This document shows, one piece after another, positions 1 through 64,000 of a stretch of 64,000 nt of DNA (its first letter is position 1; each line of letters opens with the position of its first letter). Origin of the DNA: Fidelibacterota bacterium (GTDB taxonomy: Bacteria; Fidelibacterota; Marinisomatia; Marinisomatales; TCS55); NCBI GenBank assembly GCA_004124385.1, contig SCKN01000007.1:62001-126000 (forward strand). The letters run 5' to 3'. The notes under the pieces were generated by a model. The model made no database searches, had not been told where the DNA came from, and saw only the letters and a list, made by a program, of their open reading frames with translations. The position numbers were made by a program, and so were the translations under genes.

Positions 1-812
1 GTATCATAGAAAAATTTGTATCCGCATCTTAATGCAAGCATATCAGCAATCCAAAGTTCAGATCCCACGTGATATCGATCACGATAATCAGTTGCAAATG
101 CACTCTCTACTGATAATAGGAGTTGGATAGGACCACCTTGCTTACCCAGTAAACTCATTGCTGTATTAACATTGAAATAAAGAGGAAGTTTGAATTTTTT
201 TGTTAAAAACTTGGCGTCTGGACCAAAATTTTTCATTACCATGGCAATGGTTAAATCCCTAAAACCAGACATATAAAATGTAGAAAAGTCAAATGCAAAT
301 CCCTTTGCTTTATCATCATCAATAAACTCTTCAAGATATTGTCCCTTTAAACCAAACGATAACCGGTCAGTTAATTTTAATGCATAAGCAAGGGCGATTG
401 CAATATCTCCGGCTTTTATCATCCTCCCTGTTCCTTCAGGCTCAAATATTGTTGTTTCTTCGAATTCTTCGGTAGCAAAACTGATTACACTTATACCCAA
501 AGCACCTCTTTGGCCAAACGGAAATCCAATCACTCCAGATATCAAACTTGAGTTCACAATCCAATTTGTATGATTAAAACTGAAATCAAAATTGTTGATA
601 TTTGTAAGTCCTGCCGGGTTGAAGAAAATAGTTGTAACATCATTTGCAACGGCTGTAAATGCATCTCCCATTCCAGCTGCTCGGGCAGATGGGCTAATCT
701 TTAAAAATGAAAAACCGGATTTACCTAAGCGTTTAAATTCATTTTCTGCAAATAAAGAAGTACATACGTACAAAACAAAAATAATTAATTTGGTGTAAGA
801 TTTATTTTTCAT
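1..812 (-). CDS. PorV-like outer-membrane protein (partial, runs off window start)
   Basis: About 270 codons are readable from ATG at 812 leftwards with no stop before base 1, so the C-terminus lies outside the window. The N-terminus (MKNKSYTKLIIFVLYVCTSLFA) is a signal peptide. It is followed by FLKISPSARAAGMGDAFTAV and FFNPAGL, which match the PorV/PorQ (UPF0164) outer-membrane beta-barrel family used as shuttle proteins by type IX secretion. The complete gene at 39223-40272 has the same motifs (FLKIGVDARGTAMGNAFTAM, YWNPAGL), so the two are paralogs. It follows the 835-3141 gene by 22 bases and is the last visible gene of a receptor/secreted protein/PorV-like cassette. A role as dedicated shuttle for its upstream neighbour is inference. 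Confidence 0.82.
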   Translation of the reverse strand, partial: MKNKSYTKLIIFVLYVCTSLFAENEFKRLGKSGFSFLKISPSARAAGMGDAFTAVANDVTTIFFNPAGLTNINNFDFSFNHTNWIVNSSLISGVIGFPFGQRGALGISVISFATEEFEETTIFEPEGTGRMIKAGDIAIALAYALKLTDRLSFGLKGQYLEEFIDDDKAKGFAFDFSTFYMSGFRDLTIAMVMKNFGPDAKFLTKKFKLPLYFNVNTAMSLLGKQGGPIQLLLSVESAFATDYRDRYHVGSELWIADMLALRCGYKFFYD

Positions 813-834
813 TTTAAACTATCATTCAGTTAAT

Positions 835-3141
835 TTATTTAACAATTGCTAACGTACCTTTTTGAACTTTACCCATACTGGCTGGATCTAGAGATTCAAC
901 TACCCAGAAATATATTCCGCTGACCACTCTCCCAGAAAAAGAAATAGTATTTTGTCTCCAAGAGGTTTCTGCCGCCGTATGTTTAATATGTTCTTTTTCA
1001 TATACAAGGTCGCCGGAAGCGGAGTAAATCATTACTCTGCAATGTTTGGGTAAATTGATGAATCGAATTTTATATGGATCAGCCACATCGGGATACATAT
1101 GGGCAGGATCTTTAAAATCCAATCTATACGGATTAGGGACAACTCTTATTTGTTCTGTCATTTGATCGTAAAGAGGTGATGATGGCTGGAAAGGCGTTTC
1201 AGCAACCATATTCTTCTGTTCGGGAGAAGTATAACCACTTTCCAAGGATAACACAGATCCATGGTCATTACCATATTTATCCACCCAGGAATCGTGGCCT
1301 GTATCATAGGTTCGGATACTATAATAATAATTATACCCGGCAAATGATTCTTCATCAACAAATGTGTATTTCCCCGTGGAATAATCAAAATAGTTTTCAT
1401 CTTTTAAAGGAATGTCTTGAACTAATTCCCATGGTCCATAATGCCAATCAAAAGAGGGGGGCCATGAACGATAAACGCGATATCCTTCAACATCATATGC
1501 TTCCTCTCCAGTATAGTCAGGATCTCGCGCCGTATCTGCTTGAGCATCCCAGGAAATGATCACATGCCCAGCTTCACTGTTTTTAAAATTAACGGCAACA
1601 TCCGGAGGCGGATCGGGTACATCAAAACCCATATCGTACATAAATTGTGCTTTTCTAAAATTTCTGAAGATAGAAAACTCACCTTGTTTCAATTCAAACT
1701 TTGCAGTGGGTTCTTTAGACCAGGTAATCTCGTCTTTATCTTGCCAGTCAGCGGCTGAACCTGCTACAAATGCTATGACAATCTTTGCCTTTTCGCCGGG
1801 GGCTAGAGAGTAAGGGCCAAAAACAAGCGCATGAGTAACCAACGATGGTGAATTAGGATTATCAGCGATTGCACCATTAGATATATCAATCACCATTTTA
1901 TACATTTCTGTATCGAGATGTCTATTTTGATTGGGTTCTTCATAATCACCTTGACCGCTGTTACCACTTTTCCACCATTTATAGGCATAGGGCTGGTTTG
2001 ATGATTCCGGACTAACGTAACTCTCATCAGGGTCATTTACGAAGGGTGGATATAAATCCAATGGGCCAAAGCCAATATATGGATAACCCATTAATTGGCT
2101 TTCAGACTGACCTTGATAGGAATTGTAATTGTTAAGATCTGCGTCATCGGTAACAAAAGGTTGACCTGTATCATCGTAGGTTGTGCCAACATAATCATCA
2201 TCTCGTTGATAGCAAAAAATTAGATCTCTATACACAGCGGTACTATCAGGGTTATCAGCCTCATAATTTGGTGCTTGAGTAAAAAACATTTTATCGTCTT
2301 GGGCAGGTTCTCTATTATATCTCCAATCAGTCCAAGACATTCCATTTCCTTTCAACCATTGATGTCCGGCACTTGAGACACTAAAACTGTTCATAAAGGT
2401 AAAATAAGTATCTGTTAAGTTTTTCGAACCTGTATTTTCATATATTATTTCATGAATCATAAAGTCGTCATATTCCTGATAACTCCAAGCATAGGCTTTT
2501 CGAGTGACCGTTAACCCCATTTTATTTTCCCATTCACTTAATATAATTTCTTCGGGAAATTCATCATTTGGAATATACTTACCATAAGTAAAATTGTGGA
2601 TCTCAATGGGCTCATTCCCTTGAATAGTATTATGATCAGGAGAATAATTAGATCGTTCAATATTCGGCCATATTGCGTTACCTAAACCTTCTTCGACTGA
2701 TCCGCTCATGGTGTATCGATTGGCATCCACATCGTAAGTAACATCTCTAGGGCCAGAATAAGATACCATAGTATCATTATCTGCTACAGACAGAATCCAA
2801 AGACCAACTCCACGGGCATTTTGTGGATTGCAAACACGAGACACATCAATCAGGTTAGGGTCACCATTAATGTAGGCTTCAACATCGAGCCAGTATTTCA
2901 TAAAGTCTTCACCTCGACCTGCGTTTCCAGGGTATTCTAATGCAGTTTGATCGTGACTATGATATCTGGGGGTATTTCCTCCACCCTGAAGTCCATTATT
3001 TCGAAATGTATCCCAAAGTTTTGCTCGTGTAGATAATCTGGGAGTAAATCCGGTTACAGGATCGGCTTGGGCTGTTAGCTTTGTAATGGGTCCAATCATA
3101 AAGAATGATAAAAATGAGACATATAATAATTTGCTATTCAT
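835..3141 (-). CDS. Large secreted protein with VPNPY-type C-terminal sorting domain
   Basis: 768 aa with a signal peptide (about residues 1-25, ending LTAQ). The body has no recognised enzyme motif. A fibronectin-III-like segment lies near residues 530-640 (YDVEGYRVYRS, then YYYSIRTYDTG). The last ~90 residues form a sorting-domain-like module starting IRVVPNPYRLDF, with RVMIYSASGDLVYE, VVSGIYFWVVES and a final GTLAIVK. This is a type IX-like C-terminus, but with V-P-N-P-Y instead of the Y-P-N-P-F-N-P of most secreted proteins here. It lies 17 bases after the TonB-receptor gene and 22 before a PorV-like gene. The 1130-aa protein at 35831-39223 occupies the same place in a second cassette and ends the same way. 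Function unknown; probably surface-exposed or released. Confidence 0.75.
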   Translation of the reverse strand: MNSKLLYVSFLSFFMIGPITKLTAQADPVTGFTPRLSTRAKLWDTFRNNGLQGGGNTPRYHSHDQTALEYPGNAGRGEDFMKYWLDVEAYINGDPNLIDVSRVCNPQNARGVGLWILSVADNDTMVSYSGPRDVTYDVDANRYTMSGSVEEGLGNAIWPNIERSNYSPDHNTIQGNEPIEIHNFTYGKYIPNDEFPEEIILSEWENKMGLTVTRKAYAWSYQEYDDFMIHEIIYENTGSKNLTDTYFTFMNSFSVSSAGHQWLKGNGMSWTDWRYNREPAQDDKMFFTQAPNYEADNPDSTAVYRDLIFCYQRDDDYVGTTYDDTGQPFVTDDADLNNYNSYQGQSESQLMGYPYIGFGPLDLYPPFVNDPDESYVSPESSNQPYAYKWWKSGNSGQGDYEEPNQNRHLDTEMYKMVIDISNGAIADNPNSPSLVTHALVFGPYSLAPGEKAKIVIAFVAGSAADWQDKDEITWSKEPTAKFELKQGEFSIFRNFRKAQFMYDMGFDVPDPPPDVAVNFKNSEAGHVIISWDAQADTARDPDYTGEEAYDVEGYRVYRSWPPSFDWHYGPWELVQDIPLKDENYFDYSTGKYTFVDEESFAGYNYYYSIRTYDTGHDSWVDKYGNDHGSVLSLESGYTSPEQKNMVAETPFQPSSPLYDQMTEQIRVVPNPYRLDFKDPAHMYPDVADPYKIRFINLPKHCRVMIYSASGDLVYEKEHIKHTAAETSWRQNTISFSGRVVSGIYFWVVESLDPASMGKVQKGTLAIVK

Positions 3142-3158
3142 TAGTTGAATATCTGGAT

Positions 3159-6146
3159 CTAAAATGACGATCGAATACCAACTTTAATTTCTCTTGGAGA
3201 ACCATGGTATCTGGAGTATACATCAAAATCTCCGAATTCAATATATTGTTCGTTATCCGGTCTTGGTTTGTCTAGTCCCCATCGAATGAATTCGGGCTCG
3301 TAACCACCGCCACGTACATCACGCTGATTAAATAAATTTGATATTTGTACAAAAACTGTAGCTAGATAATTTCCTTTTTGAATAAATATTTTTTCAAAAC
3401 TTAAATCAGTTCGAGTATATAAAGGGCCATTGCGCCATTCTAAAGGTCTTGCTGGCGGCGAATAAGGAAAGGGAGATCCAGTCGCCATTTTATAAATCAT
3501 ATTGATTGTTATATCTCCAAAAATACCCCAAGGGCCTAAATTAGATGGTGTAACTAGAAATAATTGTGCTTTACCGTAACTTCGAATATCTGAATCTGCT
3601 TTTGGTTTTTCTTCTGTACCTCCCCAGAATTCCACCACCCATAAACCTGTATCGTCAAGTTGACGAACGTCTAAACCCAATGATTTTAAAGAATCAATAA
3701 ATGTATTTGCTTTTGTTGCATACGAATTAACCAAAAACGCAGGAAATAATGGTCGGGGGCTTTCAGTCCCATCTTCATTATTTATATATAGTGTCCAATA
3801 ATTCCCATCAACAATAAATGAAGAATCCGGAATCCAAAATTGACTTCCAATACCTGCTTCACCTTCCACAGCCCATTGTAAATTGTATGAAATATTGAAT
3901 CCAAAATTATTATTAAAATTCCTTCTTAAACTTAATTCAAACCCTTGAATATCCTCATGAATACCATTACCGGCCATATGGGTGAATTGAAAATCAAACA
4001 TTTGTTTAGCCGGGTCCCACCAATTCAGTTGAACTGCTCCAGGGCTTGTGACTTGATTGTTTGAGCTTTTGTAGAAAGTGGATAAAGCTAATATATAATC
4101 AGAGTAAAAATTCCAGTCAAAACCGAGTTCAAAACTGATCGTTTTTTCATATTGAAGGCGAGGGTTACCAAAATTCCCATAACGAATTTTGTTATATATT
4201 TCTGTTGGGTCAATTATTCCGTTGTCATTGATATCATTATCTTGCGTGCCATCATTAGACCACGATTCACCATATAACGTGTAGAAGCTAGCTAACTGAT
4301 AAATATGTCCGTAAAAAAAATGAATCATTGAACGATCTGTTATAGGATGTGCAACACCGACCCTAGGACTCCAAACAGTGATTGGATCTACTTTTTTCAG
4401 CAATCCAAATGCTTCAAGGGAGTCATAATTGAACCGTGTAAAGGTATTAAAAAAGAAATCGGAGGCTCCCATGGCTGTTGTTACTGGGTAATCAATATTC
4501 GGATCAAAGCGATCCATTCGAATACCGGCATTGACAACTAAACCTTTATATTCCATTTTATCCTGAATGTACCAGGCAAATTGTTTTGGATTAATTGGGG
4601 ACTCTAACTTATGATTATTTCCAATATAAGAGAATGACCTATTATTAAGGACGTCTTTATAGTTGAATGCCCATACTTTGTAATCAGTGTAATCAATTCC
4701 AGTTTTGATCAAATTGCTTGGAGTGATTTGGGAGGTAAAATCAAATTTTACACTAAAACGTTTACGTTCACCTTTGTTGAAAGCATGGATATCTCGAGGT
4801 AGATAAAACCAATCATCTTTGTCTGTACGAATTTCAGTAGTTGATACAGGTGTATCTTCGGGTGTCTGACTGTTGATTGAATTTGCAATTTTCAATTCAT
4901 AAAAAGTTTTTTCGTTCAACATATGCGTTATTGACAGGTAAGTCATTTTATCTTGATTGATTATTTTACCTGCTGCGGCATAGTTCATGGGTAGAAAGAA
5001 GCTTTTACCACCACCACGAGTTGAACCCGTTCCTCCTCCGGAATTAAATCCCCAACTGGTTGAATACATACCACCTAGCTTAAATGTAATTTTTGGATGG
5101 AGGAAAAATGAAAGCTTCCATGTGCCGTCAAAATTATCTGCTGAATGAGTGAGGGGTCCGATGCCATTAACAGAAGCATTGCTTGAACGCGCACCAAGGA
5201 AGAATGATATATTATTTGTAATTGGGCCGGATAAATTACTTTGTATAGCATAGCCCCAGTTATCTACATAGCTCGGAACTTTTTCATGTGCTAATTCACC
5301 TGTTAAAGTATCTTTTTCGTTGACCCATTCTGGGTTATCCCATTGCATTTTATCTAATAAGTCATACGATAAGTCATATGCAGGTCCCCAATGTCGTTTA
5401 CCCGGTAATTCATTCGTATACTCAACGTTTGCGTGAAATGCATCCGCTCCTTCTTTGGTGACAATATTTACTACACCTGCTTGAGCATTTCCATATTCTG
5501 CGCTTAAACCTCCGGTAATTATAGATATCGATTCAATATCATATTTACCGACGCCCGTGTAATTGTGCAAACTTAAACCATCGTTGCTAATCATTTTTAT
5601 ACCATCTACATAATATATAACGTCGGCTGCAATAGAATTCATGTCACCACCGCGAATCATGCCTCGGCCATTAATATCCATTCCTGGTTGTAGTGAAATT
5701 ATTTCCCCAACACTTTTGACCATTACCGATCTCTGAATATCTTCTGATGTAATAACATATTCACTAAATGTTCGATCAACCTGTACCTTGGGTTTATCCG
5801 CCATAACGATTATTTCTTCTCCTTCCAGCGTTTCTTCAGTAAGAGAAAAGTCAATAATAGATGTTCTATCCGGACTGATTTGAATATCCGTAATAATGAC
5901 AGTCTTAAAACCAATCATTTGGGCAGTTAAGCTGTATGATCCTGGGGATATATTTAGGATTATAAAATAGCCATTTTTATCTGCAGCAGCACCGCGATTA
6001 GTCCCTTCCAGAATAATATTTGTACCAGGCAAAGCTTGACCATCTTGATCTGTTACATGGCCATTTATTTTACCTGTAATTCCACCAAAAAGATTAGGCG
6101 ATAATGCCAATACAAATAAAAGAACAGAAAATAGTTTTTTCATCAC
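3159..6146 (-). CDS. TonB-dependent receptor with carboxypeptidase-regulatory N-terminal domain
   Basis: 995 aa. A signal peptide (1-22) is followed by a carboxypeptidase-regulatory/CarbopepD_reg_2-like domain (about 24-105: GHVTDQDGQALPGTNIILEG, then AAADKNGYFIILNISPGSYS). The linker LEGEEIIVMAD leads into a plug domain (about 120-235: IRGGDMNS, VIYYVDGIKM, GGLSAEYGNAQAGVVNIVTK) and a long outer-membrane barrel ending REIKVGIRSSF with C-terminal Phe. The architecture matches the SusC/RagA-like and Oar-like end of the receptor family, which takes up large ligands using TonB energy. It is first in a three-gene cassette with the VPNPY protein and the PorV-like protein. The receptor at 33158-35827 is a paralog with the same LEGEE linker. 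The ligand cannot be read from sequence. Confidence 0.9.
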   Translation of the reverse strand: MMKKLFSVLLFVLALSPNLFGGITGKINGHVTDQDGQALPGTNIILEGTNRGAAADKNGYFIILNISPGSYSLTAQMIGFKTVIITDIQISPDRTSIIDFSLTEETLEGEEIIVMADKPKVQVDRTFSEYVITSEDIQRSVMVKSVGEIISLQPGMDINGRGMIRGGDMNSIAADVIYYVDGIKMISNDGLSLHNYTGVGKYDIESISIITGGLSAEYGNAQAGVVNIVTKEGADAFHANVEYTNELPGKRHWGPAYDLSYDLLDKMQWDNPEWVNEKDTLTGELAHEKVPSYVDNWGYAIQSNLSGPITNNISFFLGARSSNASVNGIGPLTHSADNFDGTWKLSFFLHPKITFKLGGMYSTSWGFNSGGGTGSTRGGGKSFFLPMNYAAAGKIINQDKMTYLSITHMLNEKTFYELKIANSINSQTPEDTPVSTTEIRTDKDDWFYLPRDIHAFNKGERKRFSVKFDFTSQITPSNLIKTGIDYTDYKVWAFNYKDVLNNRSFSYIGNNHKLESPINPKQFAWYIQDKMEYKGLVVNAGIRMDRFDPNIDYPVTTAMGASDFFFNTFTRFNYDSLEAFGLLKKVDPITVWSPRVGVAHPITDRSMIHFFYGHIYQLASFYTLYGESWSNDGTQDNDINDNGIIDPTEIYNKIRYGNFGNPRLQYEKTISFELGFDWNFYSDYILALSTFYKSSNNQVTSPGAVQLNWWDPAKQMFDFQFTHMAGNGIHEDIQGFELSLRRNFNNNFGFNISYNLQWAVEGEAGIGSQFWIPDSSFIVDGNYWTLYINNEDGTESPRPLFPAFLVNSYATKANTFIDSLKSLGLDVRQLDDTGLWVVEFWGGTEEKPKADSDIRSYGKAQLFLVTPSNLGPWGIFGDITINMIYKMATGSPFPYSPPARPLEWRNGPLYTRTDLSFEKIFIQKGNYLATVFVQISNLFNQRDVRGGGYEPEFIRWGLDKPRPDNEQYIEFGDFDVYSRYHGSPREIKVGIRSSF

Positions 6147-6167
6147 TGATTTAATAAGTTGAAATAT

Positions 6168-6206
6168 AAAAAAAGAAAACGCCCCAACGGATGTTGGGAC
6201 GTTTTC
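6168..6206 (-). terminator. Rho-independent terminator between the lectin-like gene and the TonB-receptor gene
   Basis: The stem is 6175-6188 (GAAAACGCCCCAAC) against 6193-6206 (GTTGGGACGTTTTC), 14 bp with a single mismatch and a 4-base loop. Read on the minus strand it is followed by a run of seven T (6174-6168). It sits just after the stop of the 6216-7205 gene and 22 bases before the receptor start. It should end the upstream transcript, so the receptor cassette needs either read-through or a promoter inside this 69-base gap. Confidence 0.85.
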
Positions 6207-6215
6207 TAATTACAA

Positions 6216-7205
6216 CTATTTAATGAGTAATAGTTTTTTTATTTGTTTAAAGCCACCAGCTTCAATGCTATAGAAATATACACCAGAGGGCATATTACTT
6301 GCATTCCAGGTTGCTGTATGTTTACCAGATGTAACCACGTTGTTTACTAATGTGCTAACTTCTTCACCCAACACATTAAATACCGACAGTTTTACCTGAC
6401 AAGTAACAGGAAGAGTATAACTGATATGTGTAACAGGGTTGAACGGATTTGGATAATTCTGGCTTAATTCAAAACCACTTGCAATGTATGGATTATCTCC
6501 AATTGCCAGAGGTGATTCATTATAATAAACTTCCGAAATATGTAATTCAGTGGAATCATCATCAAATGCACCCACAATGATCAACGTGGCCGCTGGATTG
6601 GGAACACTTTCATTAGCGAAAACATGCTGAGGCTCTTCGGTAGGAACATCGCCGTCAGCGAAGACCCATACAGAAATGGTGTCATCTACAACTACGATTT
6701 TTTTCCAAAACCATGAATTATAAATTATAGCATCACTGGGAGCAGGACCGCTGAAAAGACTCGTTGCGAAAAAGAATCCGCCTACACCGCCTTGCATATG
6801 TATTGCTGTAGTATAAACGTTGTAATTTGTAAGAAAATTCGGATCGACAGCTACGGTTACATGGAACTGATCTCCCATGATCGATCCGCCTTCTCTCACA
6901 AATTTCATTTTAATCCAGATTTCAGCATTAGTGGGTGTTATTTCTGCATTAGAGTCAGTGGTTTGATCGATTTGAAGCCAATTGCTGTCAATATCAAATG
7001 GGTCAGTCCCTGTGGCAGGAATTGTCATAACGAGAGAGCCGCCAGTGACTTCAATACCACCCCAGCCCCACCAGACCCATGTCATGTCACTTACGACTGC
7101 ACCGGTCAAGTTAGGTGTGGTATCAGTTGAAAAACTTTCATGCCAGCCAAACATACTTGTTTGCAAAAACATAAAAGTTAGTACTACTGTTATCGTTTTT
7201 TTCAT
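6216..7205 (-). CDS. Secreted concanavalin/lectin-like protein with type IX sorting domain
   Basis: 329 aa with a signal peptide (1-20). The body (about 25-235) is rich in beta-strand-type alternation and aromatic residues, including a Trp cluster WVWWGWGG near residue 45. It resembles jelly-roll (concanavalin-like) carbohydrate-binding domains, but I could not assign a family. The C-terminal domain (about 245-329) is a canonical type IX sorting module: NYPNPFNPVTHISYTLP, then VFNVLGEEVSTLV, PSGVYFYSIEAGGF and KKLLLIK. A strong Shine-Dalgarno (AAGGAG, 9 bases upstream on the minus strand) precedes the ATG, which is unusual in this window and suggests good expression. It is followed by a strong terminator. 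Confidence 0.75.
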   Translation of the reverse strand: MKKTITVVLTFMFLQTSMFGWHESFSTDTTPNLTGAVVSDMTWVWWGWGGIEVTGGSLVMTIPATGTDPFDIDSNWLQIDQTTDSNAEITPTNAEIWIKMKFVREGGSIMGDQFHVTVAVDPNFLTNYNVYTTAIHMQGGVGGFFFATSLFSGPAPSDAIIYNSWFWKKIVVVDDTISVWVFADGDVPTEEPQHVFANESVPNPAATLIIVGAFDDDSTELHISEVYYNESPLAIGDNPYIASGFELSQNYPNPFNPVTHISYTLPVTCQVKLSVFNVLGEEVSTLVNNVVTSGKHTATWNASNMPSGVYFYSIEAGGFKQIKKLLLIK

Positions 7206-7239
7206 TATTTACTCCTTCTGTTAGTATTATTGAGTTTAT

Positions 7240-7956
7240 TCAATAATTATATACAATTCCTAATTCGAATGTTAAAAACTGTAATGGGACAACTTCATAT
7301 AAGCCCCAATCTTCAAAAGCACGAACATAACCAATGGCCGCATGGTAATTAAGTCCAAATCGAATATCCATGGATTCATTAAAAGATGTAAATCCGCCAA
7401 CTCCTAAATTACCGCCCCATGCAACACGCCTGTCTATAACTGGCTCCATTAAAAATGTTTCATCCAATTCTATATACTGTCCAGGATAAATTAATCCTTT
7501 CACTTTATGTGCATAATTATAAAAACCAAACCCGTATGAAAAAGAAGGAATAATCGTTTTGCCGGAAAAAGTGAATGATTTTTCCTTAACATATTTACGT
7601 ATTTTAAAAATAAAATCATTCCAAACCATTTGAGCGCTGGCATCTTTGCTTAAATAATAATTATAATCTACAACCCATAGGAACTTGCGATTTTCGATAG
7701 AACCGTGATTGAATTTTTGATAATGGAATTCATATACTAAATCCGTTTTGTCATCACTTTTATAGGCATATTGAATTCCCAATACAGGTGTTAATCCATA
7801 CCAGTCATTTAATCCTAAAATGGGGATTCCTGCTCCAGTATAAAATGAGATACTTTGAGTATTATTATCTGGTTGTGCAACCATAAATGAAAAAAGAAAA
7901 ATTACTGAAAGTACGCATGACGATAACGGGTTGAATGATATGGTTTTTTCTTTCAC
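7240..7956 (-). CDS. Predicted outer-membrane beta-barrel protein, function unknown
   Basis: 238 aa starting at a GTG codon. The N-terminal hydrophobic stretch (about 10-27, ending FMVAQ) is a signal peptide. The mature part alternates polar and aromatic residues (SISFYTGAGIPILGL, TLTPVLGIQYAYKS-like strands, GYVRAFEDWGLYEVV) and ends FELGIVYNY with a C-terminal aromatic residue, as in outer-membrane porin-like barrels. It lacks a sorting domain, consistent with insertion into the outer membrane rather than secretion. It lies 34 bases upstream of the lectin-like gene on the same strand, so the two are probably co-transcribed. No family was recognised. Confidence 0.6.
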   Translation of the reverse strand: MKEKTISFNPLSSCVLSVIFLFSFMVAQPDNNTQSISFYTGAGIPILGLNDWYGLTPVLGIQYAYKSDDKTDLVYEFHYQKFNHGSIENRKFLWVVDYNYYLSKDASAQMVWNDFIFKIRKYVKEKSFTFSGKTIIPSFSYGFGFYNYAHKVKGLIYPGQYIELDETFLMEPVIDRRVAWGGNLGVGGFTSFNESMDIRFGLNYHAAIGYVRAFEDWGLYEVVPLQFLTFELGIVYNY

Positions 7957-8038
7957 TATGATTAATTATCCATACTAATTAGTTATAATGTAATTATGAA
8001 TCGTTGTAAATATCAATGTTTTCTATAAATGTGCTATT

Positions 8039-8398
8039 TCATTTTTTAATTAACCACACTTCAATTAAACGGGATTGTCTCCGCCAGTTGATATCGGGTT
8101 CATGGAGGATATCTAAGGTTAGTATAATAACTCCATATTTATACAGTTTTTTTGGAATAGAGAATTCCTTGATTTCACCAATTCCTTTCCCGTCAATGTT
8201 CGGGTAAATATGTTCGCCATTAACTTTGGCTAAACATTGGGCATATTCTGTTGTGCGTAAAATATAAGTAACAGACGTATCCAAATTGAAGTCCCACCAC
8301 CGGGGAAAAAGACCGCATCTAATTTTGTACAATCTTTATAAAATTGCTCTTTTGAGTTAATAAATTATTCAAAAAATGATTCGTCAAAATATACTTTT
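8039..8398 (-). pseudogene. Remnant of a glycoside-hydrolase-like gene with internal deletion
   Basis: Two protein-like segments lie in different frames on the minus strand. The upstream one (about 8398-8280) reads KKVYFDESFFE, stop, FINSKEQFYKDCTKLDAVFFPGG. It joins abruptly to a second frame giving LRTTEYAQCLAKVNGEHIYP and a plausible C-terminus VWLIKK ending at 8039. The in-frame stop near 8365 and the frame change near 8290 show the gene is broken and has lost its middle. The LDAVFFPGG motif recalls carbohydrate-active enzymes, but that is from memory and uncertain. Confidence 0.45.
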
Positions 8399-8399
8399 T

Positions 8400-8569
8400 T
8401 TTGGTTTCCTACTTTAGATGTTGAAGCTGATCCAATTGAATATCATACAACAAATGGTGTATTCAATTTCTCTAACTTCTGTTACACCATTGCTGGATTG
8501 AGTATTTTAACAACCCTGTTTTTCTACACTTCTTTCCGGGAAGAACCGGAAGTTGAAGCCAATAGTTGA
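8400..8569 (+). pseudogene. C-terminal remnant of a membrane transporter-like protein
   Basis: The plus-strand frame ending in TGA at 8567-8569 encodes a short polar segment, then a hydrophobic helix (FCYTIAGLSILTTLFFYTSF) and a charged tail (REEPEVEANS). This is the pattern of the last transmembrane helix and cytoplasmic tail of a sugar or solute transporter. No upstream coding continues in frame: the sequence left of about 8400 reads sensibly only on the other strand. I interpret it as the cut-off 3' end of a transporter gene in a scrambled region. The family is not identifiable from this length. Confidence 0.35.
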
Positions 8570-8642
8570 TGGGGACTATATTATTGTATAGTATTACAAT
8601 AGTATCATAAACTATGCCGAGAAAAATCCGGGAATCAATTAA

Positions 8643-9053
8643 GGAATTAAAAAAGCCCTTGATTTGGAATTTATGGTAGACCAAGAATGATCCAATTCAG
8701 GCGTTTTTCTACGAATTCCCGATATTCCTTTTGAAAATTATTATGTGGGCCATTCATTCGAATTTCAAATCTACCATCCTGGTGATGGAACTCATCGCGC
8801 CGGTGCCATTTATGATGCAGAACCGCCCATGGCGAATGCCACAAAAGGAGCTGGCGAATGGAATCATTATTCAATCACATTTAAGGGTGACAAAATTATC
8901 GTCTATCTGAATGGTGTAAAGGTTCAGGATTGGAAGGTAGAACCCCGAGGTAAGATTAAAAATTTTGCGGATAAAGGCTATATTGGATTACAAAACCACG
9001 ATTGGGAAACAGCTGTATTTTACAGGAATATTTTCTTGAAGGAATTAGATTAA
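8643..9053 (+). pseudogene. Degraded DUF1080 / 3-keto-disaccharide hydrolase domain
   Basis: The frame ending at 9053 reads LDLEFMVDQE, stop (TGA 8688-8690), SNSGVFLRIPDI, then HSFEFQIYHPGDGTHRAGAI, GAGEWNHYSITFKGDKIIVY and YIGLQNHDW. This is the conserved core and end of the DUF1080 (3-keto-disaccharide hydrolase) fold. Family members carry N-S-G-[VI]-[FY]-x-R at this place, preceded by an intact beta-strand. The TGA falls where a residue is required, and the frame is closed again by TAA at 8640-8642, so the N-terminal third is missing. A GTG at 8745 could start a 102-residue fragment, but it would lack half the fold. Loss by decay is the simplest reading. Confidence 0.7.
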
Positions 9054-9058
9054 GGCCC

Positions 9059-9526
9059 ATGATTGCACAAGACTGGAATGAAGCAAAATCCCAGGTAGAT
9101 ATCTGGAAAGGGGAAGGGCTGAAGGTTGTTTTTACGAATGGATGTTTCGACATTCTCCATCGGGGACATGTAGAATATTTAGCCGATGCAAAAGCCTGTG
9201 GTGATAAATTGATTCTGGCGCTGAATAGTGATCGTTCGGTTCGTGAATTAAAAGGAGATTCTCGCCCTATTCAAAATCAAGTAGATCGAGCCGCTATTTT
9301 GGATGCATTAAAGTCCATTGATTTGGTGGTTGTGTTTGATGAAGATACACCGGCAGATATTGTTAAAATGCTCGTTCCCGATGTATTAGCAAAGGGGGGA
9401 GATTATACACCGGACACTATTGTTGGTGCGGATACGGTAATAGAAAATGGGGGAGAAGTAAAAGTGATCCCATTTCGGCCGGGACAAAACACATCGAGTA
9501 TCGTAGAAAAAATAATAAAACTATAA
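9059..9526 (+). CDS. rfaE2: D-glycero-beta-D-manno-heptose 1-phosphate adenylyltransferase (single-domain)
   Basis: 155 aa from ATG 9059; this start aligns with the family, and a further upstream ATG at 9002 would run into the DUF1080 remnant. It is a nucleotidyltransferase of the cytidylyltransferase-like fold with VVFTNGCFDILHRGHVEYL (H-x-G-H at the active site), NSDRSV, RPIQNQVDRA and LAKGGDYTPDTIVGA. These match the C-terminal half of HldE/RfaE. The kinase half is absent, so a separate heptose-7-phosphate kinase would be needed. It makes ADP-D-glycero-beta-D-manno-heptose for lipopolysaccharide inner core. It is the only intact gene between 8.0 and 10.4 kb; the convergent neighbour is a broken hldD, its usual pathway partner. 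Confidence 0.92.
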   Translation: MIAQDWNEAKSQVDIWKGEGLKVVFTNGCFDILHRGHVEYLADAKACGDKLILALNSDRSVRELKGDSRPIQNQVDRAAILDALKSIDLVVVFDEDTPADIVKMLVPDVLAKGGDYTPDTIVGADTVIENGGEVKVIPFRPGQNTSSIVEKIIKL

Positions 9527-9540
9527 AATTCTTTGGATTA

Positions 9541-9578
9541 CATTGATTATGTCAATGCAAAATCGACATAGTCGATTT
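9541..9578. terminator. Two small hairpins between convergent rfaE2 and hldD remnant
   Basis: CATTGA (9541-9546) pairs with TCAATG (9552-9557). AAATCGAC (9560-9567) pairs perfectly with GTCGATTT (9571-9578) across a 3-base loop and is followed by TATT. They sit 15 bases after the rfaE2 stop, where a bidirectional terminator is expected. The T-tract is short, so activity is uncertain. Confidence 0.4.
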
Positions 9579-9588
9579 ATTCCATAAA

Positions 9589-10080
9589 CTACCGATGCAG
9601 CCACTCCATGTATTCTTTAACACCTTCTTGAACAGTTTTAAATGGAGCATCGTATCCTGCATTTCGAAGTTTGGTGAGATCTGCTTCCGTAAAACTCTGA
9701 TAACTTCCTTTTAAATGATCCGGGAATGGAATGAATTCAATTTCTCCCTTGCCATGGTAATCAATGACAGATTCCGCCATTTCTTTGAATGATTGGCAAT
9801 TTCCCGTGCCCATATTGAAAATGCCGGATACTTCAGGGTTCTCGAGCATCCAAAGATTTACTTTTACACCAGCGCCCACAAAAATAAAACCCCGCCTTTG
9901 TTTACCCTTACCATAACTGCTACTGCCTTTGAATAATTTTGGGTTTTCAGCCGCTTCAATTTGGTTATTCAAATGAAACGCAACACTGGCCATGGATCCT
10001 TTATGCTGTTCCCTTGGGCCATAAACATTGAAATAACGAAATCCCAGCCAATATTTCAGGGGGGAGAAGATTGTTTGCAT
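9589..10080 (-). pseudogene. hldD: C-terminal half of ADP-glyceromanno-heptose 6-epimerase (broken)
   Basis: The minus-strand frame matches the second half of HldD/Rfa[80 protein letters not shown] and a normal end EYMEWLHR. The NAD-binding Rossmann half (about the first 160 residues, including the catalytic Tyr and Lys) is absent. Coding likeness stops near 10080, where the opposite strand starts to read as another gene fragment. The conserved R-D-F-[IV]-x-V-x-D-V stretch reads [10 protein letters not shown], so both Asp residues are substituted, which fits relaxed selection. An alternative is a short domain with a new use, but loss of cofactor binding makes that unlikely. Confidence 0.85.
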
Positions 10081-10422
10081 CATTGACATCAGCGGAAAAG
10101 CCAATGTGGTGGATGATAACGGCAACCCCAAGTCCTGTTTAACAACGCGTTATTCAAATTTTGGTCCAATTAGCATGAAGTATGAAGGGCAACCGGTAAA
10201 AAAGGCTACCCCGATTGTGAAAAAATGTATCGGTGGAGAATCCATCCACTTATGGATTGATGCGGGAAATAATGACTTATTTGGCAATTTTCAAAATAAT
10301 GGTATCCGTCAGGAAAACACTCAATTAATTGGAATCCTGATGGTTTAAGCTGTGGAGTGTATTTTTATAGATTGTCCGTTAAATCCGGACCCAAAATTGG
10401 AAAGAGTATTTATGTTAAATAA
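10080..10422 (+). pseudogene. Remnant of a secreted protein ending in a type IX sorting domain
   Basis: A frame entering near 10080 reads [18 protein letters not shown] and continues to IHLWIDAGNNDLFGNF. It loses sense near 10310, and a different frame then gives NWNPDGLSCGVYFYRLSV and a terminal KIGKSIYVK with TAA at 10420-10422. That ending is the G-[VI]-Y-F ... K-x3-hydrophobic-K tail of type IX cargo. The gene lacks its start and most of its body, and carries at least one frameshift. It abuts the hldD remnant on one side and ends 8 bases from the ribokinase stop on the other. Confidence 0.6.
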
Positions 10423-10430
10423 TTCAATTC

Positions 10431-11339
10431 TTATTGAATAATTTGAATTTCCTCACGACTAGGCAATGATGGCTCCGCTCCCAATTTTGTAACTGCTAAA
10501 GCACCGGCTGCATTGGCGATTTTCACTGACTTTTCAATATTTATTCCATGAGCCAATGATGCAGCTAATGCACCGCAGAAAGCATCGCCTGCAGCAGTCG
10601 TATCCACGACTTCTACTGAAAAGGCCGGAATGAGTTTTTCCATCTTTTTTGTAAGCAGAAATGATCCTCGGCTACCCAATGTTAGTATGACTGTTTCTAT
10701 GCCTTTTGACAAAAGGAGATGAGCTGCTTCAATGGCTTGATTGTCTGTATCAGTGGGCATGCCAGTTAGGATTTCTGTCTCACTTTCGTTTGGAGTTATT
10801 ATATCAACCAATGATAATAAAGCATCAGGAATTTCACATGCTGGTGCAGGGTTAAGAATGACCAGTGTATCAGTTTTGTTGGCAATTTCCGCAGCACGTT
10901 GATTGGCTTCCATGGGTACTTCACATTGCAACACCAATACATCAGAATCGGCAATGGAAGATTCTGCCTGATCAATATTCTCAAAAGATAACGCCATATT
11001 GGCTTGAGGAATAATAACAATACTGTTATCACCCGATGCATCTATCAACGGCATACCAACACCCGTTCCATTTTCAGTATCTTGGATGACAAAGTCTGTG
11101 TTTATTCCTTCTTCAGAGAATTTCTCTAAAAATTGGTCTCCAAATAAATCGTTGCCCAATCGTCCAACCATACTCACGATTGCACCGGCTCTCGATGCAG
11201 CGATGGCTTGATTGGCGCCTTTTCCGCCCAAAAACATACCGAAGGAATCACCGATAAGTGTTTCCCCTGTTTTGGGACGTCTGGGTGCAGTTGCCACCAA
11301 ATCATACATAAAACTACCTACAACAGTTACCTTGTTCAT
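10431..11339 (-). CDS. rbsK: Ribokinase-like sugar kinase (PfkB family)
   Basis: 302 aa. PfkB/ribokinase signatures are present: VVGSFMYDLVATAPRRPKTG near the N-terminus, GGKGANQAIAASRAG (about 38-52), the anion-hole/catalytic motif DTTAAGDAFCGALAASLA (about 240-257) and ITPNESETEILTG. It transfers phosphate from ATP to a pentose, typically ribose to ribose-5-phosphate. Its start codon directly abuts the stop of the arabinose-5-phosphate isomerase gene (TAA then ATG, no spacer), which implies translational coupling. No ribose transporter or RbsD is nearby. A role in pentose entry to KDO precursor synthesis is possible inference; substrate identity cannot be read from sequence. Confidence 0.88.
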   Translation of the reverse strand: MNKVTVVGSFMYDLVATAPRRPKTGETLIGDSFGMFLGGKGANQAIAASRAGAIVSMVGRLGNDLFGDQFLEKFSEEGINTDFVIQDTENGTGVGMPLIDASGDNSIVIIPQANMALSFENIDQAESSIADSDVLVLQCEVPMEANQRAAEIANKTDTLVILNPAPACEIPDALLSLVDIITPNESETEILTGMPTDTDNQAIEAAHLLLSKGIETVILTLGSRGSFLLTKKMEKLIPAFSVEVVDTTAAGDAFCGALAASLAHGINIEKSVKIANAAGALAVTKLGAEPSLPSREEIQIIQ

Positions 11340-11930
11340 TTATTCATCTTCCAACTGATTTCCTAAACTTCCACCAGGATGAAATGTGTGAAAATCACTA
11401 CGAGAAAATCCTTTTTCTTCTGAAATGGATGAAGCCAATGCATCGCACAGTGCCATCATATTGGTTGTAGAAGAAGTGGGAGCTAGATTTAAATGATCTG
11501 CTTCGTCATTAACGCAAATATCAAGATGAATTTGGCATTCTTTTGCCAAATGTGAATTTGAATCACCAGAAATGCCTATGGTTGATACATTATTTTTGTT
11601 ACAAATTTTCACTGCATTTACAACTTCCGATGTTTTACTACTGAAGGAAAAGGCGATTATTGTATCATAGCTATCGATCATACCGAAATCACCATGAAAT
11701 GCTTCGCTTGCATGAACAAAAAAGGATGGAATTCCCAAACTTGAAAATGTAGCAGCACTTTTCCTAGCAACATGCCCGGATTTGCCAAGTCCAAGAAATA
11801 TGACTTTTCCTTTCGTATTTGAAATGACTTCTGCCGCAGCATTAAACTCATCACTCAATGATTGCTCTAACGACTGTAAAGCTTTAATCTCATTTTGTAA
11901 CACTTTTTTACCAGATTTTAAATAATTCAT
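11340..11930 (-). CDS. kdsD: Arabinose-5-phosphate isomerase, SIS domain only (KdsD/KpsF type)
   Basis: 196 aa with one sugar-isomerase (SIS) domain: VIFLGLGKSGHVARKSAATF (about 44-63), SFSSKTSEVV, LAPTSSTTNMMALCDALASS (about 149-168) and SDFHTFHPGGSLG at the end. These are hallmarks of KdsD/GutQ/KpsF, which convert ribulose-5-phosphate to arabinose-5-phosphate, the first step to KDO of lipopolysaccharide. The usual E. coli enzyme is about 330 aa with two CBS domains after the SIS domain. Here the protein ends right after HPGGSLG, with no CBS remnants downstream, so it is a natural short form (CBS-less isomerases are known). GmhA-type sedoheptulose isomerase is less likely given the HPGG motif. 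Confidence 0.88.
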   Translation of the reverse strand: MNYLKSGKKVLQNEIKALQSLEQSLSDEFNAAAEVISNTKGKVIFLGLGKSGHVARKSAATFSSLGIPSFFVHASEAFHGDFGMIDSYDTIIAFSFSSKTSEVVNAVKICNKNNVSTIGISGDSNSHLAKECQIHLDICVNDEADHLNLAPTSSTTNMMALCDALASSISEEKGFSRSDFHTFHPGGSLGNQLEDE

Positions 11931-11964
11931 TCTTTTACCTATTTAATGAAAGAAATTTAAGTTA

Positions 11965-13188
11965 TTATTTCAACAATACCATTTTTCTAGTCTGTCTAAA
12001 ATTTCCAGTAGAAATTGAATAAAAATAAATACCGGAAGGAACTTTTATACCAGATTTATCTGTTCCATCCCATTTAACGCTTTTACTTCCTGACGTTAGA
12101 CTTTCTCGAACCAGATGAATTATTTCATGTCCAGATAAATCAAAAATGGAAATATTAACATTACTCGCTTTAGATAAAATAAATTGTATGGTCGTTGTAG
12201 GGTTAAACGGATTTGGATAATTTTGTATCAAAGAAAATTTACCTGGATGAGTAAAAAGATTATCATTTGTTCCAACGTACTCTAACCCCAGATAATCCAC
12301 TACACCCCGAACAATAGCATTAGCTGTAGAATCAAATGCGCCGGCGGCGGCGCAATTCATATCTTCATAAGTTAGGGCTAATACATTTTCACCATGAGTC
12401 ATCCACCACCAACTTTCAGGATATTGATCCGGAGTGCCAGAATTCCAACTTACAAAATAATCCCATGGCTCAAACCCATTAGGAAAATAGGATCGAACAT
12501 CATTGATAAATTGCTGCTCAAGAATTGTATAATTTGTAGTTGTACCTCCAGCTGCATGATACACAAAATATCGTACACAGGAATAGGCAGAGTGCATATT
12601 TAAAGCAACTTCCACGGGATTATTTGTTGCCATAAGTTCAATAAATCTATTTTTTAACACAGCTACTTCCGGTTCAAGGGTTACATCATCCCAACCGCTT
12701 TCTATATCAATCCCATTTGCATTTTCTCGAGAAAATCCTAACTCTACGCCATCTGGATTATACATGGGTATTATATGGAAGACAGTATTATTTCGAACAA
12801 ATTCTGCATAAGGTGAATCCGAGAGTAGAAGGTTAATTATTTCATCGGAAACCCAAAAAGATTCTTCTTCACTTGGATGTGTTCGAGTATGGATATAAAC
12901 CCTTGGCAAGGTATTAGAATCGGGAAAGTTAGAAATTGTGATTTCCCAAAGAGCTCGATTTTGAACAGTTGCGCCTATAGAGTCAATGTTTACATATGGA
13001 CTATTGCCCCAGCGTTCCAAATCGACAAGTAGACTATCATAACTATATCCCCAGTTTTGATCAATTCGATACAATTGGTTTTCATTAGAGGGTATAAGTC
13101 CACATTTATTCAATATATTGTGGTCTATCAAACTTTGACCCGTCAATGAGCAAAAAAGCAGAAAAAGTACATTTATTTGTTTAATCAT
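11965..13188 (-). CDS. Secreted M14-family zinc carboxypeptidase with type IX sorting domain
   Basis: 407 aa with a signal peptide (1-18, ending LTGQS). The M14 zinc site is visible: YIHTRTHPSEEES (H-x-x-E, near residue 107), then ALNMHSAYSCVRYF (third His, near 200) and LALTYEDMN, with Glu as the likely catalytic residue (near 272). IIPMYNPDGVELG is the family substrate loop. The last ~80 residues are a sorting domain (LIQNYPNPFNPTTTIQFILS ... VPSGIYFYSISTGNF ... KMVLLK), so it acts outside the cell or on its surface. It trims C-terminal residues of peptides or gamma-D-glutamyl peptides; specificity is unclear. It is downstream of a cluster of cell-wall peptidases on the same strand (11-base gap). 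Confidence 0.85.
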   Translation of the reverse strand: MIKQINVLFLLFCSLTGQSLIDHNILNKCGLIPSNENQLYRIDQNWGYSYDSLLVDLERWGNSPYVNIDSIGATVQNRALWEITISNFPDSNTLPRVYIHTRTHPSEEESFWVSDEIINLLLSDSPYAEFVRNNTVFHIIPMYNPDGVELGFSRENANGIDIESGWDDVTLEPEVAVLKNRFIELMATNNPVEVALNMHSAYSCVRYFVYHAAGGTTTNYTILEQQFINDVRSYFPNGFEPWDYFVSWNSGTPDQYPESWWWMTHGENVLALTYEDMNCAAAGAFDSTANAIVRGVVDYLGLEYVGTNDNLFTHPGKFSLIQNYPNPFNPTTTIQFILSKASNVNISIFDLSGHEIIHLVRESLTSGSKSVKWDGTDKSGIKVPSGIYFYSISTGNFRQTRKMVLLK

Positions 13189-13199
13189 TATGTTAAATA

Positions 13200-14294
13200 T
13201 TAAGAACCAAATATGATACCAGCAATTTGATTGGCAATTATAATTGGACTACCTGAATTTCGATTTGTTAGGATTATTATGCTCAAATTTTCTATTGGAT
13301 ATCTATGGTAAACATTCCTGAATCCGCGTGTAGTTCCAGTATGCCCAACACGGTTACGATTACTATATGAATCTAAACGCCATCCAAATCCATAACCTGT
13401 TTCAACACCATTTGAGAGTTTTCCGGATGTAAATGCTTCATTCAAAATTTCGAGTGATACAAGTTTATCTGTGTATAAGCTTTGATCCCATTTAAGCATA
13501 TCATTTAAAGATGTATAAATACCGCCATCTCCAAGGACAGCGCTGGTTAAACTTTGATCATCCAGAGAAAATTCATCTCCTTGAAGGGAATACCCAAATG
13601 CCCGATTGCTTATAGATGAAATTCCATTTTCGAATGCTACCGAATTTGACATGTCCAGTGGTGCAAAAATATTTTCTTCAAGAAATTCTGCATATCCGTT
13701 GCCTGAAACTTCCTCAACAATCATGGCTAATAATGCAAAACCTGAATTACTATATTGATATTGGGTTCCTGGCGTGAAATATGTGTAGTCCAAATTCATC
13801 ATCATATTTAGGACATCCACATCTTTAACCTGCATTGTAGTATTTTGGAGAATTAATTCTTCATAATCAACTAATCCTGATGTATGATTTAAAAGATGAC
13901 GAATGGTAATGTTACTTCCATATGGTGGAAAATTTTGAAAAATTTCCGTAAGAGAACTTGTATAATCTAACTGGTCCCGGCTTTTTAATATCATTATGGA
14001 CATGGCAGTAAATTGCTTTGTTATAGAAGCTAATCTAAAATTTGTTTTTGCTGATATATTATACCCTATTTCCAAATTTGCTATTCCATATCCTTTAGAA
14101 TAAAGAACTTCATTATTTTTGACAATTAATAATGCAGCACCCGGTACATATCCATCATCATAATCATACAGCAATAAATCGATTGCTACATTGTTTAATT
14201 CTCTTACATTGATATTTGATTTATCTTGGTCACAAGATAAATGGACGAAGCAAAGAATGATTATTATTAAAACGAATAGTGTCGTTTTTTTCAT
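13200..14294 (-). CDS. Lipoprotein serine hydrolase of beta-lactamase/S12 (D-peptidase) family
   Basis: 364 aa. The N-terminus (MKKTTLFVLIIIILCFVHLSC) ends in a lipobox-like L-S-C, so it is probably a lipoprotein. The class C-type motifs are all present: S-I-T-K (LASITKQFTAMSIMIL, about 91-106), Y-S-N (YQYSNSGFALLAMIVEEVSG, about 180-199) and H-T-G (RVGHTGTTRGFRN, about 316-328). The S12 family includes D,D-carboxypeptidases, D-aminopeptidases and esterases. In this operon a D-amino-acid peptidase acting on wall fragments is the likeliest role (inference). It ends 11 bases before the M14 gene and starts 13 bases after the permease stop. Confidence 0.85.
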   Translation of the reverse strand: MKKTTLFVLIIIILCFVHLSCDQDKSNINVRELNNVAIDLLLYDYDDGYVPGAALLIVKNNEVLYSKGYGIANLEIGYNISAKTNFRLASITKQFTAMSIMILKSRDQLDYTSSLTEIFQNFPPYGSNITIRHLLNHTSGLVDYEELILQNTTMQVKDVDVLNMMMNLDYTYFTPGTQYQYSNSGFALLAMIVEEVSGNGYAEFLEENIFAPLDMSNSVAFENGISSISNRAFGYSLQGDEFSLDDQSLTSAVLGDGGIYTSLNDMLKWDQSLYTDKLVSLEILNEAFTSGKLSNGVETGYGFGWRLDSYSNRNRVGHTGTTRGFRNVYHRYPIENLSIIILTNRNSGSPIIIANQIAGIIFGS

Positions 14295-14307
14295 TATTTG
14301 GGAAATT

Positions 14308-15678
14308 TTATTTTTTTACTTTCCAAAGATAATAAAAGGTCCCGCTCGCAGTTAATGCAAGTCCAATTAATGATGGGATAAATGCAGTAATTAATGTAAT
14401 TATAAAAAATGCCGAATAAAGAATAAGAACAACAATCATACTCCAAGGATACAGAAGTGCTTTATAAGGTCGTTCTTTATCGGGCCATTTTTTACGTAGA
14501 ACATAAATAGCACCAAATGTTAGTAAATTGAAAATTGTGCTCGTAGCAGAAAAGAAATCAATTATTATTTCATATGCGTTGGACCCGCCCATGCCTGATT
14601 GTGAATAGGTGGAAATAACAGAAAAAACTAGCAAGACACTGGCCCAAATCCCTTGGCCAATGAGTGCATTATTCGGCGTGCGAAAAACAGGATGGAGTTC
14701 TTTAAAATTTTCAAAAAATAATCCATCTCTCGCCATGGCATGCCAGGTACGACTTTTGCATAAAATCTGAGTACTTATATTTCCAAATGCATTTACAGCT
14801 ACTGCGACGGATATTAGAATACCACCCGTGGCTCCGAGAACGACCTTCATAGCTGCAGTTGCAACCCATTTATTTTCAGTAATTGCCTGAACATCTAATT
14901 GAAATAAATATCCAAGATTTGTTCCAATATATAGTAGCATCACTCCGCCTATACCAAAAAAGAGTGAGAGTGGAAGTGTCTTTTGCGGGTTCTTCACTTC
15001 CTCTGCCATATATGTTGCGCCTTCCCAACCGCTGAAAGCAAAGAAAGAATATCGTAAAGCAGCTCCCACAGCCAGGACTGTTTCCCAACCAAAGGTTTCG
15101 GGCCAAAGTGGATTTACGAAATTTTGAACATTTCCTGTTGAGAATGATGTGAGGGTCATTCCAATAATTGCACCCAATGCACCTACTTTTATGACACTGA
15201 AGAACACTTGAAATTTCCCACTAATACTGACACCAAAAAGATTAATTCCTGTCAATGTCCAAATGGTTATAAGTGAAATAATAAATGTGACTGGAAGATT
15301 AAAGGGAGTACCCATTGAAATTTCCCAAATAGCATTCAAATATTCAGTAAATACCAATGCAACAGCTACAATAGAAGCTGTTTCAGATACAAAAAACATA
15401 GCCCATCCTCGGATGAAAGCAATATATGGACCGTAGGCTTCTTTCAAGAAAACATAAGGGCCACCGGATTTAGGCATCATAGCTGTTAGTTCAGCATAAA
15501 TAACAGCTCCAAAAATGGTAATGATTCCGCCGATAACCCACACGAGACCATACAAGGATGTGCAGCCTACCAACGCCATGATGGGAGCCGGTGTACGGAA
15601 AATCCCCGAACCGATAATTCGGCTGATCACAATGGCGACTGACTCTTTGAGTCCTAGTTCTTGTTTATAATCAGTCAT
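14308..15678 (-). CDS. APC-superfamily amino-acid permease
   Basis: 456 aa with about twelve hydrophobic helices. The first helix region carries the APC substrate motif (VAIVISRIIGSGIFRTPAPI, about 14-33; G-S-G-I-F is the unwound binding segment), then AELTAMMPKSGGPYVFLKEA and FFAFSGWEGATYMAEEVKNP. These match the LAT/SteT/YfnA-like branch, which exchanges or imports neutral amino acids. It sits between the NamZ gene and the S12 hydrolase with gaps of 5 and 13 bases, inside the wall-degradation run, so uptake of liberated L- or D-alanine or another wall amino acid is a sensible inference. The true substrate is unknown. Confidence 0.88.
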   Translation of the reverse strand: MTDYKQELGLKESVAIVISRIIGSGIFRTPAPIMALVGCTSLYGLVWVIGGIITIFGAVIYAELTAMMPKSGGPYVFLKEAYGPYIAFIRGWAMFFVSETASIVAVALVFTEYLNAIWEISMGTPFNLPVTFIISLITIWTLTGINLFGVSISGKFQVFFSVIKVGALGAIIGMTLTSFSTGNVQNFVNPLWPETFGWETVLAVGAALRYSFFAFSGWEGATYMAEEVKNPQKTLPLSLFFGIGGVMLLYIGTNLGYLFQLDVQAITENKWVATAAMKVVLGATGGILISVAVAVNAFGNISTQILCKSRTWHAMARDGLFFENFKELHPVFRTPNNALIGQGIWASVLLVFSVISTYSQSGMGGSNAYEIIIDFFSATSTIFNLLTFGAIYVLRKKWPDKERPYKALLYPWSMIVVLILYSAFFIITLITAFIPSLIGLALTASGTFYYLWKVKK

Positions 15679-15683
15679 AAAGT

Positions 15684-16970
15684 TTATTCATACAGATGAT
15701 AAGCAGATGATTTTTCATTGAATAAATTAAGAGATGAATCATAGAGGCTCATTATATCATCAGCATTTTTTAACATATTATTTCTCAATAAATCTTCATT
15801 ACCCCAGAGCCTTTTTATAGATGATTTTATTTGAAGTCGATCAGAATAAAGTTCATTAATTGTTAAAATCAATTGTAAACCAGTTTCCACTGAATTGTAT
15901 TGTCGAAAATTAATAATTTTGCAAAAAACCCCATGGCATAACTCATTTTCATATTTGGGGTATAATGATTTTCCCTGCATGGAAACGGGTGTGAAAGAAA
16001 TCGGCTCAAACACAATGCCCGGGAGCTGTTTTTTATTCATTGTTTGAGCAAGTTTTTTACCATCTATCCAAGGAGCCCCAATCCATTTAAAAGGAAAAAG
16101 TGTACCTCGACCTTCGCTTAAATTGGTTCCTTCAATTAAACACATTCCCGGATAAATAACGGCTGTTTCCACATCAGGGATATTTGGAGATGGTGGAATA
16201 AGAGTAAGGTCGGTTTCGTTAAAATATAGATTTTTCTTCCACCCTTCCATTTTGATAACAGTTAATTCCGGTAAAGCTGAAATCCATTCTTCCCCAACGA
16301 TTATTTTCGCTAATTCTCCACAAGTTAAACCATAACGAATTGGAATGGGATACATACCCACGAATGATTTATGATTCATATTCAAAATTGGACCTTCAAT
16401 TTTTCCAGCAATTGGATTAGGTCTGTCCAAAATAATTACATGAATGCCTGATTCAGCAGCAGCTTCCATCACCAAACCCATTGTAGAAATGTATGTATAG
16501 AAGCGTGCACCTACATCTTGTATGTCATAGATAATTAAGTCCAATCCTTCAAGCATTTCTGGGGTTGGTTTTCGAGTTTTCCCATACAAACTAAAGATTG
16601 TTGGAAAATCTTCAGATTTTTTATCGGCAATTTTCTGTCCTGCAGAAACATTGCCGTAAAAGCCATGCTCTGGAGCGAAGATGGTATTCAAATAGACATC
16701 ATCTAATTGCATGAATATTTCATAATTCGGAATGCCTTTTTTATCTACACCAGTGTGATTAGTTACTAAACCAATATTTTTTCCGGTAATTAAATGGAGT
16801 TGTTTAGCTACCAACACATCCAATCCTGTTAAAACATGAACTTTTTCAATAGGAGGGGCGTCTTTATTATTATAAAACTCTAATTGTTCTTTGTGTATGG
16901 ATATCCGACTCTCTTGAGCAATTGTATTTGAGAAAATGAGGATTATAAAAACGAAAAAATGTAATTTCAT
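15684..16970 (-). CDS. namZ: Exo-beta-N-acetylmuramidase NamZ family (DUF1343, GH171)
   Basis: 428 aa with a signal peptide (1-18, ending NTIAQ). The DUF1343 body starts near residue 47 (GLDVLVAKQLHLITGKNIGL, VTNHTGVDKKG), with TIFAPEHGFYGNVSAGQK, YDIQDVGARFYTYISTMG, LDRPNPIAG, RYGLTCGELA and LSEGRGTLFPFKWIGAPW, the family's characteristic blocks. NamZ removes MurNAc from the non-reducing end of peptidoglycan glycans. The mature N-terminus carries SIHKEQLEFYN, nearly identical to SIHQQQLEYYN in the otherwise unrelated GH18 enzyme encoded just upstream. The start overlaps the GH18 stop by 4 bases. No sorting domain, so it is probably periplasmic. Confidence 0.9.
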   Translation of the reverse strand: MKLHFFVFIILIFSNTIAQESRISIHKEQLEFYNNKDAPPIEKVHVLTGLDVLVAKQLHLITGKNIGLVTNHTGVDKKGIPNYEIFMQLDDVYLNTIFAPEHGFYGNVSAGQKIADKKSEDFPTIFSLYGKTRKPTPEMLEGLDLIIYDIQDVGARFYTYISTMGLVMEAAAESGIHVIILDRPNPIAGKIEGPILNMNHKSFVGMYPIPIRYGLTCGELAKIIVGEEWISALPELTVIKMEGWKKNLYFNETDLTLIPPSPNIPDVETAVIYPGMCLIEGTNLSEGRGTLFPFKWIGAPWIDGKKLAQTMNKKQLPGIVFEPISFTPVSMQGKSLYPKYENELCHGVFCKIINFRQYNSVETGLQLILTINELYSDRLQIKSSIKRLWGNEDLLRNNMLKNADDIMSLYDSSLNLFNEKSSAYHLYE

Positions 16971-19405
16971 TTAATTAAACTAACCTTGCGAAAGTCTAAA
17001 GCAGATCCGGAAGAAATGGTAACGATATATACACCGGAAGAAACATTTTGGCCTTTATTATTTAAACCGTTCCAATTCCACGAGTTTATTCCTATTGCAG
17101 ATGGTGGTATTGATTCATTTTTTATTGTTCGGCCCAATATATCAGTGATAAGAATGTTAGACACTTTATTCATGTGAAGGTTTTCAAATACGATTGTTAT
17201 AGATGAATTAGATGGATTTGGAAAAATAGATTTTATAGACACAGTTTTTGGAAGATTCGTATTAGTTGATTCATGTGATGTTAACTGTTCTTCATAAAAG
17301 TTGACAATTTTTATCATCAGATCATTCCGTTTGGATTCTGGATAAATAGCCTCAAAACCAACGGATAAATGGACAATGCCTCCAATATCATTACCTGACC
17401 CGAATGTGCCTATATATTGAACTCCCATCCCGCCTCTGGTGTTATAATCAACACCATCATATTTAGCACAAATTTCCGCACTGCCACTTGGTTTTATTCC
17501 ATCTGGCCAATCAACATTATAGGTGCCGTGGCTGCCATTATCAAATGTGATATTGTTAATATTATTGAAAATAGAATTGTTTACACCGAAACCACTATAT
17601 GTTCCATTTTGACCTCCAGCTGCATCGGAAATGTATTCAGCTTTCAGGTAATTATTATAAAATGATTGATCAATACTTGTGCCTTGGGATGATAAATCAT
17701 ATCCGACTTCTGATCCAGACAAAAACAAAAATCCACCATTTTCCAAATAATCTTTTACCTGATCTTGTTCTTCATAGTTGAAGGTACTATTTGCAGTCCC
17801 TTCTTCACCCAGTATCCAATCAACAAATGTATAATTCAATTCAATTTCATTATGTATTACTGCTTCATTTGTTGCTGAATCAAATGCTAATCCACTGTTA
17901 GCTATTGCGTCACCGTGTTGACGAATAAAATTGTGAGTATTTGTCGTTCCGCTGGCGCGATCAAAACCATTTACAATTAAACAGGGAACGGGCGAACTTG
18001 AGGGGACAATACCCAAATATTCTGTTTGAGGACTGGCGCCAAAATCATTCAAAGCAACCACAGCAAAATAATACGTTTCACCTTCATTCAAGTTCTCAAT
18101 AATGACTGGTCGTTGATTAGAGATTATTATGGTATCCACATTGGTGTAATTTAAATAAGATCGCAATACTGCAAATTCACTTGCCGTATTTGCACCGTTA
18201 AAATCAATCATTATATCGCCGTTTCCCACGTTGCGAATAGATAATTTTCCAGGAGTCGTAGGCGGTGCAGTTGCTCCAAATTTATGTGCCAGCAAATCCC
18301 ATAATTCTGTTTCAGAGCCATCATACCCCAACGCCCAGATACCCACACCTTTCAGGTTTTGATTCATGGCAAAATCGTATTTTAAAGAGAGTGACAGGCT
18401 ATCATCGTACCAGCCTTGAACCCATCCAGAATTCTGATATTTGTACCAGGGAGTTTGTGATTGTGCATGCCATAGTTTACCAAATGAAAGTGCATTACTT
18501 TCCATTTCAGAATAAAATTTAGCACTACCCGTTCCTGTTGTTGATGCTCCTGCAGTTCCTGAAGAAGTGGGCCATTCAAAGCCATAATAGGGAAGACCTA
18601 ATATAATTTTATCTGCTTGGTTATTCGTCTTATTTAAATAATCATTTACAGTCCAGGTGATTGTATAACCAGATCCACTCAATGGAGAATTGGGTCCCGA
18701 TACTGAACTGCCGCTGTAATGATATGCATAACCCATAATAAATAATCCGTCACTTATGGTTGCCAATGCATCATAATCCCAGGCATTACTCCAATCTACT
18801 GCCGGCATAGCCAACGTGACCTGCGATCCGGGAATTGCTGTCTCGAATGCGTTTTTGAGATCAGTAATAAACTGTACCATATTATTTTTTTGCGATGCTG
18901 GCATTCCTTCAAAATCAATATTGACACCATCGGCACCTGCTGATGAAACAGAATTAACTAAATTATTGATCAGAGTTTGTCGGTAACTGCTGCTGCTCAA
19001 CAGAGTTGCAATATCACTGCTGTTAAATAAAATAGCTGTTAGAACAACATCCGTTCCAGCCGCATGAGCCGTATTAATGAGCGAAGTGGTCGGCCAGCCG
19101 TGATCATCGCTGATGCCACCCGTAGCAGTTACTTCTGCACCAAAATAAGCGAGTGTGGAAATGAGGTTGAAATTGTAATTGGTCCAAGCAGTTCCCATCC
19201 AATAAGGATGATATCCAAATACTTCATGAGAAGGAGTTGAATTGTTATTTCGATAATAAGGAAGCAATGGAATGGATTTTAATTGTTCATTTGACTCTGT
19301 ATAATGAATATTATAGTATTCTAACTGTTGTTGATGAATGCTGGGTTTATGTTCACCAAAAACAAAACATAATATTGAAAAAAAGATTAAAATAGGTTTC
19401 TTCAT
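16967..19405 (-). CDS. Secreted GH18 glycosidase with Fn3 and type IX sorting domains
   Basis: 812 aa with a signal peptide (1-17). The GH18 barrel (about 65-375) starts EVFGYHPYWMG, has the catalytic strand GADGVNIDFEGM (D159...D164-x-E166, E166 the acid/base) and FIMGYAYHYSG, LGLPYYGFEW. The YHPYW start and overall order recall the SleL/YaaH branch, which cuts peptidoglycan, more than classical chitinases. An Fn3 domain (about 380-468) follows, then a ~240-residue Rossmann-like domain (PCLIVNGFDRASG) as seen in FCB-phylum secreted hydrolases, and a sorting domain (IFPNPSNSSITIVF ... NVSSGVYIVTISSG ... KVSLIK). It overlaps the S66 stop and the NamZ start by 4 bases each. Peptidoglycan glycan as substrate is inferred from neighbours. 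Confidence 0.85.
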   Translation of the reverse strand: MKKPILIFFSILCFVFGEHKPSIHQQQLEYYNIHYTESNEQLKSIPLLPYYRNNNSTPSHEVFGYHPYWMGTAWTNYNFNLISTLAYFGAEVTATGGISDDHGWPTTSLINTAHAAGTDVVLTAILFNSSDIATLLSSSSYRQTLINNLVNSVSSAGADGVNIDFEGMPASQKNNMVQFITDLKNAFETAIPGSQVTLAMPAVDWSNAWDYDALATISDGLFIMGYAYHYSGSSVSGPNSPLSGSGYTITWTVNDYLNKTNNQADKIILGLPYYGFEWPTSSGTAGASTTGTGSAKFYSEMESNALSFGKLWHAQSQTPWYKYQNSGWVQGWYDDSLSLSLKYDFAMNQNLKGVGIWALGYDGSETELWDLLAHKFGATAPPTTPGKLSIRNVGNGDIMIDFNGANTASEFAVLRSYLNYTNVDTIIISNQRPVIIENLNEGETYYFAVVALNDFGASPQTEYLGIVPSSSPVPCLIVNGFDRASGTTNTHNFIRQHGDAIANSGLAFDSATNEAVIHNEIELNYTFVDWILGEEGTANSTFNYEEQDQVKDYLENGGFLFLSGSEVGYDLSSQGTSIDQSFYNNYLKAEYISDAAGGQNGTYSGFGVNNSIFNNINNITFDNGSHGTYNVDWPDGIKPSGSAEICAKYDGVDYNTRGGMGVQYIGTFGSGNDIGGIVHLSVGFEAIYPESKRNDLMIKIVNFYEEQLTSHESTNTNLPKTVSIKSIFPNPSNSSITIVFENLHMNKVSNILITDILGRTIKNESIPPSAIGINSWNWNGLNNKGQNVSSGVYIVTISSGSALDFRKVSLIK

Positions 19406-20421
19406 TCAGAATTCCTGGTTGGAGATTCTAGAATACGTATCAATTTATTGTCTGCGTCAATTTCAGCCAATACACCAATAGGTAAAGTGACATTGTATTT
19501 GTAATGACCAAAAGGGTAATTAGCTAAAACAGGTACACCTAAATTAGTAAAATACTGCTGTAAGACATCCATCATTTTAAAACTCTCAATGTCATCTGGT
19601 GGTTCATCCGATCTACGAGTAAATTTTCCTAATATGACACCTTCAAGATTTTCAAATTTTCCCGCTAATTTAAGTTGGGAAAGATAGCGGTCGATACGGT
19701 AAGGAGCTTCGCCTACGTCTTCCATGAATAGAATTTTCCCATCCGTTTCAATTTCGTATGGTGTTCCCATGAGAGCAGCGATCAGTGAAAGATTTCCGCC
19801 AATAAGTTCACCTTTTCCTGTACCTCCATGGAGTGTCATTACGGAATCTTTTAAACCGTATGATTCCAGTTCGATGATATAGCCATTGGCATTTTCTTTT
19901 TCTATGGCTAGCCAAAAATAATTATCGGAAATAGGGGAAAGATTATCTTCGCTTCCTAATCCATACATGGGGCTTGGCGTATGAAAAGTTGTAAGTCCGG
20001 TCATTTTATTAATGGCGAGATGCAGCCCGGTTATATCACTGAATCCCACTAAAATCTTTGGATTTGATTTTATAATATCATAATCCAACATGTCCAAAAT
20101 ACGTGTTATGCCGTACCCACCTGTTCCGGGAAAAATGGCTTTCACCTGTGGATGTGTCCATGCTGCCATGAATTCTTCAGCACGTCTTTCATCTGTCCCG
20201 CCAAGATAACCATGCTTACGAAATAAATCTTCAGCCTGAATTATAAAATATCCTCTCTCCTCCAATCGTTCTTTTGCCAATGACATTCTTGTTTTATCCA
20301 AAGGACCTGAAGGGGCAACAAATATTATTGTATCTCCTGGAGACAAACGATCAGGGACAGTGCTCAAAAGAAAAGAACTAATTAAAAGTGTTAGGATAAT
20401 TCCAGGATGAATTCGAACCAT
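19402..20421 (-). CDS. Exported L,D-carboxypeptidase (peptidase S66)
   Basis: 339 aa. The N-terminal hydrophobic stretch (MVRIHPGIILTLLISSFLLS) is a signal peptide or anchor absent from the second S66 protein at 22272-23201, so this copy probably works in the periplasm. S66 motifs: SPGDTIIFVAPSGPLDK, FPGTGGYGITRILDMLDYD, and the nucleophile block ILVGFSDITGLHLAI (Ser in G-F-S-D). Later come HGGTGKGELIGGNLSLIAAL and LFMEDVGEAPYRIDRYLSQL with the second catalytic Glu. S66 enzymes cleave D-Ala from L-Ala-D-Glu-DAP-D-Ala tetrapeptides (or act as MccF). Its stop overlaps the GH18 start (4 bases) and its start is 3 bases after the DdpX stop. Confidence 0.88.
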   Translation of the reverse strand: MVRIHPGIILTLLISSFLLSTVPDRLSPGDTIIFVAPSGPLDKTRMSLAKERLEERGYFIIQAEDLFRKHGYLGGTDERRAEEFMAAWTHPQVKAIFPGTGGYGITRILDMLDYDIIKSNPKILVGFSDITGLHLAINKMTGLTTFHTPSPMYGLGSEDNLSPISDNYFWLAIEKENANGYIIELESYGLKDSVMTLHGGTGKGELIGGNLSLIAALMGTPYEIETDGKILFMEDVGEAPYRIDRYLSQLKLAGKFENLEGVILGKFTRRSDEPPDDIESFKMMDVLQQYFTNLGVPVLANYPFGHYKYNVTLPIGVLAEIDADNKLIRILESPTRNSE

Positions 20422-20424
20422 TGG

Positions 20425-21108
20425 TTATTCTATAATTGTGAATTTTTCTTTTGTAACTTTATACGGAAATGCATCAAAATGCCACCATTCGGTAGAGATG
20501 GAACTAAACCCCGCTTGGGTCATGGCATTTCTTAAAATGAGTCTGTTATCAACTTGTTCTTGAGTTAAATCGCCTGCAATCAATAAAGAATCCTCAAGTC
20601 TTGGAAAGGCCAACTCTCCAAAATAATCATAATGGGTTCCCATATCTAAAGGATTACCGTTTTTATAAGTGATGGTTAGATCCACTGCTGCACCAAAGTT
20701 ATGAATGGAGCCTGTATTTGGGTTGGCGACAAAATTAGTTCGTTCTGATTCCGGAACATCGCTCAACGTATTCCAAAGTGTCCATTGAATCGAACGAGGT
20801 CGGAGTCCATCATAAATCAATAAGAGTAAATCAGGATATTTATTTTTTAATAATACGTGGGCCTGTGCAAGCATTTGAGCTGGAACTCTACGCATATAGC
20901 AAGTTTCCAAATCGCCGTAAACATCTATTCCCATGAAATTATCTGTAGAAGAATATTTTAGTTCCACAAGAAGTGTGGGGTCCAATTCTTGGACATTCAC
21001 CAAGTTATGTTGTTGTATTGTTTTTGTTGAAATAATTAACCCTGTTTGATTGCATCCAATGAATATCAATGCAAAAACTGCTAATATGATTTTCTGTTGA
21101 AATGTCAT
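20425..21108 (-). CDS. ddpX: D-alanyl-D-alanine dipeptidase, lipoprotein (VanX/DdpX, M15D)
   Basis: 227 aa from ATG 21108. A longer frame from 21141 would overlap spmB; the inner ATG gives a neat lipoprotein signal (MTFQQKIILAVFALIFIGC). VanX motifs are intact: VNVQELDPTLLVELKYSSTD, NFMGIDVYG, YDGLRPRSIQWTLW, the zinc block SIHNFGAAVDLT (S-x-H-x6-D) and STEWWHFDA (E-x-W-H, catalytic Glu and third ligand). The enzyme hydrolyses D-Ala-D-Ala. In vancomycin-resistant bacteria that protects the wall; in E. coli DdpX is used to feed on the dipeptide. There are no VanH/VanA partners here, and wall-degrading neighbours are present, so the nutritional role is favoured. Confidence 0.9.
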   Translation of the reverse strand: MTFQQKIILAVFALIFIGCNQTGLIISTKTIQQHNLVNVQELDPTLLVELKYSSTDNFMGIDVYGDLETCYMRRVPAQMLAQAHVLLKNKYPDLLLLIYDGLRPRSIQWTLWNTLSDVPESERTNFVANPNTGSIHNFGAAVDLTITYKNGNPLDMGTHYDYFGELAFPRLEDSLLIAGDLTQEQVDNRLILRNAMTQAGFSSISTEWWHFDAFPYKVTKEKFTIIE

Positions 21109-21119
21109 AAATAATAAAC

Positions 21120-21668
21120 TTATCCAAAAAAGAATCGACAAATGTATACAGCGCTAAATACACCCACTGCATCAGCAAATAAGCCTGCTACTAAGGCATG
21201 ACGCGTTTTGCGAATGCCCACGGATCCAAAATAAACAGCCAAAACATAAAAGGTGGTTTCGGTAGAACCAAACATGGTTGCTCCAATTTTTGCTATGAGG
21301 GAATCAGGACCATGTACATTTATTAAGTCGGTTAATAGACCTAATGAGCCACTGCCGGATAAAGGACGCATTAAAGCCAATGGTAGGTTTTCTGGAGGAA
21401 AGCCAATCACCGTTAAAAATGGTGAAAGAAGATTTAACAAAAGATCAAGAGCTCCTGATGCACGAAACATTCCTATGGCTACAAGTATTGCAACCAAAAA
21501 AGGTATAATCCTTACTGCAATAGTGAATCCGTCTTTTGCACCTTCAACAAACGATTCATACACTTTGATTTTTTTAAAGATTAGTCCATAGAATGGAATG
21601 CCAACTAGTAAAAAAGGAATAATATATTTTGAGAATTCGTTGATAACGCTGACAATTGAATCAATCAT
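21120..21668 (-). CDS. spmB: SpmB-like membrane protein (nucleoside-recognition/Gate domain)
   Basis: 182 aa, mostly hydrophobic, with GSGSLGLLTDLINVHGPDSL and MFGSTETTFYVLAVYFGSVG, the core of SpmB (spore maturation protein B) and the Gate domain of nucleoside transporters. Translation is coupled to spmA by an ATGA overlap, and a perfect Shine-Dalgarno (GGAGGTGAT) lies inside the last spmA codons, the strongest ribosome site I saw in the window. In Bacillus subtilis spmA-spmB are in an operon with the D,D-carboxypeptidase gene dacB and affect spore cortex. Here they sit between S66/S13 and M15 wall peptidases in a non-spore-forming Gram-negative. Transport of a wall-derived molecule is speculation. 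Confidence 0.85.
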   Translation of the reverse strand: MIDSIVSVINEFSKYIIPFLLVGIPFYGLIFKKIKVYESFVEGAKDGFTIAVRIIPFLVAILVAIGMFRASGALDLLLNLLSPFLTVIGFPPENLPLALMRPLSGSGSLGLLTDLINVHGPDSLIAKIGATMFGSTETTFYVLAVYFGSVGIRKTRHALVAGLFADAVGVFSAVYICRFFFG

Positions 21669-22261
21669 ACATCACCTCCATGAGAGAAGGAGAAGCGCTT
21701 CATTTTTTCTAAAGATTTAACTGCAATCACGGCAGCTATCGTGGACATTGTTGTCGCAATGATAGTTGTAATAAAAATTTGACTGGCATGTGCACCCATT
21801 AATGCAACGACAGTTGCGGGTAAAATAAGTTGAACGCTGGATGTATTAATCGCCAGAAACATACACATGGCATTGGTGGCTGTTTCTTTGTTGGGATTGA
21901 GTTCTTGCAATTCTTCCATCGCTTTTAAACCAAGTGGTGTTGCAGCATTTCCTAAACCTAATATATTCGCAGACATATTTAATACAATTGATCCGATAGC
22001 CGGATGATCTTCCGGCACATCTGGGAAAAGACGAATGGTTATAGGTCGCAACCCTTTGGCAATAATCCGGATTAATCCGGATTCTTCCGCAATTTTCATA
22101 ACACCTAACCAAAGTGCCATTATGCCAATTAATCCAATAGCCAAATTCACAGCCACTTTAGCCATATCAATTGCCGCTTCTGTAACAGCGTCAATATTGC
22201 CGGTGAATGCACCCACAACGACGCCAATAAGCATCATTCCAAACCATATGTAATTCAGCAT
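21665..22261 (-). CDS. spmA: SpmA-like membrane protein (nucleoside-recognition/Gate domain)
   Basis: 198 aa with several transmembrane helices: MLNYIWFGMMLIGVVVGAFT, AVNLAIGLIGIMALWLGVMK, NMSANILGLGNAATPLGLKA and NTSSVQLILPATVVALMGAH are SpmA signature blocks. The N-S-x-N-x-L-G-x-G-N-A-A-T-P segment is the Gate-domain motif. It pairs with spmB by a 4-base overlap, and an AAGGAA ribosome site precedes its start. The biochemical role of SpmA/SpmB is not established in any organism I know of; they are membrane partners linked to wall maturation. The upstream gene is the cytoplasmic S66 peptidase (10-base gap). Confidence 0.87.
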   Translation of the reverse strand: MLNYIWFGMMLIGVVVGAFTGNIDAVTEAAIDMAKVAVNLAIGLIGIMALWLGVMKIAEESGLIRIIAKGLRPITIRLFPDVPEDHPAIGSIVLNMSANILGLGNAATPLGLKAMEELQELNPNKETATNAMCMFLAINTSSVQLILPATVVALMGAHASQIFITTIIATTMSTIAAVIAVKSLEKMKRFSFSHGGDV

Positions 22262-22271
22262 TTATTTTTCC

Positions 22272-23201
22272 TTATAAAACCGATGATTCTAATAATGTTA
22301 ATGATGGTGAATTTGCTTTTGTATCCAACTTAACTGGAATTGATATGGGCAATGTTGCTTGGTATTTCCCATGACCACATGGGAAATTCGCTATGATAGG
22401 TATATCTAAATCTCCACAAACATCCATAACAATTTCATCTGTTGATTTTCCAAAAGAAATCTTTTGATCTTTCATGCTTATCAATTCGCCAATGATTAAT
22501 CCTTTTATGTTTTCAAATATTCCTGCATTGCGTATATGTACCATCATGCGGTCAAAGGAATATAAATATTCATCAATATCTTCTAGAAACAAAATTACAC
22601 CATTTGTATTTAACTGTTCATTCGTTCCCAGTCTATTAGCCAGTAGACATATATTCCCACCCCAAAGGGAACCTTCAGCTACTCCGGGTTTTAAAACTCG
22701 AGAAGGTAAATTACTTGGAGGTTGAATATTAACATATTCGTTCCCAGACAACGTTTTTTCCATTAATTCATAATTATAATCCACCATACCATTTTTATAA
22801 GTTGTTAACATAGGTCCATGAAAAGTAACAAGATCTGTTTGTTGAGTAATTGATATAAGAATAGCGGTAATGTCGCTATAACCCATAAAAATTTTGGGAT
22901 TCACTTTTATTTGATCATAATTTATAAGCGGTAAAACTCTGTTGGCTCCATAGCCGCCTCTTGCACATATAATGGCGTCAATGTCCGGATTGGCAAACAT
23001 GTCATTTATATCGTTAGCTCTTTCTTGGGGAGTGCCTGCAAACGGGCCGGATTTCAGATAATTGCTAGTTCCAAATTCCAATTGATAACCTTTTGTTTTA
23101 AATAGCTGGTGGACTTTTTCTAGAGTTTCTTCTTCCATCCAAAAGGAGGGACTGACAATACCAATTGTATCACCTTTCTTTAATGGAGATGGTTTAATCA
23201 A
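22272..23201 (-). CDS. ldcA: Cytoplasmic L,D-carboxypeptidase (peptidase S66, LdcA type)
   Basis: 309 aa without a signal peptide. S66 blocks: PLKKGDTIGIVSPSFWMEEE, IICARGGYGANRVLPLINYD, IFMGYSDITAILISI (nucleophile Ser in G-Y-S-D), GSLWGGNICLLANRLGT and LFLEDIDEYLYSFDRMMVHI (Glu of the Ser-His-Glu set), and FPCGHGKYQATLPI carrying the His. LdcA removes the terminal D-Ala from the murein tetrapeptide to give the tripeptide, the substrate of MpaA, whose homolog lies at 41597-42313. It sits 1 base after the DacB stop and is likely co-translated. This copy is unlike the exported S66 at 19402-20421, so the pair may cover two compartments. Confidence 0.9.
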   Translation of the reverse strand: MIKPSPLKKGDTIGIVSPSFWMEEETLEKVHQLFKTKGYQLEFGTSNYLKSGPFAGTPQERANDINDMFANPDIDAIICARGGYGANRVLPLINYDQIKVNPKIFMGYSDITAILISITQQTDLVTFHGPMLTTYKNGMVDYNYELMEKTLSGNEYVNIQPPSNLPSRVLKPGVAEGSLWGGNICLLANRLGTNEQLNTNGVILFLEDIDEYLYSFDRMMVHIRNAGIFENIKGLIIGELISMKDQKISFGKSTDEIVMDVCGDLDIPIIANFPCGHGKYQATLPISIPVKLDTKANSPSLTLLESSVL

Positions 23202-23202
23202 A

Positions 23203-24615
23203 TTATAGTTCAGCTAATATTGTAATGATTTTATCTTGTAGGTTGCGATAGGGTTTGGTTTTTCCTATAAATCCATTCATTAAAATGGAAAAGACTAATG
23301 GTTCGCCAGACTTTGTGAAAACATAACCAGACAAACAACTAACGCCAGATAAAGAACCCGTTTTAGCAATGATACGATTTCCATTTTTGCCATTCATTCT
23401 ATTTTTCAATGTACCAACTCCTCCGCTAGATAGGATTGAGATTAAATTATCCCAAATTTGATTTGTGTTAAAAGCCCATGATAATAATTGAATAAAATGT
23501 TCCGGACTTGAATAATTATAGCGTGAAACACCCGATCCATCAGACATATAAAATGTAGTCGTATCCAAATCAACTTCATTGTGCAAAAACGTTTTTATGG
23601 CGGTTAAACCATTTTGCCATGTCCCTGTTGTATCCGTTGCTTCGTGTCCAATTAATTTTACCAGTAATTCAGCAGTAAGATTATCACTTTCTTTCATAAG
23701 ATTATTAAGGGTAACGATTAATGGTTTAGATGTGTGAGATACCAACAAACGACCATTGCCTGAATATTCCCTTTTAAATATGTTATTTATTTCTCGTCCA
23801 TGATTTGACAGCATTTCTTTAAAGACAAATCCGGTAAATGCAGTTGGGTCATCTATATTTCGACTGAACGTATCTGCTGCTGACGTGTCCATCACCATTC
23901 CAGAAATAGTGAAATCATTTGTACTGTTAGCCCAATTCCGATCGATTTTAAAATCTATAAATCCTGTAGTATCATTCACCGTCAAAGACTGATTATTTAT
24001 CATTATATATTCTGTTTTAGGATTTGTCGTGTAATTGACAGGTGAGCCGAGGGTCGCTGGACGTATATAAAAATCGATACAATTATCATTTACAGAAAGT
24101 GCGCTAATCTGTGCTGCATATTTCCAGGGACCTTCATCCCACATCCAGCCTTCTCCGAAACGCTGGGTATCCATAAGTGATTCATCCAAAAATAAAGTAT
24201 CTATTTTATTTAATTTTTCAGATATCACTCGTGCTAACGAATCGAGACTATTTAAGGTTAGATCGGGATCGCCGCCACCCACAAGGTAAAGATTGTTATT
24301 TTCTTGAAAAATAGATGTGGTGAATGTATATCCTATATCCAGCAGTGCTAGGGCAGAAATACATGTATATAATTTTGTGTTACTGGCAGGATTAAAAAGT
24401 GAATTAGCATTTAATTCATAAAGTGTATTATTATTCTTTAGGGAAACGATTTTAATACCCAGATTTGTAGATAATCCTGAATCATCGATAACCTTTTGAA
24501 AAGCAGATTGAAGAAAATTGCTCCCTGAAACTTTATACATTTTTGGTGTACTTACACACCCTGTAATAAGGAATAAAATAAATATATTTATATAAAATTG
24601 TTTTAATCGAATCAT
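23203..24615 (-). CDS. dacB: D-Ala-D-Ala carboxypeptidase/endopeptidase, S13 (DacB/PBP4), lipoprotein
   Basis: 470 aa. The N-terminus ends in a lipobox (ILFLITGC). Penicillin-binding motifs: S-x-x-K in FNPASNTKLYTCISALALLD (about 76-95), S-x-N-like SDGSGVSRYNYSS (about 360-372) and K-T-G in RIIAKTGSLSGVSCLSGYVF (about 422-441). The spacing between the first two, about 280 residues, is the large insertion typical of S13. These enzymes remove D-Ala from pentapeptides and cut 4-3 cross-links. It overlaps the M23 stop by 4 bases. In a scavenging locus it would open and trim wall fragments; ordinary wall maintenance is the alternative. Confidence 0.92.
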   Translation of the reverse strand: MIRLKQFYINIFILFLITGCVSTPKMYKVSGSNFLQSAFQKVIDDSGLSTNLGIKIVSLKNNNTLYELNANSLFNPASNTKLYTCISALALLDIGYTFTTSIFQENNNLYLVGGGDPDLTLNSLDSLARVISEKLNKIDTLFLDESLMDTQRFGEGWMWDEGPWKYAAQISALSVNDNCIDFYIRPATLGSPVNYTTNPKTEYIMINNQSLTVNDTTGFIDFKIDRNWANSTNDFTISGMVMDTSAADTFSRNIDDPTAFTGFVFKEMLSNHGREINNIFKREYSGNGRLLVSHTSKPLIVTLNNLMKESDNLTAELLVKLIGHEATDTTGTWQNGLTAIKTFLHNEVDLDTTTFYMSDGSGVSRYNYSSPEHFIQLLSWAFNTNQIWDNLISILSSGGVGTLKNRMNGKNGNRIIAKTGSLSGVSCLSGYVFTKSGEPLVFSILMNGFIGKTKPYRNLQDKIITILAEL

Positions 24616-26729
24616 TTTAGATACAAAACTTTCTGTGAAACCATTTTATTATTTGGAGAAATCACATGGATAAAATACACACCAGAAGATATATTATTCA
24701 TAATATTGGCTGGAATTTGTAATTGATAATTCATTTCGTTTTTAATAAAGTTTGAATATTCCCAAATCAACTGACCCATAATATTATACAATCGAATTGA
24801 GTATTTTCCCTGTATTCCATTAATATTAATAATACCTTTGTTATTAAATGGGTTTGGATAAAATCTCACATTAAACTCATCAGGAACGATATCAATTTCA
24901 TCATCAATCTCTACACTTATACCGGTGATGAAATGCGTAATACGAAAGAAATAATCTCTTCTTAAATCATCATTAAAAAGTTCTAATGGAATAGATGAAA
25001 TTATAAAAGGTGTACTAGCAGAAGCGACTGCTAAAATATGACCGTCTTGATCCTGTATTATGGGGTATACATTTTCATTGTTCGGTGTCAATGCAAATAT
25101 ATTTAAACTGTCAAAAAGGGATTCATTTATAATTTCATTTACATTGAAATCAGCGAAAGGTTCTCCTACACCAAACAGTTGGTTTGGTAATTGAATATTC
25201 CCATCAAATGAAATGCCGAGAGAGTCTAAAAATTGAACGCCTATGCTCGTTGATTTAAAGGAAGAAATTGATTTTGAACCCAAAATACTAAACGCAGTAT
25301 CTAAAAAATAATCAACTAATGAATTCGTCCAAACTAAATCTTCATTTCCTGAAAAGATATATGGAATTGTCCCATCGAGGATTTGCGAAACTGAATCTGT
25401 GAATATTGAATGATGAACAGTATTCATTCCAGTTTCAAGTTCGTCTGCTATTACGCCCGCATTACTGATGAATGTTTCGATGGATGGTGTGGAAATATTA
25501 TATGCATCAATGAATAGAAGACCTTGATTATCCTGATTTTTACGAAAGACATAAATATCAGAAAAGTCACTTTCATTAGGAAATGGAGCATCGTCAACCG
25601 CTGTCATTTTGAAAAAACCCGTACTATTGGAAAATGAACCGGCTAAGTATTCCGTCATATCTGCAGTTAAAATTGATTCAGTATGATTATTATACCATTG
25701 ATCCAAATCATAACTGAAATACAATCTGTAACCAGCTAAATCGTCTTCCGAGTTGGCCGCCCATTTTAGTAAGAAACCATTATCTTCGGCTTGGATAGAT
25801 AGGAGTTGAGGAGGGGTAGGTGGAATAAAATCCGGTTCCACAACTTCAAAGTTTATATCAGTTGTATCTGCATTGAAATACTGATCATAAACCATAATCC
25901 TCGCAATATAAAATCCTGGATCCCAATTAGAAACATTTAGAAAATAATCTCCGTAAACATTATTCGTAATTATGTAAATATAGGTACCCGTATTTGAACC
26001 GTTAAAGTATACATTTTCAATATAGTTATTGGTAGATGGAATGAAGTCAAACTCAAAAGGAAAACGCGGACCGAAAACGCTTTCGCCTGACTGATTTAAA
26101 ATTTCGTATCCAATTTTATAAATTCCATTATTATCACCAATGGGTCCATCATCAGTACGATCTGCTGCTTTACACACAATATCAATTTGACCAAATACAC
26201 GATTATTTGAAAAGTACACATTAGAATTATTTTGATAGAAACGAACCCAATCTAGATGAGGATTGTCATCATCGATTAGAGGTGAAATCCCTCCTGTAGA
26301 TCTTATGGCATTTCTTTCAGACCCAGGATACCCATCTTTAAAATGAATATGGTTCCAGGAATTTGTCCAACCCAATACTGTAACATACGCTTCTACAGAA
26401 TCTCCTACACTTAATGAGTTATTTGGAATAACATGTACATACGCATATCTACCTGCTCTTACCCAAGAATTAATTCCGTATTGACTTGATGTTCCAATGC
26501 TTGTGATTACTTCATCAATAACAGAATACACTGGATTCCCTTCTGATAGATGAATATCAATTCCATCATGGAAGTGATCAATATCTCCCGATGACCCTGA
26601 CCTACATTCGCAAAATGTTCCATTAATCCAGTGTTGCTGGTTAAAGGGTTCGCATGGCCAATTATATGTTTGTGATAAAATCAAACCAGATATACAAAAA
26701 ATGAAAAAAACGACAGAACGGTAAATCAT
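24612..26729 (-). CDS. Secreted M23-type metallopeptidase with type IX sorting domain
   Basis: 705 aa with a signal peptide (1-20). The M23 (lysostaphin/LasA-like) domain occupies about 20-140: DIDHFHDGIDIHL (H-x3-D zinc motif) and SWNHIHFKDGYPG (H-x-H). Then come beta-rich domains including an Fn3 (about 300-395), a Rossmann-like segment (about 400-600: GLLFIDAYNIS) resembling that in the GH18 protein, and a sorting domain (NVRFYPNPFNNKGIININ ... ISSGVYFIHVISP ... KVLYLK). The family cuts peptide cross-bridges. The catalytic domain is interrupted by a short insertion relative to minimal M23 domains, so activity is probable, not certain. Three bases separate its start from the upstream stop. 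Confidence 0.8.
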   Translation of the reverse strand: MIYRSVVFFIFCISGLILSQTYNWPCEPFNQQHWINGTFCECRSGSSGDIDHFHDGIDIHLSEGNPVYSVIDEVITSIGTSSQYGINSWVRAGRYAYVHVIPNNSLSVGDSVEAYVTVLGWTNSWNHIHFKDGYPGSERNAIRSTGGISPLIDDDNPHLDWVRFYQNNSNVYFSNNRVFGQIDIVCKAADRTDDGPIGDNNGIYKIGYEILNQSGESVFGPRFPFEFDFIPSTNNYIENVYFNGSNTGTYIYIITNNVYGDYFLNVSNWDPGFYIARIMVYDQYFNADTTDINFEVVEPDFIPPTPPQLLSIQAEDNGFLLKWAANSEDDLAGYRLYFSYDLDQWYNNHTESILTADMTEYLAGSFSNSTGFFKMTAVDDAPFPNESDFSDIYVFRKNQDNQGLLFIDAYNISTPSIETFISNAGVIADELETGMNTVHHSIFTDSVSQILDGTIPYIFSGNEDLVWTNSLVDYFLDTAFSILGSKSISSFKSTSIGVQFLDSLGISFDGNIQLPNQLFGVGEPFADFNVNEIINESLFDSLNIFALTPNNENVYPIIQDQDGHILAVASASTPFIISSIPLELFNDDLRRDYFFRITHFITGISVEIDDEIDIVPDEFNVRFYPNPFNNKGIININGIQGKYSIRLYNIMGQLIWEYSNFIKNEMNYQLQIPANIMNNISSGVYFIHVISPNNKMVSQKVLYLK

Positions 26730-26732
26730 GGG

Positions 26733-27890
26733 TTATTTTGAAATTTCGTACTGAATGAAATGATTATCTAATTGTAAATAAAATGTATTACCCTGATTTG
26801 GGAAATATTTAACTCGGTTGAAAGACCCATGAAGTAGCGGATGGAATGCAATAGTATTAAAATCTGTATCATATTCCAGTAGGACCATTGATTGATAAAA
26901 ATTCCCATTTTTTCCTATACCAATTTCAAGTGCAGAAATAACAAAAATGGATTTATTGTACGTAATGATATCTAATGGAAATATTTTTTGTTCAAATTTT
27001 ATTTCGTATTTAGATGTTTGATTATCTGTGCTATAAATCATCAAATGGTCTTTATAAATCAAAATCAATTCATCTTTAAACCAAGAAATATTCTTGGGTA
27101 GTTTTTTCAGTTCAACGGGTTGATTTAAGAGTTTATAATTTTGATCAAGAAGAATAAGAACTGGTGTTTGCGTAATAGAGTTAGATTTACTATTTGTCCC
27201 AATGATAGCATAAATATTTTTGCTTGAAATAGAGAAAAAATAAGGCATCGAAAGGGGTAAATTGATTATCAATTCAGGATTTTCTATCAGTGAAAATAAA
27301 GACACATTATGGTTTTTAGTCAAATTAGCCGATTCCATTCCCAATAGAAATAAGTAATCATTTTTATCACTGGCTGTCAAAATTTTCTTTTCATGGCTCC
27401 AAGATATTTCTTCAAATAAATCAAATTCCCCTGATAATGAACCATTAGAATCAAATATTGTCACATGTTGGGTTTCAGGTAAAAGCATGAGCAAATTATT
27501 TTTTGTGAATAGTAATTTCGGTAAAGCTCCATCATATTCTTTTTCCAGTGAGTGAATAAATGATATTTGATCATCCTTTAGTAATTGAAAGGTATAATTG
27601 AGTGTATTTTGGGAATTTTCGGTAATAATAACTGCTTCAGGTTTTGTTTTTTGAGGATTAATTATGACATTAACAATATTCTCATTTCCAGATTCAAATA
27701 TGTTAACACCATTTACAGATACGTTATTGTTATTCCATGTTAGAAACGAATCACCATCCATTGGAATTTTATTTTCACCTGGATTTATACGAATATTACT
27801 TATCTCTAAAATGCGGGTTTCAGATGATATTATACTGCTAAATAATAATAAGAGTAGAATAATGTGAAATGATTTGTTTCTAGTTAACAA
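26733..27890 (-). CDS. Exported protein of unknown function, possible beta-propeller
   Basis: 385 aa. A hydrophobic signal peptide (about 8-23, IILLLLLFSSIISS) is followed by repeating stretches of hydrophobic beta-strands with Asn/Asp turns (NNLLMLLPETQHVTIFDSNG, DYLFLLGMES, KNIYAIIGTNSK, DELILIYKDHLMIYS, KSIFVISALEIG). The periodicity suggests a propeller, but no family motif was recognised. It has no C-terminal sorting domain and no lipobox, so it is probably periplasmic or loosely outer-membrane-associated. It is directly upstream of the M23 gene (3-base gap) and downstream of the GHL10 gene (61-base gap), so it belongs to the same run. Confidence 0.6.
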   Translation of the reverse strand: MLTRNKSFHIILLLLLFSSIISSETRILEISNIRINPGENKIPMDGDSFLTWNNNNVSVNGVNIFESGNENIVNVIINPQKTKPEAVIITENSQNTLNYTFQLLKDDQISFIHSLEKEYDGALPKLLFTKNNLLMLLPETQHVTIFDSNGSLSGEFDLFEEISWSHEKKILTASDKNDYLFLLGMESANLTKNHNVSLFSLIENPELIINLPLSMPYFFSISSKNIYAIIGTNSKSNSITQTPVLILLDQNYKLLNQPVELKKLPKNISWFKDELILIYKDHLMIYSTDNQTSKYEIKFEQKIFPLDIITYNKSIFVISALEIGIGKNGNFYQSMVLLEYDTDFNTIAFHPLLHGSFNRVKYFPNQGNTFYLQLDNHFIQYEISK

Positions 27891-27951
27891 TAGTTTTTCT
27901 TTACGTAAGTAATATTATGACAGTAAATATTATCCAATAAATTATATAATT

Positions 27952-29793
27952 TTATTTTAAGTAAACTAATCGTTTTGCTTTTCTGAATTTATCATTTGTT
28001 TTTAAAAACACTAGATAAATTCCCGATGCTTGTTGAACGCCTTTATCGTTTTTTCCATGCCAATCTACAATATAATCACCTGGGATCATCAGTTGATTTA
28101 CGAGTGTTGCAACTATTTTACCCTTTAAATCTGTAATAGATAAATCTACATTTCCATACGATGGGATGGAAATGGGAATGGAGGTTTTTTCGTTAAAAGG
28201 ATTGGGGTAATTATTTGAAATGATATATGTGTTTGGTAAGGGAGTGAGTGTTGAATACACTTTATTTGATGGAGTTGATTCATGCCAGAATCTATCTGTC
28301 TGGGTTGCAAAATATTGATATATTAAACCTGAATCAGCCAAGATATCAACGAACTTCACAGCTTCAGATCCATATTGTATTGAAATAATTTCACCATTAT
28401 CTATAGTTGCTGCAGGGTTCAATGATCGATATAAAATAAGCCATCCAAGATTAAGTGTTGAAGATGGATATATTGTTAATTCCATAGATACATTATCCAA
28501 TGGATTTATTGTTAATGATGGCGGTTCTATAGTTACACTATTGTTATTGGGTTTCGGTGGTGATTTTGTTTTGTTCTCAAAAAATGAATCACCTGCAGTT
28601 TCAAAGTAGTCATTGTCTTCCCAAGTACCGTAGCTAAAAAATTGAAATCCCTTAACCCAATTCAATGATCGCACTGCATTCACAATATCAGTATGTCGAT
28701 ACCAAACATTATTTTCATCTAAAACATACGAGCCTGGGCCAACGGTAAATGGTCGATCTGATTCAACGCCAGGCTGAACAAAGAGCCACCAGCATTGCGG
28801 GCAGTCATCTTCAAGCATACCGGTAAATCCATCTGCGGTTGTCCAATGATAACTCATTGGCATTATGTGATCGAGACTGCCTTCGTTAAACCATTTGGCT
28901 CCGTCTTGAAAGACTGTTCCATATCCTTGCCAACCAGACCAATTGTATTTTCCTAAAACAGCTGCAGATAATTGTACGTACGGCTTAACTGATTGAATAG
29001 AATCATGGAGTGCTTCAACAAATGAAGTAACGCTCTCACGCCACCATTCTTCCCAGGAAGTATAACCATCAGGAATTCCACCAGAATAAGGATGTAGATA
29101 GTCATATAAGTATCTACTGGACGGATTAAGAGTTAAATTATTTTGCTCCTCGATTGATATTATTCCATCCATTCTTCTGATTTCTGTTTGAGGCTCTGCT
29201 GATTGGCGACCGGTATTTGTATGTTCGTTCCAACGAACATAATCCAAATGCAAACCATCAATATCATAATTGCGAACAATTTCCATAGCAACGTCAATTG
29301 TATAATCACGAACCTCTTGTAGCCCAGGAGAAATAGATCGATATGATGTCATAGGAATTCCATCTCTATCCCTACATATCCATTCTGGGTGTTCAGCAGC
29401 AGGAGACCCGGGATACGTGCTGGATGTCTGAAATACATTAAACCATGCGTGGAGCTCCAATCCTCTTTTATGAGCTTCAATTATAGCAATTTCCAATGGA
29501 TCATATCCTGGATATTGATATCCGGAATAATATCCCCAAGGTTCGTAAGAAGACTCATAATAAGCTGTCCCGCTTTGTCGCACCTGAAATATAACAGCAT
29601 TCATATTTGCTGCTTTATGGTCATCCATAATTTGAATTATTTTTGCAATATTTTGTCCGGGATCAGCGTTTGAATATATATGATCCCATGTGATCACCCA
29701 CGATGCCCGGAATTCAATATTGTTTAATTGAGCAAAAGCAAGTTGAATTATGAATATGGGTAAGATTAATAGGCTTTTGAATATTTTTATCAT
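27952..29793 (-). CDS. Secreted glycosyl-hydrolase-like 10 (GHL10/DUF187) protein with sorting domain
   Basis: 613 aa with a signal peptide (1-21, ending LAFAQ). The GHL10 barrel (about 24-400) begins IEFRASWVITWDHIYSN and contains NMNAVIFQVRQSGTAYYESS, YDPLEIAIIEAHKRGLELHA, YDIDGLHLDYVRWNE (near residue 187) and SLDHIMPMSYHW. These match the YngK/DUF187 family, predicted glycosidases often found with wall-active enzymes. A beta-sandwich (about 420-510) and a sorting domain follow (SNNYPNPFNEKTSIPISIPS ... ASGIYLVFLKTN ... RLVYLK). It is the first gene of the long minus-strand wall-enzyme run and starts in the divergent AT-rich region shared with the FG-GAP gene. Substrate unknown; a glycan of peptidoglycan is inferred from context. 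Confidence 0.82.
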   Translation of the reverse strand: MIKIFKSLLILPIFIIQLAFAQLNNIEFRASWVITWDHIYSNADPGQNIAKIIQIMDDHKAANMNAVIFQVRQSGTAYYESSYEPWGYYSGYQYPGYDPLEIAIIEAHKRGLELHAWFNVFQTSSTYPGSPAAEHPEWICRDRDGIPMTSYRSISPGLQEVRDYTIDVAMEIVRNYDIDGLHLDYVRWNEHTNTGRQSAEPQTEIRRMDGIISIEEQNNLTLNPSSRYLYDYLHPYSGGIPDGYTSWEEWWRESVTSFVEALHDSIQSVKPYVQLSAAVLGKYNWSGWQGYGTVFQDGAKWFNEGSLDHIMPMSYHWTTADGFTGMLEDDCPQCWWLFVQPGVESDRPFTVGPGSYVLDENNVWYRHTDIVNAVRSLNWVKGFQFFSYGTWEDNDYFETAGDSFFENKTKSPPKPNNNSVTIEPPSLTINPLDNVSMELTIYPSSTLNLGWLILYRSLNPAATIDNGEIISIQYGSEAVKFVDILADSGLIYQYFATQTDRFWHESTPSNKVYSTLTPLPNTYIISNNYPNPFNEKTSIPISIPSYGNVDLSITDLKGKIVATLVNQLMIPGDYIVDWHGKNDKGVQQASGIYLVFLKTNDKFRKAKRLVYLK

Positions 29794-29935
29794 TTTAATA
29801 TAAATTATTTATGTTTAATAATTCAAATTTAATATTACATTATACATATATGAACAAGATATAATATTAGAAGAAGGTTAATTATTTTTTTAATATTTTT
29901 AATCAAAAGTAAAACAAAAACGAAGGAGTATGATT
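29794..29935. promoter_or_regulatory. AT-rich divergent promoter region with RBS for the FG-GAP gene
   Basis: This 142-base gap separates divergent genes and is the likely start point of both long transcripts. On the plus strand TATAAT occurs at 29860-29865 with a poor TTACAT (29835-29840) 19 bases upstream, a weak promoter candidate. AAGGAG at 29923-29928 is a good ribosome site. It is only one base from the ATG at 29930 but seven from the in-frame ATG at 29936, so the latter is the preferred start. No operator-like palindrome was seen. Confidence 0.4.
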
Positions 29936-32900
29936 ATGTCAAATACGGTAAAACGTTATTTAACCTCTGGGATAATGCTCTTCAGTTTGATTGCATTGCC
30001 CTTACAGGCACAAAATGCAGCTGATGGGTTTAGTGTATCTTGGACGTTAGATGCAACGACGGATGCTAATCTATTTCCATTTTCAGGTTTTGGAGCACAA
30101 AGTGTTCTAGCCGGTATGGATTTTGATGGTGATGGTCGTAGAGAAATCTTATTCAGCATGGATGAGACATTAGCCCCAGGTGGACCCGATCCGGGTTTGC
30201 TGGGAATTTATCTTTATGAAAGTAATGGTAATGATTCATACGAATATGTATGGTCATTTATTACGCCTGAACCAGGAAATTCATTACCGGGTATGGCTTA
30301 TGGAGATATTGACAGCGATGGACTCTGGGAAATTTATTTTGGACAACCACCGTCATCCGGTTCAAATAATAATACCTGGGGGACTTATATTTTTGAGCAG
30401 GGAGCTGATGGCACTTTTCCAAGTACAGCCACATTATTATTTCAATATGGAATGAGTTACACTGATAATTTTCGTCCCGCAGGATTTGTAATTTCTGACG
30501 TGGATGGAGATGGCGTTAAAGAACTCATTACTATAGATCGTGGTGGTAGAAGGCTTTCCATCGACCAATTGGCAACAAGTTCATTTGATGAATTTGCTTC
30601 CTTTACCAATGAATTTCTGGATACAGAAAATCTTGGCGGTGGTGGTATTTATAATTTAGACGTTGTGGATTTCGATGGCGACGGAAAGAATGAAATCTGG
30701 GTAAACACCTGGGATAATTTCAGTCTGGCTATTTTTGAAGCAGACAGCGCAGATTCCTATAGCCTACAAGTAGATCTTAATAGTTTATTTCCTGATAACG
30801 ACCCCGGTTCATTTCGCCGCAGTGGATTTGCATTTGCTGATCCAGATGATGATGGCAAATTGGAATGCTGGTTTCCCATGACTAATGGTAAACTATATTA
30901 CCTAGAAAGTGTAGACAGCAGCGTGGCTGACCTCTCCGGGGATGATTTTACTGAATTGGGTACCTTCGGCGGCAGAAATCGCGGTTCTGATATGGGCGAT
31001 ATTGACGGTGATGGTAAATACGATATTGTTGCATCTCGAGGAACAGAAGAAATTGTTGCCCGCATTGAATACCAAGGCGGTGATCCTCAAGATTCCACCA
31101 GTTATGTATGGGATGACATTTTAGAAAGTTCAGGCGAACCTCTAGATCGCTATTATTCAGTAGACATTGCACCCGTTGATTTGGATGGCGATGGATTACG
31201 CGAAATTGTGTTGACAAATATTAAAGCCAGTGAAGCCGGTCAGTTTGTCATTGTTGTTTTAGAATATGATCCAGGATCTGCGGCGACATTAGCCGACGGT
31301 TGGGATATGAGTGCTACTGCAACTCCTGCAGATGCTGACTATTCTGACTCAACTTATGGCGGCAGCAGTCGTACAGTTATAGCAGGTATGGATATGGATC
31401 AGGATGGGATGTATGAAGTTATATTGACGGATTATGCACATAATCGTGTCCATGTTTTTGAATACAATAACGGTGTTTTTGAAGCTGTTTGGTCTTCTCC
31501 AGAAGATACGGCCAGTCATTATTGGGCTAACCCAAGAACTGTAGGCGTGGGTGATTTGGATGGTGATGGAAAAGAAGAAATCGTATTCCCCCGTGCCACA
31601 ACTGGTCTTGAAGGTTGGTGGGTATTTGAATGGGATGGTGTTGTTGGTAGTGATAACTATGGAACAACTTATTCCTCCATTAATATGGTTGAAATTGACA
31701 CTTGCTGTGCAGGCGACGGATCATCCTTTCGTGGTGATCATGAAAGAACAACCATTATGGATATAGACGGCGACGGCGTCCAAGAATTGGTCATTGCTGT
31801 GCGTCGTGGAAGTACTCGCGGAACACTCATTACATCTGTCAGCGGCGATATTGAACATAATGCCGGCGGCGCAGGTTTTGAAACGTGGGTATCTGAAGGC
31901 TTCTTTAATAAAAGTAACTATGGTGGCGGTTCACCTTATCAATCACTTCCTGCTGATCTGGATGGTGATGGATCATATGAACTGGTAAACCATACTTGGA
32001 ACTACTTGAACTTCTACAATATTGATGTAACAGGTCCTGATACCTATGTTGCTGCAGAAGTGGGAGCGACCGATAGTTATTATCAAGCCACCTATCCAAG
32101 TGATCATGTTTCCCTTTTTGGTGGAGCAGCTGCAGACATGGATGGTGATGGTGATGATGAAGCTTATTTCCCCAATTATTATACGGGAGATTTATGGGTA
32201 ATTGATTACGAATCAGGCGATGATGTTCTTGTTATTAACGGTGACCATGTAGTAAACGTTGTTACAAATGCCGGTGCCTTCCATGCCAGTATTTTTGATG
32301 TAGATCAAGATGGTATGCCGAATATTTTTGTTGGCTCCGGTCGTGGTCAAGTTATTACAAGTATAGAACTTGCTGCTGATGGTGATCCGCGAGAACCTTC
32401 AGACTATGAAACAACTGTCGTGTATACAGGCGAAAATGATGTGTACTCAAACATTACTGTCGTTGATTCAGGTGGTATTCAAACCACTTCATTATCCCAT
32501 GCTGGTACATTTGCAACAAAAGTGCAGGCAGAGTGGAATGGCGAAGGCCTTGATTTTGATGGCGATGGTTATTATGAAGTAATTGCCAGTTTCCAAGGCA
32601 ATGTAGATAGTACTACAACCACCACGTATACCCATAATGGAACAAGTTGGGATACAACTGTCACTAAAGTGGTGAATCCTAAAAACTGGATTATTTTGCA
32701 GCTTGAATTCACAGATGTTGAAGTAAGTATTTCAGAAATTACATTCATCACTCCAGATGATTATAAGTTGTTGCCTAACTATCCAAATCCTTTTAACCCA
32801 ACGACCCGGATTGAATATGTTTTACCATTACAAAAGAATGTAACGGTACGTATTTATAACATGCTGGGACAGGTTGTAAGGACATTGGTCAATAATGAAA

Positions 32901-33037
32901 TGAAACCAGCCGGCCACCATAGTGTGAGCTGGAATGGTTTTAATGATGCTGGTATGAAAGTAGCCAGTGGTGCCTACATTTATTCACTTGAATGGGGTAA
33001 TTTCAGAAAAACCAATAAAATGATGTTGATGAAATAA
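29936..33037 (+). CDS. Giant secreted FG-GAP/VCBS-like repeat protein with type IX sorting domain
   Basis: 1033 aa from ATG 29936 (spacing to AAGGAG decides the start). A signal peptide (about 1-26, ending LPLQAQ) is followed by fourteen D-x-D-x-D-G-x3-[EDN] motifs averaging about 62 residues apart, for example DFDGDGRREI, DVDGDGVKEL, DLDGDGLREI, DIDGDGVQEL and DFDGDGYYEV. Each is followed by a hydrophobic strand. This is the calcium-binding FG-GAP/VCBS pattern of integrin-type beta-propellers; fourteen repeats would fit two seven-bladed propellers (inference). The C-terminal ~85 residues are a textbook sorting domain (LLPNYPNPFNPTTRIEYVLP ... VASGAYIYSLEWGNF ... MMLMK). Probably an adhesive or structural surface protein. 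It ends before a strong hairpin and is likely monocistronic. Confidence 0.88.
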   Translation: MSNTVKRYLTSGIMLFSLIALPLQAQNAADGFSVSWTLDATTDANLFPFSGFGAQSVLAGMDFDGDGRREILFSMDETLAPGGPDPGLLGIYLYESNGNDSYEYVWSFITPEPGNSLPGMAYGDIDSDGLWEIYFGQPPSSGSNNNTWGTYIFEQGADGTFPSTATLLFQYGMSYTDNFRPAGFVISDVDGDGVKELITIDRGGRRLSIDQLATSSFDEFASFTNEFLDTENLGGGGIYNLDVVDFDGDGKNEIWVNTWDNFSLAIFEADSADSYSLQVDLNSLFPDNDPGSFRRSGFAFADPDDDGKLECWFPMTNGKLYYLESVDSSVADLSGDDFTELGTFGGRNRGSDMGDIDGDGKYDIVASRGTEEIVARIEYQGGDPQDSTSYVWDDILESSGEPLDRYYSVDIAPVDLDGDGLREIVLTNIKASEAGQFVIVVLEYDPGSAATLADGWDMSATATPADADYSDSTYGGSSRTVIAGMDMDQDGMYEVILTDYAHNRVHVFEYNNGVFEAVWSSPEDTASHYWANPRTVGVGDLDGDGKEEIVFPRATTGLEGWWVFEWDGVVGSDNYGTTYSSINMVEIDTCCAGDGSSFRGDHERTTIMDIDGDGVQELVIAVRRGSTRGTLITSVSGDIEHNAGGAGFETWVSEGFFNKSNYGGGSPYQSLPADLDGDGSYELVNHTWNYLNFYNIDVTGPDTYVAAEVGATDSYYQATYPSDHVSLFGGAAADMDGDGDDEAYFPNYYTGDLWVIDYESGDDVLVINGDHVVNVVTNAGAFHASIFDVDQDGMPNIFVGSGRGQVITSIELAADGDPREPSDYETTVVYTGENDVYSNITVVDSGGIQTTSLSHAGTFATKVQAEWNGEGLDFDGDGYYEVIASFQGNVDSTTTTTYTHNGTSWDTTVTKVVNPKNWIILQLEFTDVEVSISEITFITPDDYKLLPNYPNPFNPTTRIEYVLPLQKNVTVRIYNMLGQVVRTLVNNEMKPAGHHSVSWNGFNDAGMKVASGAYIYSLEWGNFRKTNKMMLMK

Positions 33038-33047
33038 AAATCGGATT

Positions 33048-33081
33048 TTATTACCGGCCGCTGAAAAGCGGCCGGTAATAA
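33048..33081 (+). terminator. Perfect 15-bp hairpin with GAAA loop after the FG-GAP gene
   Basis: Bases 33048-33062 pair without mismatch with 33067-33081 around a GAAA tetraloop; the core is ACCGGCCGCT/AGCGGCCGGT, very GC-rich for this genome. It lies 10 bases after the stop codon. There is no T-run on the plus strand, so it may work as a stabilising 3' end or Rho-assisted terminator rather than a classical intrinsic one. Confidence 0.6.
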
Positions 33082-33157
33082 TCTGATCATCGAATCATTT
33101 AAATCATACATTTTAAACTAAACTAATTATTTATTATTCAATTATTGCAATAAAATA

Positions 33158-35827
33158 ATGGGTAAATCTTCAATTAAAGTCACTGTATTTTTATTATTGA
33201 ATGCGTTGTTATGGAGTGCCAATGGTAAAATTTCCGGTCATATAATTGATAAAGAAAGTGGAAAACCTTTGCCAGGGGTTAATGTTTTAGTTGAGGGAAC
33301 TTCCTCTGGTGCAGCTACGGACTTGAATGGTGATTATGTTATTTTAAATATGCCTCCTGGTAATTACTCTTTACAGGTATCTTATATTGGGTATGCGACT
33401 CAACTCGTACAAGGATTGAGAGTCAATATTGATCAAACGACTCGACAAAATATTTCACTTTCTACTGAAGCTTTGGAAGGAGAGGAAGTAATTGTACTTG
33501 CAGAAAGACCTATGGTCCAGAAAGACCTCACATCTTCCCAAAAGATTACGACCGGAGCTGAAATGAAGGAACTCCCCGTAGAATCGTTCCTCGGCGTTCT
33601 CACTACTCAAGCAGGTGTTAATCAGGGTGCCGATGGTGCACTGCATATTCGTGGCGGTCGATCGAACGAAATCGGTTATTATATTGATGGTGTAGCTATG
33701 AGCAATCCATTTTTTACCAATTCACTATCAATTAATGTTTCAAATAAAGCATTAGAAGAAATGAAAGTTGTTAGTGGCGGGTTCAATGCCGAATATGGTA
33801 ATGCTATGAGTGGAATTGTCAATTTGCAGATTAAAGAAGGCAACGAAAATTATGAGGGTAGCTTCTCTGCTTATTCTGGAGATTATTTTTCAAGTGATAA
33901 AGACATATTTATAAATATTAATGATATTAATCCTGTTGCAAACAAAATTATTGAAGGAACACTTTCAGGTCCTGTCCCTTTCATAGGAAAAGGTCGCCGA
34001 TTGACATTTAATATCAGTGGTCGTTACAGCGATAATGAGGGGTATCTTTATGGGGTTCGTGAACATAACCCCGATGATTTTGCTTATTTTCCTCCATCGG
34101 GAGATTGGTATATAGAAATGGGAGGTGACGGTAAATTTGTTCCTATGAATCCAAGTAAAAAATTAAACGGATTGGGTAAATTGACATTTCGAGTCACACC
34201 TAGATTAAAGCTCTCCAGTCAATTTCTGTTTACTAAAAGTGATTGGAGGTCTTATGTGCACAGTTATAAATACAATCCCGATGGTACTTATAATAAAGCC
34301 AATCAAAATACAAATTTTTCGTTAAAGTTGAATCATGCCATTGGCGAAAAAAGTTATTATGAAACAAACATATTTTATAGCACTACAGATTATAGTCAGT
34401 TTGTTTTTGAAGATACACAAGACCCAGATTATGTACGTACAGATTGGATCAATACAGAGCCCAGTTCCGCCACATTTGTCTTTGGTGGGACACAAATGGG
34501 ACACAGTTACCGTAAATCATACTCTTCCGGTGGAAAACTCGATTTTACAAGCCAGATTACATCCCGCCATGAAATAAAAACAGGTATCAGCGCTCGCACA
34601 GATAATCTGACTGAAGAAAATTTTACAGTTCTTTATAGTGATCAATATCGAGAACCAACTGTTTTAGAAGCCAATGAATCACCTTATCATAATCTCTATG
34701 AAAATCAGACATTATTTCTTTCAGGATACATGCAGGATAAGATTGAATATTCCAATTTTATAATGAACCTCGGTGTACGTTATGATTATTTTGATCCTAA
34801 ATCAGACTATATAACTGATTTATTAGACCCGGAAGGCGGTACTACTCCTGCGGATCCTAAAAAAATGATTTCTCCTCGACTTGGAATTTCTTTTCCTATT
34901 ACAGATGAAGGTATTCTGCATTTTTCATATGGACATTTTTACCAATTGCCTACACTTCGGAGATTATATAAAACGAGCATTTTTGGTGCTGGATTATCGC
35001 CCAGTCTGGGGTATGCAGATTTAAAGCCAGAGAAAACAGTCAATTACGAATTTGGACTTCAGCAGCAGATTACCAAAGTCATGGCAATAGAAATAAATAT
35101 TTTTTATAAAGATATACGAGATTTATTAGCCTTGCAATCTATCCACTACGAATCTGCAAAGTATGGTCCGTCAAGTTATTCAATATATTTAAATAAAGAT
35201 TATGGTTCAGTACAAGGGTTTACTTTCAGCTTAACCAAACGGTATGATCCTCTAACTAAATTATCTGCTTGGACAGACTATACCTATCAAGTAGCTGACG
35301 GAAACAGTGTTAAATCAGGTTCATTCTTCTTTAATGCCTTAACGGGAGAGGAAGAAGAAAAACGTATTGTCCCATTGGGCTGGGATCAACGGCATATTAT
35401 GAGTGCTACCGTTATGTATGGCGATCCAAGAAAATGGTCGTTTAGTTTCATTGGAAAATTAAGCAGTGGTTGGCCGTACACCCCAGATATCCCTCTTGCA
35501 AATTATGTACCGGAATCGAATAGTGATACTAAACCATGGCAGAAAAATGTTAATATTCGTTTTCAAAAAACATTTAAAATCGGCAAATTTAGTTTGGTTG
35601 CTTTTATTAAGGTTTATAATCTATTTGATACACGAAATGAGCGTTATGTATTTGATGATACCGGTCGATCAGGATATACATTTGGTAATCAATCAAACCA
35701 AGAATCAGCAGGTCTGATTAGCCATTATGGTGAGCCCGGAGTTCATACGTGGTCTGAATATATGACTCGACCACATTATTATACAGCTCCTCGATCTGCT
35801 TCCCTAGGGTTTACAATTGAGTTTTAA
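33158..35827 (+). CDS. TonB-dependent receptor with carboxypeptidase-regulatory domain (second cassette)
   Basis: 889 aa. A signal peptide (1-22) precedes the regulatory-like domain (about 24-105: GHIIDKESGKPLPGVNVLVE, AATDLNGDYVILNMPPGNYS), the LEGEEVIVLAERP linker, the plug (about 125-230: LHIRGGRSNEIGYYIDGVAM, GGFNAEYGNAMSGIVNLQIK) and a barrel ending RSASLGFTIEF. It is a paralog of the 3159-6146 receptor, clearest in the first 235 residues. Three bases separate its stop from the 1130-aa gene, which is followed with a 1-base overlap by the PorV-like gene, giving the same gene order as the first cassette. It lies between wall-degrading enzyme genes, so uptake of peptidoglycan fragments is a candidate role, not demonstrated by sequence. 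Confidence 0.9.
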   Translation: MGKSSIKVTVFLLLNALLWSANGKISGHIIDKESGKPLPGVNVLVEGTSSGAATDLNGDYVILNMPPGNYSLQVSYIGYATQLVQGLRVNIDQTTRQNISLSTEALEGEEVIVLAERPMVQKDLTSSQKITTGAEMKELPVESFLGVLTTQAGVNQGADGALHIRGGRSNEIGYYIDGVAMSNPFFTNSLSINVSNKALEEMKVVSGGFNAEYGNAMSGIVNLQIKEGNENYEGSFSAYSGDYFSSDKDIFININDINPVANKIIEGTLSGPVPFIGKGRRLTFNISGRYSDNEGYLYGVREHNPDDFAYFPPSGDWYIEMGGDGKFVPMNPSKKLNGLGKLTFRVTPRLKLSSQFLFTKSDWRSYVHSYKYNPDGTYNKANQNTNFSLKLNHAIGEKSYYETNIFYSTTDYSQFVFEDTQDPDYVRTDWINTEPSSATFVFGGTQMGHSYRKSYSSGGKLDFTSQITSRHEIKTGISARTDNLTEENFTVLYSDQYREPTVLEANESPYHNLYENQTLFLSGYMQDKIEYSNFIMNLGVRYDYFDPKSDYITDLLDPEGGTTPADPKKMISPRLGISFPITDEGILHFSYGHFYQLPTLRRLYKTSIFGAGLSPSLGYADLKPEKTVNYEFGLQQQITKVMAIEINIFYKDIRDLLALQSIHYESAKYGPSSYSIYLNKDYGSVQGFTFSLTKRYDPLTKLSAWTDYTYQVADGNSVKSGSFFFNALTGEEEEKRIVPLGWDQRHIMSATVMYGDPRKWSFSFIGKLSSGWPYTPDIPLANYVPESNSDTKPWQKNVNIRFQKTFKIGKFSLVAFIKVYNLFDTRNERYVFDDTGRSGYTFGNQSNQESAGLISHYGEPGVHTWSEYMTRPHYYTAPRSASLGFTIEF

Positions 35828-35830
35828 TTT

Positions 35831-38800
35831 ATGAAAATGTACTCACTTAAAATGATGTATTTACTATTAGTACTTTTAGGAATCAATTCCTTTCAACCTC
35901 TATATGCTAAAGATAAAAAATTGAAACGCGGATCCCATGAATGGTATTTGAACGGTCCACAAAAAACATGGACAGAGTATGATTTCAAAAAATATTATAA
36001 TTGGCGTGAAGATGTCTATCGTTCGATGAAAACCATGGACGATGACCCCCAGGTTCTACGGCGACAAAAAGCTATTATGAATGGTAATAAAATCACAGCT
36101 GAAATTTGGAATTATGGTTCAATCTCCAGCCCGGGTAATAAAGTGACAGATATTGTTTGGGAAGGTTTGGGTTACGGATATGAATTTGGCCCCTTTATTA
36201 GCGCCGAAGTGGAAGTAACAGCAAATAGTCATCAGGATGCTTACCCAAAAATGGATGCTCAAGGAGACACAACTTGGTATGCACGTGTTATCAGTGATGG
36301 ACTAACATCACTTGGAGGTGAAGTATCGCCTGATGGATTAGAATTTTGGGGTTGGGAGCCCTTGGCATGGAATGATGATTTAACCATTCCATATGCTGAT
36401 CCGGATAGTGATAAATTACCTACTTCAAATGATTTTGACAGGGATGGAGATGGAAAACCTGACAGTTGGCCATCGGGCTGGTATAATGCGGATTTGAAAG
36501 AATATGTTTGGCCCGGAGCTTTGCGTCAAGGATCATCCAATTCAGACCTGGAAATTTTCTTTGTGACTGATGATCGTACCAATCGGGAATTTGAGTATTA
36601 TCCGTTTCCAGATGATTCTTCTCGAAAAGGGTTGGGTTTAGAAATTGAATCAAGATATTATCAATGGGCTAATCCTTTAGCTGAAGATATAATTTTTCTA
36701 ATTTTTAAAGTCACGAATAAAAGTGAAAAAGATTTACATGAAGTTACTTTCGGCATGTGGGGTGATCCCCATATTGGTGGACCTTCTAATTGGCAAGATG
36801 ATTTGTCCTATTTTGACCGAGACATTAATATGGTGTATGCTTGGGATGAAGATGGTATGAGTGATGTGAGCGGCAGGCCACCTGGGTATTTCGGCTATAA
36901 ATTTTTAGAGAGCCCGGGTCAGCCCTATGACGGTATTGATAATGATGGCGACGGTATGATAGATGAAAGCCAAAGCAATGGTATTGATGATGATGGTGAT
37001 TGGGATCCAGAGAAAGATGATGTTGGAGTTGACGGGGTTCCCAATACAGGTGATTTAGGAGAAGGTGATGGACAACCAACAGCTGGTGATCCTTTTGATC
37101 CGCGTCTGCCCGGCGAACCAAATTTTGAATGGACAGATTTAGATGAGTCTGATATGATCGGCCTTACTGGATTTTCTTCTCCTCCCTTTACAAGTCAAAA
37201 TAGAATTGCCAATGATCATTACGTTTGGGAGAATTTTTTACAAGCCGGTGTTTTTGATTCTGCTAATGCTAACCAAGCTGGTGATTATATTTTTATTTAC
37301 AGTACGGGTCCAATGACGTTACCAGCGGGAGAAGCTCGTCGGTTTTCTATCGCACTTGTATTGGGTCAAGACTATGATGATTTAACATTAAATGCCATTA
37401 CCGCCCAAGATATTTACGAAAAAAATTACCAATTTGCTAAACCACCGGATAAGCCAAATGTTATCGCAGTACCTGGGGATGAAAGAGTTACCCTTTACTG
37501 GGATTCAAAGGCAGAAGAATCATTTGACCCCATAAGTGAATCGTTTGATTTTGAAGGGTATGTTATTTACCGCAGTATTGACCCGTCTTTCTTAGATCAA
37601 CAAACCATTACAGATGCAAATGGGTCAAAATTCTTGTTTGAGCCTCTAAAAATGAGTACCGGTGCACCGGCACGATTTGATTTGAATAATGAATATAGTG
37701 GATTAAGTACAATTCCGTATACAGGTCGTGGAGTGTATTATAATCTTGGAAGTAACACAGGATTAGTCCATTCGTTTATTGACTCTAATAATGTTTTCAA
37801 TGGGCAAACATATTATTATGCAGTTGTTTCATATGATCACGGCGATGACAGCTTAGGAATCGCTCCGGCAGAATGTTCGAAGACGATTACATTAAACCCT
37901 GAAACAAACGAAGTGATGTTAGATGTGAATACAACTCAAATCGTACCACGTTCACCTACTGCTGGATTTGTACCCGGGCAACTGGATAATGACTGGATTG
38001 AACATACAAGCGGTGTGGCAACAGGTGAAATTAGTGTTGAAGTAATAGATCCGCGTGCATTGGAAGATGGAAATACGTTTGAAATTACTTTTTCCAGTAA
38101 TCCGACTTCTTATTCTGTAATGGATTTGAAAACGGTTGAAGATGAGCTTTATGTTAAGGTTGATCAGTTTGTTCGATTGGATTATGCCAATATTGATAGT
38201 AATTCCTTTATATTGACTGACTTAAATGGTAGTACAACATATTCAGCAGAAACCGATTTTGAATTGATTTATGAAACAGGGCAATTCCGTGCATTACCAA
38301 GCGGATCTTTGGTTGATGAGACTACCTATTTAGCACAGTATTATTATTATGGTTTTACGGGAAGCAGATTGTTAAGTATGGAAGAGAATAATCCTGTTAT
38401 AGATGGGATGAAAATATTTGTTCAGGATACTATATTGGCATTAGATGAATCAAAAATGAGTTGGAGTACTGGTGCTGCAACGACTTGGATTCCACAAATA
38501 AAACCTTTCAATAATTTGGATACTAAAATGTACCCGGCTGATTATGAAATACGGTTTTCTGACGAAATTTCTGATTCTAGCGCACGACCAGGTTATGAAT
38601 ATATTAAAACAAAATTCCAGGTTTGGGAAACGTCTGGGTTCGTTCCTGAACAGCGCAAGTTAGTTATTATTGAGCTAGCACCAGCGGATAGTTTATGGAC
38701 ACCTGGTGACCGTGCTATAATTTTACAAGGTGATGAAACAAGTTCAGCTTCATGGGAATTTACATTTTTTGAACCTGCTGAAAATAACATTCCACCTAGT

Positions 38801-39223
38801 GAAGGGGAAATTTATAATATTATTACTACAAGAGCTTTTTCTGGTGATACATATCAGTTTACAACCAGTGCATCCATGATCAATCAGGCAAAGGCAGTTA
38901 ATGATCTTAATAATATCAGCGTTGTTCCTAATCCGTATGTTGTTACAAATGTTTTAGAACCTCTTGATTTACAGAATCCGAGAGATAGAGGACCACGAAA
39001 AGTGTATTTCAATCATCTTCCCCAAGATTGCACTATACGGATTTTTACAGTCACAGGGGAATTGGTACGTACTCTTGAACACCACTCAAGCATTGATGAC
39101 GGCAAAGAATTTTGGGATCTGACTACGAGTGATAATTTTCCTATCGCTTTTGGAATCTACATTTTTCATGTGGATGCTGGAGAGTTGGGCGAGAAAATCG
39201 GTCGATTGGCAGTGATAAAGTGA
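35831..39223 (+). CDS. Very large secreted protein with Ca-binding-like repeats and VPNPY C-terminus
   Basis: 1130 aa with a signal peptide (about 1-26). An acidic zone near residues 190-430 carries thrombospondin-3-like Asp motifs (DFDRDGDGKPDSW, GIDNDGDGMIDE, GIDDDGDWDPEKDD, VGVDGVPNTGD), probably binding calcium. Fn3-like sequence follows (about 545-690: FDFEGYVIYRS, YYYAVVSYDHGDDS). The C-terminus reads ISVVPNPYVVTN, KVYFNHLPQDCTIRIFTVTG, IAFGIYIFHVDAGELG and GRLAVIK, the same unusual sorting-like module as the 768-aa protein at 835-3141. It lies between a TonB receptor and a PorV-like gene, coupled to the latter by TGATG. No enzymatic motif. Likely a surface partner of the receptor (inference). 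Confidence 0.75.
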   Translation: MKMYSLKMMYLLLVLLGINSFQPLYAKDKKLKRGSHEWYLNGPQKTWTEYDFKKYYNWREDVYRSMKTMDDDPQVLRRQKAIMNGNKITAEIWNYGSISSPGNKVTDIVWEGLGYGYEFGPFISAEVEVTANSHQDAYPKMDAQGDTTWYARVISDGLTSLGGEVSPDGLEFWGWEPLAWNDDLTIPYADPDSDKLPTSNDFDRDGDGKPDSWPSGWYNADLKEYVWPGALRQGSSNSDLEIFFVTDDRTNREFEYYPFPDDSSRKGLGLEIESRYYQWANPLAEDIIFLIFKVTNKSEKDLHEVTFGMWGDPHIGGPSNWQDDLSYFDRDINMVYAWDEDGMSDVSGRPPGYFGYKFLESPGQPYDGIDNDGDGMIDESQSNGIDDDGDWDPEKDDVGVDGVPNTGDLGEGDGQPTAGDPFDPRLPGEPNFEWTDLDESDMIGLTGFSSPPFTSQNRIANDHYVWENFLQAGVFDSANANQAGDYIFIYSTGPMTLPAGEARRFSIALVLGQDYDDLTLNAITAQDIYEKNYQFAKPPDKPNVIAVPGDERVTLYWDSKAEESFDPISESFDFEGYVIYRSIDPSFLDQQTITDANGSKFLFEPLKMSTGAPARFDLNNEYSGLSTIPYTGRGVYYNLGSNTGLVHSFIDSNNVFNGQTYYYAVVSYDHGDDSLGIAPAECSKTITLNPETNEVMLDVNTTQIVPRSPTAGFVPGQLDNDWIEHTSGVATGEISVEVIDPRALEDGNTFEITFSSNPTSYSVMDLKTVEDELYVKVDQFVRLDYANIDSNSFILTDLNGSTTYSAETDFELIYETGQFRALPSGSLVDETTYLAQYYYYGFTGSRLLSMEENNPVIDGMKIFVQDTILALDESKMSWSTGAATTWIPQIKPFNNLDTKMYPADYEIRFSDEISDSSARPGYEYIKTKFQVWETSGFVPEQRKLVIIELAPADSLWTPGDRAIILQGDETSSASWEFTFFEPAENNIPPSEGEIYNIITTRAFSGDTYQFTTSASMINQAKAVNDLNNISVVPNPYVVTNVLEPLDLQNPRDRGPRKVYFNHLPQDCTIRIFTVTGELVRTLEHHSSIDDGKEFWDLTTSDNFPIAFGIYIFHVDAGELGEKIGRLAVIK

Positions 39224-40272
39224 TGTCTGTTTCAATACCATTCAAAGCAATGAAATATCTACTATTTTTAGTAATTAGTTTTACACTGCTTTTTCCACAA
39301 AATACAAATAGCAGTACTATAACAAAACGGGGAACAACCGCAGCTCAATTTTTAAAAATAGGGGTAGATGCTCGAGGAACAGCCATGGGTAATGCCTTTA
39401 CTGCTATGAGTGGGGATTTGAGCAGTATTTATTGGAATCCTGCAGGACTCGCTTACGTGAACGGGATGCAAATGATGTTTGTAAATAGCCCTTGGCTGGC
39501 TGAAACAAATTTTAATTTTTTTGCTTTTTCATTTAATTCACCTCGTATTGGAGTATTGGGCTTTAGTTTAACAAGTTTATCCGTACCCGATGATATAGTT
39601 CGGACGGTAGAAGACCCGGAAGGTACAGGCGAGCGTTTTGATGCTGGTGATTTGGCTTTGACTTTTTCCTATTCCAAGCGATTAACTAATAAATTTTCAT
39701 TAGGTGGTAACTTAAAATATATTCAACAAAAAATTTGGCACTCCAGTGCGAACGCAGTTGCCGTTGATATTGGAGCTTTATTTATTACACCATTCAAAGA
39801 TATTCGCATCGGTGCTAGTATATCTAATTTTGGCAAAAGCCTCAAAATGGATGGTCGGGATATGATTATTAGTGTTGATCCAGATCATCAAAATCAAGGG
39901 AATGTTGAATTTGTAAATGCTCTTTATGAAACAGATGATTTCCCATTACCACTCATTTTCCGTGTAGGAATTGCAGGTGAACTTATTCAGAGCCCCACGT
40001 CAAGATTGTCTTTTGCATTAGATGCTTTGCATCCCAATGATAATAGTGAAAGTGTAAATGTAGGTTTGGAATTCGCTTATGCAGAAACATTCTTTTTACG
40101 AGGTGGTTATGCCACTCTTTTTCGTGATGTGACTGAACAGGGACTTACTTTAGGAGGTGGCATTTATTATCGTTTGGGAAGAAGCAACATGAAATTCAAA
40201 ATCGATTATTCTTATGCAGATTACGGTCGTTTAGGATTAATTCAACGATTCACAATTGGTTTACGATTATAG
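39223..40272 (+). CDS. PorV-like outer-membrane protein (second cassette)
   Basis: 349 aa from ATG 39223, whose A is the last base of the previous TGA stop. A later in-frame ATG at 39250 (MKYLLFLVISFTLLFPQ) gives a cleaner signal peptide and is a possible true start. The mature protein has AAQFLKIGVDARGTAMGNAF, SSIYWNPAGLAYVNGMQMMF, GVLGFSLTSLSVPDD and a barrel ending GLIQRFTIGLRL. The PorV/PorQ family forms 14-strand barrels; PorV accepts cargo C-terminal domains from the type IX translocon. The linked VPNPY protein is the obvious candidate client, but that is inference. It is paralogous to the partial protein at 1-812. Confidence 0.87.
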   Translation: MSVSIPFKAMKYLLFLVISFTLLFPQNTNSSTITKRGTTAAQFLKIGVDARGTAMGNAFTAMSGDLSSIYWNPAGLAYVNGMQMMFVNSPWLAETNFNFFAFSFNSPRIGVLGFSLTSLSVPDDIVRTVEDPEGTGERFDAGDLALTFSYSKRLTNKFSLGGNLKYIQQKIWHSSANAVAVDIGALFITPFKDIRIGASISNFGKSLKMDGRDMIISVDPDHQNQGNVEFVNALYETDDFPLPLIFRVGIAGELIQSPTSRLSFALDALHPNDNSESVNVGLEFAYAETFFLRGGYATLFRDVTEQGLTLGGGIYYRLGRSNMKFKIDYSYADYGRLGLIQRFTIGLRL

Positions 40273-40291
40273 TTTTTTTTTGTATTCTTAA

Positions 40292-41575
40292 TTGAATACT
40301 CTTTATAAATACACCTTAATTTTTCTTTATTATTTAATTTTATTTGATGATTCTGTTTTTCCTCAAACAGAAGATGCGGGACTACTACTTGAACGTAATC
40401 CTACAATTAAGATAACGGATTCATTAAACTATCTAGTACACAATGGTACTACTAAACTGTTTGAAGATGCCATTGAAGGTGGAGCAATTGATTATTACGG
40501 TGGTGTAGTGGATAGTGTATTATTTCGTGTATTACTTAAAAATCAATGGTTACCCTGGCAATATGGAAAAACGTTTCATGATAAAATTAGTGGCCAAAGA
40601 ATTGCAACATTTTTAAATGATTATAAAGAAGGTGTAAAGAAATTTCAGTTCAAATTATTTTCTAATAGTATTTTAACAATTACAAAAATAACCATATTTA
40701 AACCATATTTTGAAGAAACCTTGCCATTAAATAGAACACTAAAATCGGTTGATGCCCACATTCAAAAGCCTAGAATTATTTCTCGTGAGGAATGGGGTGC
40801 TGCGCCACCCAAGTATGACTATACGAACCACCCTTATTTTGATAAATTAACTTTACACCATGCCGCATGTTGTGGAGCTGAAAATATTGATGAGGGTATG
40901 GAAGCAGTTCGTGGGATTCAAGATTTTCATCAAAATGGAAGAGGTTGGAATGATATTGGGTATCATTTTTTAGTGGATCGTGCTGGGAATATATATCAAG
41001 GACGGCCAGAAACAGTTTTAGGAGCCCATGTTGGGGGTGCAAATACAGGTAATATAGGTGTTTGCATTTTAGGCTGCTATCATCCTCCAGAAGCTAATTG
41101 CAATCAAACGATGTCATCAACGAGCCGTGACTCTATCGTTAAATTATTTGCCTGGATATCACAGATATATGGACAAGACCCAAACGTCTTATTAGGACAT
41201 CGAGATTATTTTGGGACAACTGCCTGTCCCGGAGATAATGTGTGGCCGTACTTATCGGGTATTCGTTCAGATATAATTGAATTACAGGAAACGATAGAAC
41301 TAAATTTTCAATTTACTGCTTATCCTAATCCATTTATTTTTAAGCAAACTTTCCAGTATGATTTGAATACATCTGCTCACATTTTAATCAATATTTATGA
41401 TTTATTAGGTCGAAAAGTTAGAATGGTTGTAAATGAAGATTATGAACCCGGGATGAAAACATTTTCATGGGATGGGAAACATTTTAACGGAGAAAAATTA
41501 CCTGCAGGTGTTTATTTTATTCGTTCAATTATAAATGGGAAGAGTGAAACTAAAAAAGTTTTAATGCTAAATTAG
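40292..41575 (+). CDS. Secreted PGRP-type N-acetylmuramoyl-L-alanine amidase with sorting domain
   Basis: 427 aa starting at TTG 40292; no ATG precedes the signal peptide (about 1-25, ending SVFPQ), so the rare start is accepted. The PGRP/amidase-2 domain (about 155-330) has PRIISREEWGAAPP, LTLHHAACC (first zinc His), IGYHFLVDRAGNIYQGRP (catalytic-region Tyr), LGAHVGGANTGNIGVCILG and LLGHRDYFGTTACPGDNVW (second His and Cys zinc ligands). All ligands are intact, so amidase activity on the MurNAc-L-Ala bond is expected. The C-terminal sorting domain (TAYPNPFIFKQTFQYDL ... LPAGVYFIRSIINGK ... KVLMLN) has an eroded NPFNP motif. It follows the PorV-like gene by 19 bases and may be co-transcribed. 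Confidence 0.9.
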   Translation: MNTLYKYTLIFLYYLILFDDSVFPQTEDAGLLLERNPTIKITDSLNYLVHNGTTKLFEDAIEGGAIDYYGGVVDSVLFRVLLKNQWLPWQYGKTFHDKISGQRIATFLNDYKEGVKKFQFKLFSNSILTITKITIFKPYFEETLPLNRTLKSVDAHIQKPRIISREEWGAAPPKYDYTNHPYFDKLTLHHAACCGAENIDEGMEAVRGIQDFHQNGRGWNDIGYHFLVDRAGNIYQGRPETVLGAHVGGANTGNIGVCILGCYHPPEANCNQTMSSTSRDSIVKLFAWISQIYGQDPNVLLGHRDYFGTTACPGDNVWPYLSGIRSDIIELQETIELNFQFTAYPNPFIFKQTFQYDLNTSAHILINIYDLLGRKVRMVVNEDYEPGMKTFSWDGKHFNGEKLPAGVYFIRSIINGKSETKKVLMLN

Positions 41576-41596
41576 TTAACAGAGTCAGGTTAAATG

Positions 41597-42313
41597 TTAA
41601 TCTGAAATCTCGCTTAAATGTTCGTTTTGTAAAAGTTTATTCAATATGTTTACAAAACGTGTTTTCATATGTGTTAATGGTTCTTCTGGAAATTCAAATG
41701 TAATCAATGGAAGTTTTTTCTCTTTAGCCCAAGTGCCAAATGAACCGGGTGTGGGGTACCCAACATCATCAATCAATTTTAATCCACTATTTTTTGAAAG
41801 CCATTGACCTAATTTGCTATTATTGGGATCTTCAACGCAGTCAAGTGCAGAATGGAATGCGATAATTTCTCGGGGGTTGATTTGGTCAATTATTCTTAGT
41901 AGCCCTCTTGTTTCAGGTTCAGATTCGGGTTTATGACCCGTACTGAGTGCAATGTCTTGAGGCTCGCCTACATGATTTCGATGATAAACAGGATTGGATG
42001 TCCAGTTATCTGTAGAAAAATTGCGATTAAGATCTACTCCACGGGCATTTGCACGAGTACCACGAGACATACCATCGGGATTAGCACACAGTATGACTGC
42101 ATTATGCAATTCATCTATAGGTGTTGAACGCAATGCTTCTGATAATAAGACAGTTGTATCAGGTTCGTCTCCATGAATGCCGGCCATTAGAAGCATTTTT
42201 GGTTCATGTTTTTCTGGTAAATAAATTTCTAATGTTATACCCAGATTGGTCGTACCATAGGATATACTTTTGTGTTTAATGATTCCACGTTCAACTCTAG
42301 AAATTAGCTTCAT
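41597..42313 (-). CDS. mpaA: Murein tripeptide amidase-like M14 peptidase (MpaA)
   Basis: 238 aa from ATG 42313. A longer frame from 42343 would overlap lysA by 29 bases, while 42313 leaves one base and matches E. coli MpaA length. No signal peptide, so cytoplasmic. M14 motifs: MLLMAGIHGDEPDTTVLLSE (H-G-x-E zinc pair), LCANPDGMSRGTRANARGVD and LNRNFSTDNW (N-R-x-F substrate arginine block), REIIAFHSALDCVED (third zinc His) and PLITFEFPEEPL (catalytic Glu). MpaA splits the gamma-D-Glu-meso-DAP bond of L-Ala-D-Glu-DAP, releasing DAP. The gene is coupled to lysA, which decarboxylates DAP. Convergent with the PGRP amidase gene. Confidence 0.85.
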   Translation of the reverse strand: MKLISRVERGIIKHKSISYGTTNLGITLEIYLPEKHEPKMLLMAGIHGDEPDTTVLLSEALRSTPIDELHNAVILCANPDGMSRGTRANARGVDLNRNFSTDNWTSNPVYHRNHVGEPQDIALSTGHKPESEPETRGLLRIIDQINPREIIAFHSALDCVEDPNNSKLGQWLSKNSGLKLIDDVGYPTPGSFGTWAKEKKLPLITFEFPEEPLTHMKTRFVNILNKLLQNEHLSEISD

Positions 42314-42314
42314 T

Positions 42315-43571
42315 TCATTCACAATTATTAAAAATGTCTTCAATTGTTTCTCTTTTTCTGATTAACCGAGTTTCTTCGCCGTTCAGAAAAATTTCTGCTG
42401 CTCGCGGTCGAGTGCAAAATTGGTGGGACATTGTATATGAATAAGCACCCGTATCCATCACCGCTATTAAATCACCCTCTTTAACTTCTGGGAAATCTCT
42501 ATCAACAGCAAGTCTGTCTGTATTTTCACATATGCGGCCTGTGATATCCACTTTCTTGATATTTGGTGCGTCAGGTTCACCTACTTTATAAATGCGGTGA
42601 TAAGCACCATAAAGTGCCGGACGCATCAATGTTTCCATTCCTGCATCTACACCGATATATGATTTATAACTTTCTTTTATTCCAGTGACTCGAGTGAGTA
42701 GTATACCTGTATCGCCCACAATAGATTTTCCCGGTTCTACCCATAATGTTGGTTTATTGTCATTCCGATTTTCAAAATAGGGGTGAAATATTTTTGCCAC
42801 TTCCTTGAAAACCTGCTCGAAATCTAACCCAACTTCATCATCTTGATAAGGTATTCCATATCCTCCGCCCAGACTGATATAGTGCATATGTATATCTAAT
42901 TCATTACTAATCAGGTGTATTGTTCTTAATATTTCAGTCATTAGTTTCGGAAAATAGTCAGAGTCCAAAACACCTGAACCGGTCATACACTGAATTCCAA
43001 ATTTATTAATCCCGGATTCTTTGGCAAGGCGATATGCATTTACGATTTCATAATGGGGAACGCCAAATTTTGAATTTTCACCACCGGTGACGATCTGTGC
43101 AAAAGCCCCTTTCCCAAATCCTGGATTGAGTCTAAATGAAATATCATTTGGTAGCCCAATAGATTTCATGCGGTTAAATGAAGTAATATCATCCAAATTA
43201 ATATGGGCACCGGCTTTTAATGCATAATCCAAATCTTCGAGAGATTCATAATTTCCAGTGTATATACATTCACTCCCTTTAATTCCGGCTTTGCCTGCAA
43301 CATAGATTTCGCCGGGACTGGCACAATCGGCTCCTAGAGATGGTATTGTATCTTTAAGCGTTTTAATTAAGTGAGGATTGCTGTTTGCTTTTATAGTATA
43401 ACAAATATGATAACTGTCGAAGTTATTACTCAATGCACTATTTATTTTATTCACATTTTCAATTAATCGCTCTTCACTATAAATATATAATGGTGTGCCA
43501 TATTTTTCAGCAATAGCCGAAAGCAATGATTTATCTTTTATGATATTTAAAAGAGGGTGTGATTGCTGCAT
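42315..43571 (-). CDS. lysA: Diaminopimelate decarboxylase
   Basis: 418 aa, fold III PLP decarboxylase of full length. The PLP lysine is in CYTIKANSNPHL (A-x-K-A-N type), followed by LGADCASPGEIYVAGKAG, SFRLNPGFGKG, the phosphate-binding ISLGGGYGIPYQDDE, LWVEPGKSIVGDTGIL, GRICENTDRLAVDRDFPEV (C-E-x-x-D, catalytic Cys) and MDTGAYSYTMSHQFCTRPRA. It converts meso-DAP to L-lysine and CO2. Elsewhere lysA sits with biosynthetic dap genes; here its only operon partner is the MpaA-like amidase, so it may also serve to use scavenged DAP. A 124-base divergent region with the M20 gene is upstream. No obvious lysine riboswitch was seen. Confidence 0.93.
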   Translation of the reverse strand: MQQSHPLLNIIKDKSLLSAIAEKYGTPLYIYSEERLIENVNKINSALSNNFDSYHICYTIKANSNPHLIKTLKDTIPSLGADCASPGEIYVAGKAGIKGSECIYTGNYESLEDLDYALKAGAHINLDDITSFNRMKSIGLPNDISFRLNPGFGKGAFAQIVTGGENSKFGVPHYEIVNAYRLAKESGINKFGIQCMTGSGVLDSDYFPKLMTEILRTIHLISNELDIHMHYISLGGGYGIPYQDDEVGLDFEQVFKEVAKIFHPYFENRNDNKPTLWVEPGKSIVGDTGILLTRVTGIKESYKSYIGVDAGMETLMRPALYGAYHRIYKVGEPDAPNIKKVDITGRICENTDRLAVDRDFPEVKEGDLIAVMDTGAYSYTMSHQFCTRPRAAEIFLNGEETRLIRKRETIEDIFNNCE

Positions 43572-43695
43572 CGACTTTTAATTAAATAGGATAAAATAAT
43601 ATACATGAAATTTACATTGTGTTTGAGCAAGGTAATAGGGTTCATACGTATATTTATTATCTAATCATTAACTATTCAACCTAAAATTAAACATA
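43572..43695. promoter_or_regulatory. Divergent intergenic region between lysA and the M20 peptidase
   Basis: 124 bases, strongly AT-rich, between two divergent starts, so it should hold promoters for both. Several TATA-like hexamers are present, but none has a convincing partner at -35 or -33. I saw no conserved leader structure, riboswitch or operator palindrome. Confidence 0.35.
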
Positions 43696-45102
43696 ATGGA
43701 ATCTAAAAAATTACAACAAGATATTAATTCATTCTGGGATGATGAAATTTTCCCAACTATTTGTGAGTATATAAAAATCCCAAACAAGTCTCCCTCATTT
43801 GATCCAGATTGGAAAGCCAATGGATTTATGGATCAAGTTGTTGATCTAGCTAGCAAATGGATAAATCAACATAAACCAAAGAATAGTACATTACATGTAT
43901 TTAACGAAGAAGGAAGAACACCTCTTTTAATAATCGATGTACCCGGCGATGCTAATGGGACAATTCTGATGTATGGCCATTTAGACAAGCAACCTGAAAT
44001 GGAAGGTTGGTCTGAAGGACTAGATCCATGGCAACCCGTCCTCAAAGGTGACAAATTGTATGGACGTGGTGGGGCAGACGATGGGTATGCTGTTTTTGCA
44101 TCTGTATGTTCATTGAACGCATTGTTGAATCAGGGAGTTTCATTGCCGCGGATAATTGTTTTGATTGAATGTTCAGAAGAAAGCGGTTCTCCAGATTTGC
44201 CCTTTTATATGGATCATTGTGCAGACCTTATTGGTTCTCCAGATTTGGTTATTTGTCTGGACTCCGGCGCCGGGAATTACGAACAATTTTGGACGACGAC
44301 TTCATTGCGTGGTCTCATTGGATGCACGTTGCGAATAGATATTCTAAAAGAGGGAATACATTCCGGTGGCGGAAGTGGAATTGCGCCTTCATCTTTTAGA
44401 ATTATACGACAGCTTTTATCACGATTAGAAAATGAAGAAACGGGTGAAATTATTGTTGAAGGCTTAAAAGTAGAGATTCCTGATCATCGAGTGAGAGAAG
44501 TACAAGCTATGGTAGATGTATTAGGTGATGAAGTATTTGATACATTGCCTTGGGTGGATGGAGCTTGGCCAATTACTAACGATAAAATGGAAATGGTGTT
44601 AAATAATACATGGCGCCCAATGCTCTCTATTGTTGGAGCTGATGGTCTTCCTACAGTAAAAGACGGTGGCAATGTATTGCGGCCTTATACAACCATAAAG
44701 CTATCATTACGTATTCCGCCGACCCTTGATGCTATCGTCGCTAAAAAAATTGTAGAAGATTTATTGATAGACAATCCTCCTTATGGCGCCAAAGTGACAA
44801 TGGAATTTGAAGAACCGGCCACTGGCTGGGAAGCACCACCTTTAGCTGACTGGCTTGACGATGCTATTCAGAATGCATCCAAAACTTTTTATGAAAAACC
44901 AGCTTTGGCCATGGGTGAAGGCGGAACGATACCTTTTATGTCAATGTTGGGTAAAAAATTTCCTGCAGCACAATTTGTAATAACCGGCGTCCTCGGTCCT
45001 CAAGCGAATGCCCATGGACCAAATGAATTCCTTCATATTTCCTATGCTAAAAAATTGACAGCTTGCATAGGATTAATTATCAAAGCTTTTGGTCAAAAAT
45101 AA
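43696..45102 (+). CDS. M20-family metallo-dipeptidase
   Basis: 468 aa, no signal peptide, so probably cytoplasmic. M20 (CNDP/carnosinase-like branch) features: ILMYGHLDKQPEMEGWSEGL (H-x-D zinc ligand and catalytic Asp), LYGRGGADDGYAVFASVCSL (bridging Asp), VLIECSEESGSPDLPFYMDH (catalytic Glu and zinc Glu) and LDSGAGNYEQFW. A dimerisation domain insert (about 220-330: GIHSGGGSGIAPSSFRIIRQ) and a late zinc His in ANAHGPNEFLHISYAKK complete the set. These enzymes cut dipeptides; L-Ala-D/L-Glu from wall recycling is a plausible substrate given MpaA next door, but the branch is generalist. First gene of a coupled plus-strand run; the next start is 4 bases after its stop. Confidence 0.9.
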   Translation: MESKKLQQDINSFWDDEIFPTICEYIKIPNKSPSFDPDWKANGFMDQVVDLASKWINQHKPKNSTLHVFNEEGRTPLLIIDVPGDANGTILMYGHLDKQPEMEGWSEGLDPWQPVLKGDKLYGRGGADDGYAVFASVCSLNALLNQGVSLPRIIVLIECSEESGSPDLPFYMDHCADLIGSPDLVICLDSGAGNYEQFWTTTSLRGLIGCTLRIDILKEGIHSGGGSGIAPSSFRIIRQLLSRLENEETGEIIVEGLKVEIPDHRVREVQAMVDVLGDEVFDTLPWVDGAWPITNDKMEMVLNNTWRPMLSIVGADGLPTVKDGGNVLRPYTTIKLSLRIPPTLDAIVAKKIVEDLLIDNPPYGAKVTMEFEEPATGWEAPPLADWLDDAIQNASKTFYEKPALAMGEGGTIPFMSMLGKKFPAAQFVITGVLGPQANAHGPNEFLHISYAKKLTACIGLIIKAFGQK

Positions 45103-45106
45103 TAAA

Positions 45107-47614
45107 ATGAAAAAATACACTTTAGCATTCCTTATTTTTTTCACTCCTATCTTTGCTGATATAATTTACGTTCCTACTGATGTTTCTACAATTCAAGCTG
45201 GAATTGATTCAGCTTCAACAGGAGATACTGTACTTGTGATGACAGGTGATTATGTTGAAAATATTAATTTCAATGGCAAAGAAATTCTAGTCTCCTCGTT
45301 ATTTATATTAAATAATGATTCATTATTTATAGAATTAACAACTATTAATGGCGATGAAATAAGTAGCGTCGTCATATTTGATTCCAATGAAGATAGTACT
45401 TCGATTTTGAATGGTTTTACAATACTTGGCGGTCTTGGATATTTTGCGGATCCGGATGGGGATGGTGAAAGCAATCATTATGGCGGTGGTATATATTGTG
45501 AATTATCAAGTCCAACTCTTTCTAACTTAATTATAAAAAACAACTCATCACCTGATGGCGGAGGCGGTGGGATTTTTTGTTATGACTCAAATCCAATTAT
45601 TGCAAATTCAATTATCATGCAAAATTCATCCAGTTCAGTTGGCGGAGGATTGTATTGTAAAGCTTCATCAAGCCCTCAAATTAACAATGTCATTTTTGAT
45701 GGAAATTGGTCTAGTCATGGCGGTGGAGCATATATAAGAAACAATTCGATTTCAGAATTTAATAATTGTGTTTTTAAAAATAATTTTACCGATGGAACCG
45801 GTGGCGGAATTTCATTAAAAAATAATGCTGATATTATTCTTAATCATGTTTTCTTTATAAATAATTCCAGTGATTATTATGGTGGTGCATTGTATTGCAA
45901 TAATGCCGGCCCCTATTTAAATCATGTGACGATTACAATGAATGAATCAGGAAGTGGGGGAGGTATCTATTGTCGTAATGGATCTGAACCATCTTTATTA
46001 AATACGATTGTATGGGATAATATTGGTGAAGAAATATATTTTCGCGGAAATGAAGATGAAAATGCAATGTCTATCGCTTATTCAGACATTGAAGCTGGAA
46101 CAGATGGAGTTACAACGAATGACAATGTTGATGTGGATTGGCTTGCAGGAAACATTAATGTAAATCCATTCTTTTGTAGACCTTCGGATGAAGATTATAC
46201 TTTAGTTGGTAATTCCCCATGTGCAGTCTCTGGGTTGGATAGTACATATATAGGAGCTTATGATATTGGGTGTCCTGCCATAAACTTGGGACCGGTATGG
46301 CACGTTTCTTTAGAAGGGGATGATCAGAATGATGGTGCGTATGAAACACCTTACGCTTCAATTGCAAGAGCACTTCAGCAAGCTGAAGACGGTGATACCA
46401 TACTCATTCATCAAGGTGAATATTTTGAGTCAATAAATTTTTATGGTAAACAAATTGTTATAGGCTCTCTGTTTTTAACGACGGGTGATTCGACATATAT
46501 TGCTGAAACGATCATAAAAGGATTTGGTCCAGGCAGTTTAGTCATTTTTGAAAATGGAGAAGATTCTACAAGTGTATTGATAGGATTTACATTGAGTGAA
46601 GGATCTTCCACTCATGGCGGTGCTATTTATATTTCTGACTCATCTCCATATATTGAGGATATTTTTGTTTCATCAAATACTGCCGATTACGGAGGAGGCA
46701 TTTATTTGAATAATGGTACTCCACATATTTATAATATATTTTTTGACGGAAACAGTGCAAACTATGGCGGTGCAATATTTTTTGAGGAAAGCTCTTTTAG
46801 TTTAGATAAAATAACTATAAATAATAATCTAGCTTATTATGGTGCAGGTGTTTATTTACATAATAGCACCATTGACATACAAAACTCATTGATTGTTAAA
46901 AATGAGAGTTTTTCAGAAGGTGGGGCCGTTTATAGCTCAAACTCTAATTTTAGTACACATTTAGTTACAATAGCTGACAATGTTTCTTTCAATGGTGGTG
47001 GAGCGTTGTATGCATTTGATAATTCTAATATTGAAATCAATAGTTCAATTATATGGAATAATAGTCCACAAGACTTCATGTGTTCAGCTTGGGAAGCCCC
47101 TAGTTTGATTTCAATTATGTATTCAGATGTATCCTATGGTGAAAATGGAATTATTACAAATAATAACGGCGACGTAATGTGGGATTCTAGTTCGTTTGAT
47201 ATTTATCCTTTATTTTGCAATGCTGACAGTGGCGATTACCAATTAGCGGAGAATTCTCCCTGCTTGTATTTGGGTGAAGAAAATTATTACATAGGAGCTT
47301 ATGATGTTGGTTGTGATGTTATACTTTCAAATCAAGAAGATTTGCTCCCTGAAGAGTTATCATTACTAAATAGTTACCCAAACCCGTTCAACCCATACAT
47401 CACAATCCCTTTTACTCTACCTGTAGCGCAAAATGTCGAGGTATTAATTATTGATATTTTAGGTAAAGTAGTTGCTGAATTATCAAACAAAACATGGTCA
47501 GCAGGAAAACAATCAATAATATGGCAAGCAGATCAATTTAGTAGTGGCATCTATTTCATTCATTTTACTGCCGGTGATTTTAAAAAAATTCAGAGGATAA
47601 TTTTGTTAAAATGA
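45107..47614 (+). CDS. Secreted double right-handed beta-helix protein with sorting domain
   Basis: 835 aa from ATG 45107 (an upstream TTG frame start is rejected because it lies inside the M20 gene and spoils the signal peptide MKKYTLAFLIFFTPIFA). Two homologous ~375-residue parallel beta-helix units occur in tandem. Each opens with ST-I-Q-A/A-S-I-A followed by D-T-[VI]-L and [EY]-V-E-N-I-N-F-type strands, has G-G-G-[IA]-Y-[CL] ladder repeats, and closes with P-[LF]-F-C ... N-S-P-C ... I-G-A-Y-D-[IV]-G-C. Conserved Cys may cap the helix. The end is a sorting domain (NSYPNPFNPYITIPFTLP ... FSSGIYFIHFTAGDF ... RIILLK). Polysaccharide binding or lyase activity is typical of the fold, but no catalytic set was recognised. 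Confidence 0.82.
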   Translation: MKKYTLAFLIFFTPIFADIIYVPTDVSTIQAGIDSASTGDTVLVMTGDYVENINFNGKEILVSSLFILNNDSLFIELTTINGDEISSVVIFDSNEDSTSILNGFTILGGLGYFADPDGDGESNHYGGGIYCELSSPTLSNLIIKNNSSPDGGGGGIFCYDSNPIIANSIIMQNSSSSVGGGLYCKASSSPQINNVIFDGNWSSHGGGAYIRNNSISEFNNCVFKNNFTDGTGGGISLKNNADIILNHVFFINNSSDYYGGALYCNNAGPYLNHVTITMNESGSGGGIYCRNGSEPSLLNTIVWDNIGEEIYFRGNEDENAMSIAYSDIEAGTDGVTTNDNVDVDWLAGNINVNPFFCRPSDEDYTLVGNSPCAVSGLDSTYIGAYDIGCPAINLGPVWHVSLEGDDQNDGAYETPYASIARALQQAEDGDTILIHQGEYFESINFYGKQIVIGSLFLTTGDSTYIAETIIKGFGPGSLVIFENGEDSTSVLIGFTLSEGSSTHGGAIYISDSSPYIEDIFVSSNTADYGGGIYLNNGTPHIYNIFFDGNSANYGGAIFFEESSFSLDKITINNNLAYYGAGVYLHNSTIDIQNSLIVKNESFSEGGAVYSSNSNFSTHLVTIADNVSFNGGGALYAFDNSNIEINSSIIWNNSPQDFMCSAWEAPSLISIMYSDVSYGENGIITNNNGDVMWDSSSFDIYPLFCNADSGDYQLAENSPCLYLGEENYYIGAYDVGCDVILSNQEDLLPEELSLLNSYPNPFNPYITIPFTLPVAQNVEVLIIDILGKVVAELSNKTWSAGKQSIIWQADQFSSGIYFIHFTAGDFKKIQRIILLK

Positions 47615-48966
47615 GAAATATTTTTTTTGCAATCATAATTTTTACAGTATGTTGGGGGCAGGATTCCAATAATTGGCAGGAATTGCCTAATGCACCTATT
47701 GCACCTTCAGAACTAAAAAAGCACGATGATTTATTTTTCCGAAATGATACAACTGGATGGCTGATAACTCGTTCAGGACAAATCTTTCATACGTCTGATG
47801 GAGGTAGTTCATGGATAGAACAACTCCATGATACCACTGCGTATATGCGTTGTGTAGGATTTATGGATGATTTACATGGTATTGCCGGAAACTTATTGGC
47901 TGATTCATTAAGAAATGTTTTATATAAAACACACAATGCCGGACTAACATGGGAAGTAGTAGATACGTCAACGATTACTGGTGAAATCCCATATGGATTA
48001 TGTGGATTAAGCGCAGTGGATTCGTTAACTATATTTGGCTGTGGTCGTCACCACGGACCGGCATATTTTGTCCGAAGTTTTGATGGGGGAGAATCTTGGG
48101 AATCATTTAATATGAGTGATTCGGTAGGAGCGCTTATAGATCTTTATTTTTGGGATCAAAACCGTGGTATCATGATTGGTGGAACAGATGAACACAGTGA
48201 TGACTCCCATATGTTGGTTTTATTTACAGAGAATTCAGGTGATTCTTGGGAAACTGTTTATGTAGGTGAACGGGCGATGGAATGGGGTTGGAAGATTTCT
48301 TTTCCTTCTGAAAGTATTGGTTATATATCTATCCAGAAAAAACCATATTCCGATGCAACAACTGAATATTTTCTAAAAACGACCGATGGTGGTTTAACAT
48401 GGTTTGAACTTCCTTTCATGTTTGCAGATACTTCAGAAGAAGATGTCTATTCATCCCAAGCCATTGGTTTTATTACACCAACACGGGGATGGATGGGAAG
48501 CTATATCAATGATCGTCCGACTTTGATGACCGAAGACGGTGGTGTTTCATGGACAGAAGCAAGCTTTGGACAAAATGTAAATCGTATACGTTTTGTTAAT
48601 CATTGGCTAGGATATGCTTCGGGTCGAACGGTATATAAATATGTAGATAGTACAGCTATGAATATTAACACTCACTCGATATTACCAAATCAAATATCAT
48701 TATCTCAAAATTATCCAAATCCGTTTAATCCACGGACAGTTATCCCATTTGAATTATTAAAAGATAGTTTTGTGAAAATTGATATAATCGATATTAAAGG
48801 AAGAACTATACAATCGTTGAGCAATGGTATGCAATCATCAGGTAATCATCATGTTATTTGGAATGGCAGGGACAATAGAGGGAAAACTGTTTCCAGTGGA
48901 ACTTATTTTTGCAGATTAATTACAGATGAATCATCCATTACACGAAAAATACTATTAGTACGATAA
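47611..48966 (+). CDS. Secreted BNR/Ycf48-like repeat protein with sorting domain
   Basis: 451 aa with a signal peptide (about 1-16, ending CWGQ). At least five sialidase/BNR-type Asp boxes are visible: HTSDGGSSW, KTHNAGLTW, RSFDGGESW, FTENSGDSW, KTTDGGLTW and MTEDGGVSW, spaced about 50-70 residues, with the W-L/W-M-G strand pairs of the Ycf48/photosystem-stability-factor-like propeller. No catalytic sialidase Arg triad was identified, so this is likely a structural or binding propeller. The last ~85 residues are a sorting domain (SQNYPNPFNPRTVIPFELL ... VSSGTYFCRLITDES ... KILLVR). Its ATG overlaps the previous TGA by 4 bases and its TAA overlaps the next ATG by 1. Confidence 0.82.
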   Translation: MRNIFFAIIIFTVCWGQDSNNWQELPNAPIAPSELKKHDDLFFRNDTTGWLITRSGQIFHTSDGGSSWIEQLHDTTAYMRCVGFMDDLHGIAGNLLADSLRNVLYKTHNAGLTWEVVDTSTITGEIPYGLCGLSAVDSLTIFGCGRHHGPAYFVRSFDGGESWESFNMSDSVGALIDLYFWDQNRGIMIGGTDEHSDDSHMLVLFTENSGDSWETVYVGERAMEWGWKISFPSESIGYISIQKKPYSDATTEYFLKTTDGGLTWFELPFMFADTSEEDVYSSQAIGFITPTRGWMGSYINDRPTLMTEDGGVSWTEASFGQNVNRIRFVNHWLGYASGRTVYKYVDSTAMNINTHSILPNQISLSQNYPNPFNPRTVIPFELLKDSFVKIDIIDIKGRTIQSLSNGMQSSGNHHVIWNGRDNRGKTVSSGTYFCRLITDESSITRKILLVR

Positions 48967-51935
48967 TGGATAGAATTATCACCCTCATCATTTTTATTTC
49001 AATACTTACAGGGCAATCCTTCGTTCGAGACTTGGACGAGTTAGCAGTTGAGTTTGCCAAAAAATATAAAACAGGTAAAACAGCTGCAATTAATAAAGCC
49101 ACACTAAAAGGGTGGCCCATCAATGGAAAGAGAGATGGAAGCTCATATGAATTAATGGAAATTTCATCCAATGGAATGCCTGTTTATTATACAACAGAAA
49201 ATATTAATTCAGCTCGAACCATTTCCACAGATAATGTTTGGCCCGGAGGAGATGGGCAATATTTCTTATCAGGACAGGGAATGACAGTTGGAGTTTGGGA
49301 TAATGGTAAAGTTCGAAATACTCATCAAGAATTACTTGGCCGAGTCCAACAAATAGATGGTGCTACAAATTTGGGTGATCATGCAACTCATGTTAGCGGT
49401 ACATTGATTGCTTCAGGTGCGAGTAACAATGCACGAGGAATGGCTTACGAAGCGCAACTTCATGCGTACGATTGGAGCAACGATAATAGCGAAATGGCTT
49501 CAGCTGCTGCTAATGGGCTAGGTATTTCTAATCATTCATATGGATGGTATTTGGGTTGGGTATGGGATTATTTTAATGATAATCGCTGGGCTTGGTTTGG
49601 TGATTTGGAAGTGGATTCTACTGAGGATTACAAATTTGGATTTTATAGTATTGCTGCACGAGACTGGGATATTATAGCTTATAATGCTCCCAATTATTTA
49701 ATTGTTCATTCTGCAGGAAATGAACGAAATGATGGCGCATCACCAGGGACAGAACATTGGGTATTTTCTTCAACAGAAAATGATTGGGTTTTATCTACAG
49801 ACTTTCGAAATAATGATGGTCCATGGGATTGCCTTGGACATTCAAAAACAGCTAAAAATATATTAACAGTCGGTTCAGTGGAAGATATTTCTGGAGGGTA
49901 TAGTTATCCTAATCAAGTACAATTATCGTCATTTAGTTCAGGTGGCCCAGTGGATGATGGCCGTATAAAACCGGATGTTGTTGCCAATGGAGCAGGATTA
50001 TATTCTTGTTTAGATCAAAATGATTCAGACTATGGATCATTTTGGGGAACATCCATGTCATCTCCCAGTGCGGCTGGTTCATTGATTTTAGTTCGCCAGC
50101 ACTATGAAACTGTTGTTGATACAAGTATACGAGCTGCCACATTGAAAGGGTTAGCTATTCATACAGCAGATGAAGCAGGAGCAAATGAAGGGCCGGATTA
50201 TAAATTTGGCTGGGGTTTATTGAATACTGAAAAAGCAGTTAATCTAATTTCAGCAATCGGTGATGGACATGAAATAATTGAAGCTGAACTCCCTTATTTG
50301 GACAGCCTTGAATTTGAATTTACTAGTTTAGGGGCTGACCCGTTTCGAGCAACATTATGCTGGAGCGATCCACCGGGGAATCCGGTTTCAGCCAGTCTTG
50401 ACCCCAGCGATATAATGCTTATTCATGATTTGGATTTGCGGGTAATTGACCCCCATGGTCAAGTTCATTTTACATATGTTTTGAACAAATATAACCCCAC
50501 TCAAGCTGCATCTACCGGTGACAATATCGTCGACAATGTAGAACAGGTTTTTATCGATATTACATCGCCGGGAACGTATATAGTTCAAGTAAAACATAAA
50601 GGCATTTTGCAAGAAAATCAATTATTCGGATTGATTGTAACCTATGGTATGAGTGTTCCCGAAATTGTTCATGTAACACCAACCGGGAATGATAATACAG
50701 GTGATGGGTCGAGTAACAATCCATTTAATTCAATACAAGCGGCATTGGATTTTGCCGGAATGGGTGATACAATTCTCGTTGCGCCGGGAACATATTTAGA
50801 AAATATTGAAATTGATAATAAAAATAACATGATTTCATCCTATTATATTATAGATGGTGATTCTAGCCACATTGAAAACACAATTATTGATGGTGGGGGA
50901 CAGGGAAGAGTTATATCAATGAATCAAGCTGGGCCCAATACAAAACTAATTGGATTCACAATTCAAAATGGATATACATCAACATTTGGTGGTGGTTTGT
51001 ATTGTGTGGACAGCTATCCGACTATTACACATTGTGTTTTTAAAGATAATTATGCCGGTATTAGTAATCCATCGGTTCATGGCGGCAGTATTGCTGTCGA
51101 TCATTCTGAAATTAAATTGGATCATGTAATAATTCGTTCTAACTATACTTCCGGACGAGGTGGCGGTATCTATTTTGCACACAGTATTGTAAATGGAAGC
51201 AATTTACTACTAGAAAATAATTTTGCAAATGATAGGGGTGGTGCTTTATCATTTTATAGATCCACTGGAAATTTTGATTATATTACGATTACTGATGATT
51301 CAGCTCAAGTAGAAGGCGGGGCATTATATTTACGAGAAAGTGAAATATCATTTACCAATTCAATTATTTGGAGTAATCGTCCCCAGCAAATTGCGTTTGC
51401 TGAATTAGGTTTCCCTTCAATTGTTAATATCCATAATTCAATTCTGGATCAATATATTACAGGAGTGGAAACACACGATAATGGTACGGTTAATTTTGGG
51501 CTATTTGATGTATTTGATAATGATCCATTATTTTGCAATTTAGATAGTAGCAATTATTATTTAGCTGAAAATTCCCCCTGTATTGGTTTAGGTCAAAATG
51601 GAACTACAGCTGGAGCGTTTGGGGTTGGATGTTCGGAAATTGTTGCAATTAATGATAAGTTGCTTACACCTGAAAATTTCAAATTATATTTACCTTATCC
51701 TAATCCGTTTAACCCAACCACTACGATCCGGTTTTCCGTTGAGACGCAACATACAACTTCTCTGGGTGTTTACGATATAACTGGGCGTTTGATTCAGAAT
51801 TTAGTGAATGGTAAAATTGCAACAGGTAAGCATAAAATTAAATGGAATGCAGAAAATATATCTAGTGGTGTGTATTTTGTACAGTTGCAAAACGGTAATA
51901 ATGTGGAAACTCAAAAACTTATTCTATTAAAATAA
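48966..51935 (+). CDS. Secreted subtilisin-like (S8) protease fused to a beta-helix, with sorting domain
   Basis: 989 aa with a short signal peptide (about 1-18). The S8 catalytic triad is visible: Asp in VGVWDNGKV (near 113), His in LGDHATHVSGTLI (near 137) and Ser in FWGTSMSSPSAAGSL (near 361), with the oxyanion Asn in LIVHSAGNERNDG. A P/jelly-roll-like domain follows (about 430-560: ATLCWSDPPGNP, IHDLDLRVIDPHG). Then comes one beta-helix unit (about 570-890: NPFNSIQAALDFAGMGDTIL, closing with PLFCNLDSSNYYLAENSPC) homologous to the two units of the 45107-47614 protein. The end is a sorting domain (YPNPFNPTTTIRFSV ... ISSGVYFVQLQNG ... LILLK). Extracellular proteolysis, possibly targeted by the beta-helix, is expected. 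Confidence 0.88.
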   Translation: MDRIITLIIFISILTGQSFVRDLDELAVEFAKKYKTGKTAAINKATLKGWPINGKRDGSSYELMEISSNGMPVYYTTENINSARTISTDNVWPGGDGQYFLSGQGMTVGVWDNGKVRNTHQELLGRVQQIDGATNLGDHATHVSGTLIASGASNNARGMAYEAQLHAYDWSNDNSEMASAAANGLGISNHSYGWYLGWVWDYFNDNRWAWFGDLEVDSTEDYKFGFYSIAARDWDIIAYNAPNYLIVHSAGNERNDGASPGTEHWVFSSTENDWVLSTDFRNNDGPWDCLGHSKTAKNILTVGSVEDISGGYSYPNQVQLSSFSSGGPVDDGRIKPDVVANGAGLYSCLDQNDSDYGSFWGTSMSSPSAAGSLILVRQHYETVVDTSIRAATLKGLAIHTADEAGANEGPDYKFGWGLLNTEKAVNLISAIGDGHEIIEAELPYLDSLEFEFTSLGADPFRATLCWSDPPGNPVSASLDPSDIMLIHDLDLRVIDPHGQVHFTYVLNKYNPTQAASTGDNIVDNVEQVFIDITSPGTYIVQVKHKGILQENQLFGLIVTYGMSVPEIVHVTPTGNDNTGDGSSNNPFNSIQAALDFAGMGDTILVAPGTYLENIEIDNKNNMISSYYIIDGDSSHIENTIIDGGGQGRVISMNQAGPNTKLIGFTIQNGYTSTFGGGLYCVDSYPTITHCVFKDNYAGISNPSVHGGSIAVDHSEIKLDHVIIRSNYTSGRGGGIYFAHSIVNGSNLLLENNFANDRGGALSFYRSTGNFDYITITDDSAQVEGGALYLRESEISFTNSIIWSNRPQQIAFAELGFPSIVNIHNSILDQYITGVETHDNGTVNFGLFDVFDNDPLFCNLDSSNYYLAENSPCIGLGQNGTTAGAFGVGCSEIVAINDKLLTPENFKLYLPYPNPFNPTTTIRFSVETQHTTSLGVYDITGRLIQNLVNGKIATGKHKIKWNAENISSGVYFVQLQNGNNVETQKLILLK

Positions 51936-52357
51936 TGTCTCCATTAAGACCCTTTCATTTAGCAATACCTGTACATGATTTGGAACTTGCTCGTGATTTT
52001 TATGAAGGTACTTTAGGTTGTTCCACTGGACGTGAGTCTAAAAAATGGATCGATTTCAATTTTTTTGGTCATCAGTTAGTTACCCATTTGGATGCAAGTA
52101 AACGTATTTCTAAAATTGCAAATGAAGTTGATGGTGATCGAGTGCCTGTCCCTCACTTTGGTATTATACTCAAAAAAGAAGATTGGGAATCATTATCCCA
52201 AAAACTGTCAGGAACTAACGTAAATTTTATTATTAAACCGCGTACGAGATTCAAAAAGAATGCTGGAGAACAATCTACTTTGTTTATCGAAGACCCAAGT
52301 GGGAATGCGCTGGAGTTCAAATCATTTCAAAATGATTCAAACATATTTAAAAGGTAA
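51935..52357 (+). CDS. VOC-superfamily (glyoxalase/dioxygenase-like) protein
   Basis: 140 aa, single vicinal-oxygen-chelate fold: PFHLAIPVHDLELARDFYEG at the start (metal-ligand His), HFGIILKKEDWESLSQKLSG in the middle (second His) and FIEDPSGNALEFKSF at the end (Glu ligand). The three ligands H, H and E are in canonical places, so a metal-dependent lyase or dioxygenase activity is likely; the substrate is unknown. It has no signal peptide. The start overlaps the subtilisin stop by one base (TAATG), an odd pairing of a cytoplasmic enzyme behind secreted proteins. Confidence 0.85.
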   Translation: MSPLRPFHLAIPVHDLELARDFYEGTLGCSTGRESKKWIDFNFFGHQLVTHLDASKRISKIANEVDGDRVPVPHFGIILKKEDWESLSQKLSGTNVNFIIKPRTRFKKNAGEQSTLFIEDPSGNALEFKSFQNDSNIFKR

Positions 52358-52359
52358 TT

Positions 52360-52836
52360 ATGAATTACACTAAAACGACTGTTGATTACAATGATTTACC
52401 TGAATGGGTGACTTTTTTAAGAGATGAATTAGGTTTGAAAGGAGTGGGGATCGGGTTAATTCATTTGCATGCAGGTAAAGGGTATAAGTTTCTCCATCAG
52501 CACAAGGAACAAGAAGAGGTCTATTTTATTATGAAGGGAAGAGGTATAATACATATTGATGGTGAAGATATTGATGTATCTGTTGGTGACATTATTAAAA
52601 TTGATCCAGATGGGAAACGAGCTTTAAAGGCTGGTGATGATAGCGAATTAGTAGCAATATGTATTGGAGGTGTCCCAAAAGATGGTTATCCTAGACATAC
52701 AGAATCACACACATTGTTTGATGACGGTATTCCAGACTTTGATAATCCTCCCCATTGGTATAAAAATGATAAAGATGTAATAAGTCTTCTAAAACACCTA
52801 AAGGAAAAAAAAGAAGATCTAACTAAAAATAATTAA
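52360..52836 (+). CDS. Cupin-domain protein
   Basis: 158 aa. A single cupin barrel (about 35-115): KFLHQHKEQEEVYFIMKGRG is the G-x5-H-x-H-x3,4-E-x6-G type first motif, and VSVGDIIKIDPDGKRAL leads to the second motif, where the usual His is replaced by non-ligand residues. The first-motif ligands (H, H, E) are intact, so metal binding is possible but with an incomplete set. Function unknown; cytoplasmic. It is last in the run starting at 43696 (2-base gap after VOC, with AAAGG before the start). The 61-base convergent gap downstream holds a weak TTTCGG/CCGAAA inverted repeat (52868-52896). Confidence 0.78.
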   Translation: MNYTKTTVDYNDLPEWVTFLRDELGLKGVGIGLIHLHAGKGYKFLHQHKEQEEVYFIMKGRGIIHIDGEDIDVSVGDIIKIDPDGKRALKAGDDSELVAICIGGVPKDGYPRHTESHTLFDDGIPDFDNPPHWYKNDKDVISLLKHLKEKKEDLTKNN

Positions 52837-52897
52837 TAGAATAATTTATTATTTTTGCATCTGATGATTTCGGAACCTAAACTTTTCAAACCGAAAC

Positions 52898-53989
52898 TTA
52901 TTTACTAACTAACTCGTCTGTTTCCTTCTTTATATCACCGGTCCAATTATTGTCACGATTCGCGCCCAATGCATTCGCTTTTTTCGCAAGTCGCTTATCT
53001 GCCAAGTCATGGTGTGTTGTAAGATATTGTAATGAATGGCCTACAAACTCACGCACGGTTTTGAAACCATGTTTATCCATGAAGTTTGATAATCCTTCAC
53101 ACATTTCATCAACCATCTCGTAGCCCTGCAACATTACACCTGTGCATACCTGAACAGTAGAACTCCCCATTAGGATAAATTCAATAGCTTCACGGCTGCT
53201 TATAACACCACCAATACCTGATATTTCTGCTTCTGGGACACCTCTTCCTATTTGGGAAACCATGCGCAACGCAATGGGTTTAACAGCATAATAAGAATAT
53301 CCACCGGGAGTTGAATGGCCTTCCACCGTGGGCATTGGCGCCAATGTTTCAAGATCAATATTTAAAATAGATGATATAGTATTGATCGCTGCAACGCCAC
53401 CGGCACCGCCATCCATCGCGGCTTTGGCCGGTTCTGTGATGTCTAAAATATCGGGAGTCATTTTGGCCCATATTGGCAAGTCTGTTACCTCGGCAACCCA
53501 ACCCGTTACTTCTTTAACCATATCTGGGTTCTGTCCCATAGCTGCTCCCATGCCTTCTTCAGGATGTCCGTGAGGGCAAGAAAAATTCAATTCAAACATA
53601 TTAACACCGGTTTCAACAATTCTACCTGTTAATTCCTGCCATGAATCCTTATTATATTTCTCCATTATAGAAGAAATTAACACCTTGTCTGGATGTGCAT
53701 CTTTTATGGTTTTAAATTCATCCAGCCATATTTCCAGTGTTCTGTCGGATATTAGTTCAATGTTCTCGAAACCGATAATTTCACCACTTGGTGTTTTTAA
53801 TTTTCCATATCGGGGGGCAACATTTATGACTCGAGTTTCTGTCAAACTAACCGTTTTTGCAGAAACCCCACCCCACCCATTATCAAAAGCCTTTATGATG
53901 GTTTTTGAATTAGTGCTAGGTGGCCCTGACCCAATTACAAATGGGTTTGGAAATCTAATACCGTTTACTTCTATACTTAAATCTGCCAT
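52898..53989 (-). CDS. preA: PreA-like dihydropyrimidine dehydrogenase subunit, lacking the Fe-S tail
   Basis: 363 aa, an FMN-binding barrel of the dihydroorotate dehydrogenase superfamily: NPFVIGSGPPSTN, NMFELNFSCPHGHPEEGMGA, LPIWAKMTPDILDI, GGVAAINTISSI and ISGIGGVISSREAIEFILMG match PreA/DPD. E. coli PreA is about 411 aa and ends in two 4Fe-4S motifs. Here the protein stops before them and no Cys cluster is present, and no PreT partner is adjacent. The position of the mammalian catalytic Cys in L-A-C-G-Q reads A-A-M-G-Q (alignment from memory). It reduces uracil/thymine to the dihydro form; the electron donor is unclear. Precedes no downstream gene; follows the ureidopropionase gene by 25 bases. 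Confidence 0.87.
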   Translation of the reverse strand: MADLSIEVNGIRFPNPFVIGSGPPSTNSKTIIKAFDNGWGGVSAKTVSLTETRVINVAPRYGKLKTPSGEIIGFENIELISDRTLEIWLDEFKTIKDAHPDKVLISSIMEKYNKDSWQELTGRIVETGVNMFELNFSCPHGHPEEGMGAAMGQNPDMVKEVTGWVAEVTDLPIWAKMTPDILDITEPAKAAMDGGAGGVAAINTISSILNIDLETLAPMPTVEGHSTPGGYSYYAVKPIALRMVSQIGRGVPEAEISGIGGVISSREAIEFILMGSSTVQVCTGVMLQGYEMVDEMCEGLSNFMDKHGFKTVREFVGHSLQYLTTHHDLADKRLAKKANALGANRDNNWTGDIKKETDELVSK

Positions 53990-54014
53990 AATTTTCTCTT
54001 TTTATTAATTTATT

Positions 54015-54881
54015 TTAAAGTTCTACCAACTTACCATAGGTTTCTGGACGACGGTCCCGAAAAAATTGCCACGTAGAACGCACTTCATCAATCATATCTA
54101 AATTGAATTCAGAGACTAATAATTCATCTTGGTCTCTTGATGCTTCCGCAATAATCTGTCCTCGTGGATTCACAAAATATGAAGTGCCATAAAATTCGCC
54201 TAAATTCCATGGTTTTTCGGTCCCCACTCGGTTGATGCAACCCATGAAATATCCATTGGCTGCTGCATGTGCCGGTTGCTCTAATTTCCATAAATACTCG
54301 CTTAATCCCGCAACCGTAGCAGATGGATTATACACAATTTCTGCACCATTCAATCCAAGGCATCTTGCGCCATCTGGAAAATGGCGATCGTAACAAATGT
54401 AAACGCCCACTTTGGCATATTTTGTTTCAAAAACAGGATATCCTAAATTTCCTGGTTTGAAAAAATATTTTTCCCAAAATCCAGATGTTTGAGGAATGTG
54501 ATTTTTTCTATATTTGCCCAAATATTCTCCATCTGCATCAATGACTGCCGCTGTGTTATATAATACACCTGCCTGTTCTTTTTCATAAATAGGAACAATA
54601 ATAACCATATTATACTTTTTGGCATATTCCTGCATAAGTTCAGTGGTTGGGCCCGGAACGGACTCTGCAGAAGCATACCATGCATTATCTTGCCCTGAAC
54701 AAAAATAAGGTGTATTAAATATTTCTTGTAGACATAAAATTTGCACACCTTGTTTTCCCGCATCTTCAATGAATGGAATATGCTTTTGAACCATTGCGTC
54801 CATTATTTCTGCAATAGTTCCTTCTCCCTCTGTCATAGGAAGACTCATCTGAATTAATCCAGATTTAATATTTCTAGCCAT
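54015..54881 (-). CDS. Beta-ureidopropionase / N-carbamoyl amidohydrolase (nitrilase family)
   Basis: 288 aa with the complete nitrilase triad: Glu in VQILCLQEIFNTPYF (near 52), Lys in YLGKYRKNHIPQ (near 127) and Cys in VGVYICYDRHFPDGARCLGL (near 161). The C-Y-D-R-H-F-P-D-G-A-R block is characteristic of beta-ureidopropionase and N-carbamoylputrescine amidase. Beside dihydropyrimidinase and PreA, beta-ureidopropionase (carbamoyl-beta-alanine to beta-alanine, CO2 and NH3) is the sensible assignment. A strong AAGGAG lies 6 bases before the start on the minus strand. It follows the dihydropyrimidinase by 21 bases. Confidence 0.9.
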   Translation of the reverse strand: MARNIKSGLIQMSLPMTEGEGTIAEIMDAMVQKHIPFIEDAGKQGVQILCLQEIFNTPYFCSGQDNAWYASAESVPGPTTELMQEYAKKYNMVIIVPIYEKEQAGVLYNTAAVIDADGEYLGKYRKNHIPQTSGFWEKYFFKPGNLGYPVFETKYAKVGVYICYDRHFPDGARCLGLNGAEIVYNPSATVAGLSEYLWKLEQPAHAAANGYFMGCINRVGTEKPWNLGEFYGTSYFVNPRGQIIAEASRDQDELLVSEFNLDMIDEVRSTWQFFRDRRPETYGKLVEL

Positions 54882-54902
54882 TTGATTTCTCCTTGAATTC
54901 TA

Positions 54903-56297
54903 TTATTTCATACCGCCATATAGACCGCGTTTTAAAAAGCGTCCATCGCCCTTCTTTCCTACATATTCGCATTTATCAATGATGATTTTTCCACGAGAAA
55001 GAACGGTTTCAGTAAAGCCGGTCACTTCAAAACCTTCGTAAGCATTGTAATCTACTCTCATGTGATGGGTACAGGCATTTTTAATGCTGATTGTTTCTTT
55101 TCGATGCGGATCAAAAATAACAATGTCCGCATCGCTGCCAACGGCAATCGTACCTTTTTTGGGAAATAGTCCAAAAGTTTTCGCAGCGGCTGTTGATGTT
55201 AATTCAACAAATTTATTCAGTGAAATTCTGCCTGAATTCACACCGCCATTGTAAACAAGACTCATACGATTCTCCACACCGGGACCGCCGTTGGGAATCT
55301 TGGAAAAATCATTAATCCCCAATATTTTTTGATCCTTGAAACAGAATGGACAATGATCCGTGGAAATAGATTGGAGATCACCGAATCGGAGCCCCTTCCA
55401 TAGTTCATCCTGGTTCCACTTTTTCCGCAAGGCTGGTGTCATGACATATTTGGCTCCTTCAAACCCTTCCTGTTCATAATAAGAATCGTCTAAAAATAGA
55501 TATTGTGGACATGTTTCAGCAAAGGCATGAACACCTCGATTCCGGGCCAGCATAACCTGTTCCAAGGCATCAGAACTTGAGAGATGAACAATATAAACGG
55601 GGACTTGGGCGACTTCCGCAATGGAAATGGCGCGATGGACACCCTCCGCTTCCATCCGTGTGGGGCGGGTCAGGGCATGATATTTTGGCTCTGTTTTTCC
55701 TTCGGCCAAAGCGATTTTGACAATTTCATCTATGACAATGCCGTTTTCAGCATGCATACACACAACCGTTCCGTTTTCGCCTGCTTGGCGCATAGCACGA
55801 TAAATCGTGCCATCATCCACATATAACACGCCAGGATAAGCCATGAATAACTTATAGGATGTTACACCGGCGTCAGCCAGCATTTTCATCTCATGGAGGC
55901 GATTATCTTCTAAATCAGTCACAATCATATGGAACCCATAATCGATGGCTGTTTTCCCATCGGCTTTTGCATGCCACGTATCCAATGCTTCCAATGTGGA
56001 ATGACCTTTGGTTTGAATCGCAAAATCAATGAGCGTTGTGGTACCGCCATGGGCAGCAGCACGTGTTCCCGTTTCAAAATCATCCGCAGATGTGGTACCG
56101 CCAAAAGGCATATCTAAATGGGTATGTGGATCCAGTCCACCGGGGAAAAGATATTTTCCAGTAGCATCAATCACTTCATCAGCTTCTACTTCAAGGTTTT
56201 TACCAATAAGTGAAACAGTTTCATTTTCTATATACACATCACCCATATAGTCATCGACTGCAGTGATAACTCGACCATTTTTAATTAGAACTGACAT
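54903..56297 (-). CDS. hydA: Dihydropyrimidinase (D-hydantoinase)
   Basis: 464 aa amidohydrolase of normal length. The metal site is complete: FPGGLDPHTHLDMPFGGT (H-x-H), the carboxylated Lys in VTSYKLFMAYPGV (near 150), His in VVCMHAENG, His in YIVHLSSSDALEQ and Asp in SISTDHCPFC. It opens the ring of 5,6-dihydrouracil to carbamoyl-beta-alanine, between the PreA and ureidopropionase steps. AAGGAAG lies about 8 bases before the ATG. It is 52 bases downstream of the permease gene, so the order along the transcript is permease, ring hydrolysis, ureido hydrolysis, ring reduction. Confidence 0.94.
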   Translation of the reverse strand: MSVLIKNGRVITAVDDYMGDVYIENETVSLIGKNLEVEADEVIDATGKYLFPGGLDPHTHLDMPFGGTTSADDFETGTRAAAHGGTTTLIDFAIQTKGHSTLEALDTWHAKADGKTAIDYGFHMIVTDLEDNRLHEMKMLADAGVTSYKLFMAYPGVLYVDDGTIYRAMRQAGENGTVVCMHAENGIVIDEIVKIALAEGKTEPKYHALTRPTRMEAEGVHRAISIAEVAQVPVYIVHLSSSDALEQVMLARNRGVHAFAETCPQYLFLDDSYYEQEGFEGAKYVMTPALRKKWNQDELWKGLRFGDLQSISTDHCPFCFKDQKILGINDFSKIPNGGPGVENRMSLVYNGGVNSGRISLNKFVELTSTAAAKTFGLFPKKGTIAVGSDADIVIFDPHRKETISIKNACTHHMRVDYNAYEGFEVTGFTETVLSRGKIIIDKCEYVGKKGDGRFLKRGLYGGMK

Positions 56298-56349
56298 TAT
56301 CTACTTCCTTAAGTTTACACTTGTAATAAAGTATATGAATTTATTCATA

Positions 56350-57741
56350 TTAATGGTTACCCCATGCATTTAACCCACGTTCTTCAACTGTCCCCGGAAT
56401 AGTATTATCTAAAATTAATGCAGAAAAAGCACCCACAGCCATCCCGGTACTTCCTAACGTATTTATAATGTTAGCTAACCAGATAGGCTCAAACTGCATG
56501 GGGTGCTGACCAAAATATTCCGGAACAGATAAACCCATAAAAAAAGCAAATCCAAGGATGAACAAATTTCGCGGTGAATTGAGATCTACAAATTGCAGGT
56601 TGGATAAACCAACAGCTGCTATCATGCCAAACATGGCACAATACATTCCACCAACAATTGGTTGAGGGATCGTTGTAAATAGTGCACCAAATTTTGAAAC
56701 GGTGCCTAAAAGAATCATTATGACAGCACCTGCCTGAACAACCCTTCGAGATCCAACACGGGTTAAACCAATTGCTCCAATGTTTTCACTATAGGAAGTG
56801 GTGCCATTTCCCGTACCAAAAATTCCAGCTATAAAACATCCAATTCCCTCAAATGTGATACCTCTATTAATCATTTTTTTATCTGGTATGGGTGCCCCGG
56901 AAAGTCTCGCGCAGGCGTAATAATCCCCGATTGATTCCACAATTGATGCAATATAACCAGCCAACATGCCCACAATTGCGGCAGCACCAAATTGGGGAAA
57001 TCCCCACTGAAATGGATATGGAATTCGAAACCAAGGTGCATCTTTTAGGTTAGCCAGACTTGTATGTGCCGGGTGTCCTGCTGGGAAAATGCCCAATGCA
57101 GTACAGATAGCGGAAATAATCCAAGCAGTTACTATTGCGAGAAGAATAGGGTAAAGTTCAAACGTTCGATGCTTGTTCCGAAGATATTGGCTGAAAAGAA
57201 TTATCAGAAAAATAGTTAATCCACCAATCGGCCAATACCGCCCTGCTTCCGGTGCACCAAATTTGAATAAAGATAAACCGATCAAGGCTATCGTGGGTGC
57301 AATTGTGATGGGACCTACAAATTTCAATAATCGGCCCACCAACCCGCTGGCACCAACGATAATTTCAGCGAGGGAGCCGGCAATAATAGCACCTTGAACA
57401 TGCTGCATACGTACTTCCCAACCAGCATTGGCTAATGCTGCCATACCGCAAATAGCAAATGTGGGAGCTAAAAATGAAAATGTTCCTCCTTGAACAATAG
57501 GAAGGCGGTTTCCCCAAATAGTTTGCAAAAGTGTGGTTATACCACTGACAAAAAACATTGTAGCAATTAACCATCCCTTTTGAACCGGATCGGTAATACC
57601 AAGCGCTGGAGCCAATAATAAGGGTATTGCAACCGTTGAACCAAACATGGTCAAATAATGTTGAAATCCAAGAATTATCGTCTCCCCCATGGGGGGACTA
57701 TCGTTAATACCGTACAATAATGATGAATTACGTTCTGCCAT
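56350..57741 (-). CDS. NCS2-family uracil/xanthine permease
   Basis: 463 aa with about 14 transmembrane segments. NCS2 landmarks: LGFQHYLTMFGSTVAIPLLL at the start, LPIVQGGTFSFLAPTFAICG, the GNGTTSYSENIGAIGLTRVG block before helix 10 and FGALFTTIPQPIVGGMYCAM. The family imports nucleobases with protons or sodium. Position at the head of a pyrimidine-degradation operon makes uracil/thymine the likely substrate; xanthine or urate branches have a different signature after T-x-S-E-N. AAGGA is 8 bases before the ATG. It is divergent from the cytosine-deaminase gene (68-base gap), linking uptake and deamination. Confidence 0.9.
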   Translation of the reverse strand: MAERNSSLLYGINDSPPMGETIILGFQHYLTMFGSTVAIPLLLAPALGITDPVQKGWLIATMFFVSGITTLLQTIWGNRLPIVQGGTFSFLAPTFAICGMAALANAGWEVRMQHVQGAIIAGSLAEIIVGASGLVGRLLKFVGPITIAPTIALIGLSLFKFGAPEAGRYWPIGGLTIFLIILFSQYLRNKHRTFELYPILLAIVTAWIISAICTALGIFPAGHPAHTSLANLKDAPWFRIPYPFQWGFPQFGAAAIVGMLAGYIASIVESIGDYYACARLSGAPIPDKKMINRGITFEGIGCFIAGIFGTGNGTTSYSENIGAIGLTRVGSRRVVQAGAVIMILLGTVSKFGALFTTIPQPIVGGMYCAMFGMIAAVGLSNLQFVDLNSPRNLFILGFAFFMGLSVPEYFGQHPMQFEPIWLANIINTLGSTGMAVGAFSALILDNTIPGTVEERGLNAWGNH

Positions 57742-57809
57742 GAAAATCCTTTTAATTATTTTAACATAACTATTTAATTTTGAGTACTCTGATTATACTT
57801 TGGTGTTTT

Positions 57810-58304
57810 ATGAATAAGTCGGAAATTAACAACACAATAGAAATGAAAACAGTTATAACTCCCAAATACCAACAAATGCTAAACACGGCTATCCAAGAGG
57901 CTCAAAAAGGTCTAGATGAAGGTGGGATTCCCATTGGTGCAGCTTTATTTCTAACAGATGGAACATTATTGAGTAAAGGACGAAATAGAAGAATTCAGCA
58001 TAATGATCCATCAATACATGGTGAAACGGATGCTTTCAGAAAAGCAGGAAGACAACGATCTTATGCAAATATCATTATGGTAACTACATTAGCGCCTTGT
58101 TGGTACTGCAGTGGATTGATAAAACAATTTAAAATCAGAACAGTCATTATAGGTGAATCGGTCAACTTTTCAGGAGGTATTGAATGGCTAAAGAAAAATG
58201 AAATAGAAGTTATTGACCTTCAATCTGCAGAGTGTATTTCAATGCTAGAAAATTATATACAGAGAAATCCTGATATTTGGAATGAGGATATTGGTGAAGA
58301 TTAA
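57810..58304 (+). CDS. Cytosine deaminase, fungal FCY1-like (CDA fold)
   Basis: 164 aa from ATG 57810; ATG 57843 is an alternative that aligns better with the core and leaves 153 aa. The zinc deaminase motifs are clear: HGETDAFRKAGR (H-x-E) and TTLAPCWYCSG (P-C-x-x-C). The overall sequence follows yeast cytosine deaminase closely in order: EGGIPIGAALF, VIIGESVNFSGG, and a terminal RNPDIWNEDIGED very like the yeast ending. E. coli CodA is an unrelated amidohydrolase. It converts cytosine to uracil, which feeds the divergent uracil uptake and degradation operon. A TAATTTTG (57775-57782) resembles the Bacteroidota -7 element, but no -33 TTG partner is present. Confidence 0.85.
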   Translation: MNKSEINNTIEMKTVITPKYQQMLNTAIQEAQKGLDEGGIPIGAALFLTDGTLLSKGRNRRIQHNDPSIHGETDAFRKAGRQRSYANIIMVTTLAPCWYCSGLIKQFKIRTVIIGESVNFSGGIEWLKKNEIEVIDLQSAECISMLENYIQRNPDIWNEDIGED

Positions 58305-58332
58305 TATTTCATTCTGATAACAATAAAAATTC

Positions 58333-58878
58333 ATGGCAGCAAACGATAAAACACTTTTAAACGATGTAAAAAATTCTGATAAGTCAGCTTTTAAAAAGTT
58401 GTTTCATCGATATCACTCTACTTTATTCAGATTCATAGTATATCGTGTTCATGACGAAGACCTTGCAGAAGATATTGTTCAAGATACATTTTTGCGAGTA
58501 TGGAATAATCGATTAAAACTTGATCCAAATAAATCATTCTTTTCTTTAATTGCCAAAATTGGTACCAATTTATGTTATGATCACTTCAGGCATCAGGAAG
58601 TTCGGGTTCGTCATAAAGATACTATTCCAAAACCAGAACAATCTGATTATGATGACCCTCAAAAATCCCAAGAATTAAATGAGTTAAAGGACGAGATAAA
58701 CCGTATTGTTAACGAACAGTTACCAGAAAAATGCAGGGAAATTTTTGTTTTAAGTCGGATTGAAGGATTGGCGAACCAGGAAATTGCTGCAATCCTAGAT
58801 TTATCGAGGAGGACTGTAGAGAATCAATTGTACAGAGCTCTTAAAATATTAAAGAAACATTTAAAGAATTATTTATGA
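58333..58878 (+). CDS. ECF RNA polymerase sigma factor (FecI-like)
   Basis: 181 aa. Sigma region 2 (about 20-85): LFHRYHSTLFRFIVYRVHDE, DLAEDIVQDTFLRVWNN, ATNLCYDHFRH-type core-binding and -10 recognition. Region 4 (about 120-178): LPEKCREIFVLSRIEGLANQ, EIAAILDLSRRTVENQLYRA, a helix-turn-helix for -35. No regions 1 or 3, so it belongs to group 4 (ECF). It precedes FecR and an STN-domain TonB receptor, the standard order for surface-signal-controlled sigma factors: the receptor senses its ligand, FecR relays, and the sigma factor switches on transcription, often of its own receptor operon. It starts 28 bases after the deaminase stop and has no visible separate promoter. Confidence 0.93.
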   Translation: MAANDKTLLNDVKNSDKSAFKKLFHRYHSTLFRFIVYRVHDEDLAEDIVQDTFLRVWNNRLKLDPNKSFFSLIAKIGTNLCYDHFRHQEVRVRHKDTIPKPEQSDYDDPQKSQELNELKDEINRIVNEQLPEKCREIFVLSRIEGLANQEIAAILDLSRRTVENQLYRALKILKKHLKNYL

Positions 58879-58963
58879 GTGAGTGCCTTTTAAAAACGTT
58901 ATATATGCAGAAACAAGAAACTTTATTTAAAGAAAAAAGAAATATATTAGAATACAGAATTAA

Positions 58964-59860
58964 ATGATGAAAAACTTTGAAAATAAACTTGATCGAATTA
59001 TGCAGCGCATTTGGAAAGAAAGTGCCATGGTTCGATTACCGAAAGTTCCAGATGTTAATGATGCATGGATGCGAATGGAACAGCTAATAGATATTCAAGA
59101 AACTGAATCCATTCAAAAAACGACTGTAAAACCAGCAATGTCAGCTATATTTATAAAGCCAAAATTGATATGGGCTGCGGCTGCTGCGCTAACATTAACA
59201 TTAATTTCCCCCATTTTATATAATGCATATACAACTACATCCATTGTTGCAGAACGAGGACAATTCAAGACTCTAAAGTTAGCGGACGGATCTACTGTGA
59301 AATTGAATGCAGAAAGTTCATTATCCTATAAAAATGGATTTGGTGAACATCACAGAAATGTTTCGTTAACAGGTGAAGCTTTCTTTGATGTAGAAAAAGG
59401 TGATTTACCTTTTATAGTTCAATTTGGATCAGCAACGGTTGAAGTGTTGGGGACTGAATTTAATATTCATGCCCGAGGTTCAAATATTGATGTAATCGTT
59501 TTGGAAGGTACTGTTAAAGTATCAGGCGCAGAAGCAGCAAAAGACGTTGTGTTAACAGCCGGTCAAAAAGTAGACTTTGTCCTAGGACTTAATCCTGGGA
59601 AACCGGAGAAAATTAACCATAATAAATTACCAGGCTGGATTTATAACAAGCTAATCCTTGAACAGACAAATCTGAGGACCGTTTGTAAAGAAATTGAGCG
59701 TAAATTCGATGTTAAAATTAAATTTGCAAGTGTTGACCTTGGCAACATAACTGTTACAGGAATCATTGAAGCAGATGAATTTAATCCTGTTATGGAAACG
59801 CTCGCGACTTTAGCACAACGGTCTTTTAAGTTTGAAAAGGATACTTACATCATATACTAA
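58964..59860 (+). CDS. FecR-family anti-sigma factor / signal transducer
   Basis: 298 aa. A cytoplasmic N-terminal segment (about 1-70) is followed by one transmembrane helix (LIWAAAAALTLTLISPILYN, about 72-91). The periplasmic FecR domain has AERGQFKTLKLADGSTVKLN, FGEHHRNVSLTGEAFFDVEK and VEVLGTEFNIHARGSNIDVI, then a C-terminal STN-like segment (about 225-298: LEQTNLRTVCKEIERKFDVK). It holds the sigma factor inactive until the receptor's STN domain signals. Its 3' end overlaps the receptor gene by 29 bases, which couples their translation. An 85-base gap separates it from the sigma gene. Confidence 0.92.
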   Translation: MMKNFENKLDRIMQRIWKESAMVRLPKVPDVNDAWMRMEQLIDIQETESIQKTTVKPAMSAIFIKPKLIWAAAAALTLTLISPILYNAYTTTSIVAERGQFKTLKLADGSTVKLNAESSLSYKNGFGEHHRNVSLTGEAFFDVEKGDLPFIVQFGSATVEVLGTEFNIHARGSNIDVIVLEGTVKVSGAEAAKDVVLTAGQKVDFVLGLNPGKPEKINHNKLPGWIYNKLILEQTNLRTVCKEIERKFDVKIKFASVDLGNITVTGIIEADEFNPVMETLATLAQRSFKFEKDTYIIY

Positions 59861-62498
59861 TGTTTGCCTGATTAAGATAATTTTAGTCTTTCTTGTTTAT
59901 AATCCCGTTTTACCACAACAGCAAAACGGGATTTTTTTTGATGTAAATGAAGAACCGCTTACTTCTGTTATCGATTCCTTAATCAGTCAATACAGATTAT
60001 CAGTTGTATATCAGGATAGTTACCTGGCTAATGTGACAGTTTCCGCTATTTGCAATGGGTGTTCAGAAGAAGAAGCAATTTCAATGCTTTTACAGAACAC
60101 TGGACTGCTTTGGTCAAAAAAAAATAATCAATTCATTATTATTTCTGAACGAGGCTGGAATGATCCATATAATATAACTGGGTATATTCTTGATAAGGAA
60201 AGCAGTGAATTTATACCTCATGCTAATATTAGTGTTTTAAACACATTTTCAGGGAGTGTATCAAATGAAAATGGTTTTTATAATATATCAGGTGTCACTG
60301 CCGAAATTTGTACGTTGAGTGTTTCATATATAGGGTATATAACTGAACAAATCCCCGTTAGGAAAAGTGATGCCCGAACTGCCATCATTCGAATCAATTT
60401 AAGTCCAACTATACTTTCCAGCGAAAATATAACGGTAACCGGAAAGCGAATAGATATAATGAAACAGGGTGAACAGATTAGTCAGATTTCGTATTCTCCA
60501 CGGAATGTTGCTATGCTACCTAATCTGGGTGAAAATGATGTACTTCGTTCTTTACAATTACTACCGGGAATTCAAGGTGGAAATACGGGATCGGCCGGTT
60601 TGTATATACGTGGTGGGACTCCCGATCAAAACCAGATCATTTTCGATGGAATTACATTATATCAAACGGATCATTTTTATGGCTTTGTAAGTTCATTAAA
60701 TGCATTGGCTGTTAAAGATATACAAGTGTATAAAGGAGGCATCCCCGCACGATTTGGAGGCCGGATTAACAGTGTAATAAATGTGACTGGTAAAAATGGG
60801 GATATGAACAAAACAAGAATTTCAATATATACTAACCAATTGAGCAGTGGTTTTTCCCTCGAACAACCTTTGTTTAATCGTGGGAGTTTTTTATTAACAC
60901 ACAGGCAAACATTTTCAGATAAATTACATTCAAACTTTTATAATAAAATTCATGGATATTTATCTAGTGGAAGCGGATTAAATATAGGGGATGATGTAAT
61001 ATGGATCGATTCGACTGCAACACAAACATATACACCTGAATTTCAATTTTCTGATTTAAATGCTAAACTGACTTTCATACCAACTGCCAGAGATATCATT
61101 TCATTAAGTTTTTATACAAGTAAAGATGTTTTATCTGAAAACAGTCACTTTGATTTTAAAAATACTGAATATATTCGATATCAGAAAACAGATGATACAA
61201 AGTGGGAAAATGAAGGGCTAAGTCTAAAATTTTCACATCAGTGGAAAAATGCAGCGTATTCGCAATTATTGATATCTAAATCAACGTATAATAGCAATCA
61301 TGAATTAACCACTGAATCAGAATGGGGATTTTTAGATACAACATTTATTTATATTGATCAATTTCTTGAACAAAACAAAATTGAAGATTTAACGTTCCAT
61401 TTTAATCATGATTGGGAATTGAATGACCATAAAATTGAGTCTGGAGTATGGTTCTCAAATTATTCAACATACTTTAGGGTTGATCAGCAAAATACTATTC
61501 AAATAATTAACCAAGATGTAAATGGAGATATTTTGTCATTATATTTTCAAGATGAGTTTGATTATTTTACAAGAGGAACAATTAAAGCAGGGTTAAGATC
61601 TTCAAAATATTCAATTGATGAAAAGTGGGACATAATGCCAAGAATTTCAATTGATTATAAATTTACACCTAGTTCAAAAATAATGGCAGCATGGGGAAGG
61701 CATGTTCAATATTTGCATCGATTTAGTAATGATTTTATTTCAAGCGGCAGCAAATTTGTATGGCTTTTATCAACAGATTCATTAAAATCATCTAAAGCAG
61801 ATCAATATGTTTTAGGATATCAAAAATCATTTAAAAATTATGATTTCAATTTAGAATATTATTATAACGATAAATTTAATATTCCCAATTTTTCTCGTTT
61901 ACATCATTATCCTAACTATCTATTTCCTGCAGATGCATATACTTCGGGTCTATTGATGATTGGGAATGAAAAATCTCATGGAATTGAAATGCTTATGATG
62001 AAAACAGGTGGAAAGATTCATGGTTGGATGAGTTATAATTATGGAACGTCTAAATGGAGATTTGATGAATTAAATGATAATAAGTCTTTTTCAACCGATA
62101 ATAACCGTACACATGATTTTAAAACGGTCGCGATGACAAATTTAGGACCATGGCAGCTTACTTTTTCGTGGTTGTATTTTTCTGGGAGAGCATTTACTGA
62201 AAATAATAATTTAGAAATTTATGAAGATGAAGATGGTAATGTTGCTTTGGAAGCAAAGCCGGGTACACATAATGCTTCCAAGTTGCCTGATGCACATCGG
62301 CTTGATGTTAGTATTGTACGTATTTCAACATGGAGAGGATTGAAATGGGAATATGGATTATCATTATTTAATATTTATGATAATAAATATATCAGTCATA
62401 AACGATATACGTTTGCTTCAAAAGACAAAGATATTCTTGTTAGTGATGTAGAAATTATGGGTTTAACACCTACACTTTACTTCAAAATTAGTCGCTAA
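59832..62498 (+). CDS. TonB-dependent receptor with STN signalling domain (FecA/SusC-like)
   Basis: 888 aa from TTG 59832. The ATG at 59860 is out of frame and no other start keeps the signal peptide (IILVFLVYNPVLPQ), so the TTG inside fecR is chosen. The order is STN domain (about 33-95: FFDVNEEPLTSVIDSLISQY, EEAISMLLQNTG), carboxypeptidase-regulatory-like domain (about 110-195: GYILDKESSEFIPHANISVL), plug (about 220-320: LYIRGGTPDQNQIIFDGITL, VYKGGIPARFGGRINSVINV) and barrel. The STN domain is what talks to FecR. This receptor lacks the LEGEE linker of the other two in the window, so it is a separate subfamily. The ligand is unknown. Confidence 0.92.
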   Translation: MKRILTSYTNVCLIKIILVFLVYNPVLPQQQNGIFFDVNEEPLTSVIDSLISQYRLSVVYQDSYLANVTVSAICNGCSEEEAISMLLQNTGLLWSKKNNQFIIISERGWNDPYNITGYILDKESSEFIPHANISVLNTFSGSVSNENGFYNISGVTAEICTLSVSYIGYITEQIPVRKSDARTAIIRINLSPTILSSENITVTGKRIDIMKQGEQISQISYSPRNVAMLPNLGENDVLRSLQLLPGIQGGNTGSAGLYIRGGTPDQNQIIFDGITLYQTDHFYGFVSSLNALAVKDIQVYKGGIPARFGGRINSVINVTGKNGDMNKTRISIYTNQLSSGFSLEQPLFNRGSFLLTHRQTFSDKLHSNFYNKIHGYLSSGSGLNIGDDVIWIDSTATQTYTPEFQFSDLNAKLTFIPTARDIISLSFYTSKDVLSENSHFDFKNTEYIRYQKTDDTKWENEGLSLKFSHQWKNAAYSQLLISKSTYNSNHELTTESEWGFLDTTFIYIDQFLEQNKIEDLTFHFNHDWELNDHKIESGVWFSNYSTYFRVDQQNTIQIINQDVNGDILSLYFQDEFDYFTRGTIKAGLRSSKYSIDEKWDIMPRISIDYKFTPSSKIMAAWGRHVQYLHRFSNDFISSGSKFVWLLSTDSLKSSKADQYVLGYQKSFKNYDFNLEYYYNDKFNIPNFSRLHHYPNYLFPADAYTSGLLMIGNEKSHGIEMLMMKTGGKIHGWMSYNYGTSKWRFDELNDNKSFSTDNNRTHDFKTVAMTNLGPWQLTFSWLYFSGRAFTENNNLEIYEDEDGNVALEAKPGTHNASKLPDAHRLDVSIVRISTWRGLKWEYGLSLFNIYDNKYISHKRYTFASKDKDILVSDVEIMGLTPTLYFKISR

Positions 62499-62515
62499 TA
62501 ACATTTTCTGTTATT
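62497..62515 (+). terminator. Weak hairpin at the end of the STN-receptor gene
   Basis: AATAACA (62497-62503) pairs perfectly with TGTTATT (62509-62515) across a 5-base loop; the repeat includes the last base of the receptor stop codon and is followed by an AT-rich stretch rather than a T-run. It could attenuate transcription before the redoxin gene. Stability is low because the stem is AT-rich. Confidence 0.3.
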
Positions 62516-62574
62516 TAATTATGTATATATTATATTTATAGACTGATTTAGATAGTAAAATCAAGAATTTGAGT

Positions 62575-63402
62575 ATGTTTAAACATAAAATAATAATATT
62601 AATGATCGTCGTAGGGCTAACTAGTCTTTCTGCACAAAACTATAAAGTAGGTGACTATGTTTCTGATTTTACAGATTCATTATGCACCATCGATGCAGAA
62701 TGGTCTTTATACGATTATTTTGGTGATATTAATGGCGGCGATTATAACGTTATTTGGCTTGTGTTTTTTAATACAACATCTCGTCGTTGTCAATTAGAAG
62801 CTGCTTATAGTCAGACTATACATGATATGTATAAAGATCAAGGGCTTATCACAATAGGTATTGGTTCTGGTTGGACTGATACATATGATTGTAAAGACTG
62901 GTCTAAAAACTATGATGTGTCTTACCCGATTATTAATGATGATCGTTTGAATTTGAAAAGTTTATTTGTTGATGGTAGTGTACCTCACCACGTGATTATT
63001 GATCATAATATGCAAATTGTCTTCACAGATAAAGGTACAATTGTTCCTCCTATGGGAAATGATTTTTTGGTAACATTAAACTCAACTCTTCAAAATATGA
63101 ATACACTTTCATCCATTGATGAATCTGTCCTTCCAAATAAACCTGTATTGAATTCATCCTACCCAAACCCATTTAATAGCAGTACGACTATTTCTTATAC
63201 AATAAATGAAGAGACACCTGTTAGTATAAATATTATTGATTTGCTTGGGAAAAATAAAAATGTAATTAAATCTTTTTCATTACAATCACCTGGGACATAT
63301 ACATTTTCTTGGAATGCTAATCAATACACAAGTGGTGTTTACTTTATTCAATTAGTCACCCAAACTGATATTCAGCATCAAAAAGTGTTATTGGTAAAAT
63401 AA
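62575..63402 (+). CDS. Secreted redoxin-like protein with type IX sorting domain and atypical active site
   Basis: 275 aa from ATG 62575 (a TTG two codons earlier is less likely). A signal peptide (about 1-20, ending SLSAQ) is followed by a thioredoxin-like fold of the AhpC/TlpA type (about 22-165: YKVGDYVSDFTDSL, VIWLVFFNTTSRRCQLEAAY, LITIGIGSGW, DGSVPHHVIIDHNMQIVF with the cis-Pro). The redox motif is S-R-R-C instead of C-x-x-C, so only the second Cys remains. The C-terminal sorting domain is intact (SSYPNPFNSSTTISYTI ... YTSGVYFIQLVTQT ... KVLLVK). It ends the sigma/FecR/receptor operon before a strong terminator. A surface redox or binding role linked to the receptor is conjecture. Confidence 0.78.
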   Translation: MFKHKIIILMIVVGLTSLSAQNYKVGDYVSDFTDSLCTIDAEWSLYDYFGDINGGDYNVIWLVFFNTTSRRCQLEAAYSQTIHDMYKDQGLITIGIGSGWTDTYDCKDWSKNYDVSYPIINDDRLNLKSLFVDGSVPHHVIIDHNMQIVFTDKGTIVPPMGNDFLVTLNSTLQNMNTLSSIDESVLPNKPVLNSSYPNPFNSSTTISYTINEETPVSINIIDLLGKNKNVIKSFSLQSPGTYTFSWNANQYTSGVYFIQLVTQTDIQHQKVLLVK

Positions 63403-63428
63403 ATTATTTATTATTAGCTACTGATATT

Positions 63429-63453
63429 AAGCCACCTAAAAGGTGGTTTTTTT
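63429..63453 (+). terminator. Rho-independent terminator after the redoxin gene
   Basis: CCACCT (63432-63437) pairs with AGGTGG (63441-63446) with a 3-base loop; a flanking G-T and A-T pairs extend the stem. It is followed directly by an eight-T run. It lies 27 bases after the stop codon and closes the sigma-factor operon. The remaining gap up to 63596 holds nothing else recognisable. Confidence 0.88.
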
Positions 63454-63596
63454 ATAATCTATTTTTTCAATATAAATAAAATCAATAACTAATTTTTAAC
63501 TTAATATATTTATAAAGGTCTGACTATTAATCTAAAATTTATGTACACGACTTCTATATTGCTATGGTTTATAAATAATGCTAATTTTATTATATA

Positions 63597-64000
63597 ATGA
63601 CTGTCAAAAAAATTATAATCAACTTGAATACAGCCCCGGATGCCAAAGGGTTGACTGCCCTAAATGAATTGAATTCATTTTTTAATGATAGAGATTTCAA
63701 TGTTGATTTAAATGACAATAGATTGATTGTAAATTTACGCGCCATCGATTTGAAACAATTTTCCTTGATAAAGAAAACTGTACAACAAGATTGCGGAAAA
63801 GAAAATGCGCAAATGCTTAATCAAATTGAAGATTCGATTAATGCAATCAAAAGCTATGGAATTAAAAATGGAAAACGTATTTATGTTGATTATAATAAAG
63901 AACGAAAGGTAAAGAATCGGGTAGCAAAAGAAGGTAGACGTGGTAAGTATTATTATGCCCAGCAACATAAGTATATTGATAAAAATAGTAAGATACCTGA
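63597..64000 (+). CDS. Unrecognised protein (partial, runs off window end)
   Basis: 134 codons are open from ATG 63597 to the window end. The sequence starts MTVKKIIINLNTAPDAKGLT and is rich in Lys, Asn and Asp. It has no signal peptide, no hydrophobic helix and no Cys cluster; one Cys occurs in QQDCGKENAQ. Its last visible third is strongly basic (KRIYVDYNKERKVKNRVAKE), which could suggest nucleic-acid binding. No family was recognised. It starts 143 bases after the terminator, so it has its own promoter. Confidence 0.6.
   Translation, partial: MTVKKIIINLNTAPDAKGLTALNELNSFFNDRDFNVDLNDNRLIVNLRAIDLKQFSLIKKTVQQDCGKENAQMLNQIEDSINAIKSYGIKNGKRIYVDYNKERKVKNRVAKEGRRGKYYYAQQHKYIDKNSKIP

Follow-up and report, generated by a model that had tools for sequence, protein, structure and literature searches.

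Why a marine bacterium should hold, side by side, predicted enzymes for dismantling peptidoglycan and the DAP decarboxylase LysA, and whose wall those enzymes act on, are the questions raised by a locus in a genome of the Fidelibacterota (SAR406/Marinimicrobia), examined here within a stretch of 64,000 nucleotides (the window). The host appears incapable of DAP synthesis, and so dependent on the walls of its neighbours. We consider it likely that the locus serves a DAP-auxotrophic SAR406 bacterium for scavenging peptidoglycan and salvaging DAP, a reading in which external location, substrates, transport and flux are what we infer.

The minus-strand part of the locus (10431-29793) is a run of 16 ORFs read in one direction, in which no gap exceeds 61 bp and 4-bp overlaps occur four times (Table 1). 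It reaches beyond position 11965 down to 10431, taking in a ribokinase and a SIS-domain protein; the latter was considered as a MurQ and rejected, being KpsF/GutQ-like, with only 19–26 bits to MurQ models. Profile searches recovered NamZ, GH18, GHL10, two S66 proteins, DacB, MpaA, LysA, Amidase_2, M20, APC, a TonB receptor and PorV, all named in a first-pass annotation of this DNA, but its M23 proved marginal and its DdpX, the M15 protein, fell below the equivalog cut-off (123 vs 176). The M23-like protein has HxxxD and HxH metal motifs and an M23 peptidase as top PDB match (E=0.0024), and is a probable M23 endopeptidase. The best sequence match of the GH18 protein is YdhD; in Foldseek searches with a partly confident model, chitinase folds matched as well as SleL, and a PDB search with its middle domain gave no match. 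With GH18 and GHL10 substrates unproven and M23 marginal, the proposal that nearly every bond of the wall is covered was overstated. Genes beyond the earlier list are the SpmA/SpmB-like pair (21120-22261), the class-C-like serine hydrolase (13200-14294) and the T9SS-tagged M14 protein (11965-13188).

Table 1. Genes of the locus in order along the window, with their matches and their occurrence in relatives
Position	Strand	Predicted product	Matches and relatives
10431..11339	-	Ribokinase-type PfkB kinase	TIGR02152 352 bits, over cut-off; final gene of run; 0-bp gap to neighbour
11340..11930	-	SIS-domain sugar-phosphate isomerase, KpsF/GutQ-like	Also adjoins NamZ in G006, G013
11965..13188	-	M14 zinc carboxypeptidase, signal peptide, T9SS C-terminal domain	64% identity homologue adjoins NamZ in L046
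13200..14294	-	Lipoprotein serine hydrolase, class C beta-lactamase / D-aminopeptidase-like	PF00144 190.7 bits; SxxK, YxN motifs
14308..15678	-	APC amino-acid permease	PF13520; 77-78% identical homologue, same neighbourhood, L042 and L047
15684..16970	-	NamZ exo-N-acetylmuramidase (predicted), signal peptide, N-terminal tag SIHKEQLEFYN	Both domains: NamZ_N 260.6 bits, NamZ_C 143.7 bits
16967..19405	-	GH18 glycosidase: possibly YdhD/SleL-like catalytic domain, FN3, unassigned domain, T9SS C-terminal domain, tag SIHQQQLEYYN	122.7 bits; catalytic motif DGVNIDFE
19402..20421	-	S66 LD-carboxypeptidase, signal peptide (predicted periplasmic)	PF02016/PF17676
20425..21141	-	M15 D-Ala-D-Ala dipeptidase-like lipoprotein	PF01427 86 bits; 62% homologue in L100
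21120..21668	-	Gate-domain membrane protein, SpmB-like	PF07670; 79% identical in L057, L100, where it and its partner adjoin DacB-S66
21665..22261	-	Gate-domain membrane protein, SpmA-like	PF07670; 81-83% identical in L057, L100
22272..23201	-	S66 LD-carboxypeptidase, no signal peptide (predicted cytoplasmic, LdcA-like)	Kept beside DacB in L047, L057, L100
23203..24615	-	DacB/PBP4 (S13) lipoprotein, sole S13 of genome	TIGR00666 228.4 bits (cut-off 107.8); SxxK, SxN, KTG
24612..26729	-	M23 endopeptidase with T9SS C-terminal domain, weak assignment	21.0 bits, Pfam cut-off 28.7
26733..27890	-	Secreted protein	No Pfam match even at E=1
27952..29793	-	GHL10 glycosyl hydrolase-like, FlgD_ig/T9SS-type tail	PF02638 132.4 bits; run's first gene; homologue (54%) adjoins NamZ in L032, L052
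29930..33037	+	FG-GAP repeat protein, T9SS C-terminal domain	71% (partial) homologue in L095, past receptor
33158..35827	+	TonB-dependent receptor	Cassette kept beside LysA-GH18-NamZ in L091, L092, L095
35831..39223	+	Large secreted receptor partner	No Pfam match; homologues in same cassette 63-68% identical, 43% in L091
39220..40272	+	PorV/PorQ-family outer-membrane protein	NF033709 218 bits, cut-off 90
40292..41575	+	N-acetylmuramoyl-L-alanine amidase, T9SS C-terminal domain	Amidase_2, 60.6 bits; kept beside PorV in L092, L095, L181, L185, L189
41597..42343	-	MpaA murein-peptide gamma-D-Glu-DAP amidase, no signal peptide	NF007897 239.8 bits, cut-off 157; top PDB match MpaA 5hxd, E=7e-53
42315..43571	-	DAP decarboxylase LysA	TIGR01048 362.6 bits, cut-off 297.9; PDB matches are DAP decarboxylases
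43696..45102	+	Dipeptidase-like enzyme of the M20 family	Divergent beside LysA or GH18 in G001, G005, G006, G007, G013, G014, G020

At higher positions than the run, a plus-strand cassette places a TonB receptor beside secreted glycosidases, as in the SusC/SusD polysaccharide-utilisation loci of Bacteroidota. That likeness had been overdrawn: no SusD domain was found by profile search, the receptor reaches 87 bits where the SusC model (TIGR04056) has a cut-off of 368, and the receptor's partner, for which the structure model was too poor for use (pLDDT 40), has no Pfam match. Beyond the cassette the MpaA and LysA genes overlap by 29 bp.

Comparison of gene order across relatives bears out the neighbourhood as a conserved, peptidoglycan-related one. 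In 20/28 related genomes, against about 0.9 expected, no more than 15 kb separates LysA from NamZ, and DacB (S13) is near NamZ, within the same distance, in 14/20, against about 0.6 expected, both counts being drawn from mutually related, and hence not independent, genomes. LysA-GH18-NamZ recurs throughout the order, and portions of it throughout the class; LysA-GH18(-NamZ) with amidase/PorV/receptor reappears in other families and, in part, in another taxonomic order. The gene clustering is thus real and more than chance. LysA is missing altogether from several members of the genus, a point against the salvage reading.

Family profile searches of the genome itself recovered none of DapA, DapB and DapF. 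DapB was likewise found in 0/41 related genomes and in none of the class, and the 12/175 genomes of the phylum that carry it all lie outside the class; 82/92 LysA-positive genomes of the phylum are without it. DapF was found in 0/41 related genomes, and DapA in neither the genome nor its genus (controls positive, 14/14). As the LysA of the locus is the only copy in the genome, and DapA, DapB and DapF are absent, the substrate of LysA would have to be imported. Wall synthesis is otherwise kept: Mur ligase and transpeptidase (PBP) matches in 41/41 genomes rule out a wall-less host, and the presence of both glutamate racemase (MurI) and alanine racemase (Alr) rules out auxotrophy of this genome for D-Glu or D-Ala.

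Gene clustering by itself is no proof that foreign walls are needed, because a DapB-positive genome (L190) likewise has LysA near NamZ, S66, SpmAB-like genes and DacB. This observation favours an alternative in which the locus recovers or remodels the host's own wall, with free DAP or lysine drawn from the dissolved amino acids of seawater by ordinary uptake, as do the amino-acid permease inside the run and the presence of LdcA, MpaA and DacB, which are classical recycling and remodelling enzymes. We nevertheless think it improbable: recycling provides no net DAP, whereas growth needs new DAP and DapA, DapB and DapF are absent, and several hydrolases bear secretion tails that own-wall recycling would not need. 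Compared with murein recycling in Escherichia coli (LdcA, MpaA, Mpl, NagZ, AmpG, AmpD), the locus likewise combines S66, MpaA and amidase families, but it has no NagZ or AmpG, pairs MpaA with LysA and adds secreted hydrolases. Mpl is also lacking, with 0/41 genomes over cut-off and a MurC-type ligase of the dcw cluster as this genome's best match, which rules out direct tripeptide reuse through that enzyme. The absence of Mpl, the usual enzyme for such reuse, counts against salvage, as do the lack of a recognised muropeptide importer and the fold matches of GH18 to chitinases.

A second alternative concerns the make-up of the wall, which might contain a DAP substitute (e.g. lanthionine) or lysine; MurE would then have no need of DAP, and the locus would be a source of lysine and carbon only. 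MurE specificity is not set by sequence alone, a passage in PMC3829189 describing Staphylococcus aureus MurE as without intrinsic lysine specificity, and for the murein of Fidelibacter, of the same phylum, alanine, glutamic acid and lysine are reported as constituents (PMC11652737). However, DNPR, the motif of DAP-adding enzymes (its role in DAP-type MurE is described in PMC3681970), is present in the MurE of this genome and in MurE of 20/20 genomes, the best MurE matches are DAP ligases, and LysA would still require imported DAP; we regard this explanation, too, as unlikely.

The first-pass annotation had drawn its case for an external wall source from sorting domains. A T9SS C-terminal domain was indeed found by profile search on the GH18, M23-like, M14 and amidase proteins, among others, but T9SS-tagged proteins are frequent elsewhere in the window (0.8–7 kb, 45–52 kb and 62–63 kb), which weakens that argument; the external source is better supported by the absence of DAP biosynthesis, the retention of a DAP-type MurE and the single LysA in the locus. 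A subtilase near the locus also has a T9SS tail, and a PorV-family protein, pertinent to type IX secretion, is present in the window.

Salvage of foreign DAP, the preferred reading, could proceed as follows. Secreted or surface GH18, amidase and probable M23 and M14 enzymes, all T9SS-tailed, would loosen and cut the foreign wall, and the fragments would cross the outer membrane, possibly through the TonB receptor cassette. In the periplasm, NamZ, DacB, M15 and S66 would strip MurNAc and terminal D-alanines; peptides or amino acids would then pass into the cytoplasm, with the APC permease as candidate importer for freed amino acids. There the cytoplasmic S66 and MpaA may release free meso-DAP, to be used by MurE for the host's own wall and by LysA for lysine. 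That the secreted hydrolases serve instead to lyse competitors or prey, with nutrients secondary, is suggested by the T9SS tails on GH18, M23-like, amidase, M14 and the nearby subtilase, but is very improbable, as cytoplasmic MpaA, S66 and LysA, with NamZ and DacB as conserved partners, point to catabolism and no immunity-type genes were recognised.

The claim that nothing comparable had been described in the lineage was too strong. Fidelibacter multiformis IA91 (Fidelibacterota, class AB16) lives on the exogenous muropeptides of other bacteria and does not synthesise DAP, and it and its class are without peptidoglycan synthesis genes (PMC11652737). Literature searches on a SAR406 peptidoglycan locus or DAP auxotrophy returned no report apart from Fidelibacter. 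Both members of the phylum lack DAP biosynthesis and need (here, by prediction) wall fragments of other bacteria, but in the present genome Mur ligases, PBPs, MurI and Alr are kept and the DAP branch alone is missing; moreover, in G042, the probable genome of IA91, the LysA-like genes lie outside any such locus. What is new relative to Fidelibacter is the combination of an auxotrophy limited to DAP with a dedicated locus. This suggests a possible intermediate step, lying between a complete pathway of wall synthesis and Fidelibacter's total reliance on muropeptides, in which only the DAP branch is lost and its last enzyme, LysA, is retained within a wall-degrading locus. Whether class-wide in SAR406 a DAP-containing wall is built after loss of the DAP pathway, with wall and lysine both supplied from foreign peptidoglycan through the locus and LysA, we judge to be evenly balanced. 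For SAR406 bacteria, ocean-wide and nearly uncultured, the prediction that they specifically require DAP or muropeptides offers a direct hint for cultivation, and it ties the walls of other bacteria to the supply of lysine and to wall synthesis.

Two Bacillus gene groups resemble parts of the locus. In Bacillus subtilis, NamZ belongs to a NagZ-AmiE-NamZ cluster that also provides for MurNAc uptake and includes MurQ. In both settings wall fragments are the target (here, by prediction) of NamZ and an amidase-type enzyme, and a beta-lactamase-like relative of the serine hydrolase pairs with NamZ across many phyla, but NagZ and MurQ are lacking from the present locus and the conserved partners are LysA, GH18, DacB, S66 and SpmAB-like genes. 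The Bacillus sporulation operon dacB-spmA-spmB consists of a D,D-carboxypeptidase gene followed by genes for two Gate-domain membrane proteins. To our knowledge, sporulation is not expected in Fidelibacterota. The same combination of a D,D-carboxypeptidase gene with two Gate-domain proteins is found here, although DacB is of the S13 type and an S66 gene stands in between.

The peptidoglycan-related locus singled out by the first-pass annotation was confirmed, with nearly all of the families named there recovered by Pfam and NCBIfam profiles. It lies in a window of 36% G+C on contig 9 of a 2.09 Mb, 96.8% complete assembly. The minus-strand run, 16 ORFs with gaps of ≤61 bp and several 4-bp overlaps, is consistent with a single predicted operon. 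An M20 enzyme gene faces the LysA-MpaA pair, and MpaA adjoined LysA in this genome only.

Features in and around the locus (window positions)
Feature	Position	Strand	Remark
Epimerase ORF	9589-10131		family C-terminal part only (166-240 of 240)
ORF run	10431-29793	-	
NamZ	15684-16970		
GH18	16967-19405		
SpmA/SpmB-like Gate-domain pair	21120-22261		adjoins DacB-S66
Secreted protein	26733-27890		no Pfam match
TonB receptor cassette	29930-41575	+	adjoins minus-strand run
Secreted protein	35831-39223		no Pfam match
MpaA	41597-42343		paired with LysA, 29-bp overlap
LysA	42315-43571		paired with MpaA
Beta-helix, BNR and subtilase proteins	45089-51935		T9SS-tailed; directly after M20 gene
Putative pyrimidine catabolism genes	52898-57741		
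ECF sigma factor, FecR, TonB receptor	58333-62498		surface-signalling set close to locus

DapB and DapF were each detected in 0/41 related genomes, compared with 11/14 and 9/14 control genomes respectively, and no DapA was found in the host genome or its genus; these absence calls rest on MAGs. Among 175 phylum genomes of at least 80% completeness, DapB was present in 12, all outside the host's class, and the search therefore works within the phylum; LysA exceeded its cut-off in 92, 82 of them without DapB. Since the host has none of DapA, DapB or DapF and only one LysA, located in the locus, gene content predicts that the substrate of LysA must be supplied from outside the known DAP pathway.

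Wall synthesis is otherwise retained. Mur ligases and transpeptidases were matched in 41/41 genomes, MurE carried the DAP-type DNPR motif in 20/20 and had DAP ligases as its best PDB matches, and the host encodes MurI and, near a second NamZ gene and two transporter genes, Alr. The predicted auxotrophy is confined to DAP and does not extend to D-Glu or D-Ala. Mpl was absent from the related genomes searched, so an imported tripeptide cannot be attached directly; the simplest route, judged from gene content, would be release of DAP by MpaA and its use by MurE. The proposal of peptidoglycan scavenging is upheld in part, and strengthened by the lack of a DAP pathway.

In the proposed mechanism, secreted hydrolases would cut foreign wall, NamZ, DacB, M15 and S66 would trim the fragments in the periplasm, and S66 and MpaA would release DAP in the cytoplasm for MurE and LysA, locations being predicted from signal peptides, lipoprotein motifs and T9SS tails. 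The APC permease and SpmAB-like pair are only candidates for the inner-membrane importer. The claim that 'nearly every bond' of the wall is covered holds for families rather than demonstrated activities, because the M23 domain (metal motifs present) scored 21.0 bits against a Pfam cut-off of 28.7, the M15 protein fell under the DdpX equivalog cut-off, GH18, although nearest to YdhD by sequence, matched chitinases as well as SleL in fold, and GHL10 has, to our knowledge, no known substrate.

NamZ was found in 39/41 related genomes, with LysA ≤15 kb away in 20/28 (random placement ~0.9) and S13 DacB in 14/20 (~0.6), counts that, being taken among relatives, are not independent; in the host the LysA-NamZ distance is larger, ~26 kb. 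Synteny maps gave LysA-GH18-NamZ(-DacB) as the family-level core. LysA-GH18-NamZ was followed in four loci (L092, L095, L181, L189) by amidase, PorV and partner protein, and by the receptor where the contig extends far enough. Other arrangements were DacB-S66-SpmAB-like-M15-NamZ (L100), GH18-LysA-S66 adjoining DacB-SpmAB-like genes (L175, another order of the class) and LysA-NamZ-S66-SpmAB-like-DacB (L190, a DapB-positive genome of another class). In other phyla, NamZ was mostly adjoined by a beta-lactamase-like gene alone. On these comparisons, the refuting condition set by the first-pass annotation, conservation of the neighbours in relatives lacking the wall enzymes, was decided in favour of the locus.

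Muropeptide scavenging is already a published idea in this phylum (Fidelibacterota, or SAR406): Fidelibacter multiformis, an isolate from another class, relies for its wall on muropeptides supplied from outside and is unable to synthesise MurNAc, D-Ala, D-Glu, DAP and lysine, and its class is without wall synthesis genes (PMC11652737). Here, in contrast, wall synthesis is kept, loss is limited to the DAP branch, and the locus includes both the single LysA and predicted secreted hydrolases.

NamZ and GH18 are non-homologous, yet have a common segment directly after the signal peptide (SIHKEQLEFYN and SIHQQQLEYYN), possibly a docking tag or a 5' end duplication; its pattern matched 36 ORFs across the loci compared, all GH18 or NamZ by length and position. 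The SpmAB-like pair, strongly conserved beside DacB-S66 (79-83% identity), resembles the Bacillus arrangement dacB-spmA-spmB and perhaps serves transport; sporulation is not known from this lineage. The larger secreted protein accompanies the TonB receptor and the PorV-family protein as a conserved partner. Most relatives also carry a second NamZ; the host's (L050:9507-10826), whose neighbours encode a sodium symporter, alanine racemase and an Atg22-like MFS protein, may mark a separate MurNAc salvage locus. The epimerase ORF, preceded by a stretch without clear genes, is possibly a broken gene. The beta-helix/BNR/subtilase set also comes after M20 in related genomes, whole in one (G001) and partial in two (G005, G013). 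Dihydroorotate dehydrogenase-like, carbon-nitrogen hydrolase, dihydropyrimidinase-like and uracil/xanthine permease genes stand in a row, likely for pyrimidine catabolism, the last three having homologues 85-92% identical in another locus (L032).

Follow-up and report, generated by a model that had tools for sequence, protein, structure and literature searches.

Introduction

In B. subtilis and C. perfringens, the known phenotype of spmA and spmB concerns the water content of the spore core; spmA and spmB mutants have wetter cores (PMC13188902, PMC5376575). A 2012 survey described enzymatic or structural data for SpmA and SpmB as nonexistent (PMC3533761), and a 2017 paper states that their mechanism is not understood (PMC5376575). 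We found neither biochemical evidence nor a function for SpmAB of any organism in the literature that we searched, and the two have so far been "spore maturation proteins" with no known activity.

Several described systems resemble the locus reported here. Like that locus, the B. subtilis dacB-spmA-spmB operon places the membrane pair beside an exported D-Ala-D-Ala carboxypeptidase, but the B. subtilis enzyme belongs to family S11, whereas the neighbour in our window belongs to S13 and is accompanied by S66, M15D, NamZ and secreted hydrolases. The settings differ as well, being sporulation in B. subtilis and Gram-negative wall utilisation here; to our knowledge, endospore formation is not known in the phylum of the host. 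E. coli yjiH-yjiG-iadA likewise encodes two Gate proteins and, behind them, a dipeptidase that acts on iso-peptide bonds, although YjiHG is about 24-25% identical to a natural SpmA-SpmB fusion, is paired with another peptidase and has no characterised function. Elevator transporters (VcINDY/DASS, TRAP SiaQM, CNT and AbgT) are the best structural matches of a predicted SpmA-SpmB model, whose two Gate halves each have helix breaks lined with conserved polar residues, but SpmAB is split over two genes and the structural E-values lie above 0.001. Finally, murein peptides are recycled through LdcA, MpaA and YcjG in E. coli and YkfABC in B. subtilis. LdcA-like S66, MpaA, LysA, NlpC/P60 and epimerase-like genes also surround SpmAB, but SpmAB takes the place in which Opp or AmpG would be expected.

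Results

The window, by which we mean the whole stretch of 64,000 nucleotides analysed, comes from a Neomarinimicrobiota genome and contains a peptidoglycan-utilisation locus in which spmA and spmB are found with genes for PBP4, two S66 peptidases, DdpX, NamZ, GH18, a permease and secreted hydrolases. The core run, PBP4-S66-spmA-spmB-ddpX-S66, lies entirely on the minus strand, its genes separated by gaps of 1-11 bp or joined by 4-bp overlaps. On the same strand the run extends upstream of PBP4 through M23-like, unknown and GHL10 genes as far as 29793, and downstream of the second S66 gene through genes for GH18, NamZ, a LAT-type permease, S12 and M14 as far as 11965. Genes for MpaA, LysA and an amidase lie near this run within the window. 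Coordinates and domain matches bear out the placement of spmA, spmB, PBP4, S66 and DdpX in an earlier note on this DNA. The features are as follows.

27952..29793, minus strand: GHL10 glycosidase-like protein, exported, with a T9SS sorting tail (Pfam GHL10 2e-38; NCBIfam T9SS tail)
26733..27890, minus strand: unknown protein of the SpmAB run (no Pfam match)
24612..26729, minus strand: M23-like endopeptidase carrying a T9SS tail (Por_Secre_tail; Pfam M23 at 4e-4, which is below cut-off)
23203..24615, minus strand: PBP4-type D-Ala-D-Ala carboxypeptidase (S13), periplasmic, with lipobox LITGC (TIGR00666 228 bits, cut-off 108; SxxK and KTG motifs)
22272..23201, minus strand: LdcA-like S66 L,D-carboxypeptidase, cytoplasmic, without a signal peptide (Pfam S66; Ser/Glu/His motifs)
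21665..22261, minus strand: SpmA, the predicted transporter's first Gate half (Pfam Gate 5e-15; aligns with natural SpmA-SpmB fusions over their first half)
21671..21679, minus strand: GGAGGTGAT, ribosome site of spmB within the 3' end of spmA, not conserved in relatives
21120..21668, minus strand: SpmB, second Gate half (Pfam Gate 5e-13; NCBIfam YjiG model below cut-off)
20425..21108, minus strand: DdpX/VanX-like D-Ala-D-Ala dipeptidase (M15D), lipoprotein (Pfam M15 3e-24; VanX 1r44 3e-10)
19402..20421, minus strand: second S66 carboxypeptidase, exported, with a signal peptide (Pfam S66; MccF/LdcA structures)
16967..19405, minus strand: GH18 glycosidase with a T9SS tail
15684..16970, minus strand: NamZ exo-N-acetylmuramidase family protein with a signal peptide (Pfam NamZ_N and NamZ_C)
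14308..15678, minus strand: LAT-type amino acid permease (Pfam AA_permease_2; structures of the y+LAT, xCT, LAT1 and Asc-1 class)
13200..14294, minus strand: S12 serine peptidase, D-aminopeptidase/AmpH-like (scores below family cut-offs)
11965..13188, minus strand: M14 zinc carboxypeptidase with a T9SS tail
40292..41575, plus strand: N-acetylmuramoyl-L-alanine amidase (Amidase_2) with a T9SS tail
41597..42343, minus strand: MpaA murein tripeptide amidase (NF007897 240 bits, cut-off 157)
42315..43571, minus strand: LysA diaminopimelate decarboxylase, overlapping mpaA (TIGR01048 363 bits, cut-off 298)

The S66 protein encoded upstream of spmA has the catalytic Ser-Glu-His residues and both S66 domains expected of an LdcA, and its nearest solved chain is 6uuk, a muramoyltetrapeptide carboxypeptidase. 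The open frame of ddpX spans 20425-21141, with the likely ATG at 21108, and its product carries the zinc motifs SxHxxGxAxD and ExxH as SIHNFGAAVD and EWWH. SpmA and SpmB, encoded by two adjacent genes, have one Gate domain (PF07670) each and the conserved motifs GLGNAATP (SpmA) and RPLSGSG and GSTETTF (SpmB). Gate is the only domain found in either protein; the Nucleos_tra2 N and C domains that flank Gate in a concentrative nucleoside transporter (CNT) are absent.

The 9-mer ribosome site of spmB occurs once in the window, and 6 nt separate its GGAGG from the ATG. The earlier note had taken this strong site to imply controlled stoichiometry. The site exists as described, but the exact 9-mer GGAGGTGAT is found at spmB in 0 of the 11 relatives checked, and a comparable GGAGG site precedes spmB in only two of them (L041 and L044), with none in L103 or L101. 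We therefore rejected it as a stoichiometry signal.

Wall peptidases are enriched beside SpmAB in other genomes, as the earlier note had anticipated. Wall hydrolases account for 60 of the 364 genes lying within three genes of SpmAB, versus 3 of 416 genes farther off in the same loci of the phylum. Among the 65 phylum genomes that hold both spmA and S66, 22 have an S66 gene within 3 kb of spmA, where 0.27 would be expected; another 23 and 10 genomes hold one of the two singly, and 51 hold neither. This S66 link has been gained or lost at least seven times on the SpmB tree. The most frequent SpmAB neighbour in the phylum is a cytoplasmic-type LdcA, which has no signal peptide. One relative (L038) has a single operon of the order lysA-mpaA-M23-GATase-PBP4-ldcA-spmA-spmB-ddpX-S66-permease-S12-M14, and neighbours elsewhere include alanine racemase (L138), glutamate racemase (L050), LysA (L123) and NlpC/P60 proteins. 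Of 38 Bacillota loci sampled, 15 have S11 DacB encoded near spmA; none of 363 far genes encodes it.

In several phyla, SpmAB thus recurs beside wall peptidases, which belong to four families unrelated to one another (S13, S66, M15D and S11). The link is not universal. Many SpmAB neighbours elsewhere are unrelated to the wall, and a probe-set search found no wall hydrolases near SpmAB in the loci sampled from Pseudomonadota (13) and Bacteroidota (20). The general wall-related job that the earlier note had suggested for SpmAB is supported in part by the recurrence across four peptidase families and several phyla, the sampled Pseudomonadota and Bacteroidota loci marking its limits.

Two candidate associations were dropped. 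Adjacency to S66 as a general Bacillota rule was rejected, since S66 lies beside SpmB in just 1 of 120 sampled genomes from the phylum of Tissierella (that of genome G149), in which the usual partner is S11; and the amidohydrolase adjoining SpmAB in L161 proved to be a dihydroorotase rather than a peptidase. Separately, SpmAB of L265 has DgcN and an epimerase-like enzyme as neighbours, both below equivalog cut-offs; this case and the M14 neighbour in L266 are single cases from selected Pfam scans and are to be read as anecdotes.

In two genomes (L043 and L103), SpmB is fused in frame to DdpX. The SpmB parts of the fusions are 81% identical, and the DdpX parts have lost the lipobox and retained the catalytic zinc motifs. 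Both termini of SpmB are predicted to be periplasmic, the C-terminus being placed outside by short-loop charge across 101 orthologues. A structure model of the SpmB::DdpX fusion, in which the DdpX portion was poor and the pLDDT 68, was discarded, and in G224 a long open frame that includes SpmB was rejected as an enzyme fusion, having no recognisable enzyme. The sequences themselves show the gene content of the locus, the recurrence of the association, the SpmB::DdpX fusion and the intact active-site motifs; fold and topology are predictions.

A sequence search of SpmA and SpmB against solved structures gave no match. When separate SpmA and SpmB rows were aligned with natural fusions, SpmA seemingly fell on the wrong half, and an alignment of natural fusions only was used instead. 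The AlphaFold model is that of a natural SpmA-SpmB fusion (from 31 natural fusions), which is distant from the pair in the window. It is predicted as one fold, with a pLDDT of 88.5 and a pTM of 0.83. The 23 PDB structures that match it best all belong to elevator-type secondary transporter families (DASS, TRAP, CNT and AbgT), but even the best match is weak in absolute terms (E 0.0026, TM about 0.41, rmsd 11 A). In both Gate halves, helix breaks coincide with invariant polar residues. SpmA and SpmB are predicted to be the two halves of an elevator-like transporter, and the natural fusion has an elevator-transporter-like predicted fold in place of the complex without a transport path that the earlier note had set against its proposal.

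Discussion

We propose, with moderate confidence, that SpmAB is an inner-membrane secondary transporter for a stem-peptide product within a peptidoglycan-digesting pathway. Secreted GH18, GHL10, M23, M14, amidase and NamZ proteins would break the wall polymer, and periplasmic PBP4 and DdpX and the exported S66 peptidase would trim its peptides and release D-Ala. SpmAB would then carry a stem-peptide product across the inner membrane, D-Ala and a small wall peptide being the likeliest candidates, and cytoplasmic LdcA (S66), MpaA and LysA would degrade what had been imported. The transport, its inward direction and its substrate are what we infer here. Movement of a wall-derived small molecule through the Gate domains had been suggested in the earlier note; the transporter-like predicted fold and the DdpX fusion favour it, with transport and substrate both standing as predictions.

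This genome has no Opp-type peptide-binding protein, which we count in favour of SpmAB as the importer of a wall product, whereas the LAT permease of the same operon could itself carry wall amino acids, which counts against SpmAB as the carrier. The weak fold match, the lack of a wall link in the sampled Pseudomonadota and Bacteroidota loci and the known B. subtilis and C. perfringens phenotype, which concerns spore core water, also weigh against the proposal. The neighbours disagree on the substrate, as DdpX releases D-Ala, whereas a peptide or DAP is what MpaA and LysA suggest. Given transport, D-Ala would be the best single guess, if short of an even chance; a wall di- to tetrapeptide would come second, and another wall amino acid seems the least expected of the three.

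SpmAB might instead transport nothing and serve as a platform in the membrane on which wall hydrolases such as PBP4, DdpX and DacB are anchored or regulated. The direct fusion of SpmB to DdpX and the various exported carboxypeptidases that adjoin SpmAB would suit such a role, but the predicted fold is of the secondary-transporter type, the membrane part contains invariant polar residues at helix breaks, and cytoplasmic enzymes (LdcA, MpaA, LysA and racemases) are linked to SpmAB along with the exported ones, so that we consider a platform distinctly unlikely.

It appears improbable that SpmAB works as an exporter or as an ion-coupled channel, for instance to expel cytoplasmic D-Ala freed by LdcA or to move ions or water in spore core dehydration. 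The LdcA without a signal peptide that is commonest beside SpmAB in the phylum and the wetter spore cores of spmA and spmB mutants (PMC13188902, PMC5376575) are in keeping with it; the D-Ala-releasing DdpX of the SpmB::DdpX fusions, however, is predicted to be on the periplasmic side, and the partners from S13, S11 and M15D work outside, a better fit to uptake. Equally improbable is a transporter for a non-wall substrate (a nucleoside or general metabolite) placed incidentally in wall operons. In its favour, Gate is a family name reminiscent of nucleoside recognition, SpmAB often has unrelated neighbours, and the probe search found no wall hydrolases in sampled Pseudomonadota and Bacteroidota. 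Against it, the wall link recurs independently, the DdpX fusion is retained in two genomes, SpmA and S66 co-occur in the phylum (65 both, 51 neither), and the Gate domain is found alone, without nucleoside transporter N or C domains.

Returning to uptake of a stem-peptide product, a bolder version can be offered as speculation that we ourselves rate as rather unlikely: SpmAB would belong to a novel class of elevator transporter, split in two and devoted to such products, SpmB::DdpX would be a cleave-and-import machine in some marine bacteria, and in spore formers SpmAB would clear the D-Ala freed by DacB during cortex maturation, which would explain the dacB-spmAB operon.

The DdpX fusion, the association with four peptidase families and the transporter-like predicted fold make the function of SpmAB testable with named substrates. 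If the proposal is true, SpmAB would also fill a gap in wall recycling, namely uptake, in bacteria that lack an Opp-type peptide importer.

Gene organization around SpmAB

The earlier note had placed spmA and spmB in a tight run with the PBP4 gene (dacB), two S66 peptidase genes and ddpX, and open reading frames, Pfam and NCBIfam all bear out this minus-strand run. Genes in its core are spaced 1-13 bp apart or overlap by 4 bp.

Genes of the run (minus strand, in order of transcription)
1. GHL10
2. Unknown
3. M23-like
4. PBP4 (S13)
5. S66 without signal peptide
6. SpmA
7. SpmB
8. DdpX (M15D) with lipobox
9. S66 with signal peptide
10. GH18
11. NamZ
12. LAT-type amino acid permease
13. S12
14. 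M14

Genes to the right of the run
Amidase_2 with T9SS tail
MpaA and LysA, overlapping genes, both above curated cut-offs
M20 dipeptidase-like gene

From the sequence, DdpX likely starts at ATG 21108 and not at TTG 21141. The region, from a host genome of 2.09 Mb, is best described as a peptidoglycan-utilization locus. At 33158-45102, genes for a TonB receptor, a PorV-like protein and the T9SS-tailed Amidase_2 run along the plus strand and precede mpaA-lysA on the minus strand; this stretch probably belongs to the same locus. A 1130-residue protein (35831-39223) gave a weak, below-cut-off NCBIfam match to a phage tail tube-like family and no Pfam match. At the end of the SpmAB strand run (10431-11930), a ribokinase above cut-off adjoins a short KdsD/KpsF-like SIS isomerase.

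Distribution and linkage within the phylum

SpmA is present in 88 of the 149 phylum genomes sampled. It occurs together with S66 in 65 genomes, alone in 23, and is absent from 10 with S66 and 51 with neither (Fisher, 2e-12, ignoring kinship between genomes). S66 lies within 3 kb of SpmA in 22 phylum genomes, against 0.27 expected from random placement, and in 17 of the 20 SpmA-bearing genomes of the window's own order. Because SpmA, S66, S13 and M15 are all absent from three genomes of the window's own genus, the set is present or absent as a unit.

Two related loci encode a 395-residue protein in which SpmB is followed by DdpX.

SpmB::DdpX fusions
L043:9959-11146
L103:9974-11161

Since these come from distinct genomes and their SpmB parts are 81% identical, an assembly error is unlikely; the fusion is probably a single evolutionary event present in two genomes, not two events. 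Zinc motifs are kept in free and fused DdpX, while the lipobox, present in free copies beside SpmAB, is absent from the fused form. The positive charge of two short loops in 101 SpmB orthologues places both SpmB termini outside, so that fused DdpX would be periplasmic. In genomes without SpmA, loci L300 and L301 join M15D dipeptidase and S12 beta-lactamase-like domains in one protein of ~790-810 residues.

Repeated origins of the S66 association

On a maximum likelihood tree of 156 SpmB rows, S66 adjacency requires 9 changes, of which well-supported branches force at least 7. S66 lies upstream of SpmAB and co-directional in the window's own order, is divergent in families f18 and f23, and lies downstream in Tissierella and Romboutsia. 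Three own-order loci (L049, L058 and L059) keep the PBP4-S66-SpmA-SpmB arrangement with an SpmB that branches elsewhere on the tree, which suggests that SpmAB was swapped for that of another lineage within a functional unit. SpmB of a Kangiella locus (L108) clusters with the window clade and was probably transferred. Four cyanobacterial loci (L100, L102, L106 and L107; Prochloron, Paraprochloron and Synechocystis) encode SpmB 73-76% identical to the window's and in the same tree group, and S66 is absent beside it in all four; window-type SpmB likely moved into cyanobacteria by transfer.

Neighbors of SpmAB across phyla

The comparison took in loci from the phylum, those of the 80 SpmB relatives ranked best by a genome-wide scan, and those sampled around genomes of Bacillota, Pseudomonadota and Bacteroidota. 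Wall hydrolases were counted with HMMs whose seeds were proteins of the window and of the loci, near being within three genes of SpmAB and far the remaining locus genes. Such hydrolases recur beside spmAB in the phylum (60/364 near versus 3/416 far) and in Bacillota (15/227, all S11, versus 1/363), and these HMMs found none near it in Pseudomonadota (0/78) and Bacteroidota (0/120). Other phyla from the genome-wide scan gave 11/308 versus 1/430, rates that are biased because the scan yields close SpmB relatives only. Among 82 immediate neighbors outside the phylum, S66 is the commonest family (5), yet 113 families are present.

Other neighbors of SpmAB are an alanine racemase (L138), a glutamate racemase (L050) and a DAP decarboxylase (L123). 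In a Bacteroidota genome, an SpmA-SpmB fusion comes immediately after a DgcN-like gene and an L-Ala-D/L-Glu epimerase-like gene (L265:8430-10591), which both score far below their equivalog cut-offs. This order suggests a tie between SpmAB and D-Glu, which the DgcN-DgcA route converts to L-Glu (PMC10845958). All these neighbors act on the same building blocks as the wall enzymes.

Many related operons (L038:12650-13303, L043:6397-7050, L045, L103 and others) carry upstream a 217-residue class I glutamine amidotransferase weakly matching gamma-glutamyl hydrolase (C26). Two large amidohydrolase genes lie immediately beside the second SpmAB copy of one relative, G029 (L077:10538-14853).

Predicted fold and proposed role

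In B. subtilis, spmA and spmB lie downstream of dacB and their loss increases core water (PMC13188902). No activity of SpmAB was known as of 2012 (PMC3533761), and its mechanism was still not understood as of 2017 (PMC5376575). Among titles and abstracts of the open-licence literature, we found none proposing a wall-product transport role.

A sequence profile search found no SpmAB relatives of solved structure. Natural SpmA-SpmB fusions exist in other bacteria, and an AlphaFold model of one (L092), built from 31 natural fusions, has a pLDDT of 88.5 and a pTM of 0.83. Foldseek against the PDB returned nothing below E 0.001; the 23 best matches, with E above 0.001, are all elevator-type transporters (DASS, TRAP, CNT and AbgT), and many of them reach a probability above 0.9. 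Many of the best-conserved polar residues fall at helix breaks, in both halves (N103, N107, N113 and T116; S332, S363, T366 and T367). We read the model as transporter-like, the match itself assigning no family.

No Opp-type binding protein was found in the window's genome; one is present in 11 of 14 control genomes. In L038, lysA and mpaA share one uninterrupted strand run with SpmAB. The proposed mechanism would have peptides trimmed and D-Ala freed by PBP4 and DdpX in the periplasm and by the exported S66, and would have cytoplasmic LdcA (the S66 without signal peptide), MpaA and LysA process what enters. As candidate substrates, D-Ala fits the S13, S11, M15D, S66 and Alr partners, and a peptide fits the MpaA, LysA and IadA partners.
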